Shown one piece after another: positions 1 through 64,000 of a stretch of DNA of 64,000 nt; the stretch's first letter is position 1, and each line of letters begins with the position of its first letter. The notes beneath the pieces were generated by a model. That model worked only from the letters and a program-made list of their open reading frames with translations, was not told the origin of the DNA and did not search any database. Origin of the DNA: Bryoerythrophyllum caledonicum (lineage: Eukaryota > Streptophyta > Bryopsida > Pottiales > Pottiaceae); contig OZ020514.1 of assembly GCA_963971425.1 (NCBI GenBank), forward strand, positions 24,850,602-24,914,601. Reading direction: 5' to 3'. The position numbers were made by a program, and so were the translations under genes.

Positions 1-280
1 GTTTTTTCTTCACGTAATATCGTCTGTCTTCATGATCGATTACTTTACATAGTTTGTGATATGGTTTGTAAGGAAGTTCTGCTTCTAATAGTTTGGAATG
101 TTATTGTTCCTGCAGGACGTTTAGTTCCAACAGAATATTACTGGGATTAAAGGTTATAAGCAATGGCTAAAAGGTAAAATCCATACTCTCACCCAAGAGC
201 CCTAAACCGTACCCCTTGAATATTATATGACGGAAGACAAATCTACACAAATTTTAACAAAATCAGCATTTCAGTCAACA

Positions 281-1455
281 CACTTTAGCTCGAGCCGAGC
301 TAAAGTGCGGCCAAAGATGCATTAGACCAGTATACTTTTGCTCGACTAGAGCTGAAATGTACACGACCAATGCATCTCTGTTCGCACTTTAGCTCGACTC
401 GAGCTAAAATGTATCAAGTGAGTGCGTCCTTGGTCGCGCTAAATCCCGACTTGAGATAAAGTGACGTTACTATCTACACTCAAACCCTGCCTCTCAAAGA
501 AAATATCCCAAAATTCATTTGAGCCAATACACTTTACCTCAAATCGAGCTAATGTATAAAACAAATCACCTAAAGTAGAACCCCAACACCATTACTTACG
601 GACCTAAAAGCATGGCAGAAGATAAAATCGCCGATGTCACTGATAACACAAAGATATCTGCTCGTTTCTACTTCTCGAGCAATTTCTATATCAATACTCA
701 TCTTGGTCAGAGAGTCAATGTATGCAAATTGGATGATTGCATACCGTAGCAATATTGTACAACCATACTAAGTACTATAAACACACTTTAGCTCAAGTCG
801 AGGTAAAGATGAAGCATTTGTTACTATACAATACTATTAACCGCCGAGTAATTGCAGTCTAGTATCTCAACTCATGTCTACTTCTCGTTCACCTCTCATA
901 AATCGTGCATGAGCTTTAGTCTCGCTCCAAACACTCGAAAACCTCGAAGAGTGAGGTTTGTGAGTGATTGGATCGGTTCGTAAGCTTTTTCATGGTTTTG
1001 AGAGTTGAACGAGAAGTAGACAAACATTGATTAATAGGGTCTTGGGAAGTTTTCCATATGACTATTGAATGTTGCACAACTGTACTGACATACATTGTAT
1101 TTGATAACACTTTAGCTTGAGTTGAACTAAAGAGGCAGCATCAGCTTAAATACAACCATGTTTAACGTTGTGTATTCTTAGTCTGGTATCTCAACTCATG
1201 TCTAGTTCTCATGAAACTTCCTGAATCGTGCATGAGCTTGAGTGCCGTTCCAACCACTTGAGAACCTCAAAGCATGAGGTTCATGAGTGATAGGATTGGT
1301 GGGTAAGCTTTTCCACGGCTTTGGGAGTTGCACGAGAAGTAGGCATGAATTGAATAAAAAAGTCTAGAGAAGTTTTCCAAATGACTATATTTTGTTGCAG
1401 AGTATTATTGACATACTTTGTATTTGCTTACACTTTAGCTCAAGTCGAGCTAAAG
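281..1455. repeat. Cluster of motif A inverted repeats
   Basis: A nearly palindromic 25-28 bp motif recurs here. Its left half is CACTTTAGCTCGA and its right half is the reverse complement, ending CTAAAGTG. Clear copies lie at 281-307, 385-411, 530-555, 784-811, 1108-1132 and 1431-1455, with weaker ones at 334-360 and 436-463. Further copies are at 2357-2384, 3064-3090 and 55049-55075. The copies differ by point changes but keep the two arms pairing. No ORF explains them. They could be remnants of a very short mobile palindrome or transcription-factor sites; the sequence alone does not decide. Confidence 0.75.
812..1455. repeat. Two-unit tandem repeat, about 324 bp
   Basis: The segments 812-1132 and 1133-1455 are diverged tandem copies. 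Both contain the stretches ATCTCAACTCATGTCTA, AATCGTGCATGAGCTT, GAGAAGTAG and GAAGTTTTCCA in the same order, and both end in a motif A copy. Motif A at 784, 1108 and 1431 sets the period at 323-324 bp. The short ORFs read across this stretch are not convincing. Confidence 0.8.
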
Positions 1456-1520
1456 GATAACCTCTCCATCTTAATTGGATGATCAATTCAGAAATATAAT
1501 ATTTGTGCTTGGTTGCGTAT

Positions 1521-2213
1521 ATGTGCAGGACTGAGAGGGACAGGATGGTGACTCAGCTGCAGCACTTCTTCCAGGTACCTAGAGTCCTATTAGATTTCGA
1601 GGGCATGTGGTTGAATGTTGTGCTGGACCTCAACGGGATTCTATGCACGTGTGGGCCTACGTGGCAGGCCAAGGGATTCAGGAACTATAATTCGTCCATT
1701 CACTCGGCTTCGCTGCCGACCGAAGTAGGCCCTAAACTAGTCCGAGTGTGCCCAGGTTGTTCTGAATTCGTCACGAAGTTGTCTAAGTTTGCCATCATCA
1801 TGATCTGGAGTTCGATGATGACATCTACAACCTCGCAGATATGTAAATATCTTTTTCAGAATTGTCCTTTGTACCCTCTCAGGATCTTTGGTCAAGAGAA
1901 TTGCCATAGGATTCCCGAGCGTAGAGTCGGTACCAAAACAATCTTCATGAAGGAATTTGGCATTCAGAAGGACATCTTCTTGAAGACGTTATCGAACCAT
2001 CTGTTCAATAGGTTGGGTCATGAGTATACTCCGGCAAATACGCTTGTCATTGACAATAGCCAGATTAAGCACATGCTCAATTTGCACAAGAACTTCTTTC
2101 TACTTCCATCATGGTCCCACAATCATGATGGCGCCAGAGAGGATTCGGAACTGCCGGAGGAATTGCTGCCATTTCTCTCGAACTTTCATATGTTTTCGGG
2201 CGGTCTAGCGTAG
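1521..2213 (+). CDS. FCP1/NIF-like HAD phosphatase-like protein
   Basis: This frame of about 231 codons looks like an FCP1-homology (NIF) domain of the HAD phosphatase fold. Motif I reads VVLDLNGILC; the family usually has DxDxT/V, so the first Asp is kept and the second is Asn. A later hydrophobic strand ending in a Ser (IMIWSS) fits motif II. NTLVIDNSQIK fits the final acidic motif, usually a DD pair and here DN. Catalysis is therefore doubtful. The first ATG is at 1521, but TATATGTGCAG just before 1529 looks like a splice acceptor, so an upstream exon may be missing; ATG 1545 is another possible start. A related inverted fragment lies at 3585-3849 and related modules at 50.9-54.3 kb. No internal stop is seen. 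Whether it is expressed is unknown. Confidence 0.6.
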   Translation: MCRTERDRMVTQLQHFFQVPRVLLDFEGMWLNVVLDLNGILCTCGPTWQAKGFRNYNSSIHSASLPTEVGPKLVRVCPGCSEFVTKLSKFAIIMIWSSMMTSTTSQICKYLFQNCPLYPLRIFGQENCHRIPERRVGTKTIFMKEFGIQKDIFLKTLSNHLFNRLGHEYTPANTLVIDNSQIKHMLNLHKNFFLLPSWSHNHDGAREDSELPEELLPFLSNFHMFSGGLA

Positions 2214-3584
2214 TATCGGGCCAAACATCCCTCGAGCCGAGAAATGTTTCATAATGATCAAAAGACGTGTGGTCAATCTGCGAGTATGTAGAACGCAATC
2301 CAAGCGTCTCAGAATCTCCGCTCTTAATGCGGTTGGGAACACTTAGATCTCTATTACACTTTAGGTCGAATAAAGCTAAACTGTATCAATTGATTGCAGC
2401 TCGATTTTGTAAATTTTGTTGGACCATTTTTTGATAAATGAAACCGAGATGTTTCACCTCTTTGTTTGTTGTGCGGATTGGATATCTACTGCTGATGGAA
2501 TGTCGTCCTGTCTTGAATGATTAGAATTTTCATCTATTGTTCTGAGGTATCTGAGCGTCACTTTGATTGAAACTTCTACAAGATTGTGATTGTCGGGCGT
2601 CCGTGGATTCCTTGCTGGGCCTAGAGGAGTTCGCCCTTTCCCTTTGGAATAAAAAACTTTTATTGCACTCTGCAGCAACCGCGCAGTGAGCCATGATTTA
2701 TTCGACCATGGCAATAGACGACGGAGTTGTTGAAAGCCCTATTGCACGGGAGCCAATTCACGATAGGATCAACTCCCCTTTGTTGCAGTGGCCTCGTTCA
2801 GTTCCAGGGTCTCCGCGTCTAAATCCGAGTAATTGTATTAGCAGCAAAGCGTATTCTTTATGACGGTTTAAGGGATGCTACTTACCCACGCTTGCTCACG
2901 GTGCGTGTTATGCTCACCTCCAAGTTATTGCACTATTGAGTTGTTTTTGCCTAGGCAATCTTGGTTTGTTGTTGAGCTATATTGCACTCATGTAGTTTTT
3001 GCTTCATTTAAGCATATTTTTATTTGTTGGATGTTAAATGTGCTGTGCAAATTTACCCTTCAGCATTTTAGCTCCATTCGACCTAAAGTGCACTAGGATG
3101 GATCGTAATGATACAATTTTCATGTGTGTCGTGTAGGAGTATACGACCTAAAGTGTATTTGTTTGGATTGTATGTGGCACCTATTGTACAGAAAAGATCT
3201 GGTAAATGTCTCCGCCCCCGTATTCTCTCAAGAAATACTGTTGGAAACAAATGCTCTCCTTCAGCTCCCACCCGCCAACACTCGCTGCCCAAATCGAACA
3301 CTGACAAGGTGGGTAGGCGGGGTTTGCAGCGTCTTCTAAAGAGTCCATTAATGCAAGAGAATGGCGCAACATGGACTAGGCAACGTCAAAGGGCTTTTTT
3401 GAAGATGCGTATAGAGGCTTATGGAGGAACTCCCTAGACCATTTGATTAGTGATAGGAGGATTGTGTTTTGCCTTGGGGTAAATGAGTGTTGTGTGTGGC
3501 TTTTTTCATGAGATTTTGAATAAAGCTTGGATTAATGATATATGCTTCTTTTACCATTATCATTTTTTTGGACATTCGGCTAAT
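2214..3584. other. Intergenic, no gene recognised
   Basis: This stretch holds motif A copies at 2357-2384 and 3064-3090 and a right half-site around 3150. The available frames (minus 2454-2714, plus 3108-3437) are short, match nothing I recognise and have no paralogue elsewhere in the window. I do not call them genes. Confidence 0.5.
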
Positions 3585-3849
3585 TTGGTCCATCCATGTA
3601 AATTGACCACATGTTTTCTGATCATAATAGAACATCTCTCGATCGGAGGGATGGTTGGACCGATAATGTGCTAGATCGCCCCCCCAAGAAATGAAGGTCA
3701 GAGAAATATGACAATAACTCTTCCACTAGAACCAAATCCTCTTTGGCACCAACATGATCGTGCGACCAAGTTGGAAGTAAAAGGATTTTTTCTGTCAAAT
3801 TAAGCATGTGCTTAATTTTGCTATTGTCAATGACAAGAGTATTTGCCAA
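3585..3849 (-). pseudogene. Inverted fragment of the HAD-like gene
   Basis: On the minus strand this encodes the C-terminal end of the gene at 1521-2213: ANTLVIDNSKIKHMLNL here against ANTLVIDNSQIKHMLNL there, followed by matching WSHDH and EELL segments. Similarity continues past the stop into the 3-prime flank, so this was a DNA-level duplication and not only a coding match. Everything upstream of the last acidic motif is missing, so it cannot make a complete domain. With the copy at 1.5 kb it forms a diverged inverted duplication about 1.3 kb apart. Confidence 0.75.
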
Positions 3850-4689
3850 GTATATTCACCACCCAAGCGATTCGAAAGATAGTTTGACAACCTCTTCAAA
3901 AAGATGTAACTAATATTTAACTAAATGTGGATAAAACGATCAATTGTGGACCAAATTAGATACTTCTGACAACCCTAAACACCTACTAGATTGTCCTAAA
4001 ATATACAATTTATATGGGTGAAGGATACTCAGAGTCTACTGAGGATTGTTTATTTGTCGCGTGACTTCTCTTCTCGGGGGGCGGCCGACCATGAGGGTGC
4101 GTTGACGACCTAGACTCTTCGTCTTCTATATTAGACGACCTAGACTCTTTGTATCGCAGAGATATAATAGAAGGAATTAAAATGCAAGTGTCGGCGGATA
4201 GCCGAGACGTAGTGATCAAGGATAAGGTGAAATAAACCGAGATGGGAATGGCGTCATGCACAAAGTCCACCATCATGAGCGTCAAATTCTCTTCAGTAAA
4301 GGGCTCAAATCCTACGGCTAGTCGAGACAAGCATTAGATAGAGGTGGGTGGTTTGTAAGGACAAGGAGGCTAGAAAAGATTAGAAATGAGCTTCATACAA
4401 AACAATGAAGCCAGCGGTTGACAACACTTTGACAACCAAAAACGATTGCATCTGTGAGAAATAGTCAAAACGTTTGCATATAAGAGAAATAGTCAAAACG
4501 TTTGCATATGTTGTGTCAAGTGTATAGCCGCAGTCGGCGGGGAGCCGACAAGAACGCTCTCTTCTATCCAGAAAGAGACCTCGCCATCTAATAACCAAGA
4601 ATAGTACCTACAATGCGATCTGACAACAATTGAGTCCTATGATTAGGATTAAGCAACAATCCATCGGCTGGCAGCCGATGAGATATGAA
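3850..4689. other. Non-coding stretch downstream of transposase-like gene
   Basis: No convincing gene. Motif B palindromes lie at 4190-4206 (degenerate), 4533-4549 and 4663-4679, the last just downstream of the minus-strand stop at 4690. A direct duplication of about 29 bp (containing GAAATAGTCAAAACG) occurs at about 4458 and 4489. An 11-bp CGACCTAGACT repeat is found at about 4106 and 4136. Confidence 0.5.
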
Positions 4690-6718
4690 TCAGTCTTCAT
4701 CTCCACAATTGACTGAGATGCCACCAGCCTCCAGAGTTGCAATCGCAGCGCTCGCTGCCTTAGGGAGAATACGGTGAGAATTAGGAGGGCCTTTCTTAGT
4801 GTGCGATGGATAGCGGTGCGAGTAAAGAACAATTTTGCAGTTTTGTACCTCTAAAATACAAGGTTCTCTTTGCCATCTCTTGGTCCAACATTCCCTCGCG
4901 ACAATCTTCTTTGATTCCTTCTTCCCTAACATGGGCATCCACCATTCGACTTTGAAATTCCCGTAGCAATCTCCTGGTGTCAGATTAACGCATTCAAGAA
5001 CTCGGCCCATCCACACAGGAAGGTAATGACCGTTGCTAGGACGGCAGAGAACAAAATCACTGAGTAAAATGTCTCGAAATGGATTGAACGACAACTTTGG
5101 ACGGCTCAATTCAGGGCCACAGAAAGGATATGCGCCGGGGTCATCATCAGGGGTAATGTCCGGAATTCCAATGACGTCATCGGGCGACGAAGAGCTGCGA
5201 GTATGATCGCGAATCCAGTTTGAAGTTGGCCAAAACCCTTCCTGGAGTGACTCCCGGTTTGGTGGCAGGGGACCTGAAATAAGTTGATGGATACGCTCCC
5301 GGTACAAAATGTAAGGGGTCATATCCGCTGCATAACGCTTGTCCCGGGACATGCCGGTCTTCCAGAACTCAATATATTTGGCAATTCCGTTATTGATGAA
5401 GGATTGCTTCTCCCTGACTCCAGTGGCCCGAGCAACCTCCTTCTCCAGGTTTCTTTTGTTCTGGTTAACTCGGACGTCTCCCCAGAGGAGCTTAAATAGG
5501 ACTGGCTTTGGATCTCCAATAGGTAGGCGTGGATTTCCGTGCTCATTAGCGGTCCACATCTTGACAGGCTTACCTGTAGGATTCCAAGAAGAGTCAGAGG
5601 CACAAAATGAATGAGAACACGAACTCCTAGCAAAAATGTTTAGGTCCATCGGCGGGCCGCCGACGGAGATGGAAGACGACGATGGTGGAGAAAGCCGAAG
5701 AGAGATGGGACTAGGAGTGTTTCCACCTTGACTGGCTTACCTGGAGGAAGCCAGGATGAATCAATCGCACACTTCTTGTATCTCATGATCGGCCATCCAA
5801 CGTCATCTCCTTCCTCCTCCACGTAAAACTTGAACAGGTGCATCTTTTCCAATCCGACAATCTTGTTACTCCCGTCATGATGATATCCAGCAATATACTC
5901 TTAAAATCTGCAACCTCTTGGACAAGTTCCGGAATGAACGCGGCAGTCTTTTGCGAGTCCATGAAGGCTTTCATGAGGTCAGAAAAACAATAAGTGTTCT
6001 TTCGTTTGATGAGTTTCGAAAGGTAACTACAATGTGCTTCAATATCCTCATGAGTGTGGCCAACAATCAAGAATCCCACAATGACCTCCTTGAAGATTTT
6101 TCTAGCTGTAAGAAGCAAACAAAACACCATGAGGAACCGATTCTTGGTATCCTTGGCGGAGTTATCAAGCTAGAGAATCAACTTCCGAGGAAGCGGGACT
6201 TGTGGTCTATCAGGAGGAGTATTCGGGAACGAATCTCCTTTAGATTCTGGAATTGATGAAATACATCTGAACTTCCCATGAAGTAAAGCATCAAAGAAAG
6301 GATTCAGGAGTGGACATGTGAATAGCTCCTTGGACTCTCGCACCGGGCGCCTCTCTAATGCTCTTAGAACACGGGAGAGAGAAGAGATGGTGAAATTTAA
6401 GTCCCCCGGCCATAACGATGTCGAGTAATGAGAGTAGGCACCGTCGCCGTGTCCATGTGTAAGCATGCCGGTACATGAAATCGGAATTTGACCGAGCCTG
6501 ACGGTGGCCTTGGTAATCCTCTGCATTCTAGAAATAGCCGTCTTGGAGGTATCCATCTTGTCATGATTTATTCAAAGGAACTTAGATGGATACTGAATAG
6601 ACTGAGCCGACTAGCCGGAGTAAACATTTCCGCATGCCCTTTGGTAGTTTAGGTGGTTGTTTCTGTCATCCGTGAGTCCTTGTTACTCGTCTGACCCGCG
6701 AGGATATTTTGCAATAAA
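4690..6718 (-). pseudogene. 3-prime half of DUF7869-type transposase-like gene
   Basis: This is the C-terminal half of a minus-strand gene whose N-terminal half lies at 25761-28100, beyond a nested insertion. From 6556 downward it carries HYSTSLWPGDLNF, then LDNSAKDTKNRF, then LIVGHTHEDIEAH, the pattern I associate with DUF7869 proteins (transposase-like, RNase H-type fold). A conserved GKPVKMW block and a Trp-rich tail follow, ending at 4690. One intron (5574-5740) is supported by exact phase. Damage: TAG at 6170-6172 where the family has Gln before LDN, TAG at 6612-6614, TAA at 6683-6685, TGA at 6572-6574, and a frameshift near 5870. The family assignment is by memory of motifs. The gene is non-functional as it stands. 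Confidence 0.7.
5574..5740 (-). other. Intron flanked by duplicated exon sequence, with motif B
   Basis: The donor (CTCCAG then GTAAGC) and the acceptor (CCTACAG) give a 167-bp intron. Splicing joins codons in frame through a shared Gly (PPG then KPVKMW). The 43 bases around the donor and the 43 bases around the acceptor are about 74% identical, and both encode SSW-x-P-x-GKPVK. The intron therefore appears to have formed by duplication of an exonic segment carrying an AGGT site. Motif B sits inside at 5648-5664. Confidence 0.7.
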
Positions 6719-6723
6719 CTCGA
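6719..6723. repeat. Target-site duplication CTCGA, left copy
   Basis: CTCGA is directly repeated at 6719-6723 and 25756-25760, flanking the outer retroelement. With one copy and the element removed, the host frame reads straight through (DFL then VEF). Confidence 0.9.
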
Positions 6724-7799
6724 TGTTGCAGTTCGTAGAGACAGTATCCCTCCCAAATGCACCCAATTGTCACTAAGTGCTTCCCAGAGTAACCGCTCCG
6801 GTTTCGTTCCCACAGAGACCTAATACTCTTTCTCCAATACTCCGGATTACTTAAACCTTATCCCAACAATCCTTTTATTAGTTAGCTATATTCTTCACTT
6901 ACGTAGAATAGATCCGGATCCTTTCGGGGTCCGGATTATGTACAATGGTTTCCGGAAGGTAATTTCCGGAAATCTGGAGGGTAGTATAGTTTGCCTCTGT
7001 TCCTCCTCAGAGAGTCTCCTGGAGTTTTTAAACGAGTAGCCGGAGTCCACTGATCCTAAATTGTGTAAGTGGCTGGATTTCTCACTACCTTGAGACTTAA
7101 AGTGGCTAGGCATCCACTGTCCGGAACTTATAGTGACCGAACACCACTCTCCCTACAAAGCTAACCGATGATTTGATTGCTGCTGCTAGACTCAGACTCT
7201 CATGACATCCAGAAGGCCTTCCGGACGCGGTCACACAGAGCTAAGTCCAGACTACAACGATATTCCGGGGAATACAGTTGCAATTCTCCGGAACAGAGGC
7301 TCATCGTTCGCTATGGGTACTCCGTCTAGATCTTTGTATCAGGCTTTTTCCTATCTTAGGGAAGAACTCCGGTCGCTGACCGGAATCTAGTTTAATAGGG
7401 ATTCTTCCGTGAACTAGAGATTACTAGGAACACCTCTGCACTTCATCTCCTCCACTCCTGGCTACTTCCGGATCCTGGAGACTACCAGGAACACCTCTGC
7501 AATAGCTCTCTCTAGCTCTTCCAGGCGATCTCCTGACATTGACCTAGATAATTTCCCCCTTCGGCTAAACACTCGAGTTACACTATTCCGGACGAACCGT
7601 TCATACAATAGTACACACAAGAATGGATCAGGCCCTCACAAGTCATAAACACCACACCAAAAGTACCAGAGAGCAAGTCTGAGTAGAAGGGAGCGAAATT
7701 TATTTTGACCTGAGAAGAATAAGATCAACAGTTTTTGCCAAAACCTCACCATTAAGTACTAACTACATTCCTTCTAAACTAAGCCTTCCGCCTAGCCAT
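6724..7799 (-). other. 3-prime non-coding arm of gag-only element copy 1
   Basis: About 1.08 kb without a convincing ORF, matching 40435-41510 in copy 2. Shared blocks include TGATCCTA followed by TTGTGTAAGTGGC, repeated CCGGA-rich words, and two copies of a block ending AGGAACACCTCTGCA at about 7425 and 7485. The Gypsy element interrupts the arm at 7799. Confidence 0.75.
7795..7799. repeat. Target-site duplication GCCAT, left copy
   Basis: GCCAT occurs at 7795-7799 and again at 22924-22928, immediately outside the two LTRs of the nested Gypsy element. Confidence 0.93.
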
Positions 7800-8454
<655 letters not shown>

Positions 8455-8468
8455 TTATCCCCCTTCTA
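8455..8468 (-). promoter_or_regulatory. Polypurine tract of the nested Gypsy
   Basis: Directly beside the inner edge of the 3-prime LTR the minus strand reads AGAAGGGGGATAA, the expected plus-strand primer for an element in this orientation. Confidence 0.75.
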
Positions 8469-8655
8469 AACTACATCGGTCCTCCGATGTTTTTTTTTAT
8501 TTTTTATTTTTTTTATTTTTAATTGAAGGGCCTCTATGACTCCTTCTGGTGTTGCCGGAAAAAAAGTCTAAGTATTCAAAAACGAAAATTTGGGAGGAAG
8601 GGACTCCTAGCTAACATCCTTAAAAAAAATTTAAAAAAAAATCACTAGGGTACGC

Positions 8656-11276
8656 CTAGCCACTGGGAAAGACAACAACACCGGGGATGTCGCCAAAGGC
8701 ACCAATGCCTGGTGTCGCAGCTGGACTTCGGGTACCTCTGTCCGCTGCCCTGGAGATGCCACGGGGTGTCATTGCTTCGGGAGGAGGGCAAACCTCCATT
8801 GAAACCCATGCCGGGCCCCGACCCTGAGGAGACAGGTCAGCCGGCAGAGCCTGATCGCCAGTCTGCGATGGGCCCAGAGTGTGCGGGTGACTATTGTCGA
8901 GGTTGCTTGGTGGCCCATCACCTAGAGTCTGAACATCGGAGCTCCTAGGGTCAGACACTGGGGGTGGTCTCGGTGGCACGGTCGGGGTGTAGTGGCTACG
9001 GAATCCCTCCCAGGTCTGTGGAGGATAGGCAGACATGTAACCGCCATCCGAAGTCACTGTAGAAGGGGCCGCTGCGCTGCCACTGGTAGGCATCTGGGTC
9101 AAGATGAGGCCCGACTCCTGCTGCGACTCCAGGTCCCCAGCCAGAAAATCGAAGTCCGGGTAGGCTGCTGAAAATCGGTTCAGGTACCGGCGGTATCGGG
9201 CAACATCATCTGTATAGTGTTTCCAAGAATCCCACAACAGCCGGTGAGAAGGACCCATATGGCTGAGCGGCATACCTGGGTGAGTCAGTGGAGTCAAACC
9301 CCGACGCCGGTAATCCTCCACCAAAAAGTAGTGATCCAATACCAACTGATCATGAGCCTTCAGTCGGGCGTTCACCAACATCTCAATCTTGAGGCGCCTC
9401 AGCCGGGAAGCAGATATGGCTGCCTCCGCCTGGCGGGATGCATCTAGCTCCTAGCGTGTCCGGGTCAATTCCGCCTCTAATGTCTCCATCCGATCTTGGA
9501 GCCGGTTATACGTTGGCATAGGCACGGTCTGGGCCTGCTGCTCAACATGAAGGTCACGAAGCTGGGTCACCGCCGTCAAATTCTGCTCCAATGCTGTCAT
9601 CAGGGTCTGCATGCCAGCCATCACCGGGTCTGAAGTCGGATGTGAGGATTCACCTAGGGAGTCCAAAGGCCGGCGGCTGGTGATGCCCGGGGTATGGTCG
9701 GCCGGGGCTGTAACTTCCATCTCCACTAGTGGTGAGAAGGCATTCGGAACCTCTCCAGGGAGTAGCTCAGTGTTGGTTGTGGCGTTGCTAGCCGGCCGTT
9801 CATCCCTAGCAGCTCCAGCCAGCGGATGAGTCCCCGGCCCGGAATCAGAAGAACGAAAAATCTGCTGTGGGGTCTCCTCACTGGTGACCGGGTGATAAAT
9901 CTGCTGCTTCTTCGATGCTGGAGGCTGGCCGGGAGCTGACTCTTGGGGTTGCCCGGGCCGGAGTCAACTACTCCTTGCTCTAAGTTACCTCTCTCCTTGG
10001 AATCCATGCCATCGGTGGAGACCGGGCATGGTGACTGGTCGGTGTCCAAGGGCACTCCGGCTTGGACTTGCCCAGTGCCGTGAAGCTCCTGATTGACCTC
10101 CAAGTCCTGGTCAGGTCTGGGGCGCTCCCGGGTGACTGAAGGGATCGGTGTAGACCCCGTTGTACCTGGTCTTGTCGCCACCCCGGTCACACTCCGGTCT
10201 TTGGAGTCACCGTGACTCCTAGAGATACTATTGATCATCCGCTCCGTGAGGGCTGGAGTCTCCTTGTGAGTTTCTTGATTCCCATCCTCCACCTCCAGGT
10301 CGTCACTTGACTCCAAAGTTGGCCGGGAAGGACCGGCTCCAGTGAAGAAATGCTCGCCATGAGCTGGAAACCATTGCCGGAGAAGAGCTTCAATCAACTG
10401 TGCGCCCGGGATCTCCTTCATGTTCTTGCGTGCGTGACCCAAAACCCGGCGGAGGTTAGAAAGTACCAGCGGTGCCCAGTCTAATATCTCGTCTCTGGAC
10501 CTCACTGCTTCAAACAAATATTGAAGCAGGTTCAGGCTGGCGTGCGTGGGGGTCTTCTTTAGGCACAAAACCTCCAGAAGTGCCTTGATCCGGGGCTGGT
10601 AGTGCTCTCGGAACCCGGACACCCGAACTCCATCCATTTGAAAATCCTCTTCAACCAAAGAAAATCTCCGTGCAATGCTAGACCTCTGCTCCTCATCCTC
10701 CTTGTATGCCTTGAGCCTCCGGGTTCCGGTCAACCCAAATACCTCCCGGATCACTTCCGCCGACAATGCCACCTCCAGTCCTCTGACCCTGGCCCGAATA
10801 GGAGCTAGAGCGCCGCCAGCCTTGGTCTCTGGTGGGAGGATCCCTGCAATAAACTCTTGCACCAAATCCAAGCGAGGTGATGGCCAAACGTATTCATATA
10901 ATACCCCCAGCCCTACCTCACCGGCCCACCTGTCATCTCCGGCTTGCCTCCAGGGTTCCCAGTGAATCCACGAAGTGAAAGTCCATCCATACGCCGGCTC
11001 CGCTACCGCCAATCTCCGTGCTCCCCGGGTATATTTCTTCGCAAACCGGAGTCTAGTTGGAGAAGAATCTTCACCAGTGCCTGGAGTTGTCACACCAGCC
11101 TGGCGCCCAGGTGCTGTTGGTGTGGCAGTCTCAGGTGTAAGAATCTGCATGGCCTGGACTGGAACCTGGCGGGTCACCCGCCGGTGGCGCATCACCTGAA
11201 ATCTTCGTGCCTCGCTACCTGGTGTGCTGCCATTAGTGGTAGAGAGTAGAATAATACCTCCGGGCTGAGAAGCCAT
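8656..11276 (-). pseudogene. Extra ORF (ORF3) downstream of integrase
   Basis: A third ORF of the Gypsy, beginning at an ATG in good context (GCAATGGCT) at 11276 and originally about 870 codons. The intact first part (to 9726) has a globular region around residues 80-260 with RLRFAKKYTRG, GVLYEYVW and an FPAHGEHFF end. The pattern recalls the putative plant transposon-protein domain Transposase_32, a tentative match. A frameshift near 9.8 kb moves the frame, then a coiled coil follows (LEAELTRTR, stop, ELDASRQAEAAIS, with TAG at 9451-9453), and a Pro/Ser-rich tail ends at 8656. The architecture (globular domain, coiled coil, proline-rich tail) mirrors the ORF of the gag-only elements. Function unknown. 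Confidence 0.6.
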
Positions 11277-12660
11277 TGCTCCACTGGGTGGTGTGGCCGG
11301 GGTGTCACTGGGCTTCCTTGAGGTGAGTGAATCACCCGTTCTCGGTGACTATTGTCCGGGAGTGGAGATGTCTCCCCCGAAGCTTCAGCTGTTGCCATTA
11401 GTCCGAAATCAAGCCTGGTCCCGTATCTCCTGGGCCTGGGTCTACCAAATGATGAAAAATCCGAGTTAGAATCCCCCATCCAATCCTGGAGAGTTAGTGC
11501 CGGCTTACCTGGCCAGTGTTCTTCCGGGTTCAGCGCAGCCCAGTGATCAAGCTGATACTCCTCCCCAAGGCATTTTTTGTGCTCCCCCTCTACCCGGTCC
11601 CTAATACCTTGGTGGAAAAGATTAGGTCCCCACAACTCAACTAGTCCATGATTCTGGAGTCCCTTAACCGGTTGTTCATCCCGGCTACCTTTAAAAATCC
11701 TAATTTTGTTTGGAATTGAAAATTCCGTCCCCTCATGTACTAGGCCCGTATAACCACAAGAAGTGCTTCTAGGGCTTAACAGAATTTCCGGGAAATCAAA
11801 GGGCTGACCTGAAGTGTCGTGGCCGACTTCTTGCGCTCTCGGGCTGGAGCTTGGTAATCCTTTCGAGGTCTTCAGCTGGTGGTGCTCCCCTTTGGTCCGC
11901 TGTCGGTAAAGTGCCGCTAGTATCTCGTCCGGGTCGTCTGTTGTTTTGGCGTTGATCTCCGCCCTCACTCTAGTTGGGGGAGAAATCGAGGGCTCCTGCT
12001 CTGTGTTGGTGTTGGTCACCGCCTTTAGTCGGGTCTGCTCTGCTGTGATGCGCGCCTTCACCGCTCCTTGGTCGGTGCGTCTCTTCTCGTCCCTGTCAAG
12101 TTCCTGTCCGTTTGTCCCAGCTCCCTTGTGTCTGTAGTGCCTCCGGTGTGCTTCCGTCCCCGCCAGTCTTCGGCGTCGTGTGTTGCTACCGCTTGAGCTG
12201 ACACCGCCTCCGCGTTTCTCGTATGCTTTCGTGGCCGCGCGGTTTCCGTCCCGTCCTCCTTCCGCACCTCCTCAGTCGGGGCTCTGCCCGCCTCCGTCGT
12301 CTTCCTCACTAGCGTCGTGGTCTTGACCTTCGCAGTCACGGCGGCGATCTTCTCCGCTTCCCACCTACCCTGCGCCTGTGCTTTGTCGGAGGCGTTCCCT
12401 GCCGACTCACCGTGATTTTCGTCCTCCGCAGGTTTTACGGCGTCGTTGGATTCACCTCCGTGCAGCGTCTCCGCCGTGACTATTTCCACCTGTGGGGTGA
12501 CCTTGCGCCGTGTCACCGAGGTGGTTCCGTCTTGGCGTCTCGCTACTGTGGGCTCGTGCTCCCCCGACAGCACCTGCAACGCCCTCAAAACTCCAAGGTC
12601 TTCCTCCTGCGTAGGCGGCGTCGGCCTCGCCTCAGCCCCGAGCTCCTGCGGTGTTGATGG
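11192..12660 (-). pseudogene. Low-complexity reading frame between integrase tail and ORF3
   Basis: After the TAG at 12661-12663 the integrase-extension frame stays open to 12058 and is rich in Thr, Glu, Arg and Ala (hydrophilic, no domain recognised). A second frame continues from 12061 to 11192 with moderate-complexity sequence such as ELWGPNLFHQGIRDRV and WMGDSNSDF, overlapping the start of ORF3 by 85 bases. These may be one protein broken by a frameshift near 12060. I recognise no family. Confidence 0.4.
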
Positions 12661-14334
12661 CTATTGTATTGCCCCTTCCGGAGTCTTCTGAGCCGTGCCT
12701 GTGGTGCTCAGCTCCTCTGCCACGGCCTTCTTCAATTTTCGCGTCTCAAATTGCCCGGCTACAAGCTTCGGTGAGAGCTCTTCGGCCGACTCTCCGTCCT
12801 CTATTCTACAAACCACCTCTCCAACCCCTAATTTACAAAACCCTAAACCTTCTAGATTTAATATACAATCGCCATAGCCGACCTCCTCCTTGCAACGCTC
12901 TTCCTCTTCCCCAAAAACACCTCCAGGAACATTGCCCAAGTGAAATGGACAATCTTCGTGAAAGTCTACTTGGGGTTTCATCCTAGCAGGATGACATTCA
13001 TCTCCAGTGGATGAAAACCCGAATTCTTCATCCCTTGTTCCTTTTTTTTGCAATTCCAGCTTCTTTTCCTTTCCTGCAGCTTTTTCTTTTTCTGCTGCTT
13101 TTTCTGCAACTTTTTCTTTTTCAGCTACTATATCCTTTTCTTTTTCTTTTTCTGCAGCCATTTCTTTTTCTTCTTCTTTTTCTACAGCTTTTGTTTTTTT
13201 AACTACTTTTTCAGCACCTTTTCCCTTTGCTACTTCTTTTCTTTTCTCTTTCTTTTCTTCCACTGCTATTTCTTTTTCCTTTTCCTTTGGCCGGCTACCC
13301 TGCTGCTCTTTTCCCGCCAGCCTCCTAACCACTCTACCTTTCATTTTTCCCACTAAGCTTTCCCTTTCCTCTTCTTTTTGCTCTCGGCCATCTAAGGTCT
13401 CCAGGGCCAGTCCCGGCTCTCCGGGATCCTGCCGGGTTGTGCCCGAGTGACCCTTGGGCTCCTGTTCGCGTTCAGTTTCGGGTGCAAGGCTGATCATTGG
13501 CCGCAGCTGTCTTTGACACTCTTGGTCGGGCTCTTGCTCTTGATTTGCTCCCTGGTCATGCTCGTCATCGGGGTTCGGTCCTGGGCTCGGTTTCTCCCCT
13601 CGGTCTGTGGCCTGGGCCTCCAACCAACTCCGGCTGGTCTCCGGTTTCGGTTCCCAAACCACCTCCACAACGCTGCAACCCAAGGAAAAACCCCAACTTG
13701 ATTCTTCAACTTTCCGCTCCTCTCTTAAGTTGTGACTCACCTCGCCGGAGGCTGTGTGCTGTTCGGGTTCAAAAATCCGGCTGCCCTGGAGGTCTTGCTC
13801 CCCGGTGCTCCCGGTCTCCTTCGTGCAATCCGGACCTGCCACTCCCCTATCCCCCTTCTGCTGCTCAACCCGCCCATGGGTGGACTCATTCGGGCTGATG
13901 GTGACCAACTGGTCCTTTTCATAGAACCGGTAGGGCTTCAACTTGTTGATGTTGACAAGGATGGGATTCGGCTCAAAGTGAGCCATCGTGACCAGGAGTG
14001 CCGTGTTGTTGGGTAACCGGTATTGTATCCGGTAAGGCCCAAACCACCGGCTCTTAAATTTTCCGGTGTGATCCTTGTGGCCCTTAGGATACCAAAGCAC
14101 GTGATCTCCCAGCTGAAAATCCTTTTGCTTATAGTGTTGCTGACTCCACAACGCCCGGTCCCATTGCTTCACTCCGACCCGGTCCTGCGCTGACGACCGG
14201 TAACTGTCCATCTGCTCCAAGTCTGCTACCCGGGCTGTCAAGACCCTGGTCGGGTTGTAGTCCGTCTCGCCGGTTGCTGTCTTCGTGGGCACGATGTACT
14301 CCGTTGGCATAAGGGGGTGCAGCCCGTACACCAG
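12661..14334 (-). pseudogene. Integrase C-terminal part with long charged extension
   Basis: This frame follows directly from the integrase core after a TAG at 14335-14337, where the family normally has Gln (TGHTPF then LVYG). It contains the usual Gypsy C-terminal segment (GDHVLWYPKGHKDH, FGPYRIQY, VNINKLKPYRF, roughly residues 75-150). About 400 further residues follow that are not part of a normal integrase, including a Lys/Glu-rich block with repeats like EKEKVAEKAAEKEK (roughly residues 335-430). It ends at TAG 12661. The antisense strand of this block makes spurious Phe/Ser-rich ORFs. Confidence 0.75.
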
Positions 14335-15119
14335 CTAGAATGGAGTATGCCCGGTAGAAACCTTATACGCCGTGCGGTATGAAAACAATACCGTCGAGAG
14401 GTGCTCGTCCCAGTCCGTTCGCTGGTCATTCACAAGTTTGGTCAAAAGTTGGCCAATCACCTTGTTCGTGCTCTCAGCCTGGCCATTACCCTGGGGATAA
14501 TATGTAGTGGATGTCCGGTGTTGAAGCAAAAAATGCTCCACAAGATGGTCTATTGTCTCATTGATGAAATGAGTCCCCAGGTCACTGACCAGTGTCAACG
14601 GACACCCGTAGCGAGTCAGGATCTGCTCATAGAGAAAACGGGCAGTAATCGCCGCGGAATTGGTCTTCAATGCCCGCGCTTCCACCCACTTAGTGGCGTA
14701 GTTGGTGGCGACCAGGATATACCGGCAGCCTGACCGGGATGCCATGGGCTTGATGGGACCAATGAAATCCAACCCCCATTTCATGAACGGCTCCGCGGGC
14801 ATACTGGTCACCAATTGAGCCAGCCCAGTGTTTGCCATCCCGCCGACCCGCTGGCACTTATCGCATGCTCGGCAGTAGTCAAAAACATCCCGGTGTATGT
14901 TCGGCCACCAGTAGCCTGCGTCGAGGATCTTCCGGGCGGTGATCTCCTGGGAAAAATGCCCACCGCCAATGCCGTTGTATAACTCCTTCATGATCAGGTC
15001 AGCTTGTCCCGGGTCCAATACTCGCCGGAGGACTAAGTCCTGGCCGCGTTTGTGAAGAATCCCGGAGATTAGAGTGAATGGCAGCGACTTCAGAATTAGC
15101 TTGCGTTGCTCCTCTTGGT
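14335..15119 (-). pseudogene. Gypsy integrase core
   Basis: Contains the HHCC zinc-binding region (GHFSQEITARKILD, then WWPNIHRDVFDYC and ACDKCQ) and the DDE core: LDFIGPI with the first Asp, VSDLGTHF with the second, and YYPQGNGQAESTNK with the Glu. It is separated from the RNase H frame by a one-base shift near 15120 and from its own C-terminal part by a TAG at 14335-14337. It would integrate the element's DNA in the nucleus if repaired; as read it is broken. Confidence 0.9.
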
Positions 15120-16148
15120 CAACTCCGAGCGTAGAGTGCCAGTCCGAAGATACGACACCACATCCGTCAGCCACTCTGGTTGGACATAGAACAACCCGGC
15201 GTCGCCGGTCTTGTCTTCAATGCCGGTGGCCGGCTCTCCATTGGGTAGTCGGGATAGAGCATCGGCGACTCCGTGTGACTTCCCGGGCTTGTAGACCACC
15301 GTGAAGTCGTATTCCTGAAACAAGAGTAACCACCGGGCAATCCTCCCGGACACTTGAGGCTTGTTGACCAAATAAATCAAAGCCATGTGATCAACATAAA
15401 ACACCACTTTATTACCCAACAAATAATGCCGGTACTTGTTTAAGGCATACACCATGGCTAGAGCCTCACGCTCCGTGGTCATATAATTCTTCTCAGCCGA
15501 ATTCAACAATCTGGAGGGGTATGAGATAGGCTGGTCACCCTTGCCGGTCGGGTTCTGGGCTAACATGGCCCCCACTGCAATATTGGAAGCATCCGTGTGG
15601 ATATGGAACTCCAGGTCCCAATGGGGAGCGATCAGGATCGGCGCATCCTGGTAACGTTGTTTTATGTCCAGCCAGGCTGCCTCGCACTGGTCAGTCCAAA
15701 CAAACTCTTCTGTCTTCCGCATGAGCCGGGTTATCGGCTCCATGATGTGCGCATAGGATTTAATGTAAATCCTGTTGAACTGGGCAAATCCATTGAAAAC
15801 CTGGATGTCCGCCGGTTTGGCAGGCCTGGGCATCCGCTGGACTGCCTCCAACTTCTTCGGATCCGGAAACTTCCCAGCCTTAGACACTATGTGCCCGAGG
15901 ATAATTCCAGAGAAGACCATGAAGACACACTTCTCCGGGTTTAGACTGATGCCGTACTCCCGGCATTTCTCAAAACATTTTTGAAGCTTCTCAAGATGAG
16001 TGACTATGTCACTATACACGGTAAAGTCATCCAAGAATAACTTCATAAACACATCAATGTAGTCCCGGAAAGCCTTGTTCACCGCTCGCTGGTAGGTCGG
16101 AGGTGCATTCTTCAACCCGAACGGCATAACAATCCACACAAAGGCACC
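15120..16148 (-). pseudogene. Gypsy reverse transcriptase palm and RNase H
   Basis: Continues the pol frame after a TAG at 16149-16151. It has MPFGLKNAPPTYQ, the catalytic FLDDF box with VYSD around residue 35, and NPEKC; then RNase H with HTDAS, YPSRLLNSAEKNY and ADALSRLP. Domain order and motifs are normal for a chromodomain-free or Tat-like Gypsy. The frame is lost near 15120 before integrase. Confidence 0.92.
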
Positions 16149-17741
16149 CTAGTCAGTCACGAAGGCAGTCTTATACCGGTCCTCCGGTGCTATCTTGATC
16201 TGGTGGTATCCGGAATATCCATCCAGAAATGAATACATATCATGGCCAGCCACGGTATCCAGGACCTCCTCAGTGAACGGCAGCGGGTACGGGTCTTTCT
16301 TCGTGGCAGCATTTAACTTCCGGAAGTCAATGCAAATCCGGAGCTTCCCATTCTTCTTCGGGACCACAACTATGGGTGACAGCCAGGTTGCATCCTCCAC
16401 TGGGCTGATAAACCCGGCTTGTAAAAGTTTGTCAAGGTCATTCTTGACAATACTTGCGTAATTGGGGTTCATCCGGTACCGGACCTGATGAGCCGGCGGG
16501 ATGTCTTTCTTCAACTCAATCCGGTGTTCAGTCAAAGAGGGTGGAATACCTTTGAGGTCCTTGTATGTCCATGCAAACACGTCCTTGTATGCATGGAATA
16601 AAGCTTCAGCCCGGGCCATAAGTTCCGGGTTCAAGTCAGCATTGACTTGGAGATACTTGGGCTCTTCTGGTGTCCCCACATTGATCTTCCGGAGCTGCTC
16701 AGCCTCCGGTAGACTCCAGCCGGCAACCTTCATGGACTGCACCTTAACCTGGGCAGGTGTCTCATCGACTCGGATATCGCCCTCAGTATAAGTATAAAAA
16801 TGGGCCGGGTACTCCCCAGGCTGAGCTAAAGCTGGAGTGTCTTGCTGGTCCTTAGAGTCATATCGACCTTGCGAAAATGGGCCAGTCACTGCCGGGCTCC
16901 CTTGCTGATCCGGCGATGGGTCATGTTCCAGTGCCGGGCTGAAGTGCGGTAAAGTCACCGTGCCCACCGCCAGAACCTCTGGTTCAGTTGCCAGCCACCG
17001 GGCTTCTTCTTCCTCCGTCAGCCCTTGTGCAAAGTTGTAACACACCAATACTGTTGGAAGCTTCGGCCGAGGCCCGATCTTCTGGTTTACCCGGATGGTC
17101 TTGACTGTCCCGGCACCCCGAATGGTCACCAGGTTGTTACCCCAGTCATGGGTAGCCTTCGCATCAATCAACCAAGGTCGCCCGAGAAGCATGCTATATG
17201 CTTCATTCACTTCTTTGTTGTTGATGACTGTTAGGGTAATCAAGTAAGGAATATCATGAATGTAAATTTTTACATTCTTGATCAGCCCGACCGGTTCCAC
17301 CGTGGTCTGATCAGCCATCTTCAGCCGGTATGGGGCCGGCTGAGTTGCTCCAAGACCCAGCCTTTTCCGTTCCTCCTCGGTGATCAGGTTGACTCCTGAC
17401 CTGCCGTCGATGAGAACACTGGCCAAAGTGCCATTGCCCACCCTGACTGTCATTACCGGCAGGTTCCGGTCAACATCCACTGAAGATGTCAACACCGGGT
17501 TGGTCTCCGGGGTTGGACTTGATAAGTCCGGGGTCGGGCCGGTTGTGCCTGGTGTTGTATTTGCCGGAGGGTTCGTGACCGGGAAAAGGTGAGCCTTCAT
17601 ATAATGAGAGAGGTTGGGTGCCATGTGCAGGAGCTGCCCGACCGTCACTGTGACCGGGCTCTCCAGTATCTTCCGGCTCACAGTTTGAAGAACTTCGTCC
17701 GGGCTAGTGTTCGGGACTGGCAATGGGTCCGGTCGAGGAGA
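16149..17741 (-). pseudogene. Gypsy protease and N-terminal reverse transcriptase
   Basis: In the same frame as gag and separated from it only by TAG 17742-17744. It contains a retropepsin-like site (SVLIDGRSGVNLI near residue 105; a related copy at 58.6 kb has NGGSGVNLI), then the RT fingers and palm start with RYRMNPNYASIVK, WLSPIVVVPKKNGK, RICIDFRKLNAATK and FLDGYSGYHQI. It ends at TAG 16149-16151 after FVTD, where the family has Trp (VTDWGAFV). The copy at 57-59 kb runs through both the gag-pol junction and this Trp codon. Confidence 0.9.
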
Positions 17742-20504
17742 CTAGAGTACATCTGCGTCCGGGAATTCTGCCGAGTCTGCTGTCAGTGGTGCTTCACCTT
17801 CTTCTTCTGGGATCGTCGGAAGGCCTGCTGATGAACCAGCCCGGTCTTCAGCCTCCTCTCGCTGGATATCTTGGATTGTCTTGATCATGTCATCCCGGAG
17901 ACGCTCTTCAGCAGCCCACTGGTCTGGTGTCCAGGTGGTTCGAGCTTCAGGTACCTTGTCTTCCTGATCAGGTGGGGGCAAGCCGGCCTTCAGTCGCTGT
18001 GCCCGGGTGAGGCTGGCTATTTCCACCGCCGCCTCCTCTTCCAGCAGCCGGATGGTGACGCTACTCACATGGTGTTCGGGTTTTCCTTGTGCCTTGGCTA
18101 AAGAGGCTAGAAACGCCTCCCATTCATGCCTATGTGGGCAGTTGTAGTGCCGATGACCGGGTTGCTTGCATAAAAAACAAAGCTCTGGCTCGTTACTTCT
18201 CCAGGATGAGTTCCCTCCGGGTCGTACATGTTGAGGCCTCGAGTAACTTCCCTGACTTGATTGGGGCTGGGGGTTCCCAGCGACCGGCTTAATGACGACC
18301 TCGTTCACCCCGACAGTGTTACTATCAGTGGTCTTTTCCGCTGTACCTTGGGAGCTTGCCGGGTTGAACCAACATTCTGTGTCCATGTGGCCCGACCGCT
18401 TGCAGCCATTGCAATACTTCCGGGATGCCTCCTGGGCTGGTGCCTTGTTGGCCGGGCCAGACCCCTTGCTGCCTCCATCACTTCTCCGGACTTCTACCCG
18501 GGTTGCCTTTCCGGTGGAGTCTGTAGAGTTTTCTTCACATCTGAGAGCTGCATCAACCAACTCTGTTAAATTCCTAACCGCTACAACACTTGTGGGCACC
18601 TTGATGTAGTCCAGTAGTCCAGCCCGAAAATTTGTAAGCCGGAAACCCTCGCCCGGGTCTGACTGTAAACACTTAATTAGAGTCATAAACCGGTCGTAGT
18701 AGTACTGGATCTTCTCCCGGTCTTGTTGCTTGAATGATTTCAGCTCCCGGTAGACCGCCTCATCTGTGGTCTGCTCCCGGTATCGGCGCCGGAATGCCGC
18801 TTTGGCTTCCTCCCAAGTACAATCCAGGTGGTTCTCCTGAAATGTTTCATACCAAGCTCCCACCTTATCGATCAAGGTAGTGCCAAACAGATTAATAATG
18901 ACTTGCTCCTCACGCTCACTATTATGCCACAATGTGCGCTCAAATTGCCGGATGTGCGCATCCGGGTTACCTCCTTCCTTATACTGGACATAAGGTAAAG
19001 GTTTTCGATGACCCAATGCCCTTGTGGTCGGGAAACTCCGGGCTGTTCGTTCCGATGGCCTCCCTGGGTCTGCTGCCAAGGCTGGTGGTCCTGGAGGGTC
19101 ACCGAGCAGCCAGTGACTCCGACCACCTCGACCGTCGTCCCGGGTAACAGGGTGCCCAACTTCCGGCGGAGCAGCTCTTGGGATATCCACCGGTGGATAA
19201 ACCCCACCCGTGAGATGATCCATATAGTCCACCGGCATTGCCGATCTTCGGCTTGGTCCATATGGTGGGATAGTACTCCCCCAGTCGATAGTCAGACCCG
19301 GGTATATACCTGGATCCGCTGCCCTATGTACCAAGGCTGGAGTTAGAGCCGGTCGTCCACCCGGGTCTGTGGTGTGCCGCTCACTAGGGCTAGGTATTCT
19401 TGATGGAAATCCGGGTGCTCCGTAAAATTCCTCTCCAGAGACATTCCGCCACCTGGCCAACGGGTCTTGTGGTGGTAGTTCGGTGTGAATGGGCTGCTTG
19501 GGTGGTTCCATCATTGTCTGGGATTCTTGCCAAAGTCGGTAAGACTCTTGTTGCAGAGCCCGGGCTTGCTCCTTCTTCCGTTCTAGCTCCTGGTATTGGG
19601 CATGAAGGAGGGCAAGGCGCTGGTCCTCCAACCTTTGCCTCTCCGCTTCCTGCCGGCGAATCGCTTGCTCTTGATCCTTTAAGGAGCCCATAACATCGGC
19701 TAGGTTAGGCAGTGGCCTGAACGCCAGTGGCTCGCCACCGCTACGTCCGACTGGGTCCCGAAGCTCTCTCATCTGGGCACGGTATAAGTCCTCTCTGGCC
19801 CTCCGGTGTCGTGCCTCCTGTTCGGCTTGTGACTGGGCTCTCCAGGCCTCATATCGCCCGTAGTCCTCCGGGGTGTCTTCGGCCGGTTCCGGAAAAAACT
19901 CCTTTGGAAATGGAGGTGCTGTCGGTGATAAGTGAATTGGGTCGGCAGCCCGGTGTCCAGGGGCTGGGAGCCCCATGAGCGGTCCATACCTCCTTGGCTG
20001 ATCCTGTTCTAGCCGCCTTCTCATCCGTTCCAGGCTACCCGGCAAGTCGGCTGGTGTGCGGTTTTCCTTCGGTGTTGGAGGTAGACTAGGCACTCCATCA
20101 AAATGTACACTCATGCTGACCGCATTGGGGTCCTCGTGCCAATGGTACACGGCTGGGGGTTTCTCTATGTGAAAGTCCCTTCGTTGTATCTCGAGTTGTC
20201 TTCTATCTTCGCCAATTGGCTGCAATTCCCCCCCTTCTAGGAGTTGTTGTCCGCCGGGTTGCCCTCCTGGATAGTCCGGTCTCCAGGGTTGGATTTGGGA
20301 TAATTCCGGTCTCTCCAGTTCCATTTCTCTTTCGTGTGGTGAATGTGAGGCTTGGTGTACGCTGGCCTCCGAGCTCATGTGTGGTCCGCCCATGACCGTG
20401 TTAACCTCCAATTTATCCGGCTTCAACACTAGCCGGGTTGTACGCGGTTGCTGGAATTGACTCCCTACATCTCCTAGACCTCCTCCTCCCTGGTCACCGT
20501 CCAT
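17742..20504 (-). CDS. Gypsy gag polyprotein, 920 aa
   Basis: An intact ORF. The first roughly 500 residues are Pro/Gln/Arg-rich with a coiled-coil segment (EAERQRLEDQRLALL). A retrotransposon gag capsid-like domain follows at about residues 505-640 (WEEAKAAFRRRYREQ, FRAGLLDYIK). There are two CCHC zinc knuckles, CNGCKRSGHMDTECW near residue 695 and CFLCKQPGHRHYNCP near residue 775. This makes the particle shell and binds the RNA. It ends in TAG (DADVL stop), with protease continuing in the same frame. In the related copy at 57.8-59.9 kb the corresponding codon is sense (DVLESP), so either a mutation made the stop here or the element uses readthrough; the first is simpler. Confidence 0.9.
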   Translation of the reverse strand: MDGDQGGGGLGDVGSQFQQPRTTRLVLKPDKLEVNTVMGGPHMSSEASVHQASHSPHEREMELERPELSQIQPWRPDYPGGQPGGQQLLEGGELQPIGEDRRQLEIQRRDFHIEKPPAVYHWHEDPNAVSMSVHFDGVPSLPPTPKENRTPADLPGSLERMRRRLEQDQPRRYGPLMGLPAPGHRAADPIHLSPTAPPFPKEFFPEPAEDTPEDYGRYEAWRAQSQAEQEARHRRAREDLYRAQMRELRDPVGRSGGEPLAFRPLPNLADVMGSLKDQEQAIRRQEAERQRLEDQRLALLHAQYQELERKKEQARALQQESYRLWQESQTMMEPPKQPIHTELPPQDPLARWRNVSGEEFYGAPGFPSRIPSPSERHTTDPGGRPALTPALVHRAADPGIYPGLTIDWGSTIPPYGPSRRSAMPVDYMDHLTGGVYPPVDIPRAAPPEVGHPVTRDDGRGGRSHWLLGDPPGPPALAADPGRPSERTARSFPTTRALGHRKPLPYVQYKEGGNPDAHIRQFERTLWHNSEREEQVIINLFGTTLIDKVGAWYETFQENHLDCTWEEAKAAFRRRYREQTTDEAVYRELKSFKQQDREKIQYYYDRFMTLIKCLQSDPGEGFRLTNFRAGLLDYIKVPTSVVAVRNLTELVDAALRCEENSTDSTGKATRVEVRRSDGGSKGSGPANKAPAQEASRKYCNGCKRSGHMDTECWFNPASSQGTAEKTTDSNTVGVNEVVIKPVAGNPQPQSSQGSYSRPQHVRPGGNSSWRSNEPELCFLCKQPGHRHYNCPHRHEWEAFLASLAKAQGKPEHHVSSVTIRLLEEEAAVEIASLTRAQRLKAGLPPPDQEDKVPEARTTWTPDQWAAEERLRDDMIKTIQDIQREEAEDRAGSSAGLPTIPEEEGEAPLTADSAEFPDADVL

Positions 20505-20978
20505 GCTGAGTGAATTGTCTCCTACTTCCGGTGACTGACTTCCCGTGTTGGTTAGGTCGAGTTGTCTTGCCAGCTACTTCAGTATCCGGTCTTCCCTGGG
20601 TGCCCGGGTAGTGATCGGGGATCTCCTTTGTCCTCCGTCCCTCCTGTGGTCCTCCCTTCCCGGGTGCCGATATACCGCCCTGGTCATGCAATCCCGCCCA
20701 CCATCCACTGTCTTTCCTCCTTTCCGGTTAGCAGTGCATTCCTCTAGTCTAGGTGTCGCCTAGTAAGTAGTGTCCGCATACTGTAGCTGGAATTTTCCTT
20801 TGCAACTTTTACCTTTAAACGTAACATCAAAATTTCCCCTTTTTTTTTAAAATTTTTTTTTAATCTTTAATTTTAAACTTGAAGTATGTGTTTCCGGAAA
20901 CTTACCTGGTCCGGGTGCACCATCCCCCTTCTAAAGTAGAAGAGTCCCCTGGTCCAGGTGGTACGTTGGGGTTGATTT

Positions 20979-21482
20979 CAGCTGGAAGCCCTCCGGGTGT
21001 CACCGGAAGTGCTTGGATGTTCGGGTTGGGACTCAGGGTTGACGTCAGCTGGAAGCCCTCCGGGTGTCACCGGAAGTGCTTGGATGTCCGGGTTGGGACT
21101 CTGGGCTGGGTGCAGCTGGAAGCCTCCGGGTCGCCGGGTGTCACTGGAAGTGATCAAATGGCCGGGTTGGGACTCCGGGCTGGCTGCATCTGGAAGCCTC
21201 CAGGTCGTCGGGTGTCATTGGAAGTGATCGGTTGGCTGGGTTAGAACTCCGGGTTGACGGCAGCTGGAAGCCCCCGGGTTGCCGGGTGTCACTAGAAGTG
21301 ATTAGATGGCCGGGTTGGAACTCCGGGCTGGCTGCAGCTGGAAGCCTCCGGGTCGCCGGGTGTCACTTGAAATAATCGGATGACCGGGTTGGGACTCCGA
21401 GTTGGCTGCAGCTAGAAGCCTCCGGGTCGCCGGGTGTCACTGGAAGTGATCAGATGGCCGCCTTGGGACTCCGGGCTGGCTT
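20979..21482. repeat. Seven-unit tandem repeat in the Gypsy leader (67/74 bp)
   Basis: Units start at 20979, 21046, 21113, 21187, 21261, 21335 and 21409, each beginning with CAGCTGGAAGCC or close to it and containing GGGTGTCAC and GGGTTGGGACTC. The first two units are 67 bp and the other five exactly 74 bp. The 7-bp difference is an added GGGTCGC-type word. It sits between the 5-prime LTR and gag. Confidence 0.93.
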
Positions 21483-21589
21483 CAGCCAAAACTACCTCAA
21501 AAATGACCTCTAAAAATGTTTCTAAATGTGCGTCTAAAACGCCTTTTTAAACAGCCTCCAAAACTACCTCGAAAATTGCCTTAAAACTG

Positions 21590-21712
21590 CCTCTAAAACT
21601 GCCTCTAAAATTGCCGCTAAACGTCTAGAAAAGTTCGCTAAACGTCAAGAAAGTTCCGCTAAACGTTTAGAAAAGTTCGTTGAACGTCAAGAAAGTTCCG
21701 CTAAACGTCTAT
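21590..21712. repeat. Short tandem repeat CGCTAAACGTC-type in Gypsy leader
   Basis: Five imperfect units of about 21-23 bp built on CGCTAAACGTCTAGAAAAGTT. They are preceded by repeats of CCTCTAAAACTG. Confidence 0.8.
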
Positions 21713-21889
21713 ACCAATTACGAAGGTGTGACCGGGATCAAAAGTTTTAAAAATCAATAATTTGAAATGGGAAGGAGGAAAACTTTCCTGGGGATTTGTT
21801 GTTGGCTGCCGGCTATTGCTGGCTCCCAAGGAGCTGCTGCCCGGCTTGCTCCAGCTCCTGGTTACCTTTGCCTCCTGCTCCTAGGCACC

Positions 21890-22090
21890 GGGGCGGGCTG
21901 GGCTGCTGCCTGGACCTGGCCTGGACTGTGGCTCAAACTGGACCTAGGCTGCTGCCTGGACCTGGCCTGGACTACGGCTGGGGCTGGTCCTGGACTGCTG
22001 GCTGGGACTGGTCCTGGGCTGCTGCCTGGACCTGGCCTGGACTGCGGCTGGGATTGGTCCTGGACTGCTGCCTGGACTGCTCCGGGACTG
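21890..22090. repeat. CTGCCTGGACCTGGCCTGGACT repeats in Gypsy leader
   Basis: Imperfect repeats of GCTGCCTGGACCTGG and CCTGGACTGC words. They open artificial ORFs rich in Trp/Gly/Leu on one strand and Gln/Pro/Ser on the other; I do not treat these as genes. Confidence 0.8.
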
Positions 22091-22330
22091 CTGGCTGCCA
22101 GCTCCAAGACGCCAGAAACCCTAATTGTGCATTTTCTCAAAATACAAATGTTGGGGTTTTTGCAAAAACCCACGAAACCCTAGTAGTGCATTGAATAGAG
22201 AAGCACTCTAAACCTCCGATGCAACTCAAAAACAACCAAAATTTCAAAAAACAAGCCTCCAAACCCTAGATCTAGATCTCAAAGCTTCAAACCCTAGTTT
22301 CCTCCTTGTAGCAAGAGCCACATGATTCGA

Positions 22331-22348
22331 ACTTGTGCATGGTCGCCA
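22331..22348 (-). promoter_or_regulatory. tRNA primer-binding site of the nested Gypsy
   Basis: One base inside the 5-prime LTR the minus strand reads TGGCGACCATGC. The TGG start pairs with a tRNA CCA end; TGGCGACC would suit an Arg-type tRNA, but I cannot confirm the tRNA. Confidence 0.6.
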
Positions 22349-22349
22349 A

Positions 22350-22592
22350 TGTTAAAGGGAGATTGACCTACAAACTCACTTTCACATAAACCCTAGAAAC
22401 CCTAAAAACCCTAATGAAACCCTGATTTGCTCAAAACTCCTCATAAAACCTCAAATCACGTCGGATTTTATTGGCTAGTTCATAGTTTGTACATGGCAAA
22501 GCCTCTCCAACTCAATGTCACCTCAAAACACCTCCTAAACTCCTCTAGCCCTAGTTGTGTCTAAGCTCTACTCCAAGTTCCAAGTGTGTGTG

Positions 22593-22626
<34 letters not shown>

Positions 22627-22923
22627 CCAAGCTCCCCCTCCATGTGCACCAAACCCTAATGGAAGTCATCCGGCGGATGAACACTGGGCTGGATGGAAGT
22701 CATCCAGCTGCCCAGGTTCATCCAATTGGCGGATGAAACTAGTCAGGACTGAAATCATCCGCCTGGCCAGGTTTCATCCGGCCAGCCCAGTGGATGAAAC
22801 ACTGTCCAGGACGGAAATCATCCGCCTGGCCAGGTTCATCCACTGGAGAGCCCAGAAACTCAACCGGATTGCAAAAATGAAAATCACTACCCTGGTCCTC
22901 TAATCCTAGTTCTCTGCTTAACA
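22350..22923 (-). repeat. 5-prime LTR of the nested Gypsy
   Basis: A 574-bp LTR from TGTTAAAGG to CTTAACA, matching 7800-8454 apart from the shorter GA run (22596-22624) and a handful of substitutions. It contains the element's promoter by analogy. Confidence 0.95.
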
Positions 22924-22928
22924 GCCAT
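22924..22928. repeat. Target-site duplication GCCAT, right copy
   Basis: The second copy of the duplication at 7795-7799. It marks the exact point where the Gypsy entered the gag-only element. Confidence 0.93.
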
Positions 22929-23174
22929 CTACAAGAAGTCCGCTAGATCTTATCTAAAAGATCCGAGAAATCCGGAAAAGTTCCAGATCGGATCTCAGAT
23001 CCACAAATCTCGGAACAGACTACAATTTCGTCTCCGGATTTCCTATTCTAACTACAAAATTGGACAGTCGATTCTGTCAGTAGCCGGGTGCACTTGGGGC
23101 CCCATCGTTAATCTCTGATGATCCGGAATCTAAGCCCAAGAAAACAAGAGAAGGAAATCCAAAGCCTAACTAAC

Positions 23175-25316
23175 CTAAGTCGGAGCACCTGGGCCCCAAT
23201 TTCTCCCACTCCGGCGGGAGGGGGAGATCTCCATCGGAACGCGCTGCTTGCCCTTCGCCTTCTCTGACGTTGTAGGCGAAAAGGTGGTCTTCCGAGTCGA
23301 TGGTCTGGCTGTTGGAGGAACAGCAACCACCGGAGTCCTTGCGTCCGGCGGTGGAGGGGGTTGTTCCGGTGATCCTTCCGGGACCAAAGGTGCTGGTGTT
23401 TCCGTCGCGGAAGCTAACTTGGTCTCCTCGACCAAGTTTCTGTAGCTTCCGAACAGACTCCTTGGTCCGGGCGCCAATCTCTGGGACACGGACCTTGGTG
23501 GATTCGGGAGGTCACCTTCCGCCGGAGTATCTGGCAGTCGCATGTTGGGTGGCGACAGAAGGTCCGGAAGCTTCTTCACGATCTCGCTCGTGCTCGGATT
23601 GGGGAGCACGATACCCTCCGCCGGTGTTCGAGGCGACGGAGTGTCTAGAGACTCCGGATTCGCTGAGGTGCCCGGAGCTAGAGTGGTCTTGGCCGGTAGT
23701 TCCGGAGGGTCTGCGGTTCGTGTTGTGGTCGGGGTGCCTTCCGGTCCAGGTACTACTGGTTCTTCCGGAAACTCCACGACGATGTTGTCGACTAGCAGCT
23801 TCATCTGCTCCCAGGTCCGTCCCATCTTATCCGCCTGATCAAGGAGGAACCGGATGATGTTTGCCTGGGTGACCTCCTTCTTCTCTACCAGTTCGGTGAA
23901 GAGCCGGCTCTGGTTGATCACGTCAACCGGAAACTCCAGGGCTGCCCTAACCTCGAGCAAGGCTACTACGGAAGCGTTGGCCTTTTACTCAGCTAGTTTC
24001 CGGGCCGTCACCGCCAACGCTGCCTTTGCGAGGTATTGCCTCATCTTCTTCTCCATGTCATTACTAGCCTTGTACAGGGAAGCAATCTGGGTGTGCAACG
24101 CCTTTGTGCCCACCTCCTGGCTCCAGAGTTCCTCCACCCTATTGATGGCATCCTTGAGCCGTTCGACGCCTAGACTCCGGAAGATTTGTTCCACGCTGGT
24201 GGTGATGATGTAGTTGGTCTCGTTAAGGAGACCAACTCTCCAGCCAATGTCGCGGGTGAGCTCATCCATCAGCTTGAGCTGATCTTTGGAGTCGTCCCGG
24301 TCCACCTTCCTCTTCTTCCGGCTGGTCCCTTCTGAGGGTCCGGACTCATCTTCTCCGGACGACGCGGATGAGCTGCGGATGCCCGGACTCTCCGCCTCAG
24401 GCTCCTTCCCCCGAGGTCTCTTCGGAGCCTTCCGGCCTTCCGGAGTGCTTGTGGTGGTTGCTTCTGGCGCTGGATCCTCTTCTCCGGATTCTTCCTCTTC
24501 AGACTCGTCCCCTCCGTACTTCTGGAAGTTGAAGACTTCGTCGTATTTCCGGATTTCCGCCGGAGTAAGCTGCTGGTGGTGAGCATAGAAGTGCACCACA
24601 TAGGATGCCAAAGGTGTTGCCGTCTTCTTCACCTTCTGGAGGTTGGCTATAAGACGGTTGATCATTTTCGTCATGAGCGTCCCCTAGTCTACCACTATCT
24701 TCTCCCAGAGTGCCCCAAGGATAGTGTAGGCCCACTTCGCCACCACCCACTTCGGCTTCTCCGGATGGAAGATAGGGTTTAAAAACCGAAGCACGAGCTG
24801 GGCGTCCAAGTGCTTAAGGTCCTACAGGTTGTAGCCGTCCTTCGGATCCGCCGGTCCGGCAAACTTGTCCGTCAGGAACTCGTCCCGCCGTTCTACCACC
24901 ATGGTGCGGCCGCCCCGGAAGTCATACGCCTAAGACCATTCCGGAACTCCCCAGTTTTCCGGATGGGCTCTCAGCAACCCCTTGTACTTCTCGTCCGAGG
25001 TGCCTATGAGTTCCTGGACGTAGACCTCCTCCCGCATGCCCGTGGGGACTTCGAGCAAAATCTCGCAGTCCATCGTCTTCAGGCTCAACTTCAGTAGGTT
25101 AAACTCGTCAAGGTCTTCTGGAATGTCCGGAAGGACGCGGGCCAAGGATGGGAGCACCTCTGCCGGTTCTTCCTCTCTCCGGCCGCGCCCATCTCTGTTC
25201 GTTCGCTTCTTCTTGGCCATCGGTACAGACTTCATGGGAATTCTTCTCACCTCACAGTCTCTCAAGGTAGTCCCTCCACGCACTGTCCTCACAAAAGCTC
25301 TCCTTAACGGATGCAC
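23175..25316 (-). pseudogene. ORF of gag-only element copy 1
   Basis: One unshifted minus-strand frame of about 713 codons interrupted by four stops: TAG 24930-24932, TAG 24822-24824, TAG 24684-24686 and TAA 23985-23987. It aligns with the intact 662-codon ORF of copy 2 (41748-43736), for example RFLNPIFHPEKPK in both and MINRLIANLQ against MINRMVKGLQ. The stop at 24684 replaces a Trp that copy 2 keeps. Order: basic N-terminus (MAKKKRTNRDGRGRR), a globular region, an acidic linker, a coiled coil and a Pro/Ser-rich tail. Probably a gag-like structural protein, by inference. The start may be the ATG of MAKKKR near 25220 rather than 25316. Confidence 0.75.
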
Positions 25317-25755
25317 GTCCGTTCTAACCGTTTAAGCTTCAAACCCTAACGGCCAGCACTTAGACAACTGTAAGAGAGAGAGAGAGAAGGAGAAAACCCT
25401 TATGCGGAACCCTAGTACGTGAGGAAGAAATGGAGAAGAAAGAGTTTTCCCCCTCGAATCCCAGCCTTAAGTAGTCCGGCCGTTAGTACGGCATCATGAT
25501 GGCAGTTGATGGCAACGGTTCCGGCAGACGGTTCCGGATAACTGACTGCCCCGGAATTCCGGTAACTACTCTGGCTTTGCTTTTAACAGTTTTAGGCTGA
25601 TTAAGTGTTTACAATCCGGCCCACCTGACTTTATTATTGCATCAAGAATATAGGCTGTACTCTAGCACGAACTAAGGTAACTATTTAACTAATTTTTTTG
25701 TTTTGGCCGGAATTTAAGGTTACTTCTGGCACCATGTGGAAAACGGAATCCCACA

Positions 25756-25760
25756 CTCGA
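25756..25760. repeat. Target-site duplication CTCGA, right copy
   Basis: The partner of 6719-6723 at the far end of the outer retroelement. Confidence 0.9.
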
Positions 25761-26760
25761 CCAGGAAGTCGCACTCCGTGCACCAAGAGAAGTTGCTGCC
25801 CACAGACTTTACTTCTACATTCCTGAAGAACCTCTTCTTCATGTTACTCACCGCAGATTGCAAAATCGGCTTAGCATTGCATTCGACGTTTACCTCGATA
25901 AGACATTTTTAAGGATATCAGTAATACAGAAAGACGATGGTGTCATTGGTATGCCTAGTAGGCAATGAGTGAGTCCCGTCAGCGGGCCGCCGACGTTGCT
26001 CGTTGAAGCGATAGAGATGACAGACCATGCTAAATACAAAGATAGCCAAAAGTAATGACAATACTTACAAAGTTGGCCATGTCACGTAAGTGATTCCAAT
26101 TCATGGCCGCGGGAAGGACCTTCAACACGGCGACCCTCTTGTTTTTGATGATACGGAACTCATTTGGCATCTGGTCCGCACTGTCGTTGATAATGCTGGA
26201 TATGGTCCCACGAGCCTGAACGGTGTGAGGCCTGGGCCGTAAAGTGCCTGCATTACCGTGGCTGCCATTAACGCAATCTTTGAATCATATTTGTAGTTGT
26301 AGTATGCGGACTTCGATACCCCGTGAATGTTATACCAAGCGACTTCACAAACATCGACACCCATAAGGGTGATGTAGAATTTTCGGAATCCAGGAATTTG
26401 GTGAAGCTGGTCCGCAACAGCATCGGCCATTTCGCGTCGTTGTTCGAAGCTTGACGCGTAGTACTTCCTTTGAATCTTGCGGTTGTCTTCCCAACGAAAT
26501 AACTGGCAACATTGTTTCTTACAACACCTTCTCGCGCTAACGAGGCGGCACTCATTTGGGCTGTGAAGGCGCCGGAACTTGGAGACCAACACATCGTCCT
26601 TCGGCAAAAGCTTCCGACGAACGCCCTTGCAAAAATCCTAAGGCACACCCTCAAGCCCGTCATCCTCGCATGCACCTTGACTATGCGTTGAGCAGAATGT
26701 AAGGCACTTAGAAAGAAGTGGACCACCTTCAAGGTGCGTATGAGTTAATTGCCAGCGCAT
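25761..26760 (-). pseudogene. 5-prime half of DUF7869-type gene: Cys-rich region
   Basis: Continues, toward the N-terminus, the gene cut at 6718. Residues near 26530 read RRCCKKQCCQLF, followed by KIQRKYYASS, then VDVCEVAWYNIHGVSKSAYY. This is the arrangement I know from DUF7869 proteins: a Cys-rich start and a C-x-x-x-W/F-x3-GVS segment. The lower exon (about 25761-25920) has NFSWCTECDFL, which joins in frame to the sequence at 6718. A likely intron begins with GTAAGT at about 26072 and contains motif B at 25978-25994. A frameshift near 26215 and a TAG near 26640 break it. Confidence 0.65.
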
Positions 26761-27007
26761 TGTTGTCATCTAAAGATCCTTGTTGTCTGAGACAAAGAGG
26801 ACCCCAACATCAGTGTCTCCTAAAATCTCTGAATCGCATGGTTCATGTGGCAAACACACTTGGATCATGGCACGCCCAATAGAAGCGAAGTGTCATCTAG
26901 GAGCTGGTAGTACTTGTTCCGCCATTGTGGTCGGTCAGGGAACGAATTCGGATCACATAAACTGTCGAGGGTAGCGGATGGATTCTCAAAAGAGTGATAA
27001 TTATGAT

Positions 27008-27024
27008 GTTGGCGGCCCGCCGAT
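27008..27024. repeat. Motif B palindrome copy
   Basis: GTTGGCGGCCCGCCGAT, one of about 20 copies of the 17-bp motif B. It lies between two exon-like segments of the minus-strand gene. Confidence 0.75.
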
Positions 27025-27207
27025 GAGATATCTTAATCACTTCGAGTGGTTAATTCAGCCTCCGATTCGGATCCCTCCATATAACTACAGGTCCCATTAT
27101 TATTATTGTCCTCATATACCCTATCGAAACAGTTGTCGTCGTCCAATGCTTCAATGTTAGTATCAATCAATGAAGAGTCAATCCCCAGGGCATCATTGGA
27201 GCGGACA

Positions 27208-27830
27208 TCAAGTCAAAAGGGACGAACCCGATAGCCACTCCATAGGACAAGGAAGCCTACGAAATTGCCAATGGAGGGAATCTCGCAATGTGCGGGATGA
27301 CCTACGTATTTGGGATTGACAGATTGAACTCTGACAAGCAGAAAGAAGCTGTGAGGGATGAGAAATCCCTCCCACGTACCCTTTGGTGAGCATTCGTTGA
27401 TGACTCCAACTCCTGCACAACGTCTCTGATCGCTGCTGACATCAAGTAGGACCACCTGCATGCCGTTGCGAAGGTCCAGAAACTCTTGGATGGGCTTCAG
27501 GTCATGAACTAAGAGAGTAGGTTTCTCTGCAGGCTCCTCTGAAAGTTCATCGATGTCAACGTAAGGCCTAAGATCAGCGGCCTCCTAGTTGATCGACCTA
27601 CCCACGGGAAGTGGAATGGGCATCTCCAGTGCATCGGACACTTCGATAACCTTCACACGTATAATCCATGGGTCCCTGAGAACGACCCTTTCGACAATCG
27701 CTCCACCAGCAAAGTAGAGGCCAGAATGAGTGAGAGCAAGAGCAACACCTCTACGGGGCTTCCATCGTCCAGACTTCCCCTTCCTTATGAACGACAGCAT
27801 GGGTTCAAGATCCATGCTAACGTTAGTGAT
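27208..27830 (-). pseudogene. N-terminal beta-rich segments of the transposase-like gene
   Basis: Two related minus-strand segments. The upper (27815-27585) has VALALTHSGLYFAGGAIVE and VIEVSDALEMPIPLP and ends in TAG 27585-27587. The lower (about 27580-27213) has MQVVLLDVSS, AGVGVINECSP and IGNFVGFLVLW. Both share a pattern of a strand, a small-residue turn, then RV-x(1-2)-V followed by Pro. It recalls the DUF8039-type region upstream of plant transposases; that match is from memory and weak. They are probably exons of the same gene as 25761-26760, because strand and order agree. Confidence 0.45.
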
Positions 27831-27880
27831 ATCAAATCACCGAAGACAATGGATAAGGAAATTGCAGCAAAAATGATTTT

Positions 27881-28018
27881 GTCGGCCGCCCGCTGACGAG
27901 GGTGGCTCTGAAGTCTCAAAGTCGATGAACCTGATCAACAACCACACGAATCCCCAAACTAGCTCCAGAGTTTCTGGGAAATGGGTCTTGTAAACCATAC
28001 CGTCGGCTGCCTGCCAAC
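27881..28018. repeat. Two motif B palindromes
   Basis: Copies at 27881-27897 (GTCGGCCGCCCGCTGAC) and 28002-28018 (GTCGGCTGCCTGCCAAC), with a related CCGCC/GGCGG hairpin around 28068-28100. They lie upstream of the exon starting near 27817 on the minus strand, probably in an intron or leader. Confidence 0.7.
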
Positions 28019-28259
28019 GGCTGAATGTTACACATAAAGTCTACCATATGCAAGATGTGACAGGCATCCGCCGAGCGGAAATTATGATCCGCCGACGGAC
28101 ATTGGAATAGGAAAAACAAATTTGTGGGAACTTAGTTAGTAGTACTTGATTTCTAATGAGCCATCTATTATAATTAACTGCCACATACGTGACAATGAAT
28201 AACCAAGCATATTCAGGTGAAGGAGTGAGATAAAAAAAGGACCCATGTTGGACCAATGA

Positions 28260-28960
28260 TAACGGACTTGTGCGTGATCAGATATATGGACTCTAAATTA
28301 ACCTATAAGAGAATCAATACCAGTCGCGAGCGTGAGAAGGCAGAGCATTGAATAAGGGGCATCCGAGTCCAGAAATGATGCGTGAGTTCCAGGGGTTTAG
28401 TTCATATCCCCACCATCATGCAAACTTTTTCGCGCGCGAACTTTAAACTTGAAAATAGCCGCCAAAATCGATCAACAATACCCGTTCAAGGGTTGTCGAG
28501 AGTACGCCAAATTCTGAGGATTCAAAATGGAACGAGGTGACAAGATGAAATCAAATCATTTGAAGTGACATTGTAGGTGAAGGACCCTATTCCCTAGGCC
28601 AAATGATGGCCGAGGCGACATTAATGATGACACGTCAATTCGAGGTATCATGGACCCAAAACCCTAGTTTCTAAGTTTTTAACCAAGACGACACTTCAAG
28701 ATGGCATGTCACTTGGGAATTGATACCTAGATCAGGCTTAACGCCCGAGCATGAAGTCTTGGCCGTCCGAAAATCTTCCTAGCAAGATTGAACGGCTGCG
28801 ACGGTCCACCGGATTCGAGTACAAAACCCTATCATCTTCCTACTTCTGGTCATTTCTAATCTTGCTCTACTTGATTTCGCGTTCTCGTTAGTTAAGCGCG
28901 CTTACGGCTCTAAGCTTAGAGTTTGGGTTCATCCGCTGATCGCCAGCAACCGACGAACGT
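28260..28960. other. Intergenic, no gene recognised
   Basis: No ORF above about 60 codons, no repeat family shared with the rest of the window and no clear promoter signal. It separates the minus-strand transposase-like gene from the plus-strand gene beginning near 29027. Confidence 0.5.
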
Positions 28961-29026
28961 CGGAGGCTAGCAGAGGCGCTTGAGCGCAACTCATCAACCG
29001 AGGAGTAATTCCCACCCGCCGACGAA

Positions 29027-30215
29027 ATGGCGACAACGTAGAGGTATGTACATCATCACTGTCGGCGGCCAACCGACGGATTTCGAGTTCCGTATTAGAG
29101 ATGCCCTTTTGGTTTATGTTGTTTCGTCGGCTGCCCGCCGATGTATGTTGTGTTCAGTGTAATAAAATTCACTGTTGTAATTGAATTTTCGTTGAGAACT
29201 GATCTCAAGTGGATGTAGTCAGGTTTCAGAATGAATACATTATAGGGTCTTCAAAATATTATTTCGTGATACACAATTGACAGAGTCCGTCGGCGGCCCA
29301 CCAATGAATGCTGATTTCAGTCTAGTAAAATCCTATATTGAATTAGGTCTATCACACAGAGGTAATTAGCAGAGTGTGTAGTGAGGTTTCTTAGAACATA
29401 ATGTCTCCAAACATCCTTCTATGTGGTATACGCTTGTCACTTTGGTCGTCGGTGGCCCGCCAAGGAAGTCTTTGGCAGGTGGTTTGATTTTTTTTTATGT
29501 CGCGTAGGACTATCATTCCAAATAAGCCAAAGTGGCTCGTTGGCAGTGTTGTGGACCTCGAAGTGGACGTGGGATGGCCGGCTCACAGAAAGCCACAAGT
29601 CACATGTGAGGTTCACTCACAATTAACGTCGTGGGGCATCACATGGAGAATGGAAGTGATTGCCGAGTTGGGTATCAACGGAAATCACAATGCAAAAACA
29701 TTCCTGGGTGTGAGCCTGGTGTCCGTGCTTGACATGAAGGAGGACCCGGAGGACGAGGAGATAGTGCGACTCCTAATTCAAGTGAAGGTCAAAATGGCTG
29801 ATGAAAGCCCGGACATCATCGCAGTTCGAGTTCCCTAGATGACCTACACTTAAGAGCTTTGCATCACTGCTCAGGAGATCGAGATGCAGTTCCTCAGCGT
29901 GACTCCTAAAGACAGGACGGATTTGATTACCTGTTTTGGAGAAGCGAAGGACCTCAGGGACGCGGAGAACTCCAGGGCCGAGATCATGACGGCCTCGAAG
30001 TCGAAGATGGTGAGGAAGCCCAGGAACTCCAGGAAAGCGGCTAGCGACGCTTTGACTGAAGTTGCTGGAACTCTCGACACCGGAGAGTTGAGTAGGGTTG
30101 TGCGGCCGTCCATCCGTCCGGTAGTGTCCGTCTGTCCAGTAGTGTCTATCCGTTCGGATGTTTGTCCGGTAGAGGCTGTTGTCCGTCTGATAAGGGTCAA
30201 CCCTAGTTTGACCAT
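29027..30215 (+). pseudogene. Two-exon gene remnant, family not recognised
   Basis: Exon 1 is 29027-29043 (ATG GCG ACA ACG TAG AG) and exon 2 starts at 29508 after an acceptor GCGTAG. The phase fits exactly: AG plus G gives Arg, then TIIPNKPKW. Exon 2 stays in one frame to about 30215 except for TAG 29836-29838 and a TAA shortly after; exon 1 also has TAG at 29039-29041. The protein has VVDLEVDVGWPAH, then a part rich in Val and acidic residues, then a Lys/Arg/Ser-rich part (KSKMVRKPRNSRK). The end is read from TCCGTC-type tandem words (about 30105-30190) and is probably not real coding. The intron carries four motif B copies. Confidence 0.5.
29044..29507 (+). other. Intron with four motif B palindromes
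   Basis: The donor GTATGT follows AG at 29043, and the acceptor after a T-rich tract ends at 29507. Motif B copies lie at 29061-29077, 29126-29142, 29289-29305 and 29448-29464, the densest cluster in the window. Confidence 0.6.
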
Positions 30216-30261
30216 GACTCGAGGTAAATCAATTTACCCACTGCCACGAAGGCGACTACGT

Positions 30262-30728
30262 GGCTGACACATCATCAACAGGGTCGCGCGCGTGCAGACA
30301 GGGGGGCGGACGTATGAAGGGGTCGAGCGCGTACGGAGATGGGCCGGGCGCATACTGAAGGGGCCGAGCGCGTGCGGATATGGGCCGGGTGCGCACTGAA
30401 GGGGCCAGGCGCATACAGGGGAGGACCGAGCGCGTACAAGGGTGGACCGGGCCCGTACAGGGGTGGACCGGGCGCGTACTGTGAGGGGCTGGGCGCGTGC
30501 AGGGATGACCGCGCGCGTACCGCAAGTGTTCGGGCACGCGCGGTGAAGGGCCGGGCGCATACTTGGAGGGGCTGGCGCGTCCGGCCAAGTTCGCCGGCGT
30601 TCGTAGAGGGGCTACGCGCCTTCGTGGGGGAGGACTGGGCGCGTTCGTGGAGGGGGTTGGGCCTGGCGCATGGTCTTTGGGGTCGCGCGCGTACGGGTAT
30701 TGAATTCAGGGGTCGCGCGCGCTCTCTC
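30262..30728 (-). repeat. GC-rich minisatellite cluster 1
   Basis: About 20-bp imperfect units built on GGGCCGGGCGCGTAC, the reverse complement of the unit in the other five clusters. It lies between the ends of two converging genes, with no TATA box at either end. Long ORFs across it (plus 30339-30737, several on minus) are repeats of Gly/Arg/Pro words and are not genes. Confidence 0.88.
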
Positions 30729-31021
30729 ACTTCTTAACATGCATGAGCTTCATATCGCAATGTGTATGAAAAATGTTAATCTTTTATTTATCACGAGATG
30801 GGCAAAAAGCACCATTACATCACAATGCTAGTATGTATTGCAAAATGATCAACAACTGAAACCTTCACTATCAATACGCTAAGTCAAAATATCTATATCT
30901 CATAGTGGAAGCAAGCGTCTGGAACTTCAAAGTTGAATGGTTTAGCCATTAGCTCGTCAACCACTTTGCAGAGTATTGGACATTTGAGGGGATCTCGCTC
31001 CAGTAATTTCTCGATCTTCAC
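30729..31021. other. AT-rich spacer 3-prime of the kinase-like gene
   Basis: No gene seen. Just short of the kinase stop, the minus strand keeps a kinase-like C-terminal pattern (CPILCKVVDELM region, 30915-30990), so the gene may once have extended past the TAA at 31022. Confidence 0.4.
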
Positions 31022-32479
31022 TTAAAAAGCTGCGTAGTTGACGGTTGATTTGAAGAATGTTGAGTCAGATTCTTTCTCCCAAATCGCTCTAGCCATCCAC
31101 CCAACGGAGTACGAATCGGCGAGCTGGGTGTATTGGTGACGCCGCTGCATCACATCCAATGCCGTTTCCAAATCTTGTGGACCGAATTTGTAAAACAAAT
31201 CTGGAGCTACCCAATGTCGTCTACGGTGTTGATTGACCAGCTCCGTGTCTGTCCGAAATCCATATTTTGATGGCTCTTCGTGTGATACTCGGCTCGCAAT
31301 TCCCCAATCACAAACGCCAATGAAGACGGACGCTAGTTTCTCTACAGGAAAGTGGAGAAGCACGTTTGTGGAAGCGATGTCATTGTGAATGACATTTGCC
31401 TTGTGGACTTGGGCCATGGTGCACATCAATGCCCAGGCAAGTCTTGCTCTATTCTTCTGGAAGGCTAAGATTTGTGTTGTATCCTCCGCCGAAATATATG
31501 GAGCTGAAAGGACTGAGTTGCTCGAAGCCGCCGGATTTGCCTTTGAATCGACTGTTTTAAAATGGGCCCAGCTACCACCATTCCACCACAATGTGTACGC
31601 CTCCATATTCTTTGTATTCACCGCCCAAAACTTTATAACTCGTGGGTGTGCAACATGACATATCATAGCCTCGTGAGACCGTTGTCTAAATTTCTCCTTC
31701 GGATGAGACGCCGTTGGCATTTTCCCGGCAAACTCCATGTATGCCGAAATGGCTCGCACACCCACGATGCGGACCTTCCGAACCTTTCCGTATCCACCAA
31801 GGGCGTCATATCCGGAAAGTCCATAAACTCCGATATCTTCTGGAAGAAATTGCACGCTGTGCAACATATGCGCCTCCATGGCTGACTTCATCGCTTGTTC
31901 ATTCCAAGGCATACCTCTCGTACGAGAGCTTGAAAACCTGCCGATGGTGGTCTTCACATCTTTGAGGAACTTGCGGAGTTCCAAGTCTCGTGGCTCATGC
32001 TGGCCCCCGCGAGGTTTTTTCACCTCACAATCAAATACATGCGATGCATTACTCGTACATTGAGTGAATACTCTCTCCATGAATGAGGCATAGTGATACA
32101 TGCCATATGCATCCTTGAACGATTCAGAACTCTCCAGAGCGCGCTCGAATTTCGACTGGAGGTCGGCCTGTAAGCACATGATTCCTGGCTCTCCCTTCTC
32201 CAAATAAACTTGACGGAATCGCACCACGTCAGTTTCACACCATCGACGGTAATATTGTATTGCCACACCTCGAAGAAACGCGGTATACTCCTTTGGTGGA
32301 TAACCGGCATCCTTCTCGTGCGCAGACATTTTTTGCTTCGCCCTCTTTGACGGTACCTTCGGTGCATCGGAAGGATTGCGGCTCGACTCCGCAACGCTAG
32401 TAAGTGGAAGCTCCGATGCATCTGGAGCATCTAAATCAACATACGCGGGCTGTTTTCCAGTATTATGATCAGTGGCCAT
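31022..32479 (-). CDS. Protein-kinase-like protein, about 485 aa
   Basis: Intact minus-strand ORF. I chose ATG 32479 (context AATGGCC) over the ATG at 32503. Counting from 32503, residues 231-245 form a glycine loop (LGGYGKVRKV), AGK near 261 supplies the ATP-binding Lys, and HNDIASTNVLL at 373 replaces the usual HRDxKxxN. CDWG at about 398 replaces DFG, WVAPDL at 430 replaces APE, and DSYSVGW at 463 is the helix-F Asp region. The catalytic Asp and the metal-binding Asn and Asp are kept, so activity is possible. The N-terminal 200 residues are basic and unrecognised. A TATA box lies at 32648-32654, upstream in the minus direction. It is the only complete non-transposon gene in this part of the window. 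Confidence 0.75.
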   Translation of the reverse strand: MATDHNTGKQPAYVDLDAPDASELPLTSVAESSRNPSDAPKVPSKRAKQKMSAHEKDAGYPPKEYTAFLRGVAIQYYRRWCETDVVRFRQVYLEKGEPGIMCLQADLQSKFERALESSESFKDAYGMYHYASFMERVFTQCTSNASHVFDCEVKKPRGGQHEPRDLELRKFLKDVKTTIGRFSSSRTRGMPWNEQAMKSAMEAHMLHSVQFLPEDIGVYGLSGYDALGGYGKVRKVRIVGVRAISAYMEFAGKMPTASHPKEKFRQRSHEAMICHVAHPRVIKFWAVNTKNMEAYTLWWNGGSWAHFKTVDSKANPAASSNSVLSAPYISAEDTTQILAFQKNRARLAWALMCTMAQVHKANVIHNDIASTNVLLHFPVEKLASVFIGVCDWGIASRVSHEEPSKYGFRTDTELVNQHRRRHWVAPDLFYKFGPQDLETALDVMQRRHQYTQLADSYSVGWMARAIWEKESDSTFFKSTVNYAAF

Positions 32480-32647
32480 TACAATAATCACAATCCTACA
32501 CAAACAAAAATTTTATAAAAAAAATCAAAACCTCCCCCGGACCCAATGTGTGGTGGCCCCCCTCTTAGTTCCTAGCAAAGTACGAATAGTACTAGGACAA
32601 GGAGCCACTTGAGAGGAGCCTATATGATTGATATTAGAATCTGTCCC

Positions 32648-32654
32648 ATTTATA
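32648..32654 (-). promoter_or_regulatory. TATA box of the kinase-like gene
   Basis: The minus strand reads CACTATAAATGGGA, about 170 bp upstream of the ATG and next to GC-rich cluster 2. The oppositely directed box at 33148 has the same TATAAATGG core, so the cluster sits between two divergent promoters. Confidence 0.6.
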
Positions 32655-32691
32655 GTGAAATGGAAAACCCTGGCCTCGCATGCGCGTCTGC

Positions 32692-33130
32692 ATGCGCCTG
32701 ACTAAGACGCCACGCGCCCAGCCCTCCAGAGAACGCGCCCGGCCCTCCAGCGTACGCGCCCGGCCCTCCAGCAAACGTGCCTAGCCCTCCGGAGATCGAG
32801 CCCGGCCCTCCAGCGTACGCGCCCATCCCTCCAGAGAACGCGCCCGGCCCTCCAGCGTACGCGCCCGGCCCGTAACCGAATAGAGTTTGTTCTCCCACGA
32901 ATAGAGCTTGTTCCCGCACGGATAGAGCCCATTCCCGCACGCGCTCAGTCCGTTCCCATTCGCGCCCGGCCTGTTCCTGCACACTCCCGGCCCCAATGTC
33001 CACGCGCCCGACCGTGGATCCTATGCGCGAGGCCCCAAACCCTACGCCCGAGACCCCGAAACGTACGCGCGAGACCCCAGCGTATGCGCCCGGTCCCCAT
33101 ACGGCATGCGCGCGTTCCCCATGCCGCATG
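32692..33130 (+). repeat. GC-rich minisatellite cluster 2
   Basis: Units such as TACGCGCCCGGCCCTCCAGC repeat with a period of about 20-21 bp; the left half is most regular. Divergent TATA boxes flank it (32648 minus, 33148 plus). It is CpG-rich. Reading frames across it give artificial AYAGGPGAFSGG-type repeats. Confidence 0.9.
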
Positions 33131-33147
33131 CGCGCCTGGCCCACTGG

Positions 33148-33154
33148 TATAAAT
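33148..33154 (+). promoter_or_regulatory. TATA box of family copy A
   Basis: TATAAAT in GGTATAAATGG, about 10 bp after the last unit of cluster 2 and about 280 bp before the ATG at 33435. Confidence 0.6.
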
Positions 33155-33434
33155 GGTCGTGCGTGCCCAGCCCATCTCACAACCTCCAACTAGAAATCGA
33201 GGCCTTCAACTATCTTTTTAAGGTGGCTGATTGCGTGATCTTCGATTGGGGCTCCAGACTTGCACACATCCATACGACATATTGCATCACTGCATCGATC
33301 ACCGTTCTAATTAATTAACATCGCTACCTTGGATTATTTTGAAATCCAAGGTGGTAATTTTTGTTAGTTTTTTTCCGATAGAGTTTAGCGTAGTTAACAA
33401 ACATTTTGGTAGATTATTTTTACAGTGTTCGGCT

Positions 33435-35231
33435 ATGGAGAGTGAGAGTGAGCTGGATGCCCAACAACAGCAACCAATGTCCACCGCGCAGAGGAAGAGG
33501 GAGAAAGACAGAGATAGGGCGAGGCACGGGAAGCTCCAGAAGAAGCGGATGTAGGTGTTCAACAATCCAGCGAAGATTGCATTCGTGGATTGGCAAGATA
33601 AGCCATCGCCGTGGTCGTTTGTCACTTGCGAGGATTACATCGAGTGGTGCCATCTGTCGAAGATGTTTCCTCCACATTGCCATTTAATAAATCGTCTCGC
33701 AAACAAGGCGAATTTGAAGTATTGCATCAATGAGGCGTTTCGAGCTCGTGCCCTCCAAGTGCACCAATACTTATACGAGCTCGAATTCATGCCCCGCAAT
33801 GATTGTCCCCTCTATCTCGCTCGCATGGTATATGAGGAGGTCGTTCTCAATAAGCGAGTGGATTGGAGGACTGTGCGGAAAACTCCCAAATTGCCGAGGG
33901 TGTGATGCTCACCAGGAGATATTGGCGAAGTTGCTCGAGCTGTGGACGAGACAATGGTCGCCAATGTAATTGGCAACATTACTAGCTGCTTGCTAGAGAC
34001 CCCAAGAAGACCACCGCGTCACCGCTTCACTAGTCGTCTGTTGGTTTTTCTACCGCCGCCGACTGTAGCAACACAACCATTTGTAGATTCCATCGGCACC
34101 GAGGATTCTCTGTCATTTTCCCCAGCTAATCCAAGCACGGAACTAGTTCAGCTTTGCAGTGCAAACGACATCCTTCGAAAAAGGATTAGATCAGTGGGCG
34201 AGCAGTACTATCAATGGAAGGTGGCATGCATCTTGAATGTTGACTGTGCGAGGCAAATGGCAATAGAATTCAAGAAGATTGACAACAAATATCTGACGAA
34301 TAATACGCGCCGTGACTTTGGACTCACGTCTTGGACTCACATCGACAAGTTTTTTCCAACTAAATTGCCTCTGTTGCCAGATGGTAAATCTATTGACCAG
34401 ACAAAGTTGGAGTGGAACCACACAGAGGCTATGTCTTCTCATGCCCTTCAACCAAACGGAAACGTGGCACCACGCAAATTATGGCCAACACCAGCAAGCT
34501 TCACGCAAAATGAAGATGCTTGCCCGGTTTGTTTAAATCCTTTCGGGCCAGAAGGTGCATATGCTCTTGGCACGTGTCGGTGTTTATACCATCCGATGTC
34601 TCTGCTACGTGGTATCTTGACACGTAGATTTTGCGCAAAGTGTAGAGCACCATTTCATAAGCGCTTGTATGAAGTGTTTGGCCTCACCGCCTACATGCCA
34701 CCTAGTTGGGAGCTGAACCCGGAGAATGCGCCTGGCGATATTGCCTATGCTCAAAAGTGGGGAGAAGATTTGGTGTGGAATTGGCGTGCGTAGTGCCACC
34801 AACTACATAGGTCCAGTGTAAGCACGCAATTTGGTTGGAAAAATGACCACCAACAAATTGTACGAGTGGCCAACAAGCTCATATCGGGAACCACCGCGGA
34901 CCATGTTGGTAAACGGAACTTCTTCTACCAAGTCATGGGCGGATATTGGGATGTTAGGCGGAAGGTATTTCAATTCGGGCGACGTCCAGATGGGAAACTG
35001 TGGAATCACCAGGGACATGTGGTGTCAGAATTGGGAGAGGCCACTGATCTTGACCTTCGCAATGCGTTGCAATGGGAAAAATCGCAATGGAAGGAAACTT
35101 GGAAGGAGGAAGCTATTGATTTCCTTCTTGAGGAACATAGTCCGGCGACTATGAAGACTCTCAAAGCACTTCGGAACTCCGAAATGTTACGTGCTCTGTT
35201 AAACGCGGATGGGCCTCACCGAAGGACGTGA
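33435..35231 (+). pseudogene. Family copy A with RING-like finger, about 598 codons
   Basis: One unshifted frame from ATG 33435 to TGA 35231, broken only by TAG 33552-33554, TGA 33903-33905 and TAG 34791-34793. The N-terminal part has a basic stretch (KREKDRDRARHGKLQ) then PSPWSFVTCEDYIEWCH, LKYCINEAF and RMVYEEVVL, shared with copies B and C. The middle is unrecognised. A RING-like cluster lies at 34521-34643: CPVC, then CRCLYH, then CAKC. A C-terminal region follows with WDVRRKVFQFGRRPDGKLW. A ubiquitin-ligase role would be usual for a RING, but the spacing is not textbook. Three single stops with no indel suggest mild decay, or that the reading is an old gene. Confidence 0.6.
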
Positions 35232-35505
35232 GCGGCTCGTAAATTGCTGGATGATGGGGCCTCAGGAAGTGGTGAACGAAGTGGAGCCGATGCGTGATGA
35301 AGTGGAGTACATGCAAATAGAATGCAAGATGAAAGCGTAGCATTTGTAACCATTTTGTATGTTGCAAAATTTGCATGTGCAATATAAATATAAGGACATC
35401 TTTAAAGCATTGACCCAATTCTTGCATCTCCTTTGAAACACTGAAATTAGTTTGTAACATTTAAGATAATTCAATTTGTAAGATAGGAACTTTCCATGGT
35501 CCCTC

Positions 35506-35696
35506 TCGCGCGCGCCCGGCCCCAAAGCGTGCGCGCCCGGCCTCAAAAGGCACGCGCTCGGCCCCTATTCGCACGCGCCCGGCCTCACAGCGCACGCGCC
35601 CGACCCTGAAGCGCACGCGCCCGGCTATTCTATTCCCCTACCAAGACCATGATTGGTACGCGTGAGACCATCCCATCTTGTACGCGCGCGGCCTAT
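35506..35696 (+). repeat. GC-rich minisatellite cluster 3
   Basis: Units such as GCGCGCCCGGCCCCAAAGCGT and GCACGCGCCCGGCCTC. It ends about 20 bp before a TATA-like TATAAGT at 35717 and lies upstream of copy B. Confidence 0.9.
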
Positions 35697-35716
35697 GGGG
35701 AGCATGCGTGCCTTGC

Positions 35717-35723
35717 TATAAGT
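35717..35723 (+). promoter_or_regulatory. TATA-like box of family copy B
   Basis: TATAAGT follows cluster 3. The roughly 95 bp downstream (GGCGCTTTGGCCTGCAACTG region) are almost identical to the leader of copy C at 37832-37928, so promoter and leader were duplicated with the gene. Confidence 0.55.
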
Positions 35724-35901
35724 TTGGGAATCGTGGCACGATGGACCCACTTCCCAGGCGCTTTGGCCTGCAACTGCCACGTGGCGGCTGCTTGCTAGGC
35801 ACTATTGGGAAGTGGATCCCGGTATCTATTGACATCCCTTTTCATTCCGGTGTCTATTGACACCCTTTTACTCCCAGTGCCCCTTCACGCTAGTTTCAAG
35901 C

Positions 35902-36850
35902 ATGGACTCAAGTGGGCCTTTTGAGATTCGGGCTTCCGAAATGAAAATGAAGAAACGAGAGCGTGATGCGGGACGAGTACGCAACCACAAGCAGAAGAAA
36001 CGCATTCACATATTCATCGATGGTGAGTTGAAGGCATTTCGAGGCTGGGGAGATGTACCAAGTCCGTGGATATTTACACAGTGTGCAAAGTACATTGCCT
36101 GGTGTCACTTGAGACGAATGTGGCCACATTCTCGATATTTGCAACTTTAGAAACACGACAAGGGTAATTTAAATTACTGCACCAATGAAGAATTCAAATA
36201 ACGGTGCATCCAAGCGTACCAGCACATCTACAACACGGCAAAGGTTCACCGAAACGAGGTGAATCTATCCATTTTACGTATGGTGTATGCTGAGATTATA
36301 CTCGAAGTAGTAGTCGATTGGAGGACGATGGAAATACAACCAAATTCCAAGATGATACCAGTATCCACGGCATCACTACGAATAGAACGCAAGTTTCCGG
36401 GCGAAGCTCTAGGAAAAAAGGCCAAGGAGGTTGAAGTTCCAAACGAGGAAGTCGTGTGGTCTGACATTTCCAGTGACAACTCGGACACTGGATGCGACCC
36501 ATCGCAAGGAGATTGAGGGCTTTATTAAATGCCATTGGCTAGATTCTGACCTCCAAGAAACACCGACAATTGGAGAAGATTCCGGCAAGGAAGAAGATCA
36601 AACTGAGATGGACGCGGTTGCATATGAAAACATCAATGAAAACCTAGAGTCTTCAGATGATGTTCCAATTGGACGAGAGGCTCATCTTCAACTTCTTGCT
36701 GAATATGAGCAGAGTTTACAAAAAAACAAGAATCTGGTAGAAGAAGCCAACCGCAACAAAGAAAAACTTCAAAAATTACGCGCTATACTCCAAGAAAAGG
36801 ACATTCAAATCCAGGAATACGCGAAGTTGGTGTTTACTTTAAAGTCGTAG
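35902..36850 (+). pseudogene. Family copy B, unrecognised protein with coiled-coil tail
   Basis: Starts MDSSGPFEIR. It shares KKRIHIFIDG, PSPWIFTQCAKYIAWCH, RCIQAYQHIY, SILRMVYAE and VDWRTMEIQ with copy C, and a subset with copy A. TAG 36148-36150 and TAA 36199-36201 interrupt the frame, and a shift near 36500 leads into a coiled coil (LLAEYEQSLQKNKNL, KLRAILQEKDIQIQEY) ending at 36850. It has no RING. The conserved Trp/Cys/His residues in the N-terminal domain hint at a DNA- or metal-binding fold, but I recognise no family. Confidence 0.6.
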
Positions 36851-37715
36851 AATTTGATAGCAATAGAAGTAGTGCCATGAATGATAAACGGGCAATTTTG
36901 TAACATTTTGAAATCATAGACCTTGTGAATTTTGTAAATTGCACTTCATTTGTAAATGGCTTTAGTTCAAAACAATATTGTTTATCTCTGACGTTAATCA
37001 AGTTTGTATGGTTCAGCATGTTTTTTAATTTGGCTAGATGTAATAAAGTGAATGTTCTATACAGTCTTGTATATGTTTAAATTATATATTTGGTGAATGT
37101 GTTATGATCTTCCATGATTGTACAACTTCATGCACCCTAGTCAATAAATTAAATTCACTTTTGTCTAATATTTGATAACCGACTACAATAGTCTATAGTA
37201 TCATCGAGAATTTTTTTGTAGTGGAACTTATATCATGTGTTGAAGAATAAAACTTAAACTTTTGTCTCAAACATGTCAATCATAAGACTAAACAATAAAA
37301 ATCATGTTACTTTCTTGCATAATAAATGATTTCGGATGTAACAAAATCCCCAATATTAATACAACATTATTATTCTTGGTTGAATTATATGTAACTAATT
37401 GCAACTGCCTTCCAAATGATAAGAGATGGCATTCTACCATACAAATTATCCATATTATATCTTAATATGAGTATAAGTTTGCCATACAAATCATTGAGCA
37501 TGCTAATTGAAGGTACTAACTCTCCCCAAAAAATCATTAAGTAAGCATAAGTATTGTGTGCCTAAGTAAGTATCAGTATTGAAAAAGTAAGTATAAGTAT
37601 TAAGTATTGTATGTGAAAGTATAAGTATTGTATAAGTAAGTATAAATTCAAGGCACTAGGTTATAAGTAAGTAGAAGTATTGTATGTCAAGTTCAAGGCA
37701 CAAGTTCAAGGCACA
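36851..37715. other. AT-rich spacer with AAGTATAAGTATT repeats
   Basis: No gene seen. From about 37545 to 37690 there are imperfect repeats of AAGTAAGTATAAGTATTG, ending where GC-rich cluster 4 begins. Confidence 0.6.
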
Positions 37716-37800
37716 CCCCTCTCGCGCGCAGCCCTCCAGCGTACGCGCGCACCCCTCGCACGTATGCGCGCCTCTTGGTCGTATGCGCCCGCCATAGGTC
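37716..37800 (+). repeat. GC-rich minisatellite cluster 4
   Basis: The shortest cluster, with units such as GCGCGCAGCCCTCCAGCGTAC and TATGCGCGCC. It is followed by TATAAAT at 37811. Confidence 0.8.
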
Positions 37801-37810
37801 ACTAATTTAC

Positions 37811-37817
37811 TATAAAT
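37811..37817 (+). promoter_or_regulatory. TATA box of family copy C
   Basis: TATAAAT in TTTACTATAAATATG, about 15-20 bp after cluster 4 and 144 bp before ATG 37955. Confidence 0.6.
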
Positions 37818-37954
37818 ATGAGATTTCAAAGTGACGGACCCCACTTCCTAGGCGCTTTGGCCTGCAACTGCCACGTGGTGGCTGCTTGCTTGGCACTTTT
37901 GGGAAGTTTTTTACGGTGTCTATTGACACCTTTGTATTCCTCCACCTCGTCACC

Positions 37955-38820
37955 ATGGATTCTGGACAACCATCTACCACTAGCAGTCCCCACGGAAAGT
38001 GACAACGTGATTTTTGTCACGCACGCTCAAAGCAGAAGAGACGCCTTCACGTGTTGATGGATGAGAAGATGAAGGCATTTCTGGTTGGAAGTCAGTTCCA
38101 ACTCCATGGACATTTGCACAATGTGCAAAATACATTGGATGGTGTCATTTGGGGCACCTCTGGCCATACTTGCGATATTCTCTAATGCGACGTACAAACA
38201 GGGCCAACTTGGGGTACTGCATAAATGAGTTCTTCAAGGAGCGTTGTATCCAAGCGTACCAGCACATTTACGACGAGGCGAAATTGAGCCGCAACTCGGT
38301 AAACATTTCAATTTTACGAATGGTTTACGCGGAGGTGGTACTTGGCGTACCGGTTGATTGGAGGACAATGGAAATCCAAACACACTCCAAGATGGCGCCA
38401 GTCATTGGATTAACAATACCGTTTGTGCGGAAGTTTCCAGGAGAAGGTCTCGGGAAAACCATGGAAGTTGAACCTTTGAATCAAACAATCGAGTGGTCCA
38501 CGTCTTCATCATCCGACTCAGATACTGGATGTCATCAGTCTGTGCGCATGCTTCAAGAATTGTCCATCATATCAGCGTTGAACCCTCAATCGTCGGTTTT
38601 ACAACAAGACGGAGATGCCACGAAGACGGATGCGGTACCTGAGGAGGGCGTGGATAATAAAAAAAAGTCTACAGAGGGTGACTGGGTGAGTCGTGACGAT
38701 TATCTTCGAGTTGTGAAGCGACTAAAAGAAAGCTTGGACGTAATTGAGGATCTAGGAGAAGAGCTCGATGAGAAGGATAATGAAGTTGCAAAATGTCTTG
38801 AAGAAATTCAAGACTTGTAG
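37955..38820 (+). pseudogene. Family copy C, unrecognised protein with coiled-coil tail
   Basis: Starts MDSGQPS. A TGA lies about 15 codons in, and a one-base loss near 38080 shifts the frame. From there it is open to 38820: PTPWTFAQCAKYIGWCH, LGYCINEFFKERCIQAYQHIY, SILRMVYAEVVLGVPVDWRTMEIQ, FVRKFPGEGLGK, a Ser/Asp-rich patch, then a charged coiled coil (DVIEDLGEELDEKDNEV). It is closest to copy B over its whole length, including the leader. It may be a duplicate of B or the reverse. Confidence 0.65.
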
Positions 38821-39106
38821 GCACAAGTTCATGAGAAAGACAATCTTCTTTCATTTTCTACTGGCTTTAAGGGATTCTAGAACTACAACAGTGCGAGAAA
38901 TGTACATAGAGCAATGTTGAATTGTTTTGGAACAAGAGCTTTCTACATTTTAGTAACTGCCATTTGATATTGAGTGATATTCTGTATATTTAATAAAACC
39001 TTGTAAATTGAGTGGCATCATGTATATTTAGTGGTTTTTTATGAGATGTTTTACATATCAAAATGTTAAGTGTTGCAATGTTTCAATATATAGTAGGAAT
39101 TAGTGC
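38821..39106. other. Spacer, no gene seen
   Basis: AT-rich sequence between copy C and cluster 5, with nothing recognisable. Confidence 0.4.
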
Positions 39107-39233
39107 GCATGCCCCAACATTGTGCGCGCCCGGCCCCAAAGCGTGCGCGTTCGGCCCCCAGCGTGCGCGCCCGGCCATATAGAGAATGCGCCCGGCCACC
39201 CTTGTGCGCGCCCGGCCCCAGATGCTCTTGCCC
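39107..39233 (+). repeat. GC-rich minisatellite cluster 5
   Basis: Units such as GTGCGCGCCCGGCCCCAAAGC. The last unit ends about 15-20 bp before TATATAAG at 39240. Confidence 0.88.
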
Positions 39234-39241
39234 CAGCACTA

Positions 39242-39248
39242 TATAAGA
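39242..39248 (+). promoter_or_regulatory. TATA box of hAT transposase copy 1
   Basis: TATAAGA within CACTATATAAGAAC, about 195 bp before ATG 39437. Confidence 0.55.
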
Positions 39249-39436
39249 ACTATATGCGATGTGCTTGACTCACCTCACATCCTTGGCTTCGTGTCCTAGA
39301 ACTCCTTATTGGGCTCCTTGCATGAATCTACAAGTTTGTGAGTGACCTTTGGGTCCACATTTTCTATGCACACACAATTTCCTATTACTTTTGGCGGATT
39401 CTCTTTGGCACAACATTGCGCGCCAATTTTATTGTG

Positions 39437-40434
39437 ATGTCGTCTCAACAAAGGGCTCAAACAAAGGAGTGGGCCCCATGGTACACATTTAACAAGAAGG
39501 ATCAAGTGACATGTGTTTGGTGCAATTACACGTTTGCATACAAACATGGGAGGTGCATGTCACACTATGGGTATCCACAATGGACGAAGACTTCGTGCAC
39601 TAAGGCCCTAGTAGCTGTTAAGGCCCGTTTTAAAAGATGCGAGAATATTATTCCTACTAGGATGACCGAGGCGGAGATCGTTGGCCTTCCTAGCGCACCA
39701 GCAACATGTTCCACTGAACCTTGTTCTAGCCAATCCATCCAACAAGGTAGTTTCTTGGAAACTCGAATAGAGGAGAACACGCAGTCCACAAATCCTCTAA
39801 GCCAAGTAGCATCATCAACACCAAGATCTGTACGACAACGGAACTTTCCAGAGGCTTACCAAATAGAAAAACAAAAAGAATTGGATGAATTATGGGCACA
39901 AATTTTTTATGAAGCCAACGTTGCATTCAACGTGGTTAGACATCCGGCCTTCATCAAGGCCACCCTCGCAACGTCAAAGGCGGGTTTCGATTATACACCG
40001 CCATCGTACAATGCCATGAGGACGACATACATTGAGCCTCTAAAAAAAAAGTGAAAGACCTTGTGGACAAGAAGACCGGCATAGACATTGCCAAGTATGG
40101 GGCAACAATATGCTCGGATGGATGGGACAATGTTACACGTCGCCCCCTCATGAATATCATGCTCGTATGTCCAATGGGTGATATCTTCTTGGGGTCAATA
40201 GACACCACGGGTATGAAGAAATCTACGGCATATATAGGGGACCAATTGAAAAGTTTTATCCGTAAGGTTGGACCATTGAATGTGATCCAAGTGTGCAACG
40301 ATAATGCTTCAAACATGTTGGGGGCAATGAAGAAGGTCAACGATGAGTACCCGCACATATATACTCAAGGGTGTTGTGCACATATTTCGGACCTCCTCCT
40401 CGAGGACTAGGGGAAAGAAGGCATGTTTGCAGAC
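39437..40434 (+). pseudogene. hAT transposase copy 1, N-terminal half (BED, DUF659)
   Basis: Starts MSSQQRAQTKEW. It has a BED-type zinc finger (CVWCNYTF with a following H-x-Y region) and then a DUF659-like region (CSDGWDNVTRRPLMN, FLGSIDTTG, VCNDNASNMLGAM, QGCCAHISDLLLED). There is a frameshift in a run of nine A near 40042. TAG 40408-40410 stands where copy 2 has Trp (LEDWAK). The gene is then interrupted at 40434 by gag-only element copy 2 and resumes at 44248 in the same frame. hAT proteins cut and paste their own element; this one is dead. Confidence 0.85.
40430..40434. repeat. Target-site duplication CAGAC, left copy
   Basis: CAGAC at 40430-40434 and 44243-44247 flanks gag-only element copy 2. 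Removing the element and one copy restores the transposase frame (MFAD then LVQKAK). Confidence 0.88.
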
Positions 40435-41747
40435 TGTCGTAGTTTGCAGAGTTAGTATTCCTCCGGAAGGCACTTAATCGTCACTAATTGCTTCCAAAGT
40501 AAACCGCTCTGGTTTCGTTCCCACAGAGATCTAGTTATCCTTTCAAATTAACACCAAAATCACTAGTTTATTCATCACCTAGGTTAGTCAATCTAGTCAG
40601 GGATGATCCGGATCTTTCCGGATTCCAAGACCCAAGCAAAAACTTTCCGGATCTAGATTCCGGAAGGTTTCATAGTTATTTCCGGAAAGGATTTCCGGGA
40701 ACGTGGGGGGGTAGTTTGTTTTACCTTTGTTTCCCCTCAGAGTGGATTCCGGAAGGTTTAAACGAGTGACCGGAAGACCACTGATCCTATTTTGTGTAAG
40801 TGGCCGGATTCCCCACTGCCTTGTGACTTTAAGTGGCTAGACACCCACTGCCTCGAAGTTTATAGTGACCGGACAATCACTCTTCCTCTAATCTACTAAC
40901 CTGTGATAGGGTGTTGGTCCTAGACGTAACTCTCACGACATCTGGAAGGCCTTCCGGATGTGGTCACACAAAGGTACGGCCGGACTACAATGACGTTCCG
41001 GTAGCAGTTTTGTAGCTCTACAAGGATACGGATAGAGTTCTACTTGGAAGGACTCCTTCTAGAATCACATAGCAGGTTTTTCCTATCGTGGGGGTAAACT
41101 CCGGTTCTGGACCGGAATTCGGGTTCACACGGACTGTTCCGTGCCCTAGAGACTACCAGGAACGCCTCTACAATATATCTCTTCCCCTCCTGGTTCTTCC
41201 GGACTCTGAAGGTGACCAGGAACACCTCTGCAACCTCCTTCAGTTGTTCCGGACACTCCCCTACTGAATATCCAAACCGGTTCACTCCTTAGCACAACAA
41301 CACATCCTTCTCTTTGAAGAAACTTACACAAAACTTTCTACCGCAACGGACCTTGAACCTCACACGTAAAATACTCTCTTCACAAATACTAGGTAGCAAT
41401 TCTAGAAAAGCTCTGAAATATATTCAACGTAGAGGAAAAGAAAACAAGGTCCTGAGTTTTTCAAACCCATCTACTAAGTACAAGAATAGTTCCTAAATTA
41501 AGGCTTATCCTATCTGCAAGAAATCCGGAGGATCTTATCCCGAAAAATCCGGAAAAGAGAATCTCAGATCCTATTTTCCCGGGTCCGGTTTCCGGACATC
41601 CGAAAAGTACGCAAAATTCCGGAAAGGTCCTAAGTTTCCGGAAGGCTTAGTTTCCGGATTGAGTAGCCGGGTGCAACTCTGGGCCCCATCGTTAATCGCT
41701 ACCTAATTCCGATCCCTAAGCTACTACTACTCCTAAATCTAACCTAT
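40435..41747 (-). other. 3-prime non-coding arm of gag-only element copy 2
   Basis: Aligns with 6724-7799 plus 22929-23174 of copy 1. It holds CCGGA-rich words and repeated blocks ending CCAGGAACACCTCTGC. No ORF is supported. Confidence 0.7.
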
Positions 41748-43736
41748 CTAAGGGGGTGATCCAACATTCTTGAATCTTGGACTGGTACGTCTCGTAGATG
41801 CCTCTGCCTTCGCCTTGCCGGCCCTCCTTCGCTGGGGAGTAGAAGATGCCAGAAGGTCTTGTGATCCGGCTCCGGAAGTTGGAGGCTGGGATGCTGCCGG
41901 TGGAGGGGGTTCGGAGGTGGAATCCACCACAATGGTCTCCGGAGCTTCAGCAAAGCCTTGGAATTCGGCTCCGGGACTAAGAGGATCTGTCGCCAAACAC
42001 CTAGCGAGTGGTGGAGTAGACTTCCGGCGACCTGATGAGGGAGGAGTAGGTGCAGGCCGGAGGGGAGAAGGGGTTGCACCCTGACTTACCTCCGGTAATA
42101 ACTCCGTCCAGTGCTTTCCAGCACCGGGGCTTGGGTTGCTGGAAGGACTGCCGGTCATGGGTGCAGCACGCTCCGCCGGAGTTGGGATATCCGCCTGCTT
42201 CCCGGAGACCTCCGGGTGTACGCTTGGGGTTCCGGATTCATCCGGAGATGTCCGGATACGGACTCGAACTGCAATGTCCTCCGGTGCTTGAGTGCTTCGG
42301 TTCTCCGGTCCCTGAGTGGGTAGGTTGGCCACCAGTTCCTGCATTTGAGTCCATGTCTTCTCCATCTTCTTGCCCTGGTCGTGCAAGAACCGTATGATCT
42401 GGATCCGGTTCAGCCTTCCTTCCTTCTCCAGCTGATCTGTGAAGAGAAGACTCCGGTTGACCGTGTCAACCGGAAAGGCTAACGCGGCGCGTACCTCTGT
42501 CAAAGCCTGTGCGGAAGCGTCTGCTCGTTCTTCCGTTTCCTTCAGCTTCTTTCGGGACTCCGTCAACGCCGCAAACGTTTCGTCGCACGTCGCAGCAAAC
42601 TTGTCTCGACTCCGGATGATGGCAGCCTGCTGGATCTCTAAGGCTTGGAGTCGGAGTGTGTTCTTCTGTAGTTCTTGGATCGTTGTCGGTATGTCCACGA
42701 CCCTCTCTACCTCCAACTCCCTCCTGATGCCGTCCAAGACTTCTCGTAATCGCGCTTCAGATTGGCACACGATCGCCGCACGCCATCCTGCATGCTGGAT
42801 GAGCTCCAGTAGATCGGGCCCGTCGAGTCCAACAAGGTGCGGGGGCTCCGCCGGAGGAATGCGACCTTCACGTGGTGCGGACCTGGGGCCTTGCGGAGGT
42901 TGCTCATCCGTTGGCTGAATTGATGTAGATGGCCCCGGTGTCGACTCCCGCGGTACAGATCTGCTCCGCTTCCGGTTTTGGGGAACTGTCTCGGGCAAGG
43001 AAGTCTCCACGTCCTCCGGTTCCTCGTTATCGTCTCCTGGTTCTGGACCTCCATAGTTCTGGATCTCCAGCAGCAGCTCGTATGCGTCTTGCTCGTCCGG
43101 GGTAAGCACATCGTGTTGCGCATAGAGGTGAGTGAGGTACGAGGAGAGAGGGGTGCCGGCCCTCTTCGACTCCTGGAGCCCCTTAACCATCCGGTTGATC
43201 ATCTCGCTTATAAGCGAGGCCCAATCTACACTAAATTTCTCTCTCATCGAACCTAATATGGTGGTGGCCCATTTAGACACCACCCGTTTAGGTTTCTCCG
43301 GGTGAAAGATCGGGTTCAAGAATCTTACCACAATTTGCGCGTCTTGATGCCGGAGGTCGTCGGTGCTGTAGCCTTCTTTGGGGTCGGCTTGCCTTGTGAA
43401 TTCGTCCCCAAGTATGTCTTCGCACCGCTCCGCTATCTTTACGGTTCCGCTGCTGAAGGAGTAGGTACGCTGCCACTCCGGAATACCCCAGGTTTTGGGG
43501 TGAGCTCGGATTGTGCCATCGTACTGATTGTCCGGTGTCCCGAGCAGTTCCGCCACCAGTTTCGGATCCTTCACGCCCCACGCTACGTCGAGAAGCCCTC
43601 GGCAGCCCATGTTGGTGAGGTAGTGTTTGAGGACGGCTTTCTCCTCCGGGTCTGTCGGTATGATCGGGACCACCCGTTGAACCGCCGGTTGCGTCGTCGT
43701 ACCACGAGTAGTCCGGGAAGGTTCTCCTTCCGCCAT
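41748..43736 (-). CDS. Intact ORF of gag-only element, 662 aa
   Basis: The complete counterpart of 23175-25316. Residues 1-180 are globular (RFLNPIFHPEKPKRVVSKW, VDWASLISEMINRM), ending with a LYAQHDVLTPDE helix. An acidic and Pro/Ser linker follows, then a coiled coil at about residues 330-470 (LRLQALEIQQAAIIRSRDK, LTESRKKLKETEERADA), and a Pro/Ser/Thr-rich tail with basic residues. The globular part resembles, loosely, ORF3 of the nested Gypsy (SNLRRVLGHARKNM region), suggesting that the Gypsy may mobilise these elements; this is inference. The intact frame suggests a young copy or one under selection. Confidence 0.75.
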   Translation of the reverse strand: MAEGEPSRTTRGTTTQPAVQRVVPIIPTDPEEKAVLKHYLTNMGCRGLLDVAWGVKDPKLVAELLGTPDNQYDGTIRAHPKTWGIPEWQRTYSFSSGTVKIAERCEDILGDEFTRQADPKEGYSTDDLRHQDAQIVVRFLNPIFHPEKPKRVVSKWATTILGSMREKFSVDWASLISEMINRMVKGLQESKRAGTPLSSYLTHLYAQHDVLTPDEQDAYELLLEIQNYGGPEPGDDNEEPEDVETSLPETVPQNRKRSRSVPRESTPGPSTSIQPTDEQPPQGPRSAPREGRIPPAEPPHLVGLDGPDLLELIQHAGWRAAIVCQSEARLREVLDGIRRELEVERVVDIPTTIQELQKNTLRLQALEIQQAAIIRSRDKFAATCDETFAALTESRKKLKETEERADASAQALTEVRAALAFPVDTVNRSLLFTDQLEKEGRLNRIQIIRFLHDQGKKMEKTWTQMQELVANLPTQGPENRSTQAPEDIAVRVRIRTSPDESGTPSVHPEVSGKQADIPTPAERAAPMTGSPSSNPSPGAGKHWTELLPEVSQGATPSPLRPAPTPPSSGRRKSTPPLARCLATDPLSPGAEFQGFAEAPETIVVDSTSEPPPPAASQPPTSGAGSQDLLASSTPQRRRAGKAKAEASTRRTSPRFKNVGSPP

Positions 43737-44242
43737 TTCTGCAGAGATTCCTCACAGTCTCTCCGGTATCACCTGCACGCACTGACCTCGCCACACACTC
43801 TCTCTAATGGAAACACTTCCGTTCTAGGGGGATTACAATGCACGGGCAAAGGAAAAAGAGTAAGCCAAGAAGTGTGGGGAGTGAACCCTAACTTCTGGCT
43901 TAAATACCTTCTGCGGTGTACGGACGGCCGTTATGGTTATAATAGCGTTTCCGGCTCCGGATCCATTCCGAATCCGGATTCTCTCCGGTTCCGGTTTACT
44001 TCCGGTTCCGGATGCTTCCGGCAGGTTCCGGACGTGAGCGGTCTCTCTGGTTCCAAATCCCTTGGATTTATGGTAATTCCTAAACGGTTTTAAGGATCAT
44101 TGGTACCCCTAGGTTGTCTTATTTCTTATTTGCCTATTCTATAGTTCAAACTTATGATTCTAACGTTCTAACACTAATTTTTTTTTGTTTGTGCCGGATT
44201 TTTAGGTTAACATCCGGAACCTTGTGGGAACAGATTCCCATA

Positions 44243-44247
44243 CAGAC
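44243..44247. repeat. Target-site duplication CAGAC, right copy
   Basis: The partner of 40430-40434. Confidence 0.88.
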
Positions 44248-46517
44248 CTCGTCCAGAAGGCGAAACAGATTGCATTGTATATCCGGAACCACCATGTGCC
44301 CATGGCTCGTTTTTGTCGATTTTTGCCAAAATTGTCTTTGTTGTGGCCAACAGCAACAAGGTTTGCATGCAATTACATAATGATCCATCGTCTGTTGGAA
44401 GTGAAGAATGCCCTGGAGATGGTTGTGATAGACCCAGCATGGATATCCTACGTATCTTCTCTTTTTGATAGGCAAAACGGGCACCGTGCCCATGCGAAGG
44501 CATCGCAGGTGCGAGCCACCGTTCTAGACGAGACTTTCTGGCATCGGTGCACTAACTTTGAATTCGTAGTGGCACCAGTACTAAAGGCATTGCGGACTTT
44601 TGATGGTGACACTCCGGCAATGGGAATTGCTTGGATGACCATGAACAAGCTAAAGGAGCACGTGTTCAAGCTGCGCAATGCAAAATTCAACATGCTTGAC
44701 GGAATTGCAACTCGCCTTGAAGGATCATTCCTACAGCGTTGGGAGATGATGACAACAAATCTCCATTATGCAGGGGCTTTATTGAATCCTTATCTAGCCA
44801 ATAACTTGCAAATTCAAAACAATGGTGAGGCCAAAAGGGCCCTAAAGAAGGTTGTTACGACGCTCTGTGGTCCACTCGGAGTGTCTTTTTCGGCAGCAAT
44901 GCTCGAAATCACGGAGTATGAAGAATTGCGAGGCCCATATTCACCATTGGAAGCTGCGGAAATTGAAAACATCAATCTGTTGCCTCACCAATGGTGGAAT
45001 TGCGTGGGCGGGCAATCATTGCCTATCATTGCAAAGCATATAGTAGCATAAACCTGCTCGGCCTCGTCATGTGAGCGTAATTGGAGCATGTAATTGTTCG
45101 TGCATAGTAAGAGCTGAAATTGCTTGGGAGTGTAGAAAGCGGAAGATTTGGTTTACATCTACATGAATAGTCGATTGCTCCGAGAACGTGCTCGTCCAGA
45201 CCCGATTCGATGGTATGAGGAGAATGTGCATTTGGAGGAGTCTGATCCAGATGGGGGACTTCCTTCAAACACAGAGGACGAGGGCTTGGAGTCGGATGAT
45301 GAGGGTTACAACTGGATGGGCGGCGATTGGGAAGACCTTGCCGGTGACAACAACCCCGTGTCTGATCATAGCCCACCTAGGGGCAACTCTGCAAACAACG
45401 AGCACGGTAGAGATGCACTACATGACCATTTTCACAACGTCCACGGTGACCCAGTGGATGGGTCCGCATGTGTTTGACATCATTCTTCGTCTACCTTAGT
45501 GTTTGACCATTGTTCGTCTGCCCGACTATCTTCGTCTGACCTAGTGTTTGATGATGTCGACGCAGCGGCAGTCCATACTATAGTAGAATTATCGGGTGAA
45601 ACCGTGCCCAAGAAGCTAGGGCAGACGAAGATGGGTCGGCATTGGCGGGCAATCTTGATGGAGATGACAACATCTTGGAGAATCAGTCCATGAACTCAAA
45701 CGGCTCTAGCGCCTCGGGCCCTTCTAGTGGCGATGGCCCTGAACTCGACGGTCATGGCATTGGCATTGCAGCAAACGATACATTTCCTCACGATGGAAAC
45801 GAAGTGAGCAGTGGTGGAAACGATAATGAATCCCATGAGCCAATGGCCACCACGGGGTCCATTGAAGTTGTGAGAAGCTCTCCAGTTTTGCCTCAAGCAA
45901 TAAAACCGGACTCAGAGGAAGACATGCCACTCCAAGATTTGTTTCGGCGGCCACGTGCTCAAAGTACCGCATCGGTCGGAAGAACTCTTTTACGTGTAAA
46001 GAAAAAGACCTCTTTAACAATAGTTCGGTCACCCGTCCACCGTAGCGCACTCGGCCCAAATGGTGGTGTGGAGCGTGCGATACTAACCCCACAACTTCCC
46101 TCCGGGAGGGTTGGGTCCTCTACTATGAGCAGCCATTTAGGGACACGGAGGGGCCAGAACAATGGTACTCTCCCTTTCTTCACGGGACCTTGGCGAGATG
46201 GAACCTCGGAGAGAGTCATTGGGGCCAAAGGCAACCGCTCCAAAAACATGGATGGAGTAACAGACAAAAGGAAGAATATCCGAGTAAAACGACTTGTGAA
46301 CGCCGCATCAACTACTGGAGCCGAGCTACAACTACGAAACTTGGCCTCAGAGATTGAGGAGTACGTGGCACTAGTCTTGGAAAATGCAGCCGAGAACTTC
46401 TCATCATCGGGCGATGATGCAGACGATGAGGATTGCGATGAGGTACCTGGCGACAATACGGTGGTGCTTCGCGGGCTTTCTCTTCCCCAAAATGTTCGCC
46501 GATCAAAACGGAAGTGA
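44248..46517 (+). pseudogene. hAT transposase copy 1, C-terminal half
   Basis: Resumes with LVQKAKQIALYIRNHH. FDRQNGHRAHAK, FWHRCTNFEFV and YAGALLNPYLANN follow, then the hAT dimerisation end (CSASSCERNWSM, VYIYMNSRLL), with an acidic tail (HLEESDPD, DDADDEDCDEVPG) ending at 46517. In the dimerisation region four stops fall within about 100 bases (TAA 45049, then TAA, TGA, TAG to about 45137). A frame change lies around 45480-45640. Copy 2 at 60.5-63.9 kb has the same parts in the same order, including the unusually long acidic tail. Confidence 0.8.
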
Positions 46518-46783
46518 AAACACAATGAAGAATCCTCAAGCTCAGATGATTAAAAGATGACGGACATGAGGGTACTACAAGTTAAAAGTGACTTTAGTGG
46601 TGTGGTTAAAGCATTGTACAATAGTACCGCGGTTTTAAAATATGTACTTGGTGTTGAGAGTGCCATTCATGAAAGCACCACATTGTAATAAATAATTTTA
46701 ATGTTAGAGCACCTTGGTACAATTGAATTCTTTCAAATTCTCTAAACCTCAGCCCTTTTGAGGGACAGACGCAGTGTTCGATC
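46518..46783. other. Spacer, no gene seen
   Basis: Nothing recognised between the hAT copy and cluster 6. Confidence 0.4.
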
Positions 46784-47130
46784 GCGCGCGCCCGGCCCCT
46801 AACCGCGGGCGCCCGATAGGCAGGTGCGCGCGCGACCGACAATGGTACGCGCCAGGCCCGTGACGCTGCGCGCCCGGCCCTTAACGGTACGCGCCCGACC
46901 TTGACGGTACGCGCCCGGCCCTGAGTGCAACGCGCCCGGCCCTGAAATGTACGCGCGAGGCCCTTAGGGGCACGCACCCGGCCCTGTATGCACGTGCCCG
47001 GCCCTAAATCGTATGCGCGCGGCCCTAATTGGAACGCGCCTGGCCCTATATGAACGCGCCCGGTCTAGAATGGTACGCGCCCAGCCCCAAATGCTGCGCG
47101 CGCGAACCAATGGCACGCGTCCGCCCCTTG
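46784..47130 (+). repeat. GC-rich minisatellite cluster 6
   Basis: About 15 units such as GGTACGCGCCCGGCCCTGA, the longest plus-oriented cluster with a regular period. It ends about 180 bp before the TATA box at 47310, further than in clusters 2-5; a TCCGTC-rich tract lies between. Confidence 0.9.
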
Positions 47131-47247
47131 ATGTGACGTGGAAAGCCGTCTGACGTGTCGTGCACACGTGTTTTACTAGGGGTTAAGTTGAAAATTTGAT
47201 TTAGGGTTTGTAATTTTTTTTACCCGCAACTGTTCGCCAAAAAGTGT

Positions 47248-47306
47248 TGTCCGTCCTGTCCGTCCGTCCTACTGTCCATCCGTCTGCTGTCTTTGGGCCC
47301 CTGTCC
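47248..47306 (+). repeat. TCCGTC-rich tract upstream of the ParB-like gene
   Basis: Repeated GTCCGTC words directly before the TATA box. Similar tracts occur at about 30105-30190 and, reversed, at about 59930-60000. Confidence 0.7.
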
Positions 47307-47309
47307 GTC

Positions 47310-47316
47310 TATATAG
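47310..47316 (+). promoter_or_regulatory. TATA box of the ParB-like gene
   Basis: TATATAG in GTCTATATAGAC, 19 bp before the ATG at 47335, so the transcript start would lie very near that ATG. A downstream start is possible. Confidence 0.45.
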
Positions 47317-47334
47317 ACAACCTTGGAGTTGAGT

Positions 47335-48073
47335 ATGCAGGTGGTCAAGAGGAGGGCGTCAAAGAAGGAGCCGAAGGTGAAGTCCGTGGCCGATGCGCTT
47401 TTATTTGCCAACCACCTCTCTGTCAAGACGAGTGGTCAGGAGCTGGACATCATGTACAAGGCATTAGAGGATGGTCTTAGCGCTTGTTATCCATTCGGGC
47501 AGAACAAGCTCCCAGCGAAACGCAAAAATTCATGTTGCTCCCAACTCGAGGAAGTACAGACCCATCATCGCGAAGCGCACACAACAACTTGTGCTGTTCT
47601 ATAAACGATTGGGACCATGGCGGGCAAAGCCGCCTCTGTATTGTGTTCCTCTACGGGGTCCCCCGGGAACAAAAAAGAATGGGAGGGAGTTGCACGGGAT
47701 CAAGCTTGTGCTGCCTAGGATTCACGCGTCCATGGACGTCAAAGTTGTGCTTGATGGAGTACACTACAAGTGGTGGAATTCTCCAATATGCCACTGGTAC
47801 ATCATTGGTGGCCAACACACGTACCTGGCATGCAAAGCACTCGGCAAGTTGGTGCCTGTGGATTCGGATAGGGCGAATTACTTCCTCGATCACGATATTA
47901 TCCCATTGTGGTCAAGGGATCCGGACAACCTCGTGAAGATCTCCAACCTCTTGAACATCAAAATCAAGGACAAGAAAGCCGAAGAGACCTTCGTGTCGCA
48001 GCTCCGAAAGATGAGGGATGAGTTGATCAAGCATGGTCGGCTCGACAGGAGGACCAACTACAAGAAATAGAAG
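47335..48073 (+). pseudogene. ParB/Srx-like domain exon
   Basis: Starts MQVVKRRASKKEPK (basic). A frameshift lies near 47530. The main part then reads YKWWNSPICHWYIIGGQHTYLA, then DHDIIPLWSRDPDNLVKISN, ending RTNYKK with TAG 48068-48070 just before a donor (AAG then GTAATG at 48074). GGQHTYLA sits where ParB/sulfiredoxin-fold proteins have a GERR or GGNHR motif, and WSRDPD fits the following strand. I recall similar plant proteins of unknown role; the fold assignment is tentative. Intron 1 (about 48074-48235) holds motif B at 48160-48176. Confidence 0.5.
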
Positions 48074-48235
48074 GTAATGTGTCTCTTCACTCGCCAATTT
48101 TGCTCTCCATTATTGACAATCTCATGAGCATGGTGGAATTAAATCATTGTTTATGTTTCATCGGCGGGCAGCCAACAACATTGTGATTGAGCTCATGTGA
48201 ATGTAATATTTATTATTGTACACGAGTTTTGCAAG

Positions 48236-49515
48236 GAATACCTTTCAACATTGTTGGGGAAGGACTCCAAGACGGACACCTTGAAGGTGCCGCTTGTATT
48301 TGCACCAGACAATATTTACAACAAGTGGCAAGAAGTATTCGACGCATGGGATTGGGGCACCTTGATTGGTGAGGATGGGAAGAAGCCCCAAAACATCCTT
48401 CAAATTCCTCAACAGGACCTCACCCTCTACGACCTTCAACACATTCTCGCCCTCCGGGACGAGGAATCCATGAAGCTTGCTCATGAAATCCTCGCGAAGA
48501 AGGTATACTTGAAGGTAACCGGAGGCCGCAACAAGGATGCAGAAGGAGTTTCGCTCAAATCCTCGTGTCAGGATAAGAAGATGGAATACATCATCAAGAA
48601 CGAGCTCATGCTGATGTATCGGAAGTATCCATTGAAGAAGGCTGGCGATAACACCTACTCACCTTGGCCGGTTGAAGAGTACATGGAGCTGGCGGACGAG
48701 AAGGGCATCAACGACAAAACCATCTTGAACATCAGACGCGAGCTAGAGCTTAGTGATCCGAGAAAGGCCTACCTCAAAGGAAGGTATAGCGGAATTACAC
48801 CAAGTACCACCCCTGCTCCAGCGGAGTTCCATGCGGCGTTACAAAAGTATGCCCTCAACAGCAACAATGTTGTAGATGAGTATAGTGCCCGTCAGGAAGT
48901 TTGAGTTGCGCAGGAGCTTGAGGACGTCGTGAGCCTGATCGATGCACCCGGACTCTTCAATCTCGAGAAGGCGGCGCGCGAGATGTTCATCGTGTTTGGC
49001 TTCGATAAGTGTGGGGTCCCGATCTTTTACAACAAAGACGGGCTCAAGGCTGTTGCAAAGAGGCTATTGCGGTGTCAGAGGTTGATAGGGAACTCTATGC
49101 TCCTTCAGTCTTCATCACAGAGGACGAGTCTAATTTCGTGATTGAGACTGAATGTCATTCGAAGAAGCTGGATTGCGCAGTTCACACCATCCGCTACCTT
49201 CTAGACTCGAGCAGAAGATTCACTCCCTCCGCCATGGACGAGAGACCCATGGTGCATGTCGGCATCCTCTTCAACCAGCCCGGAGCTCAACGGGACCGCC
49301 TGCGCCAGTTCCAAAAGGTAACCAGATTGAAAAAGCCTTTCAGTCTACTCTATGACGATGCTGCCTTGCCCTCGGCTGAGAGTTCGGCTGGAGATGAATG
49401 CCATCCAAGCTTAGGGTTGCTCTCATCAATTTTGCAACCCACACTGGTGAAGGGCGACTTAAGTTTGACCATCTTCAACACTTGGGGTGGAGGCAACGTG
49501 ACTGCATTGGCCTTG
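48236..49515 (+). pseudogene. Middle exon of the ParB-like gene
   Basis: Open in one frame to 48904 (VPLVFAPDNIYNKWQEVFDAW, LTLYDLQHILALRDEES, YIIKNELMLMYRKYP), then TGA 48902-48904. The same frame continues with LEDVVSLIDAPGLFNLEK and FGFDKCGVP. Shifts near 49070 and 49400 follow; the frame then ends LGWRQRDCIGLG with a perfect donor GTAAGT at 49516. It is helical and hydrophilic, with no family recognised beyond its link to the ParB-like exon. Confidence 0.5.
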
Positions 49516-49635
49516 GTAAGTCACCTCTCCTTCATCCATTCATTCCTTCTTTCTTTCACCTTCTCATGTTCGTCGGCAGCCCGTCAATGAGATAGTTTTC
49601 ATTTTGATTATTGATCGACTCTGTTTGCCCAACAG
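49516..49635 (+). other. Intron with motif B
   Basis: GTAAGT at 49516 to CCCAACAG at 49635, 120 bp, with a T-rich acceptor. Motif B lies at 49572-49588 (GTCGGCAGCCCGTCAAT). Confidence 0.75.
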
Positions 49636-50688
49636 CAACATAAAACGACAGTGATCGAGTTTGTTCGCAAGGAGGCGGAGGTTGCTGCCGCGATGGAGCG
49701 AGTACAGGCGATGTCCTTCCTACCGGGCAGAGCTCACCTGCTTGCGTTAACGCTTCCAATTGAGCCCACTGTGGAACCCATCGAGGTGGTCAACTTGACT
49801 GAAGCCGACTAGGATTCAGACCATGGGACCGAGATGGGCGAGGATGCGTTGGAAGACAGCCTTTTCCCGACAACGTCGAGAACGATGGACTGCTCTCAGC
49901 AGCCAACTTAGATGTTTGTCTTGATGAAGTACACCTCATACGGCCTCAAAAGGGAGGAAAGACACCAGTTGTGGTGCGACCAGAGGTGGAGCCGCGGCGC
50001 GATGACCGTCCCCCTGCACTAAGCGGGATGATCGTCCCCTTGTTCGCACAGCCTGCGGATGAAACCGTCGTGCGCTTGCAAGGTGCCTTCGTCCCTCCCC
50101 GAGCTGTAACCCCCATCGACCATGGAATTGGCGGCCCGCCGACACCGCCTGCACCAAGCTCCCTTGTATCTGGTGGGCCTGTACCGCGTGAGAATCCTTC
50201 GAGTTCTTCACACCCAAGCACTTCCACTACTTCAAAATCCGGCAATGTTCCACATCATGCACCGGTGCAAGAAGTGGTGAGCAAAAAAAAGAAACCGAAT
50301 GTGAGGATTATACCTCCAAACCGGACTACTCGCGTTACGGCTTCCGAAATCAGTGGAGGACAGACTCCCCAGAGTTCTGCCCCCACCGAGCCATCGAAAA
50401 AAAGACAACGAAGCCAATCGTAGAAGAGCAAGGCACCGTCAGAAGAAGGTGGCCTTTCATTGGGAGTGCCGTCACCGAAGAGCACTTCGAAGAACACCAA
50501 GGAGGGGCGGTCAAGGAAGCGGTCGCCTCCGCCTCCGAAAAAGGGATTGCGGAAGTCAAAGAGGGGGGGTAGCGTTGGTTCTACCCGAAGGGAACTTTCG
50601 ATGACCCCTAACTCTGCTGATCATCCCAACACGGGGCTTTCGCCTACAGCTCCTCCTGTGAGGCACGATACAGGCAATACATCCACAG
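49636..50688 (+). pseudogene. Basic, Pro/Ser-rich linker exon
   Basis: Begins QQHKTTVIEFVRKEAEV, with TAG near 49810 and a shift near 49866. It is then open (VVVRPEVEPRRDDRP, PSKKRQRSQS, TAG 50421-50423, KSKAPSEEGG, KGLRKSKRGGSV) to a donor ACAG then GTTAGT at 50689. It is low-complexity, disordered and rich in Lys/Arg/Pro/Ser, like a nuclear linker. Motif B at 50127-50143 lies inside the exon and is read as IGGPPT. Confidence 0.5.
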
Positions 50689-50915
50689 GTTAGTCACGAG
50701 ATAGTACACCTAGGAGATTTTTCTTCCAGTTTAGCACACTACCTTTCTCATAAATGTACTTTATCACGTGAACTCAAAGCTCCTTTTCCATGGTTGTTCT
50801 TCTGATTTCGCAAACTATTATCAGAATGTGTTTCCATGTTCCACTTCTCTGTCGGCTGCCCGCCGACTGTATATCTAATAGCTTCCATATTTCTCTCAAT
50901 GAGCAGTTCATCCAG
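50689..50915 (+). other. Intron with motif B
   Basis: GTTAGT to TCATCCAG; the phase is correct on both sides (STG then IPPPT). Motif B is at 50851-50867. Confidence 0.65.
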
Positions 50916-51769
50916 GTATTCCTCCTCCTACTGTTTTAACTCCAGCAATTGACAAAGATGGAGCGGATCGGGAAACGGAGGCATTTGAGCACGACATTCA
51001 GGTGGGCAGACAACCACTCAATAACTATTTTCTTGTCCTCCAAGTAGACGGTCTGTTACTCGCCCTAGATATTGACAAGGACGGGTCGTTGAATAGCAAG
51101 ATCCGGCCACGCATGGTTGAGTTTCTTAACTACTACATTTCGAACTTTAGTATTGTGGTCTGGAGTTTGGAGAATCCAAATAGGCATGCCCATGAAATGA
51201 AAACCCTTAGAGATGCATGTCCCGGATTTAGAAGGCTTCGTTATATTTTTAATTAGTCGTACTACGACGTGGCGAGGTTTGGTGTTGGGGGTCAGAAACT
51301 CTACCTGAAGAGGTTGTCTATGCTTTTCTTGAGTCCCTCGGCGCTAAAAGGAACTGAAGCAAATAGCGGCAACACTCTATTGATTGACGTTTCTCCTTTT
51401 ACAAACGTCAAGAACAGTCCATATAATGCTATCCATCTTGTTCCCTTCACCATGGATTCTATTGAGACCTCCACGAATGAGTCGTCTATTCTCTTCAAGG
51501 TCTCAAAGTTCCTTGAAGCAATGAAAGCGTCAGGCATGCTTGTACCCTTGTATACCGCGGTTGCAGATTCCCTTTCCTTGGTGAAAGAATCGGTTGTGCC
51601 TTTCAAAAGTCCAAGGAAGGCAGCTATTCGCTTGGTAGAAAAAGACAAAACTTCCACTGCCAGGGCCGTCGTCCCTTGGATCCGTCGTCTCCTACCAGGT
51701 GACCCTGAATGGGAGCAGTACATATGGTCGTACCCAAGCAATAGGCGTCCACGTCCTAGTACTACTTAG
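50916..51769 (+). pseudogene. HAD module 1 (FCP1/NIF-like)
   Basis: IPPPTVLTPAIDKDG leads into NYFLVLQVDGLLLALD (motif I has Val in place of the nucleophile Asp), RPRMVEFLNYYISNF, IVVWSLENP, then TAG 51254-51256, SYYDVARFG and NTLLIDVSPFTNVKNSPYN. The end is LPGDPEWEQYIWSYPSNRRP and stop 51769. It is fully collinear with module 2. Loss of the acidic nucleophile and pair argues against phosphatase activity; it may bind a partner instead. Intron phase ties it to the ParB-like gene upstream. Confidence 0.6.
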
Positions 51770-51777
51770 AACTTGCC

Positions 51778-51794
51778 GTCGGCGGGCAGCCGAC
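51778..51794. repeat. Motif B, perfect form, 8 bp after a stop codon
   Basis: GTCGGCGGGCAGCCGAC. The same sequence lies 10 bp after the stop of module 2 at 52691-52707, so the motif was duplicated with the module or acts in the 3-prime end. Confidence 0.85.
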
Positions 51795-51961
51795 GCTTGC
51801 AAAACCCATGTTGTAATTCACGCCTGTATAAATCCACATAAATAAAGATTGTCTCCAACTTTTTGAGGTTCATATTCCAAATATATATCGTCATAACAAT
51901 CATAGTGTCCGGTGCTTATGTTTGATACTTATTATATCTATGTCATCGACTTTTGCCTCCA

Positions 51962-52680
51962 GGTGCCCCACATTGTGGCTGGGTCTCAAGCGGGGGGAGA
52001 ATCCATCCAGAAGCATCCTGAGGTGCGAACTGTGAAGGTCAATCACTACTTCATTGTCTTAGGTGTAAACCGTTTGTTGATCGCACAGAATACAAGCAAG
52101 GACGGAAAGTGGCATACCAAATTCAGGCCGAAGTTGGCTGAGTTTATCAACTTCTGCGTGGATAACTTTACAGCTGTGCTTTGGAGTAGTGAAAGTCAGC
52201 CTAAGCTAGCTGCCCAATTGATAGCCCTCAGAGGCCACTGCCCTGTTTTTAAAGTAGTCAAACACGTGTACGATAATTCCTACTGTGATGTAGCTAAGAA
52301 ACTGGTAGTAACTCGGAACATATACCTCATGAGACTGTCTACATTGTTTTTGAACCAAAAGGCAATGCTAGGATCTGGTGCGAATAGTGAGAACACCATC
52401 TTGCTTGACCATTGTCCGATCAAAAATGTCAGAAATAGTCCTCTTAATGCAATGCATCCGATGACATTCACCTTGGAGTCAATGGAGTCGGACAAGAACG
52501 TTGTTCTTCCCGGGTCGTTAAGTACCTCTCCGCTTTGTTAGAGTCAGGCTTGCCTGTACCCGAATATATTCGGAGGAATCCTAGCTCTGGATGCCCTCGA
52601 CTCTGCCCTGGTGACCCACAATGGGAGGACTTTGTTCTGGCGTACCCGAGCAGTAGGCGCCCCCCTCGTTCCGTTGCATA
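51962..52680 (+). pseudogene. HAD module 2 (FCP1/NIF-like)
   Basis: Follows an acceptor TTTTGCCTCCAG. VNHYFIVLGVNRLLIAQN (motif I degenerate), KFRPKLAEFINFCVDNF, AVLWSSESQ, KHVYDNSYCDVAKK and NTILLDHCPIKNVRNSP are readable. A one-base shift near 52507 separates the end, LCPGDPQWEDFVLAYPSS and stop near 52680. About 40% of residues match module 1. Confidence 0.6.
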
Positions 52681-52690
52681 GTAGTTTGGC

Positions 52691-52707
52691 GTCGGCGGGC
52701 AGCCGAC
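52691..52707. repeat. Motif B after module 2
   Basis: GTCGGCGGGCAGCCGAC, identical to 51778-51794. Confidence 0.85.
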
Positions 52708-52854
52708 GCCGAAATCGCCCAATTTTGCCAGGCTTTGACATTCATGTCTGTAACACCATTTTTCTTCGAAATAAAATTCCTCACAATAATCACAATCTCC
52801 CTTGCACATGGCTCATCACTTATTGTATGCATTTGAATCGACTTTTCCATTCAA

Positions 52855-53430
52855 GTGGACTATCCTGTCGAGGAGATTGAGGAGCTGGTTCTGATTCTAA
52901 AAAACCCGGTTATTATAATATTCAATGACAACTCACCGGAGAGACCGAGTCGTCACCCGATCGACGACTCGCAGTCAACAGCTTCCCTCCCCGACATTCG
53001 TCCTACCCACTATTTTGGTATGGAAGATGACGTTCGAGACTTTGCACCATCACCGCTGGAGGAGGTGGGGCCCAAATGTGTCCACCGTGTTCCTGTCGAA
53101 TCCGTTGCGGACCAATGTATCAACCGAGAAGGCAACAGCCAAGCCTTCGCCTCCAACGGAGCTTGGCTTGGGTCGGACGAAGTAGTTGGCGGGCCGCCGA
53201 CCGCTATATCTACCCCAAACCCGGCTGCCTACGAGAGCTCCAAAGTTGTTCCAAGGAACATTCAGGTGGGTCCTTCAAGATACTACCTCGTCCTAGAAGT
53301 TAGAGGGCTTCTAATGGCTGAACGATATGGTTATCCGGGAAGAGATAAGAAGCCCCATTTGTGGGCTCCGGATTCACCATCCGGTGGACTCCGGATTCAC
53401 CGTCCAAGATTATTGGAGGCTAAATTCTGA
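52855..53430 (+). pseudogene. HAD module 3, N-terminal part only
   Basis: After an acceptor like that of module 2 (CGACTTTTCCATTCAAG), it has an acidic linker (VEEIEELVLILKNP), in-frame motif B at 53185-53201 read as VVGGPPTAI, then RYYLVLEVRGLLMAERY, and stops soon after. The WS and terminal acidic motifs are missing or scrambled in other frames up to about 53570. A truncated module. Confidence 0.5.
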
Positions 53431-53794
53431 TTTGGGTCACTGTCGTATTTTCCCGGGAACAGCGGTCCACAATAGATACCGAGAAGTCCTTTCTTCTTAC
53501 CAAGAGGGCTTCGACAAGCCAGGTTGTCTAGATGAAATAATGGCGAAGTTGACAGTCACTCCCCCACCTTAGAGAGCCATATTTTCTGAGAGGGCCTCCC
53601 GATTTGGCACCCACTTAAATTCACCGGACTCTCGCCCATCATAATACAGTGATAAATGTTATAGGCAATTTCATATAATTACTTTTATGTATTCATCTCA
53701 AATTTTGCTAAACTAATTTTCTTTGTTTTATATTCCTCGCATATTTCATTTCAGTGGTTTGTTTCATATCCTTCTACTTCTTGTAGTTTTCTCC

Positions 53795-53811
53795 GTTGGC
53801 GGCCCGCCGAC
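53795..53811. repeat. Motif B before module 4
   Basis: GTTGGCGGCCCGCCGAC, about 65 bp upstream of a splice-acceptor-like CATTTTCCAG. Confidence 0.8.
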
Positions 53812-53876
53812 GTGTTTAACTTCTCACTTCCACCCGTAGTTTGCATCATGACAATGTTTCTTCAACATTTTCCAGG

Positions 53877-54328
53877 GAACATCCTTCCATTTCATATGCC
53901 TGCACGCTCCTCCATCATCGATTCAAAAATGTATTGTACTATGCGTCAATGGTCTTCTTTGCTATGTGGACCCTTGCAAGCTGATATCTTCTCATTTCCC
54001 TCATGGGAATGTTGTCCGGAGGCCGGGCCTAAAGAAACTATTCGAGATGTTACTTCCCCGCTTCAACATCGGGTTGTGGTCAACGATGCCTCTAAACAAG
54101 TTAAAGCCGCTCTTGTTGCATATTCTTCCGGAAGGAGTCTTTCAATGTTTGTCGTTTGTTTATAGCAGAAGTGACTTAGATGATTGTTCTAAGTTTCCTT
54201 GGAGCTACAAAACACCGTCCACGCTCTACAAGAAGAAGCAATCTAGACATGTTTTTAAGCCCCACCAAGTTTTGTTTGTCGACGTTGACCCTAAATCGCT
54301 CCGACGTATCCCCGACTGGATGTGCTAA
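53877..54328 (+). pseudogene. HAD module 4 (FCP1/NIF-like)
   Basis: From the acceptor TTTTCCAG. NGLLCYVDPCKLIS (like NGILC in the gene at 1.5 kb), RRPGLKKLFEMLLPRF, IGLWSTMPLNKLK, FVYSRSDLDDCSKF and VLFVDVDPKSLRRIP, then a stop at 54328. Motif order is normal for a NIF domain. The first acidic motif is not clear because the frame upstream of 53945 is uncertain. Confidence 0.55.
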
Positions 54329-55160
54329 ATCCCTTGGCCGTTCCGTGGTCATTTGACCTCTCCAATCAAAGACGGAGTAATCCCGAATGTGGCGACCGAC
54401 ATCATTCCGCTCATCTTCCCCTTCCATAGATTTTCATCCGTCCCTGAATATATGACGCACAACATTCAATCATCTGCCTTGGAAATCTGATAACCTTTCT
54501 ATTATTTTTCTACATCACTGGCACCACTATTTGATGCCTTGCAGACTTGGTTAAAAAATGCCAGGAGAACAAAAAAATGTTATTATTAATTCTATAACAA
54601 TGTAGGTTTAACAAAATGTAGAACAAAAGTGCAATGTTAAATACAAACGGTGGTGGAACAAGGGTGAAGTGTATGAAGTGTTGGAAAAATACCTCAAGAA
54701 CTTCATCCTCTTGTAGTAATTCGTGTCGCACGCTCATTGATCCCAATGACCCTTGCATGTTGCCAAGGTCATCTAAGTATCTTGCAACACTTTTTGGGCA
54801 CCCGTACGAGACAAGAAGAGATGGCTCTAAGACGACAGAATCATGGATGACCTCTTCTACAAATAGGACCAATGCTTGAAGGACCGCTTCTACTAGTGGA
54901 ACTACAATTTGGACAACTTCTTTGATGACAGGGTGAGCGATCGCGTCATCATTGAAATGTAAATCTGGAAAGTTCAAAACAACTTCAAACTATGAGCTCA
55001 TGAACATAGAGGACACTGATACATGGCAAAGTTGTCAAAAGTCAAGCAGTTTAGCTTGAGCCGAGCTAAAGTGCTCAGTGAATACTGTAATACTTACAAA
55101 AAAAATTAATTGTACAAAAGTAGACATTTACAAAATGTTCTGCCTATGTACAAATCAGAA
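54329..55160. other. Mostly unassigned; weak minus-strand ORF
   Basis: A minus ORF of 155 codons (54510-54977) is hydrophobic (VVPLVEAVLQALVLFVEEV) and could be a last exon of the gene at 55180-55934, but nothing supports it beyond length. Motif A is at 55049-55075. Confidence 0.35.
55049..55075. repeat. Isolated motif A copy
   Basis: Left arm CAGTTTAGCTTGA, right arm GCCGAGCTAAAGTG. It is 52 kb from the main motif A cluster, which shows the motif is dispersed and not only a local tandem repeat. Confidence 0.75.
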
Positions 55161-55179
55161 CTACAACGCACTGACATGA

Positions 55180-55934
55180 CTATGAGCTTGGAACATCTTC
55201 GATAGATAGCGACCAAGCGAATGACTTTGAAGGGGAAGTAGGGGGGTTTGATGTGAAAGGAGGAATACAAAGTGATGGAGACCCCATCGAGTAGGGCAAG
55301 GAAGCAACAAGCAACGTCTGAACAGAACTGTGGGGCTGACCCCCACTCCTTTCTCCAACTGATCGTGGAGGCTCAAAGTTGATGGCATTTACCGCGGATG
55401 GTGTCGGCGCAACAACAGGTAACCTAGTCGCCATTCATCTCTCCAGCATGAGCATTAAGTTGGCATGTCTCTACTCTTGGTCCCTCTTTATCTCTTTGTC
55501 ATGCCTTGCCTGAAGGGTGTTCGGCTCTTGGTCATGCTTCGCTAAACGTTGCTCTATCAACCGCCGTTGAATGGCCTCCTCTTTAAGCTTCTTCTCTAGG
55601 GTAATGAACGTGTTGTTGTCTTGAGCGATGCTTGCTGATGCCAACGGAGAGCGGCCGTTTAAGCTCGCAACCTTCTTTTTCTTTAACTGAGGCCGAGTGG
55701 GTGACCCACCTAAGGTAGGAGGTGAATGAGTTCTATCCAAATATCCAACGAATCCAACTTTGGAAAATCCAGTTGCTGAGGGGACAACCGCTGCCGCGAG
55801 ATATTGATTGTGCTGCCAACTTCGGAATGAATGCCGTTCTGAAGCTCCAGATTAGCGATGCCATCGAGGTCGTTGTTAAAAGGAGATTTCACCTCAAGTT
55901 CAAGTGGAAAATAATCTACTCTATGCTCCATCAA
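55180..55934 (-). pseudogene. Coiled-coil protein remnant
   Basis: Minus strand: MEHRVDYFPLELEVK, a shift near 55735, then LKKKKVASLNGRSPLA and a charged coiled coil (EKKLKEEAIQRRLIEQRL). TAG near 55468 and a TGA shortly after follow; the frame then stays open to 55180 with a Pro/Ser-rich end. Family not recognised. The layout (LKKKK, coiled coil, Pro/Ser tail) could be the C-terminus of a transposon-associated Myb/SANT-type protein, a guess. Confidence 0.4.
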
Positions 55935-55972
55935 ACTAATGTTTCAAAGCAGTAGACAAAAGTCCGGAACAT

Positions 55973-56690
55973 GACTTTTATTGAGTCTAAAACCCCAGAT
56001 TTGACCTAGATCTGAATCTAGATTCGAATTCAGGAATAGTTGGGGCTTCGTTTCTATTGTTTTTCTCAGGTTTAACCCACACATTTTAAGTTTTTGCACT
56101 CGATTATAGCAAATCTGACCATACCCACAACAAATCCGGACTTGTCTCTAACTCCCAACTACTAAGAATGTGTAGGATTTTGCAGATCGGGCTAGATCTA
56201 TATCAGATCTAGTGCATTCAAGCCGAATCTGCTATACACACGACCAAATCCTTCCCTAAATGCTTCCCTAACAACAAGATCTACTCACAACTTCAAAACA
56301 TAACCCAATCACATAAAAGATAGTAATAAGACTTGTTTTACTTCCTCAAAACATCCATACATCACACTTATACACACAATAACTCCAGATTTGCATGATA
56401 CCTCTACTTCCTAGCTCTTTAACCCTCCTCCTACACTCTAGTCTTCCCCTCAAGAGAGATTTGCCCACACAAGAGAGAGAGTCTCCAAGTCGAAGGGGTT
56501 GACTCTCTATCCCCTCCAAACCCTAATCCTCCACAATGGATGAACATGTCCGGACGGATGATATCCCTGTCCGGACAGTTCATCCAAAGTCCTGACAGTT
56601 TCATCCACTCTCATTTCTAGACAGTTTCATCCATTGTCCGGATTCATCCATAGTTCTATTTTTACTCATAACTAATTCAGTTATGAGCAT
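55973..56690 (-). repeat. Probable diverged Gypsy LTR
   Basis: An AT-rich stretch with an AAACCCTAATCC word, an AGAGAGAGAG remnant and repeated GGATGA and TTCATCCA words around CCGGACA. This is the same kind of content, in the same order, as the LTRs of the 15-kb Gypsy. Its length of about 700 bp fits. The outer end is uncertain. Its inner end abuts RNase H sequence. Confidence 0.5.
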
Positions 56691-59600
56691 ATACCATCGC
56701 CAAAGCTTCTCGTTCCATAGTAGTGTAGTTCTTCTCGGGTGAGTTTAACAACCGAGAAGCATAGGAGATTGGCTGGTCACATTTTCTACTTGGATCTGGG
56801 CCAACATGACTCCCACTGCACTGTTGGATGCATCCATGTGTATGTGGAACTCTAGATCCCAGTGTGGTACAATGAGGATTGAGGCATTCTAGTACCGTTC
56901 CTTAATGTCCAGCCAAGCCTTCTCGCATTGTTCAGTCCAGATGAATTCTTCGTTTTTGCGCATGAGCTTTATAATGGGCTCCATGATGTGTACATAGGAC
57001 TATATATAACATCGGTTGAATTGTGCAAATCCGTTAAACACTTGGATGTCTCCAGGTTTTGTTGGTCTGGGTATGTTGGCAATGACCTCGGTCTTCTTTG
57101 GGTCAGGAAATTTGCCGTCTCTGCACACGACATGGCCCAATATGATGCCCGAATATACTAGGAGGGCGCATTTTTCCGGGTTAAGGCTAATGCCATACTC
57201 CTGACACTTGATGAATTAAAGCCGGAGTTTTTCCAGATGAGTGAAAATATCACTATTAACACTGAAGTCGTCCAAAAACAGAATCGTAAAGTTATCAATA
57301 TACTCCCAAAATGCTCTGATTACTGCCCTCTGGTAGGTGGGTGGAGCGTTCTTCAGTCCAAATGGCATAACTATCTAGACAAAAGCGCCCCAATCTGTAA
57401 CAAAAGCAATCTTGTATCGATCCTCCAAGGCAATCTGGATTTGTTGATATCCAGAGTAACCGTCTAGGAACAAGTACATCTCATGACCGGGTACCGTATC
57501 GAGAACTTCTTCCGTGAAAGGCAGCAGGTACGGGTCTTTTTTGGTTGCTGCATTTAGCTTCCTGAAGTCTATGCATATGCACAACTTGTCATTCTTCTTT
57601 GGCACGATGACTATGGGTGATTGCCATGTGGCGTCCTCCACTGGAGGGATGAATCCAGCCTGTAGTAACTTGTCCAGATCACGCTTGACAATGCTGGCAT
57701 AGTTCGGATTCATCCTATATCTGGCTTCATGGCCTAGAGAAATGTCCTTCTCCAACTCAATTCGATGCTGGGCGATTGAAGGAGGGATTCCCTTCAAATC
57801 CTTGTATGTCCATGCAAAGACATCCTTATATTCTCAGAAAAGTGCCTCTGCTTGTGTTGCCAACTCCAGGTCCAAATCAGCATTACTTCGTAAATACTGT
57901 GGGTCATCTTCAGTTCCGACATTGACTTTCTGCAGTTGTTCTGACTCGGAAAGTGTCCAGGCCGCCACCTTCATGTCTTGGACCTTAATCCTCGCCGGAG
58001 TCTCGACCACATCAATGTCACCTTCTGTGAATGTGTAGAAGTGATCCGAGTACGTGGCATGTGGACTCCTCTGGTCCTCAAAAGAGGTCTGTAAGCCCGG
58101 CGCTGACTCTCGTACTAGCAGAGTATCTAGTACGAGGCCCGAATCTGGAACTACACCAAAACTTGGTAAGGTTACTGTGTTTACGACCAAAACATCCGAT
58201 TTTGTGTCCAGCCATTGGGCCTCCTCTTCTTCCATCAACCCAACTTCAAAGTTGTAAGCGACTACGACCTCTCGGAGCTTAGGTCTGGGGCCCGTGCGCT
58301 GATAAACTGGAATGGTCTTTACCTTGCCGCCGCCCCAAATTGTCACAAGGTTGTTGCCCCAATCATGCTGCACTTTGGCATCAATCAGCCACGATCTTCC
58401 CAGTAACATGCTATAGGCTTTGTTAACCTCCTTGTTCTTGATCACAATAAGGTTGATCAGGGATGGAATACCATGAATGAAAATCTTGACATTTTGGATG
58501 AGGCCCACCGGTTCCACAACTGTATGGTCCGCCATACGTAATCTATATGGTGCAGAGTGTAGGTCCCTTAGACCCAACCGCTTCCACTCCTCGTCTGTGA
58601 TCAGATTTACTCCAGATCCTCCGTTCAACAGCACATTGTCCAAAGTCCCAGTACCGATTTGTACGCATGGGACAGATAAATTCCGGTCTACATCCACTGC
58701 TGCATTGGAAACTGGACTCAGTCCACTGGAATTATCGGGACTGGTCGTCGGAATCGTGTCCGGCTCTGGAGTTCCTCTTGGTTCTGGAGACAAAAACATG
58801 TGAGTCTTCATAAAAGTACTGAGGTTGGGTGCCATGTGCAGTAATTGCCTCAAAGTTACCATTACTGGACTTTGTAGGATCTTCCGTCCCACCACAGGGA
58901 TGATGTCCGATGGAGCTCCAGACCTTGATAACTCGCTTGGTGTGGTTCGGACTGGGCTCTCTAGGACATCATAGTTTGGAAATTCCAACCAGTCTTCAGA
59001 GGAGGAAGGTACAACTTCCTTCTTTGGGTCTGGCATTAGTTGGGTAGAGGTTGTTCCTTGATCGGCCTGCTCCAGCTCTTGCATCTCCTTGATAGTATCC
59101 ATCATCGTGTTTCTCAACCTCTCTTCTTCTATCCAATCGTCTTGGGTCCAGGTACTCCGAGGTTCAGGTGCTCGGTCCTCCGTGTTTGGTGCTGCTAGAC
59201 CTGCCTTCAGCCGCTGAGCTCTAGTTAAGCTTGCGACTGCAATTGGGTCTTGGTCATCCAGTAACTGAATCTCCACGTTGCTCATGAGATGGGTTGGATT
59301 AGCTTTGTTCTTAGCCGTGTTGGCTAGGAACTCCTCCCACTCCTTCTTCCATGGGCAATTGTATCTCCGGTGCCCCGGTTGACCACATAAGTGGCAGACT
59401 GCCGATCTGTTAAAATTGGAGTCACCGCCTCCCGTTCGCAAGTACACTGGCCTGGAGTAGCTCCCGGAAGTATTCTGTTGTAAACCTTGAGTTGACTTTG
59501 GCTGGATCCGGACTTCATTGACATTCGTTGATGCCCCTTTCGTGCTTGTGCGAGGCAGTCCTCGTGGATTATTTGGGTTAAACTAGTAATCGGGCTCCAG

Positions 59601-59910
59601 ATGTCCCGCACGTTTGCAACAGGTGCTGAATTTCATAGGCGCTTCTGGAGTGGCAACCTTACTAGTAGTACCTCCCTCCTTGCCACTGGAGTCGTTTCTG
59701 CGGATCTCGATGCCTATTGTTTTACCATTCAGGTCCGTACAGTTCTCTTCGTAACGAAGTGTTGCATCCAGCAACTCTGTCAAAGTCCGGGCCGGAACAA
59801 TACTGGTGGTAAACTTGATGTACTCCAAAAGTCCAGTTGTAAAGTTAGAAATCCGGAAGCCTTCTCATGGATCCGGTTGTAGACATTTGATCAATGTCAT
59901 GAACCAGTCC
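56691..59910 (-). pseudogene. Internally deleted Gypsy gag-pol copy
   Basis: Related to the 15-kb Gypsy. From 59882 downward: gag end (FMTLIKCLQPDP), zinc knuckles (CCKRAGH, CHLCGQPGHRRYNCP), protease (NGGSGVNLI), RT (RYRMNPNYAS, FLDGYSGYQQI, MPFGLKNAPP, FLDDF) and the start of RNase H (HMDAS). At 56691 the sequence jumps to LTR-like DNA, so the rest of RNase H, integrase and ORF3 are gone. Gag and pol form one frame here without the stop seen in the large copy. Stops elsewhere include TAG 57375-57377 and TAG 59583-59585, both at conserved Trp positions. The 5-prime side is cut inside gag near 59910. Confidence 0.85.
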
Positions 59911-60470
59911 AGGGTTGTCATAACGGACGGGTTGAAGTGATCGGACCGGACAACCAGACGGATGGTCCGGACCGTACGAACAGACGGTTCGGACAGATTG
60001 CCTGATGAGTGCCCAGTAATTTTTTGCAAGTAAGAAATTTTTACTATGATGGCCACATCACATTCGGATGTGTCACGCCACCATGGCACTAGGGCAGGGA
60101 CGTCTACGCTCCTGGGGCAAGGTAATTCTCCGCCCCAAGGCGTGGACGCCTCCATTAGGGGCGGGGACATCCCGGCCCCTCATGTAGGCGTCCCCCCCCC
60201 TACATCATTGAGCGGAGAGACCTTAATGTCTGGAAGCAAAATATGTTTATTACATTCAATCGTTTCACGATATAACAACAATTCCCTGATTTCATACTTC
60301 CAAACGAAGTAATATCAGCGCTAGTTATCTAAGAAACCTTTTTCTCTCCTAGCTTCTTCTATGAATTATCACAACTCTCTTGATTTCGCATACATATACG
60401 TATTACTTTTCTTGTCCTTTAATTATTCAAACGACCCGATCTGCGCACTCTTTCGATGGACGGGCCATTC
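59911..60470. other. Junction region with GGACGG words and GGGGCGGGG patch
   Basis: 59925-60000 repeats CGGACGG and GGTCCGGA words (reverse of the TCCGTC tracts). 60080-60210 is GC-rich with CGTCTACGCTCC and CATTAGGGGCGGGG. No gene is supported. Confidence 0.45.
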
Positions 60471-60474
60471 CTAA

Positions 60475-63400
60475 CTACATCTCGAGAGACGATATCATCA
60501 TCATCTGGTGCCTCATCGCAATCTGGACGGTTGTCATCATCGGCTCTTTCATCGCTCTCATCTTCGAATTCTCCATTGCTACCATCCGTAGTCCAAAAGC
60601 CCTCTATTTCAGAGTTGTCATTGCAAAGCTCTACGACTATTTTACCATCGCAATGCGAGCGTCTGAATCTCTTTTGTCGATGTGCGTGAGGATCATCGCC
60701 GTCGGAATTTATGGTTGGGCCGCTGGTAGGACGAACTGCTCGATTTGGAACAAAAAACGCCGGAGTTGTTGAAGAGCGTCATGGAACATACGTGTCCAAA
60801 ATCGGTTGTACAACCACGTTCGGATCTCATGCCCCTATTCCAAGGAGGGGACGTCTACGAAGCCTTGAGGATGATGCTTCGCCGTTGTTTCTTCCTTCAC
60901 GGCCTGTAGCCGCTCCACGGCCTCTAGACCCTCCACGAGCATTAGTCCTTCCACTGGGTTGTTGATATTGACCCATTGGATGAATTGGCTCCGCTCTAGC
61001 GACCAAAGGGGGTCTGCAATTTCTGGCAGTAGTAGCGGAAGTGTTTAGACCCGTCCCCTCAACGCCTACACTTTGTTGGAAAGGTCCATACATGGCATTC
61101 GCCGTTCTAGGAGAGGAGGAATTCCGGGAAGGCGGCGTTGGTGTATTCTAGTCATTAATAACAGTAGGCAACACCACAACCGGAGATGGTTGTGGCTCAA
61201 GGTCCTCTGTGAATGCAAAGGCATCAGAGAGGTCTTAATATTTCGGGTCAAAACGCTTTCGCTGATTAACAACCCTTTCATTTCTTGGAGTCGTCCCTAC
61301 AATTGTTGTGTTTACATCATTTGCGTTAGAGTCTCTTTGAACATTTTCAGTGCTACAAAATGATGCAGCTATTCCAATAAGGCTCTCCTGGCCATACCGA
61401 TTTTCAACCAATTCTTGGTTGTTTCGAATCGCAATATTTACTGCGTTTCCTCCGGCTCCTTTGTTGTCGGCATCTCCATTTACACCTCCATAATTTGATG
61501 GGGAATTGTCATCGTCGCGAACATTCCCAACATTGCCCCCCCCCCGTTTCAGGCTCTTCAAGGTTAGTCACATTTGGGATGTCGCTCTCTGAGGAAGTAG
61601 ACAAAGGTTGCACTTCATGAATGCCCTCATTTTGAGGAAGATGAGGCGAAGGACTACGACGAGGACTTCAGTTCCAAGGTCCCCAACAACCTTGAGCCAA
61701 TTCTTCTTCCACGTCGTCATTATCTTTGTAATAGTTTCTCGTTTCCTGAAGGTGATCGGCGTCTTTCGCCCAAAGATTAGGGCTCCCCCGGTACTCTAGC
61801 GGAGAGCGGAGAGCTGCCATATTGTACTCCTCCTCTTCCTTGGCTATCAACACATCAAATTCACGATTAGGTTCATCCACCGGGACCGGGCCCAAGGCAT
61901 CTGGGTCGGAATCCTCCAAGTGAATATTCGCATCGTACCATCGAACGGGATCGGCCCCTAGTCTTTGTTGAAGGCATCGGCTATTGGTGTAAATATACAC
62001 CAATGACGCAGCCTTTTCCGCCGCTAATCGATTTCGGCTCTTGTTGTGGACAAACGAATACATACTCCACTTTCGTTCGCAAGAGGTTGCTGAACACGTA
62101 AGGGCTAGAATACAAACAACTATTTTAGACAATGCCTAGTCTGCGATCCTGGCCCACCATTGGTGCAGTTGAAGCTTTGTGTGGCGGATGTTAAATGCCT
62201 CGGTAGAGCCATATAGTCTTGTGCCTCCTCGTACTGTGTTAACTCATATTGGACGTCGTCATAAGAGATGTCCGATACCGCCATCATTTTGCAAACAACC
62301 CGATTCAATGCTCTTTGTGCAATTCCGTCAACCCTAAGTGCCACGTTATCCTTGAGGTACGGATTCAAAAGAGCCGTAGTGTAGTGAACATCGGTAGAAA
62401 CCATTTGCCATCAGGCATCAAAGGATTGCTCAAGAGTGGATGCTATGTCAGCTCGTAGAGTAAAGGGTGATTCTCTTAAAGAATACACGTGTTCTTGCAA
62501 ATTATGCATCACGAGCCACGCACGACCCATGGCTGGTTCTCGGCCATCAAACACATGCAATGCCTTCAAAACATCCCCAGTCATGTGCATGTAATTCTCA
62601 CATCGTTGCCAAAAGGCCATATCTTCGATGGTGAGCACCACATTACGCAAAGCGGTTGTTGCTTGCTCTCAATTCTGTTTATTCCGTAGGATTGCAATGT
62701 AGTTTGCAAGATGGGGGTGGTCTTTCAACTGCTCCAACTCACCAATCGATCCAACATAAGGAAATTACAGCAAAGCGGGTTTCACTCGGCACTACAATAT
62801 GCAGGTTTGGACTCAACTCACAAAGTGTCTCCATTGTCGCATGATGGTTTCTAATATATTGGCACAATTTCTTTGCCCTCCCTATTAAATCTTTAAATTC
62901 TTGGACCTTCGCCCAATCTTCCAACATGAGATCCAATGCATGTGCCATGCACCCCTGCTTGTGAATGTGTGGGTATGTGAGAATAATATCATCCATCGCT
63001 CCAAGCATGTTGACAACATTGTCTGTACAAATCTAGGTCACATTCTTGGAACCCACCTTCTCAATATAAACTTTCACTTGGTCCGCTATGTAGCGGATGG
63101 AATTCTTCTCACCACTGGTGTCTATGCTACCCAAGAATACGTCACTAGTGGGGCACGACATCATTAAATTCATGAGGGGCCTCCGGTGGACATCATCCCA
63201 ACCATCCGTGCATATGGACACCCCATAATTCTTGATTGCAAAACCAACTTTGGCTTCAATCTCTTTTTCAATTTGCAACCTCTAAGGTTCAATCAATCTA
63301 GTCCTCAATAGGTGATATGAAGGAGGAGTGTACTCAAACTTTGCCACAGATGTTGCCCTCACCGCATCGATGAACGCCTGATTTTGTGCCACATAAAAAG

Positions 63401-63946
63401 GCACATTCGCTTGATAGAAAAAGGTCGCCCACTTCTCATCAAGTTCCTTCCTCTTTGCAATGTCAAAAGCATCAAGCATCCGTTGTTGATGTAGTTGCCC
63501 AGATCTAGTGGAATTCGAGGCGGTAAGACCACCCGACACATGTGAAGGGTCGTTTCTTTCAGAGAGATTAGGCACTCCTTCCCGAGGCCCACTTGTTACT
63601 CCACCCACCACATTATTTTGAGCGTCGGATTCGCTTGAAGTGTCAATAGTTGGTGCCTCGATGGACCACTTGGACCTGAATCTCTGCCATACATGTCTAC
63701 GCCCGTCATTCGTTGCGGAACAATGTTTCCACAGTTGGCTAATCGATGTCGCACATGGGGAGGTAGGCTACGACAAATCGACCTCTCTGACTCGGCGCCA
63801 TATCCAAAGTGAGCGAATGCACGCTCACGTTTGTAGCTAAAAGTAAAGTTGCAGAAAACACAACTCACTTTGCCCCCATTGTCACCAAAATTGTACCAAG
63901 GTTTCCATTCTTTTGTTTGCTTCCTTTGACTTCCCATTGCATTCAC
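60475..63946 (-). pseudogene. hAT transposase copy 2 (BED, DUF659, dimerisation, acidic tail)
   Basis: N-terminus at 63946 or 63935 (MGSQRKQTKEWKPW). BED finger CVFCNFTFSY, then a frameshift near 63660, DUF659-like ICTDGWDDVHRRPLMN, FLGSIDTSG and NMLGAM. QGCMAHALDLMLEDWAK keeps the Trp lost in copy 1; CQYIRNHH, MAFWQRCENY and YTTALLNPYLKDN follow, then CSATSCERKWSMYSFVHNKS and VYIYTNSRCL. A long tail follows (HLEDSDPD, GGGNVGNVRDDDN, and an acidic end DEAPDDDDIVSRDV at about 60475). TAG at 63279-63281 and several frame changes (near 63030, 62700, 62120, 61650, 60830) mark decay. It is collinear with copy 1 over its length. Terminal inverted repeats were not found. Confidence 0.82.
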
Positions 63947-64000
63947 GGCTTATGCCAAATAATGTGCAAGTCCCGTCTAAACCAAAATACGGCGCTAGAT

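Follow-up and report, generated by a model that had tools for sequence, protein, structure and literature searches.

Subterminal repeats are bound in other plant transposons, and in En/Spm (CACTA) elements TnpA binds repeated short subterminal motifs. For VANDAL elements of Arabidopsis, which are Mutator-like, two publications describe a VANC motif of 9 bases in tandem repeats, to which binding was shown, and offer tandem-repeat amplification as the explanation for the change of this motif (Hosaka 2017, PMC5735166; Sasaki 2023, PMC10398659). Sola transposons, according to a review, have 4-bp target-site duplications (TSDs), terminal inverted repeats (TIRs) and sizes of 2 to >15 kb, and were reported from a moss (PMC10741241).

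Here, we analysed a stretch of 64,000 nucleotides from Bryoerythrophyllum caledonicum (the window), in which a 17-bp palindrome had been predicted at 20 dispersed positions. The motif or a variant of it was present at all 20. Matches to GTCGGCGGGCAGCCGAC with at most three mismatches amounted to 26 in the window, compared to a mean of 0.08 and a maximum of 2 in 100 dinucleotide shuffles. In the whole genome (437 Mb), the exact 17-mer was found 206 times and its reversed control 0 times, while RTYGGCNGSCNGCCRAY was found at 2032 places vs. 4 for the control. A chance origin is ruled out by the window shuffles, the reversed control and these genome-wide counts, and the original prediction was right that the motif is non-random, as both kinds of control stayed far below the observed numbers. 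It was also right that the motif is repeated and mostly non-coding, and no named family matching it was found; titles and abstract beginnings of the listed publications on dispersed palindromic motifs in transposons yielded nothing matching.

All 20 palindromes belong to one DNA transposon. The intact transposon has a length of 15.5 kb (15505 bp in the copy designated d), 23-bp terminal repeats and 4-bp target duplications (AATA, AAAC and ATAC; TTAA for a copy of the second family, fam2), and carries genes for a DUF7869 protein, a protein termed gene 2 and NIF/FCP1-like proteins. The copy in the window was broken into three pieces by two later insertions, as follows (window positions; strand given where assigned):

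3907..6725, piece 1 of the transposon, containing the end of the DUF7869 gene on the minus strand
3908..3930, plus strand, left terminal inverted repeat, 2 mismatches to AACGGATATTTAACTAAATGTGG
4190, 4533, 4663, 5648, palindromes of piece 1, with a weaker one at 4073
5783..6169, minus strand, DUF7869 match (E 4e-24), presumed transposase
6726..25754, later insertion holding the Gypsy element, CTCGA duplication on either side, outer ends TG..CA
25755..30094, piece 2 of the transposon, containing the 5′ part of the DUF7869 gene and the first part of gene 2
25978, 27008, 27881, 28002, 29061, 29126, 29289, 29448, palindromes of piece 2
30095..47325, later 17.2-kb insertion within gene 2, 10-bp duplication GAGTTGAGTA on either side
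47326..54459, transposon piece 3, remaining gene 2 and NIF-like genes (plus strand)
47468..48070, plus strand, gene 2, conserved stretch with the GGQHTY block, unmatched in the databases
48160, 49572, 50127, 50851, 51778, 52691, 53185, 53795, palindromes of piece 3
48191..48904, plus strand, gene 2, second exon, with a weak match to HTH_36 (E 0.007) under the curated cut-off
50851..50867, minus strand, exact palindrome GTCGGCGGGCAGCCGAC with mixed G/T core, upstream of a NIF-like gene
51778..51794, plus strand, exact palindrome, 8 bp past a stop codon
51906..52541, plus strand, NIF/FCP1-like domain (E 2e-07), one among several tandem NIF-like genes
52691..52707, plus strand, exact palindrome, 9 bp past a stop codon

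The right terminal 0.9 kb of the transposon was not found in the window. The insertion at 6726..25754 is probably composite, because its long direct repeats are internal and not at the very ends. The Gypsy element and the block at 30-47 kb had been noted to be free of the motif; this is true, and is explained by both being located in later insertions into the palindrome-bearing transposon. Among the 50 places listed out of the 2032 for RTYGGCNGSCNGCCRAY, all on C1, those that were fetched were located without exception in the DUF7869 element group or its short derivatives, so that the genome-wide confinement of the motif to this group is judged from sampled places.

The DUF7869 protein is presumably the transposase; no mention of DUF7869 was found in the literature searched. 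The genome contains 3612 DUF7869 candidates and 990 first-look candidates for gene 2, of which the best 150 each were scored; a third gene-2 family was found to be intermediate and about 60% identical. Domain and profile searches matched no convincing DNA-binding domain in any protein of the element. A ParB-like nature of gene 2, an idea arising from the GGQHTY block, was unsupported by Pfam, NCBIfam and a profile search of PDB sequences.

For the analysis of site placement in copy d, blocks conserved between families in six-frame matches were taken as exons in place of RNA data, and sites matching 9 or more of the 12 arm bases were counted, a loose threshold at which about 6 sites are expected from shuffles. 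The coding blocks covered 9369 of 15505 bp and contained only 3 of the 31 sites, two of which had the weakest score. Sites were spread over the whole element with spacings of 43-1477 bp in the first family (fam1) and 120-2286 bp in fam2. At least three palindromes can be read in frame within weakly conserved linkers of exons. The preference for non-coding DNA that had been proposed is partly borne out, as an avoidance of coding blocks. The two palindromes 8-10 bp after stop codons were also seen (51778 and 52691, at 8-9 bp); of the eight or more palindromes that had been placed in introns with supported splice sites, both splice-like borders were seen at window positions 48160 and 49572 only, read in copy d.

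The two families are 58.5% identical; fam1 was studied chiefly through copy d, and fam2 through a single copy. Using sites that scored 14 of 17 with the core left free (24 in fam1, 21 in fam2), 16 of the 24 fam1 sites were matched by a fam2 site in the alignment and 8 were without a partner. After masking of the motifs, 13 of the 24 were still no more than 10 columns away from a fam2 site, and after their excision 15 of the 24, vs. about 0.6 by chance and a maximum of 4 in 2000 draws. The flanks at paired palindromes were only 38-61% identical; most palindromes were kept at orthologous places while their flanks diverged.

Short non-autonomous derivatives of about 333 bp have TIRs, 4-bp TSDs, a high copy number (1876 candidates in the genome) and no room for a gene. 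In these respects they resemble MITEs, from which they differ by one palindrome near each end. This palindrome was kept near each end in 19 short derivatives, 14 of which had a perfect 4-bp duplication; the 18 fetched copies were drawn from the 40 best-scored of the 1876 candidates, so that well-kept copies are over-represented. When three polymorphic columns were left out, the CpG columns of the palindrome were changed in 2 of 152 cells, compared to 18 of 209 in other CpG columns (P=0.002), whereas its non-CpG columns were no better kept than the rest of the short copies (0.953 vs. 0.975).

Core letters were counted per copy at sites matching 10 or more of the 12 arm bases (25 in fam1, 20 in fam2). 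At base 7 of the core, T was present in 38 of the 40 half-sites of fam2, and G in 33 of the 50 of fam1 (P=6e-12), while the arms were conserved in both families. The fam1 half-sites vary independently, with GG, GT and TT core pairs occurring 11, 9 and 2 times compared to 10.9, 9.2 and 1.9 expected under independence. Among symmetric cores genome-wide, T/A was found 428 and G/C 197 times, but A/T once and C/G not at all, although all four can pair. The core base is thus family-specific and nearly limited to T or G.

These results bear on what the palindromes are. The original prediction had considered RNA hairpins working in splicing or at 3′ ends, or else a tiny palindrome moving by itself. 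Several sites are indeed located in introns or just past stop codons, as hairpins would be, but the substitutions said to keep the arms paired showed no association among the 50 listed places (positions 1/17, P=0.47; 3/15, P=0.42). Furthermore, 9 of the 22 fam1 sites with G/T cores have an unpairable core, which is the number predicted for independent half-sites, the equally pairable A/T and C/G cores are almost missing from the genome, the motif is retained in the ~333-bp derivatives, and Rfam at gathering thresholds gave 0 matches in the window. Hairpins are accordingly very improbable; retention, the family-specific core, the independent halves and the scarcity of A/T and C/G cores favour the site of a dimeric protein instead. 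Self-insertion of the palindrome would account for numerous similar copies in numerous places, yet of 149 cells in which another copy aligned across one of 25 copy-d sites (only copies aligning with at least 15 bases on both sides were used), 148 contained the palindrome, the sole exception being a partial deletion. With most sites orthologous between two old families and flanking direct repeats at one site only (~37 bp, element position 1709), it is the least probable explanation.

Two further explanations differ in which protein would bind. The DUF7869 transposase alone might bind the palindromes, the internal ones being surplus or regulatory, as suggested by the single palindrome retained near either end of the short derivatives and by a weak palindrome near the right end of copy d (element position 15442). 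We regard this as unlikely, since the palindromes are scattered through the whole 15.5 kb at spacings of 43-1477 bp and the motif is missing from two stretches of other DUF7869 families, which also lack gene 2 and NIF-like matches; the transposases of these families are 23-27% identical to the one studied here and may bind another sequence. The palindrome as a general feature of DUF7869 transposons is unsupported: no repeated palindrome was found in the 10-kb stretch L059 around a DUF7869 frame of 1074 aa, and a C9 family has a different palindrome, GGTCGAGGCCTCGACC, located inside a local 2-kb tandem repeat. The binder could also be a host protein, if the element exploited the site of a host transcription or chromatin factor. 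Many dimeric factors fit symmetric, CpG-containing sites such as this one, but the core differs by transposon family, which is a better fit to a family-encoded protein, and all fetched places were located in the element group or its short derivatives, making a host factor quite improbable.

The best explanation, to which we assign a probability of roughly 0.6, is that the large DUF7869 transposon carries the palindromes as recognition sites acting in cis, bound by a dimer that the element itself encodes. Each palindrome would consist of two inverted half-sites GTCGGC(G/T)G flanking one central base, read by the dimer at the DNA level. With about 20-25 sites in introns, intergenic gaps and subterminal DNA, the protein may coat the non-coding DNA of its own element, where it would most likely open or protect the chromatin of its own family in a VANC-like manner and/or help the transposase to locate the element ends. 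This explanation is further supported by the avoidance of coding blocks, the palindromes retained near both ends of the short derivatives, the smaller change of their CpG columns and the absence of the motif from the two stretches of other DUF7869 families. Against it speak the domain searches, which gave no convincing DNA-binding match for any element protein, the 8 fam1 sites lacking a fam2 partner, the non-CpG columns of the short copies, which were no better kept than the rest, and the three or more palindromes readable in exons. We infer the binding, its encoding by the element, the responsible gene and the outcome for silencing or transposition from the sequence patterns described above. 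More tentatively, and at somewhat unfavourable odds, the transposon may carry an address code along its whole body that is readable by a dimer, with the core letter marking the family. In this case, fam1 would be half-way through a switch of specificity between T and G, in which the half-sites, dispersed and not in tandem, change one by one and independently. If true, this would record how a selfish DNA-binding protein and about 50 half-sites per element co-evolved, and did so without the tandem-repeat amplification invoked for VANC motifs. It becomes possible to test how a protein and its numerous dispersed binding sites change their specificity together, as a single genome contains fam2 in a nearly pure state, fam1 in a mixed one and 1876 candidates for short derivatives.

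Compared to the described systems, En/Spm TnpA has in common repeated short sites near the ends, presumably also for an element-encoded protein, but its sites are subterminal, while here they are found throughout the whole element; CACTA features were not seen in the palindrome-bearing transposon. With Sola transposons it shares the 4-bp TSD, TIRs and, at 15.5 kb, the size, so that it is possibly of the Sola type; the available part of the review mentions no dispersed palindrome (PMC10741241), and titles and abstract beginnings on features of the Sola superfamily and on Sola in moss contained nothing matching. The nearest parallel is the anti-silencing motif of the VANC/VANDAL system. Going by its description (PMC5735166, PMC10398659), both have a short motif concentrated in intron, intergenic and terminal non-coding DNA of their own element family, motif letters that differ between related families (here judged from one copy per family), and a large element with accessory genes next to the transposase. 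VANDAL elements are Mutator-like, whereas DUF7869 and the 4-bp TSD do not suggest Mutator, and the tandem arrangement is absent here (spacings of 43-1477 bp in fam1, 120-2286 bp in fam2). The 17-bp palindrome is dispersed singly and old. If our reading is true, selfish elements that label their non-coding DNA by a private motif would exist in two kinds, with a palindromic, dispersed and old motif here and a tandem, fast-changing one in the VANC type.

The 17-bp palindromes were found as originally described at all 20 places, and with up to three mismatches GTCGGCGGGCAGCCGAC matched 26 times in the window, against a mean of 0.08 in 100 dinucleotide shuffles. Genome-wide (437 Mb, 894 contigs), the exact 17-mer occurred 206 times and its reversed control not at all, while RTYGGCNGSCNGCCRAY was found at 2032 places compared with 4 for its control. 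The genome is also rich in GRAS genes (75 matches), in keeping with a streptophyte. Among the first 100 of the 206 exact copies listed, 99 were on contig C1 (65.2 Mb, 15% of the genome), which contains the window. If the listing takes one contig at a time, C1 holds close to half of the exact copies. Because copies occur in clusters within elements, they do not count as independent. Possibly C1 is a special chromosome, perhaps sex-linked or TE-rich.

Eight loci around exact copies all matched the window (84–91%), and comparison with longer copies revealed one repeated element in three pieces, interrupted by two later insertions:

3907–6725: first element piece, left terminal repeat retained at 3908
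25755–30094: second element piece
30095–47325: second insertion, 17.2 kb
31022–32512: kinase-like frame within the second insertion
47326–54459: third element piece
51257–54328: tandem NIF/FCP1-like genes inside the transposon, repeat of about 0.9 kb

All 20 palindromes lie inside the three element pieces, and therefore the Gypsy and the 30–47 kb block are free of them, an absence correctly noted and now explained by later insertion into the element. The first insertion, containing the Gypsy, has CTCGA on both sides and outer ends TG..CA; as no long direct repeat could be detected right at these ends, it is probably composite. The second is flanked on both sides by the 10-bp duplication GAGTTGAGTA, the length of which suggests a Mutator-like element. 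Intact element copies are about 15.5 kb long and about 96% alike, with AACGGATATTTAACTAAATGTGG repeats as termini and 4-bp duplications (AATA, AAAC, ATAC). The terminal repeat occurs 494 times (up to two mismatches; control 0); no match to the right terminal 0.9 kb of the element turned up in the window.

On one strand the element carries the gene for a DUF7869 protein, the presumed transposase; on the opposite strand lie gene 2, whose conserved stretch has no database match, and the NIF/FCP1-like genes. The latter would give a single transposon several phosphatase-like proteins. DUF7869 (PF25273) had 3612 first-look candidates in the genome, of which the best 150 were scored, many of them in open frames of 1000–1090 aa; the 14 control genomes yielded no candidate. 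No use of the name was found in the literature searched; DUF7869 is a large, little described family of presumed transposases.

A second family, fam2 (C1:13424051–13440451, duplication TTAA), has the layout of the first, fam1, and closely resembles it in the terminal repeat; identity is 58.5% over 14297 aligned columns (presumed transposase core 73%, gene 2 48–57%, best NIF-like pairs 49–52%). In a plain alignment, 16 of 24 fam1 palindromes paired with one of 21 fam2 palindromes within 4 columns, although their flanks (60 bp each side) were only 38–61% identical. Because motifs can attract each other when aligned, the alignment was redone with motifs masked and again with motifs cut out. At a tolerance of 10 columns, masking left 13/24 paired, where 2000 null draws averaged 0.58 and never exceeded 4; excision left 15/24 (null mean 0.59, maximum 4). 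Eight of the 24 had no fam2 partner. Judged from these alignments, most sites have therefore kept their positions even as the sequence around them drifted apart.

Movement of the palindrome by itself, as once proposed, was not seen: for the 25 sites of copy d, the main fam1 representative, 148 of 149 readable cells (copies h, i, j, k, a and c2, the window and locus L058) hold all 17 bases with at most substitutions, and the remaining cell is a partial deletion. Coding blocks conserved between the families comprise 9369 of the 15505 bp of copy d and contain 3 of 31 loose sites (at least 9/12 arm bases), two of these at the weakest score; in all, shuffled sequence yields about 6 sites at this loose threshold. 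The reported preference for introns held in part, with splice-like borders at 48160 and 49572 (element 7963 and 9376 in copy d). Two palindromes do follow stop codons by 8–9 bp (51778 and 52691; element 11553 and 12467), with AATAAA-like strings downstream in copy d, and at least three can be read in frame in exons, within linkers. Around 5648 (element 1709), the palindrome stretch lies between two copies of about 37 bp ending CAGGTAAGCCTGTC, as if an intron had been born by duplicating an AGGT-containing segment.

An RNA hairpin had been the other original proposal, and the core base (half-site base 7) speaks against it. At sites with at least 10/12 arm bases, it is T in 38/40 fam2 half-sites, whereas the 50 fam1 half-sites have G 33, T 13, C 2 and A 2 (P=6e-12); T stands in both halves at 18/20 fam2 but 2/25 copy d sites (P=3e-8). 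Fam1 sites with only G or T are GG 11, GT 9 and TT 2, where independence expects 10.9, 9.2 and 1.9, and GT sites cannot pair (G faces A, or T faces C). The window copy gave GG 6, GT 9 and TT 1 at a looser threshold (expected 6.9, 7.2, 1.9). Genome-wide, symmetric cores with intact arms are T/A 428, G/C 197, A/T 1 and C/G 0; a protein would separate these four pairable cores, but a hairpin would not. Substitutions had been thought to keep the arms paired, yet positions 1/17 and 3/15 showed no association over 50 listed places including related copies (P=0.47, 0.42).

A 333-bp non-autonomous derivative gave 1876 first-look candidates, the best 40 of which, when scored, were 94–100% identical. 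In an alignment of 19 (18 of those scored plus locus L032), the 4-bp duplications are perfect in 14, and every copy has recognisable palindromes at both places (starts about 65 and 270), nearly all with the fam2-type core. CpG columns were changed in 2/152 palindrome cells and 40/266 others, or 18/209 without three polymorphic columns (P=0.002). Selection would fit this pattern, as would methylation being absent locally; a counter-argument is that non-CpG palindrome columns were no better kept than others (0.953 vs 0.975).

Since the sites are dispersed, constrained, family-specific, symmetric and, among places with fetched sequence, found only in this element group, we read them, with a probability of roughly 0.6 for the reading as a whole, as putative dimer-binding sites for an element-encoded protein. 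The likeliest outcome of such binding would be anti-silencing or self-activation of the element; the main rival is pure transposase binding at the palindromes. Two other DUF7869 stretches, covering the contig C7 element without its ends and the C9 element without one end, had neither the motif nor tblastn matches to gene 2 or the NIF-like genes. This hints that the motif travels together with the accessory genes, weakly so because those ends were not reached. The C9 family (loci L035–L038, 1087-aa DUF7869 frame) has a 24-bp palindrome, GAGGGGTCGAGGCCTCGACCCCTC, confined to a tandem repeat of 2 kb that lies upstream of this frame and sharing GTCG..CGAC ends with the studied motif; in L059, 10 kb around a 1074-aa DUF7869 frame, no repeated palindrome was found.

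In its 4-bp duplication, its terminal repeats and its size, the element agrees with Sola elements as described in the extracts of a review (PMC10741241); DUF7869 may be a Sola transposase. For the palindromes, VANC21 and VANC6 from the VANDAL elements of Arabidopsis offer the closest parallel. In the extracts of PMC5735166 and PMC10398659, the VANDAL motifs are short, vary from family to family, lie in intronic, intergenic and terminal non-coding DNA and recruit an anti-silencing protein; as described there they evolve as tandem repeats, which the palindromes do not.
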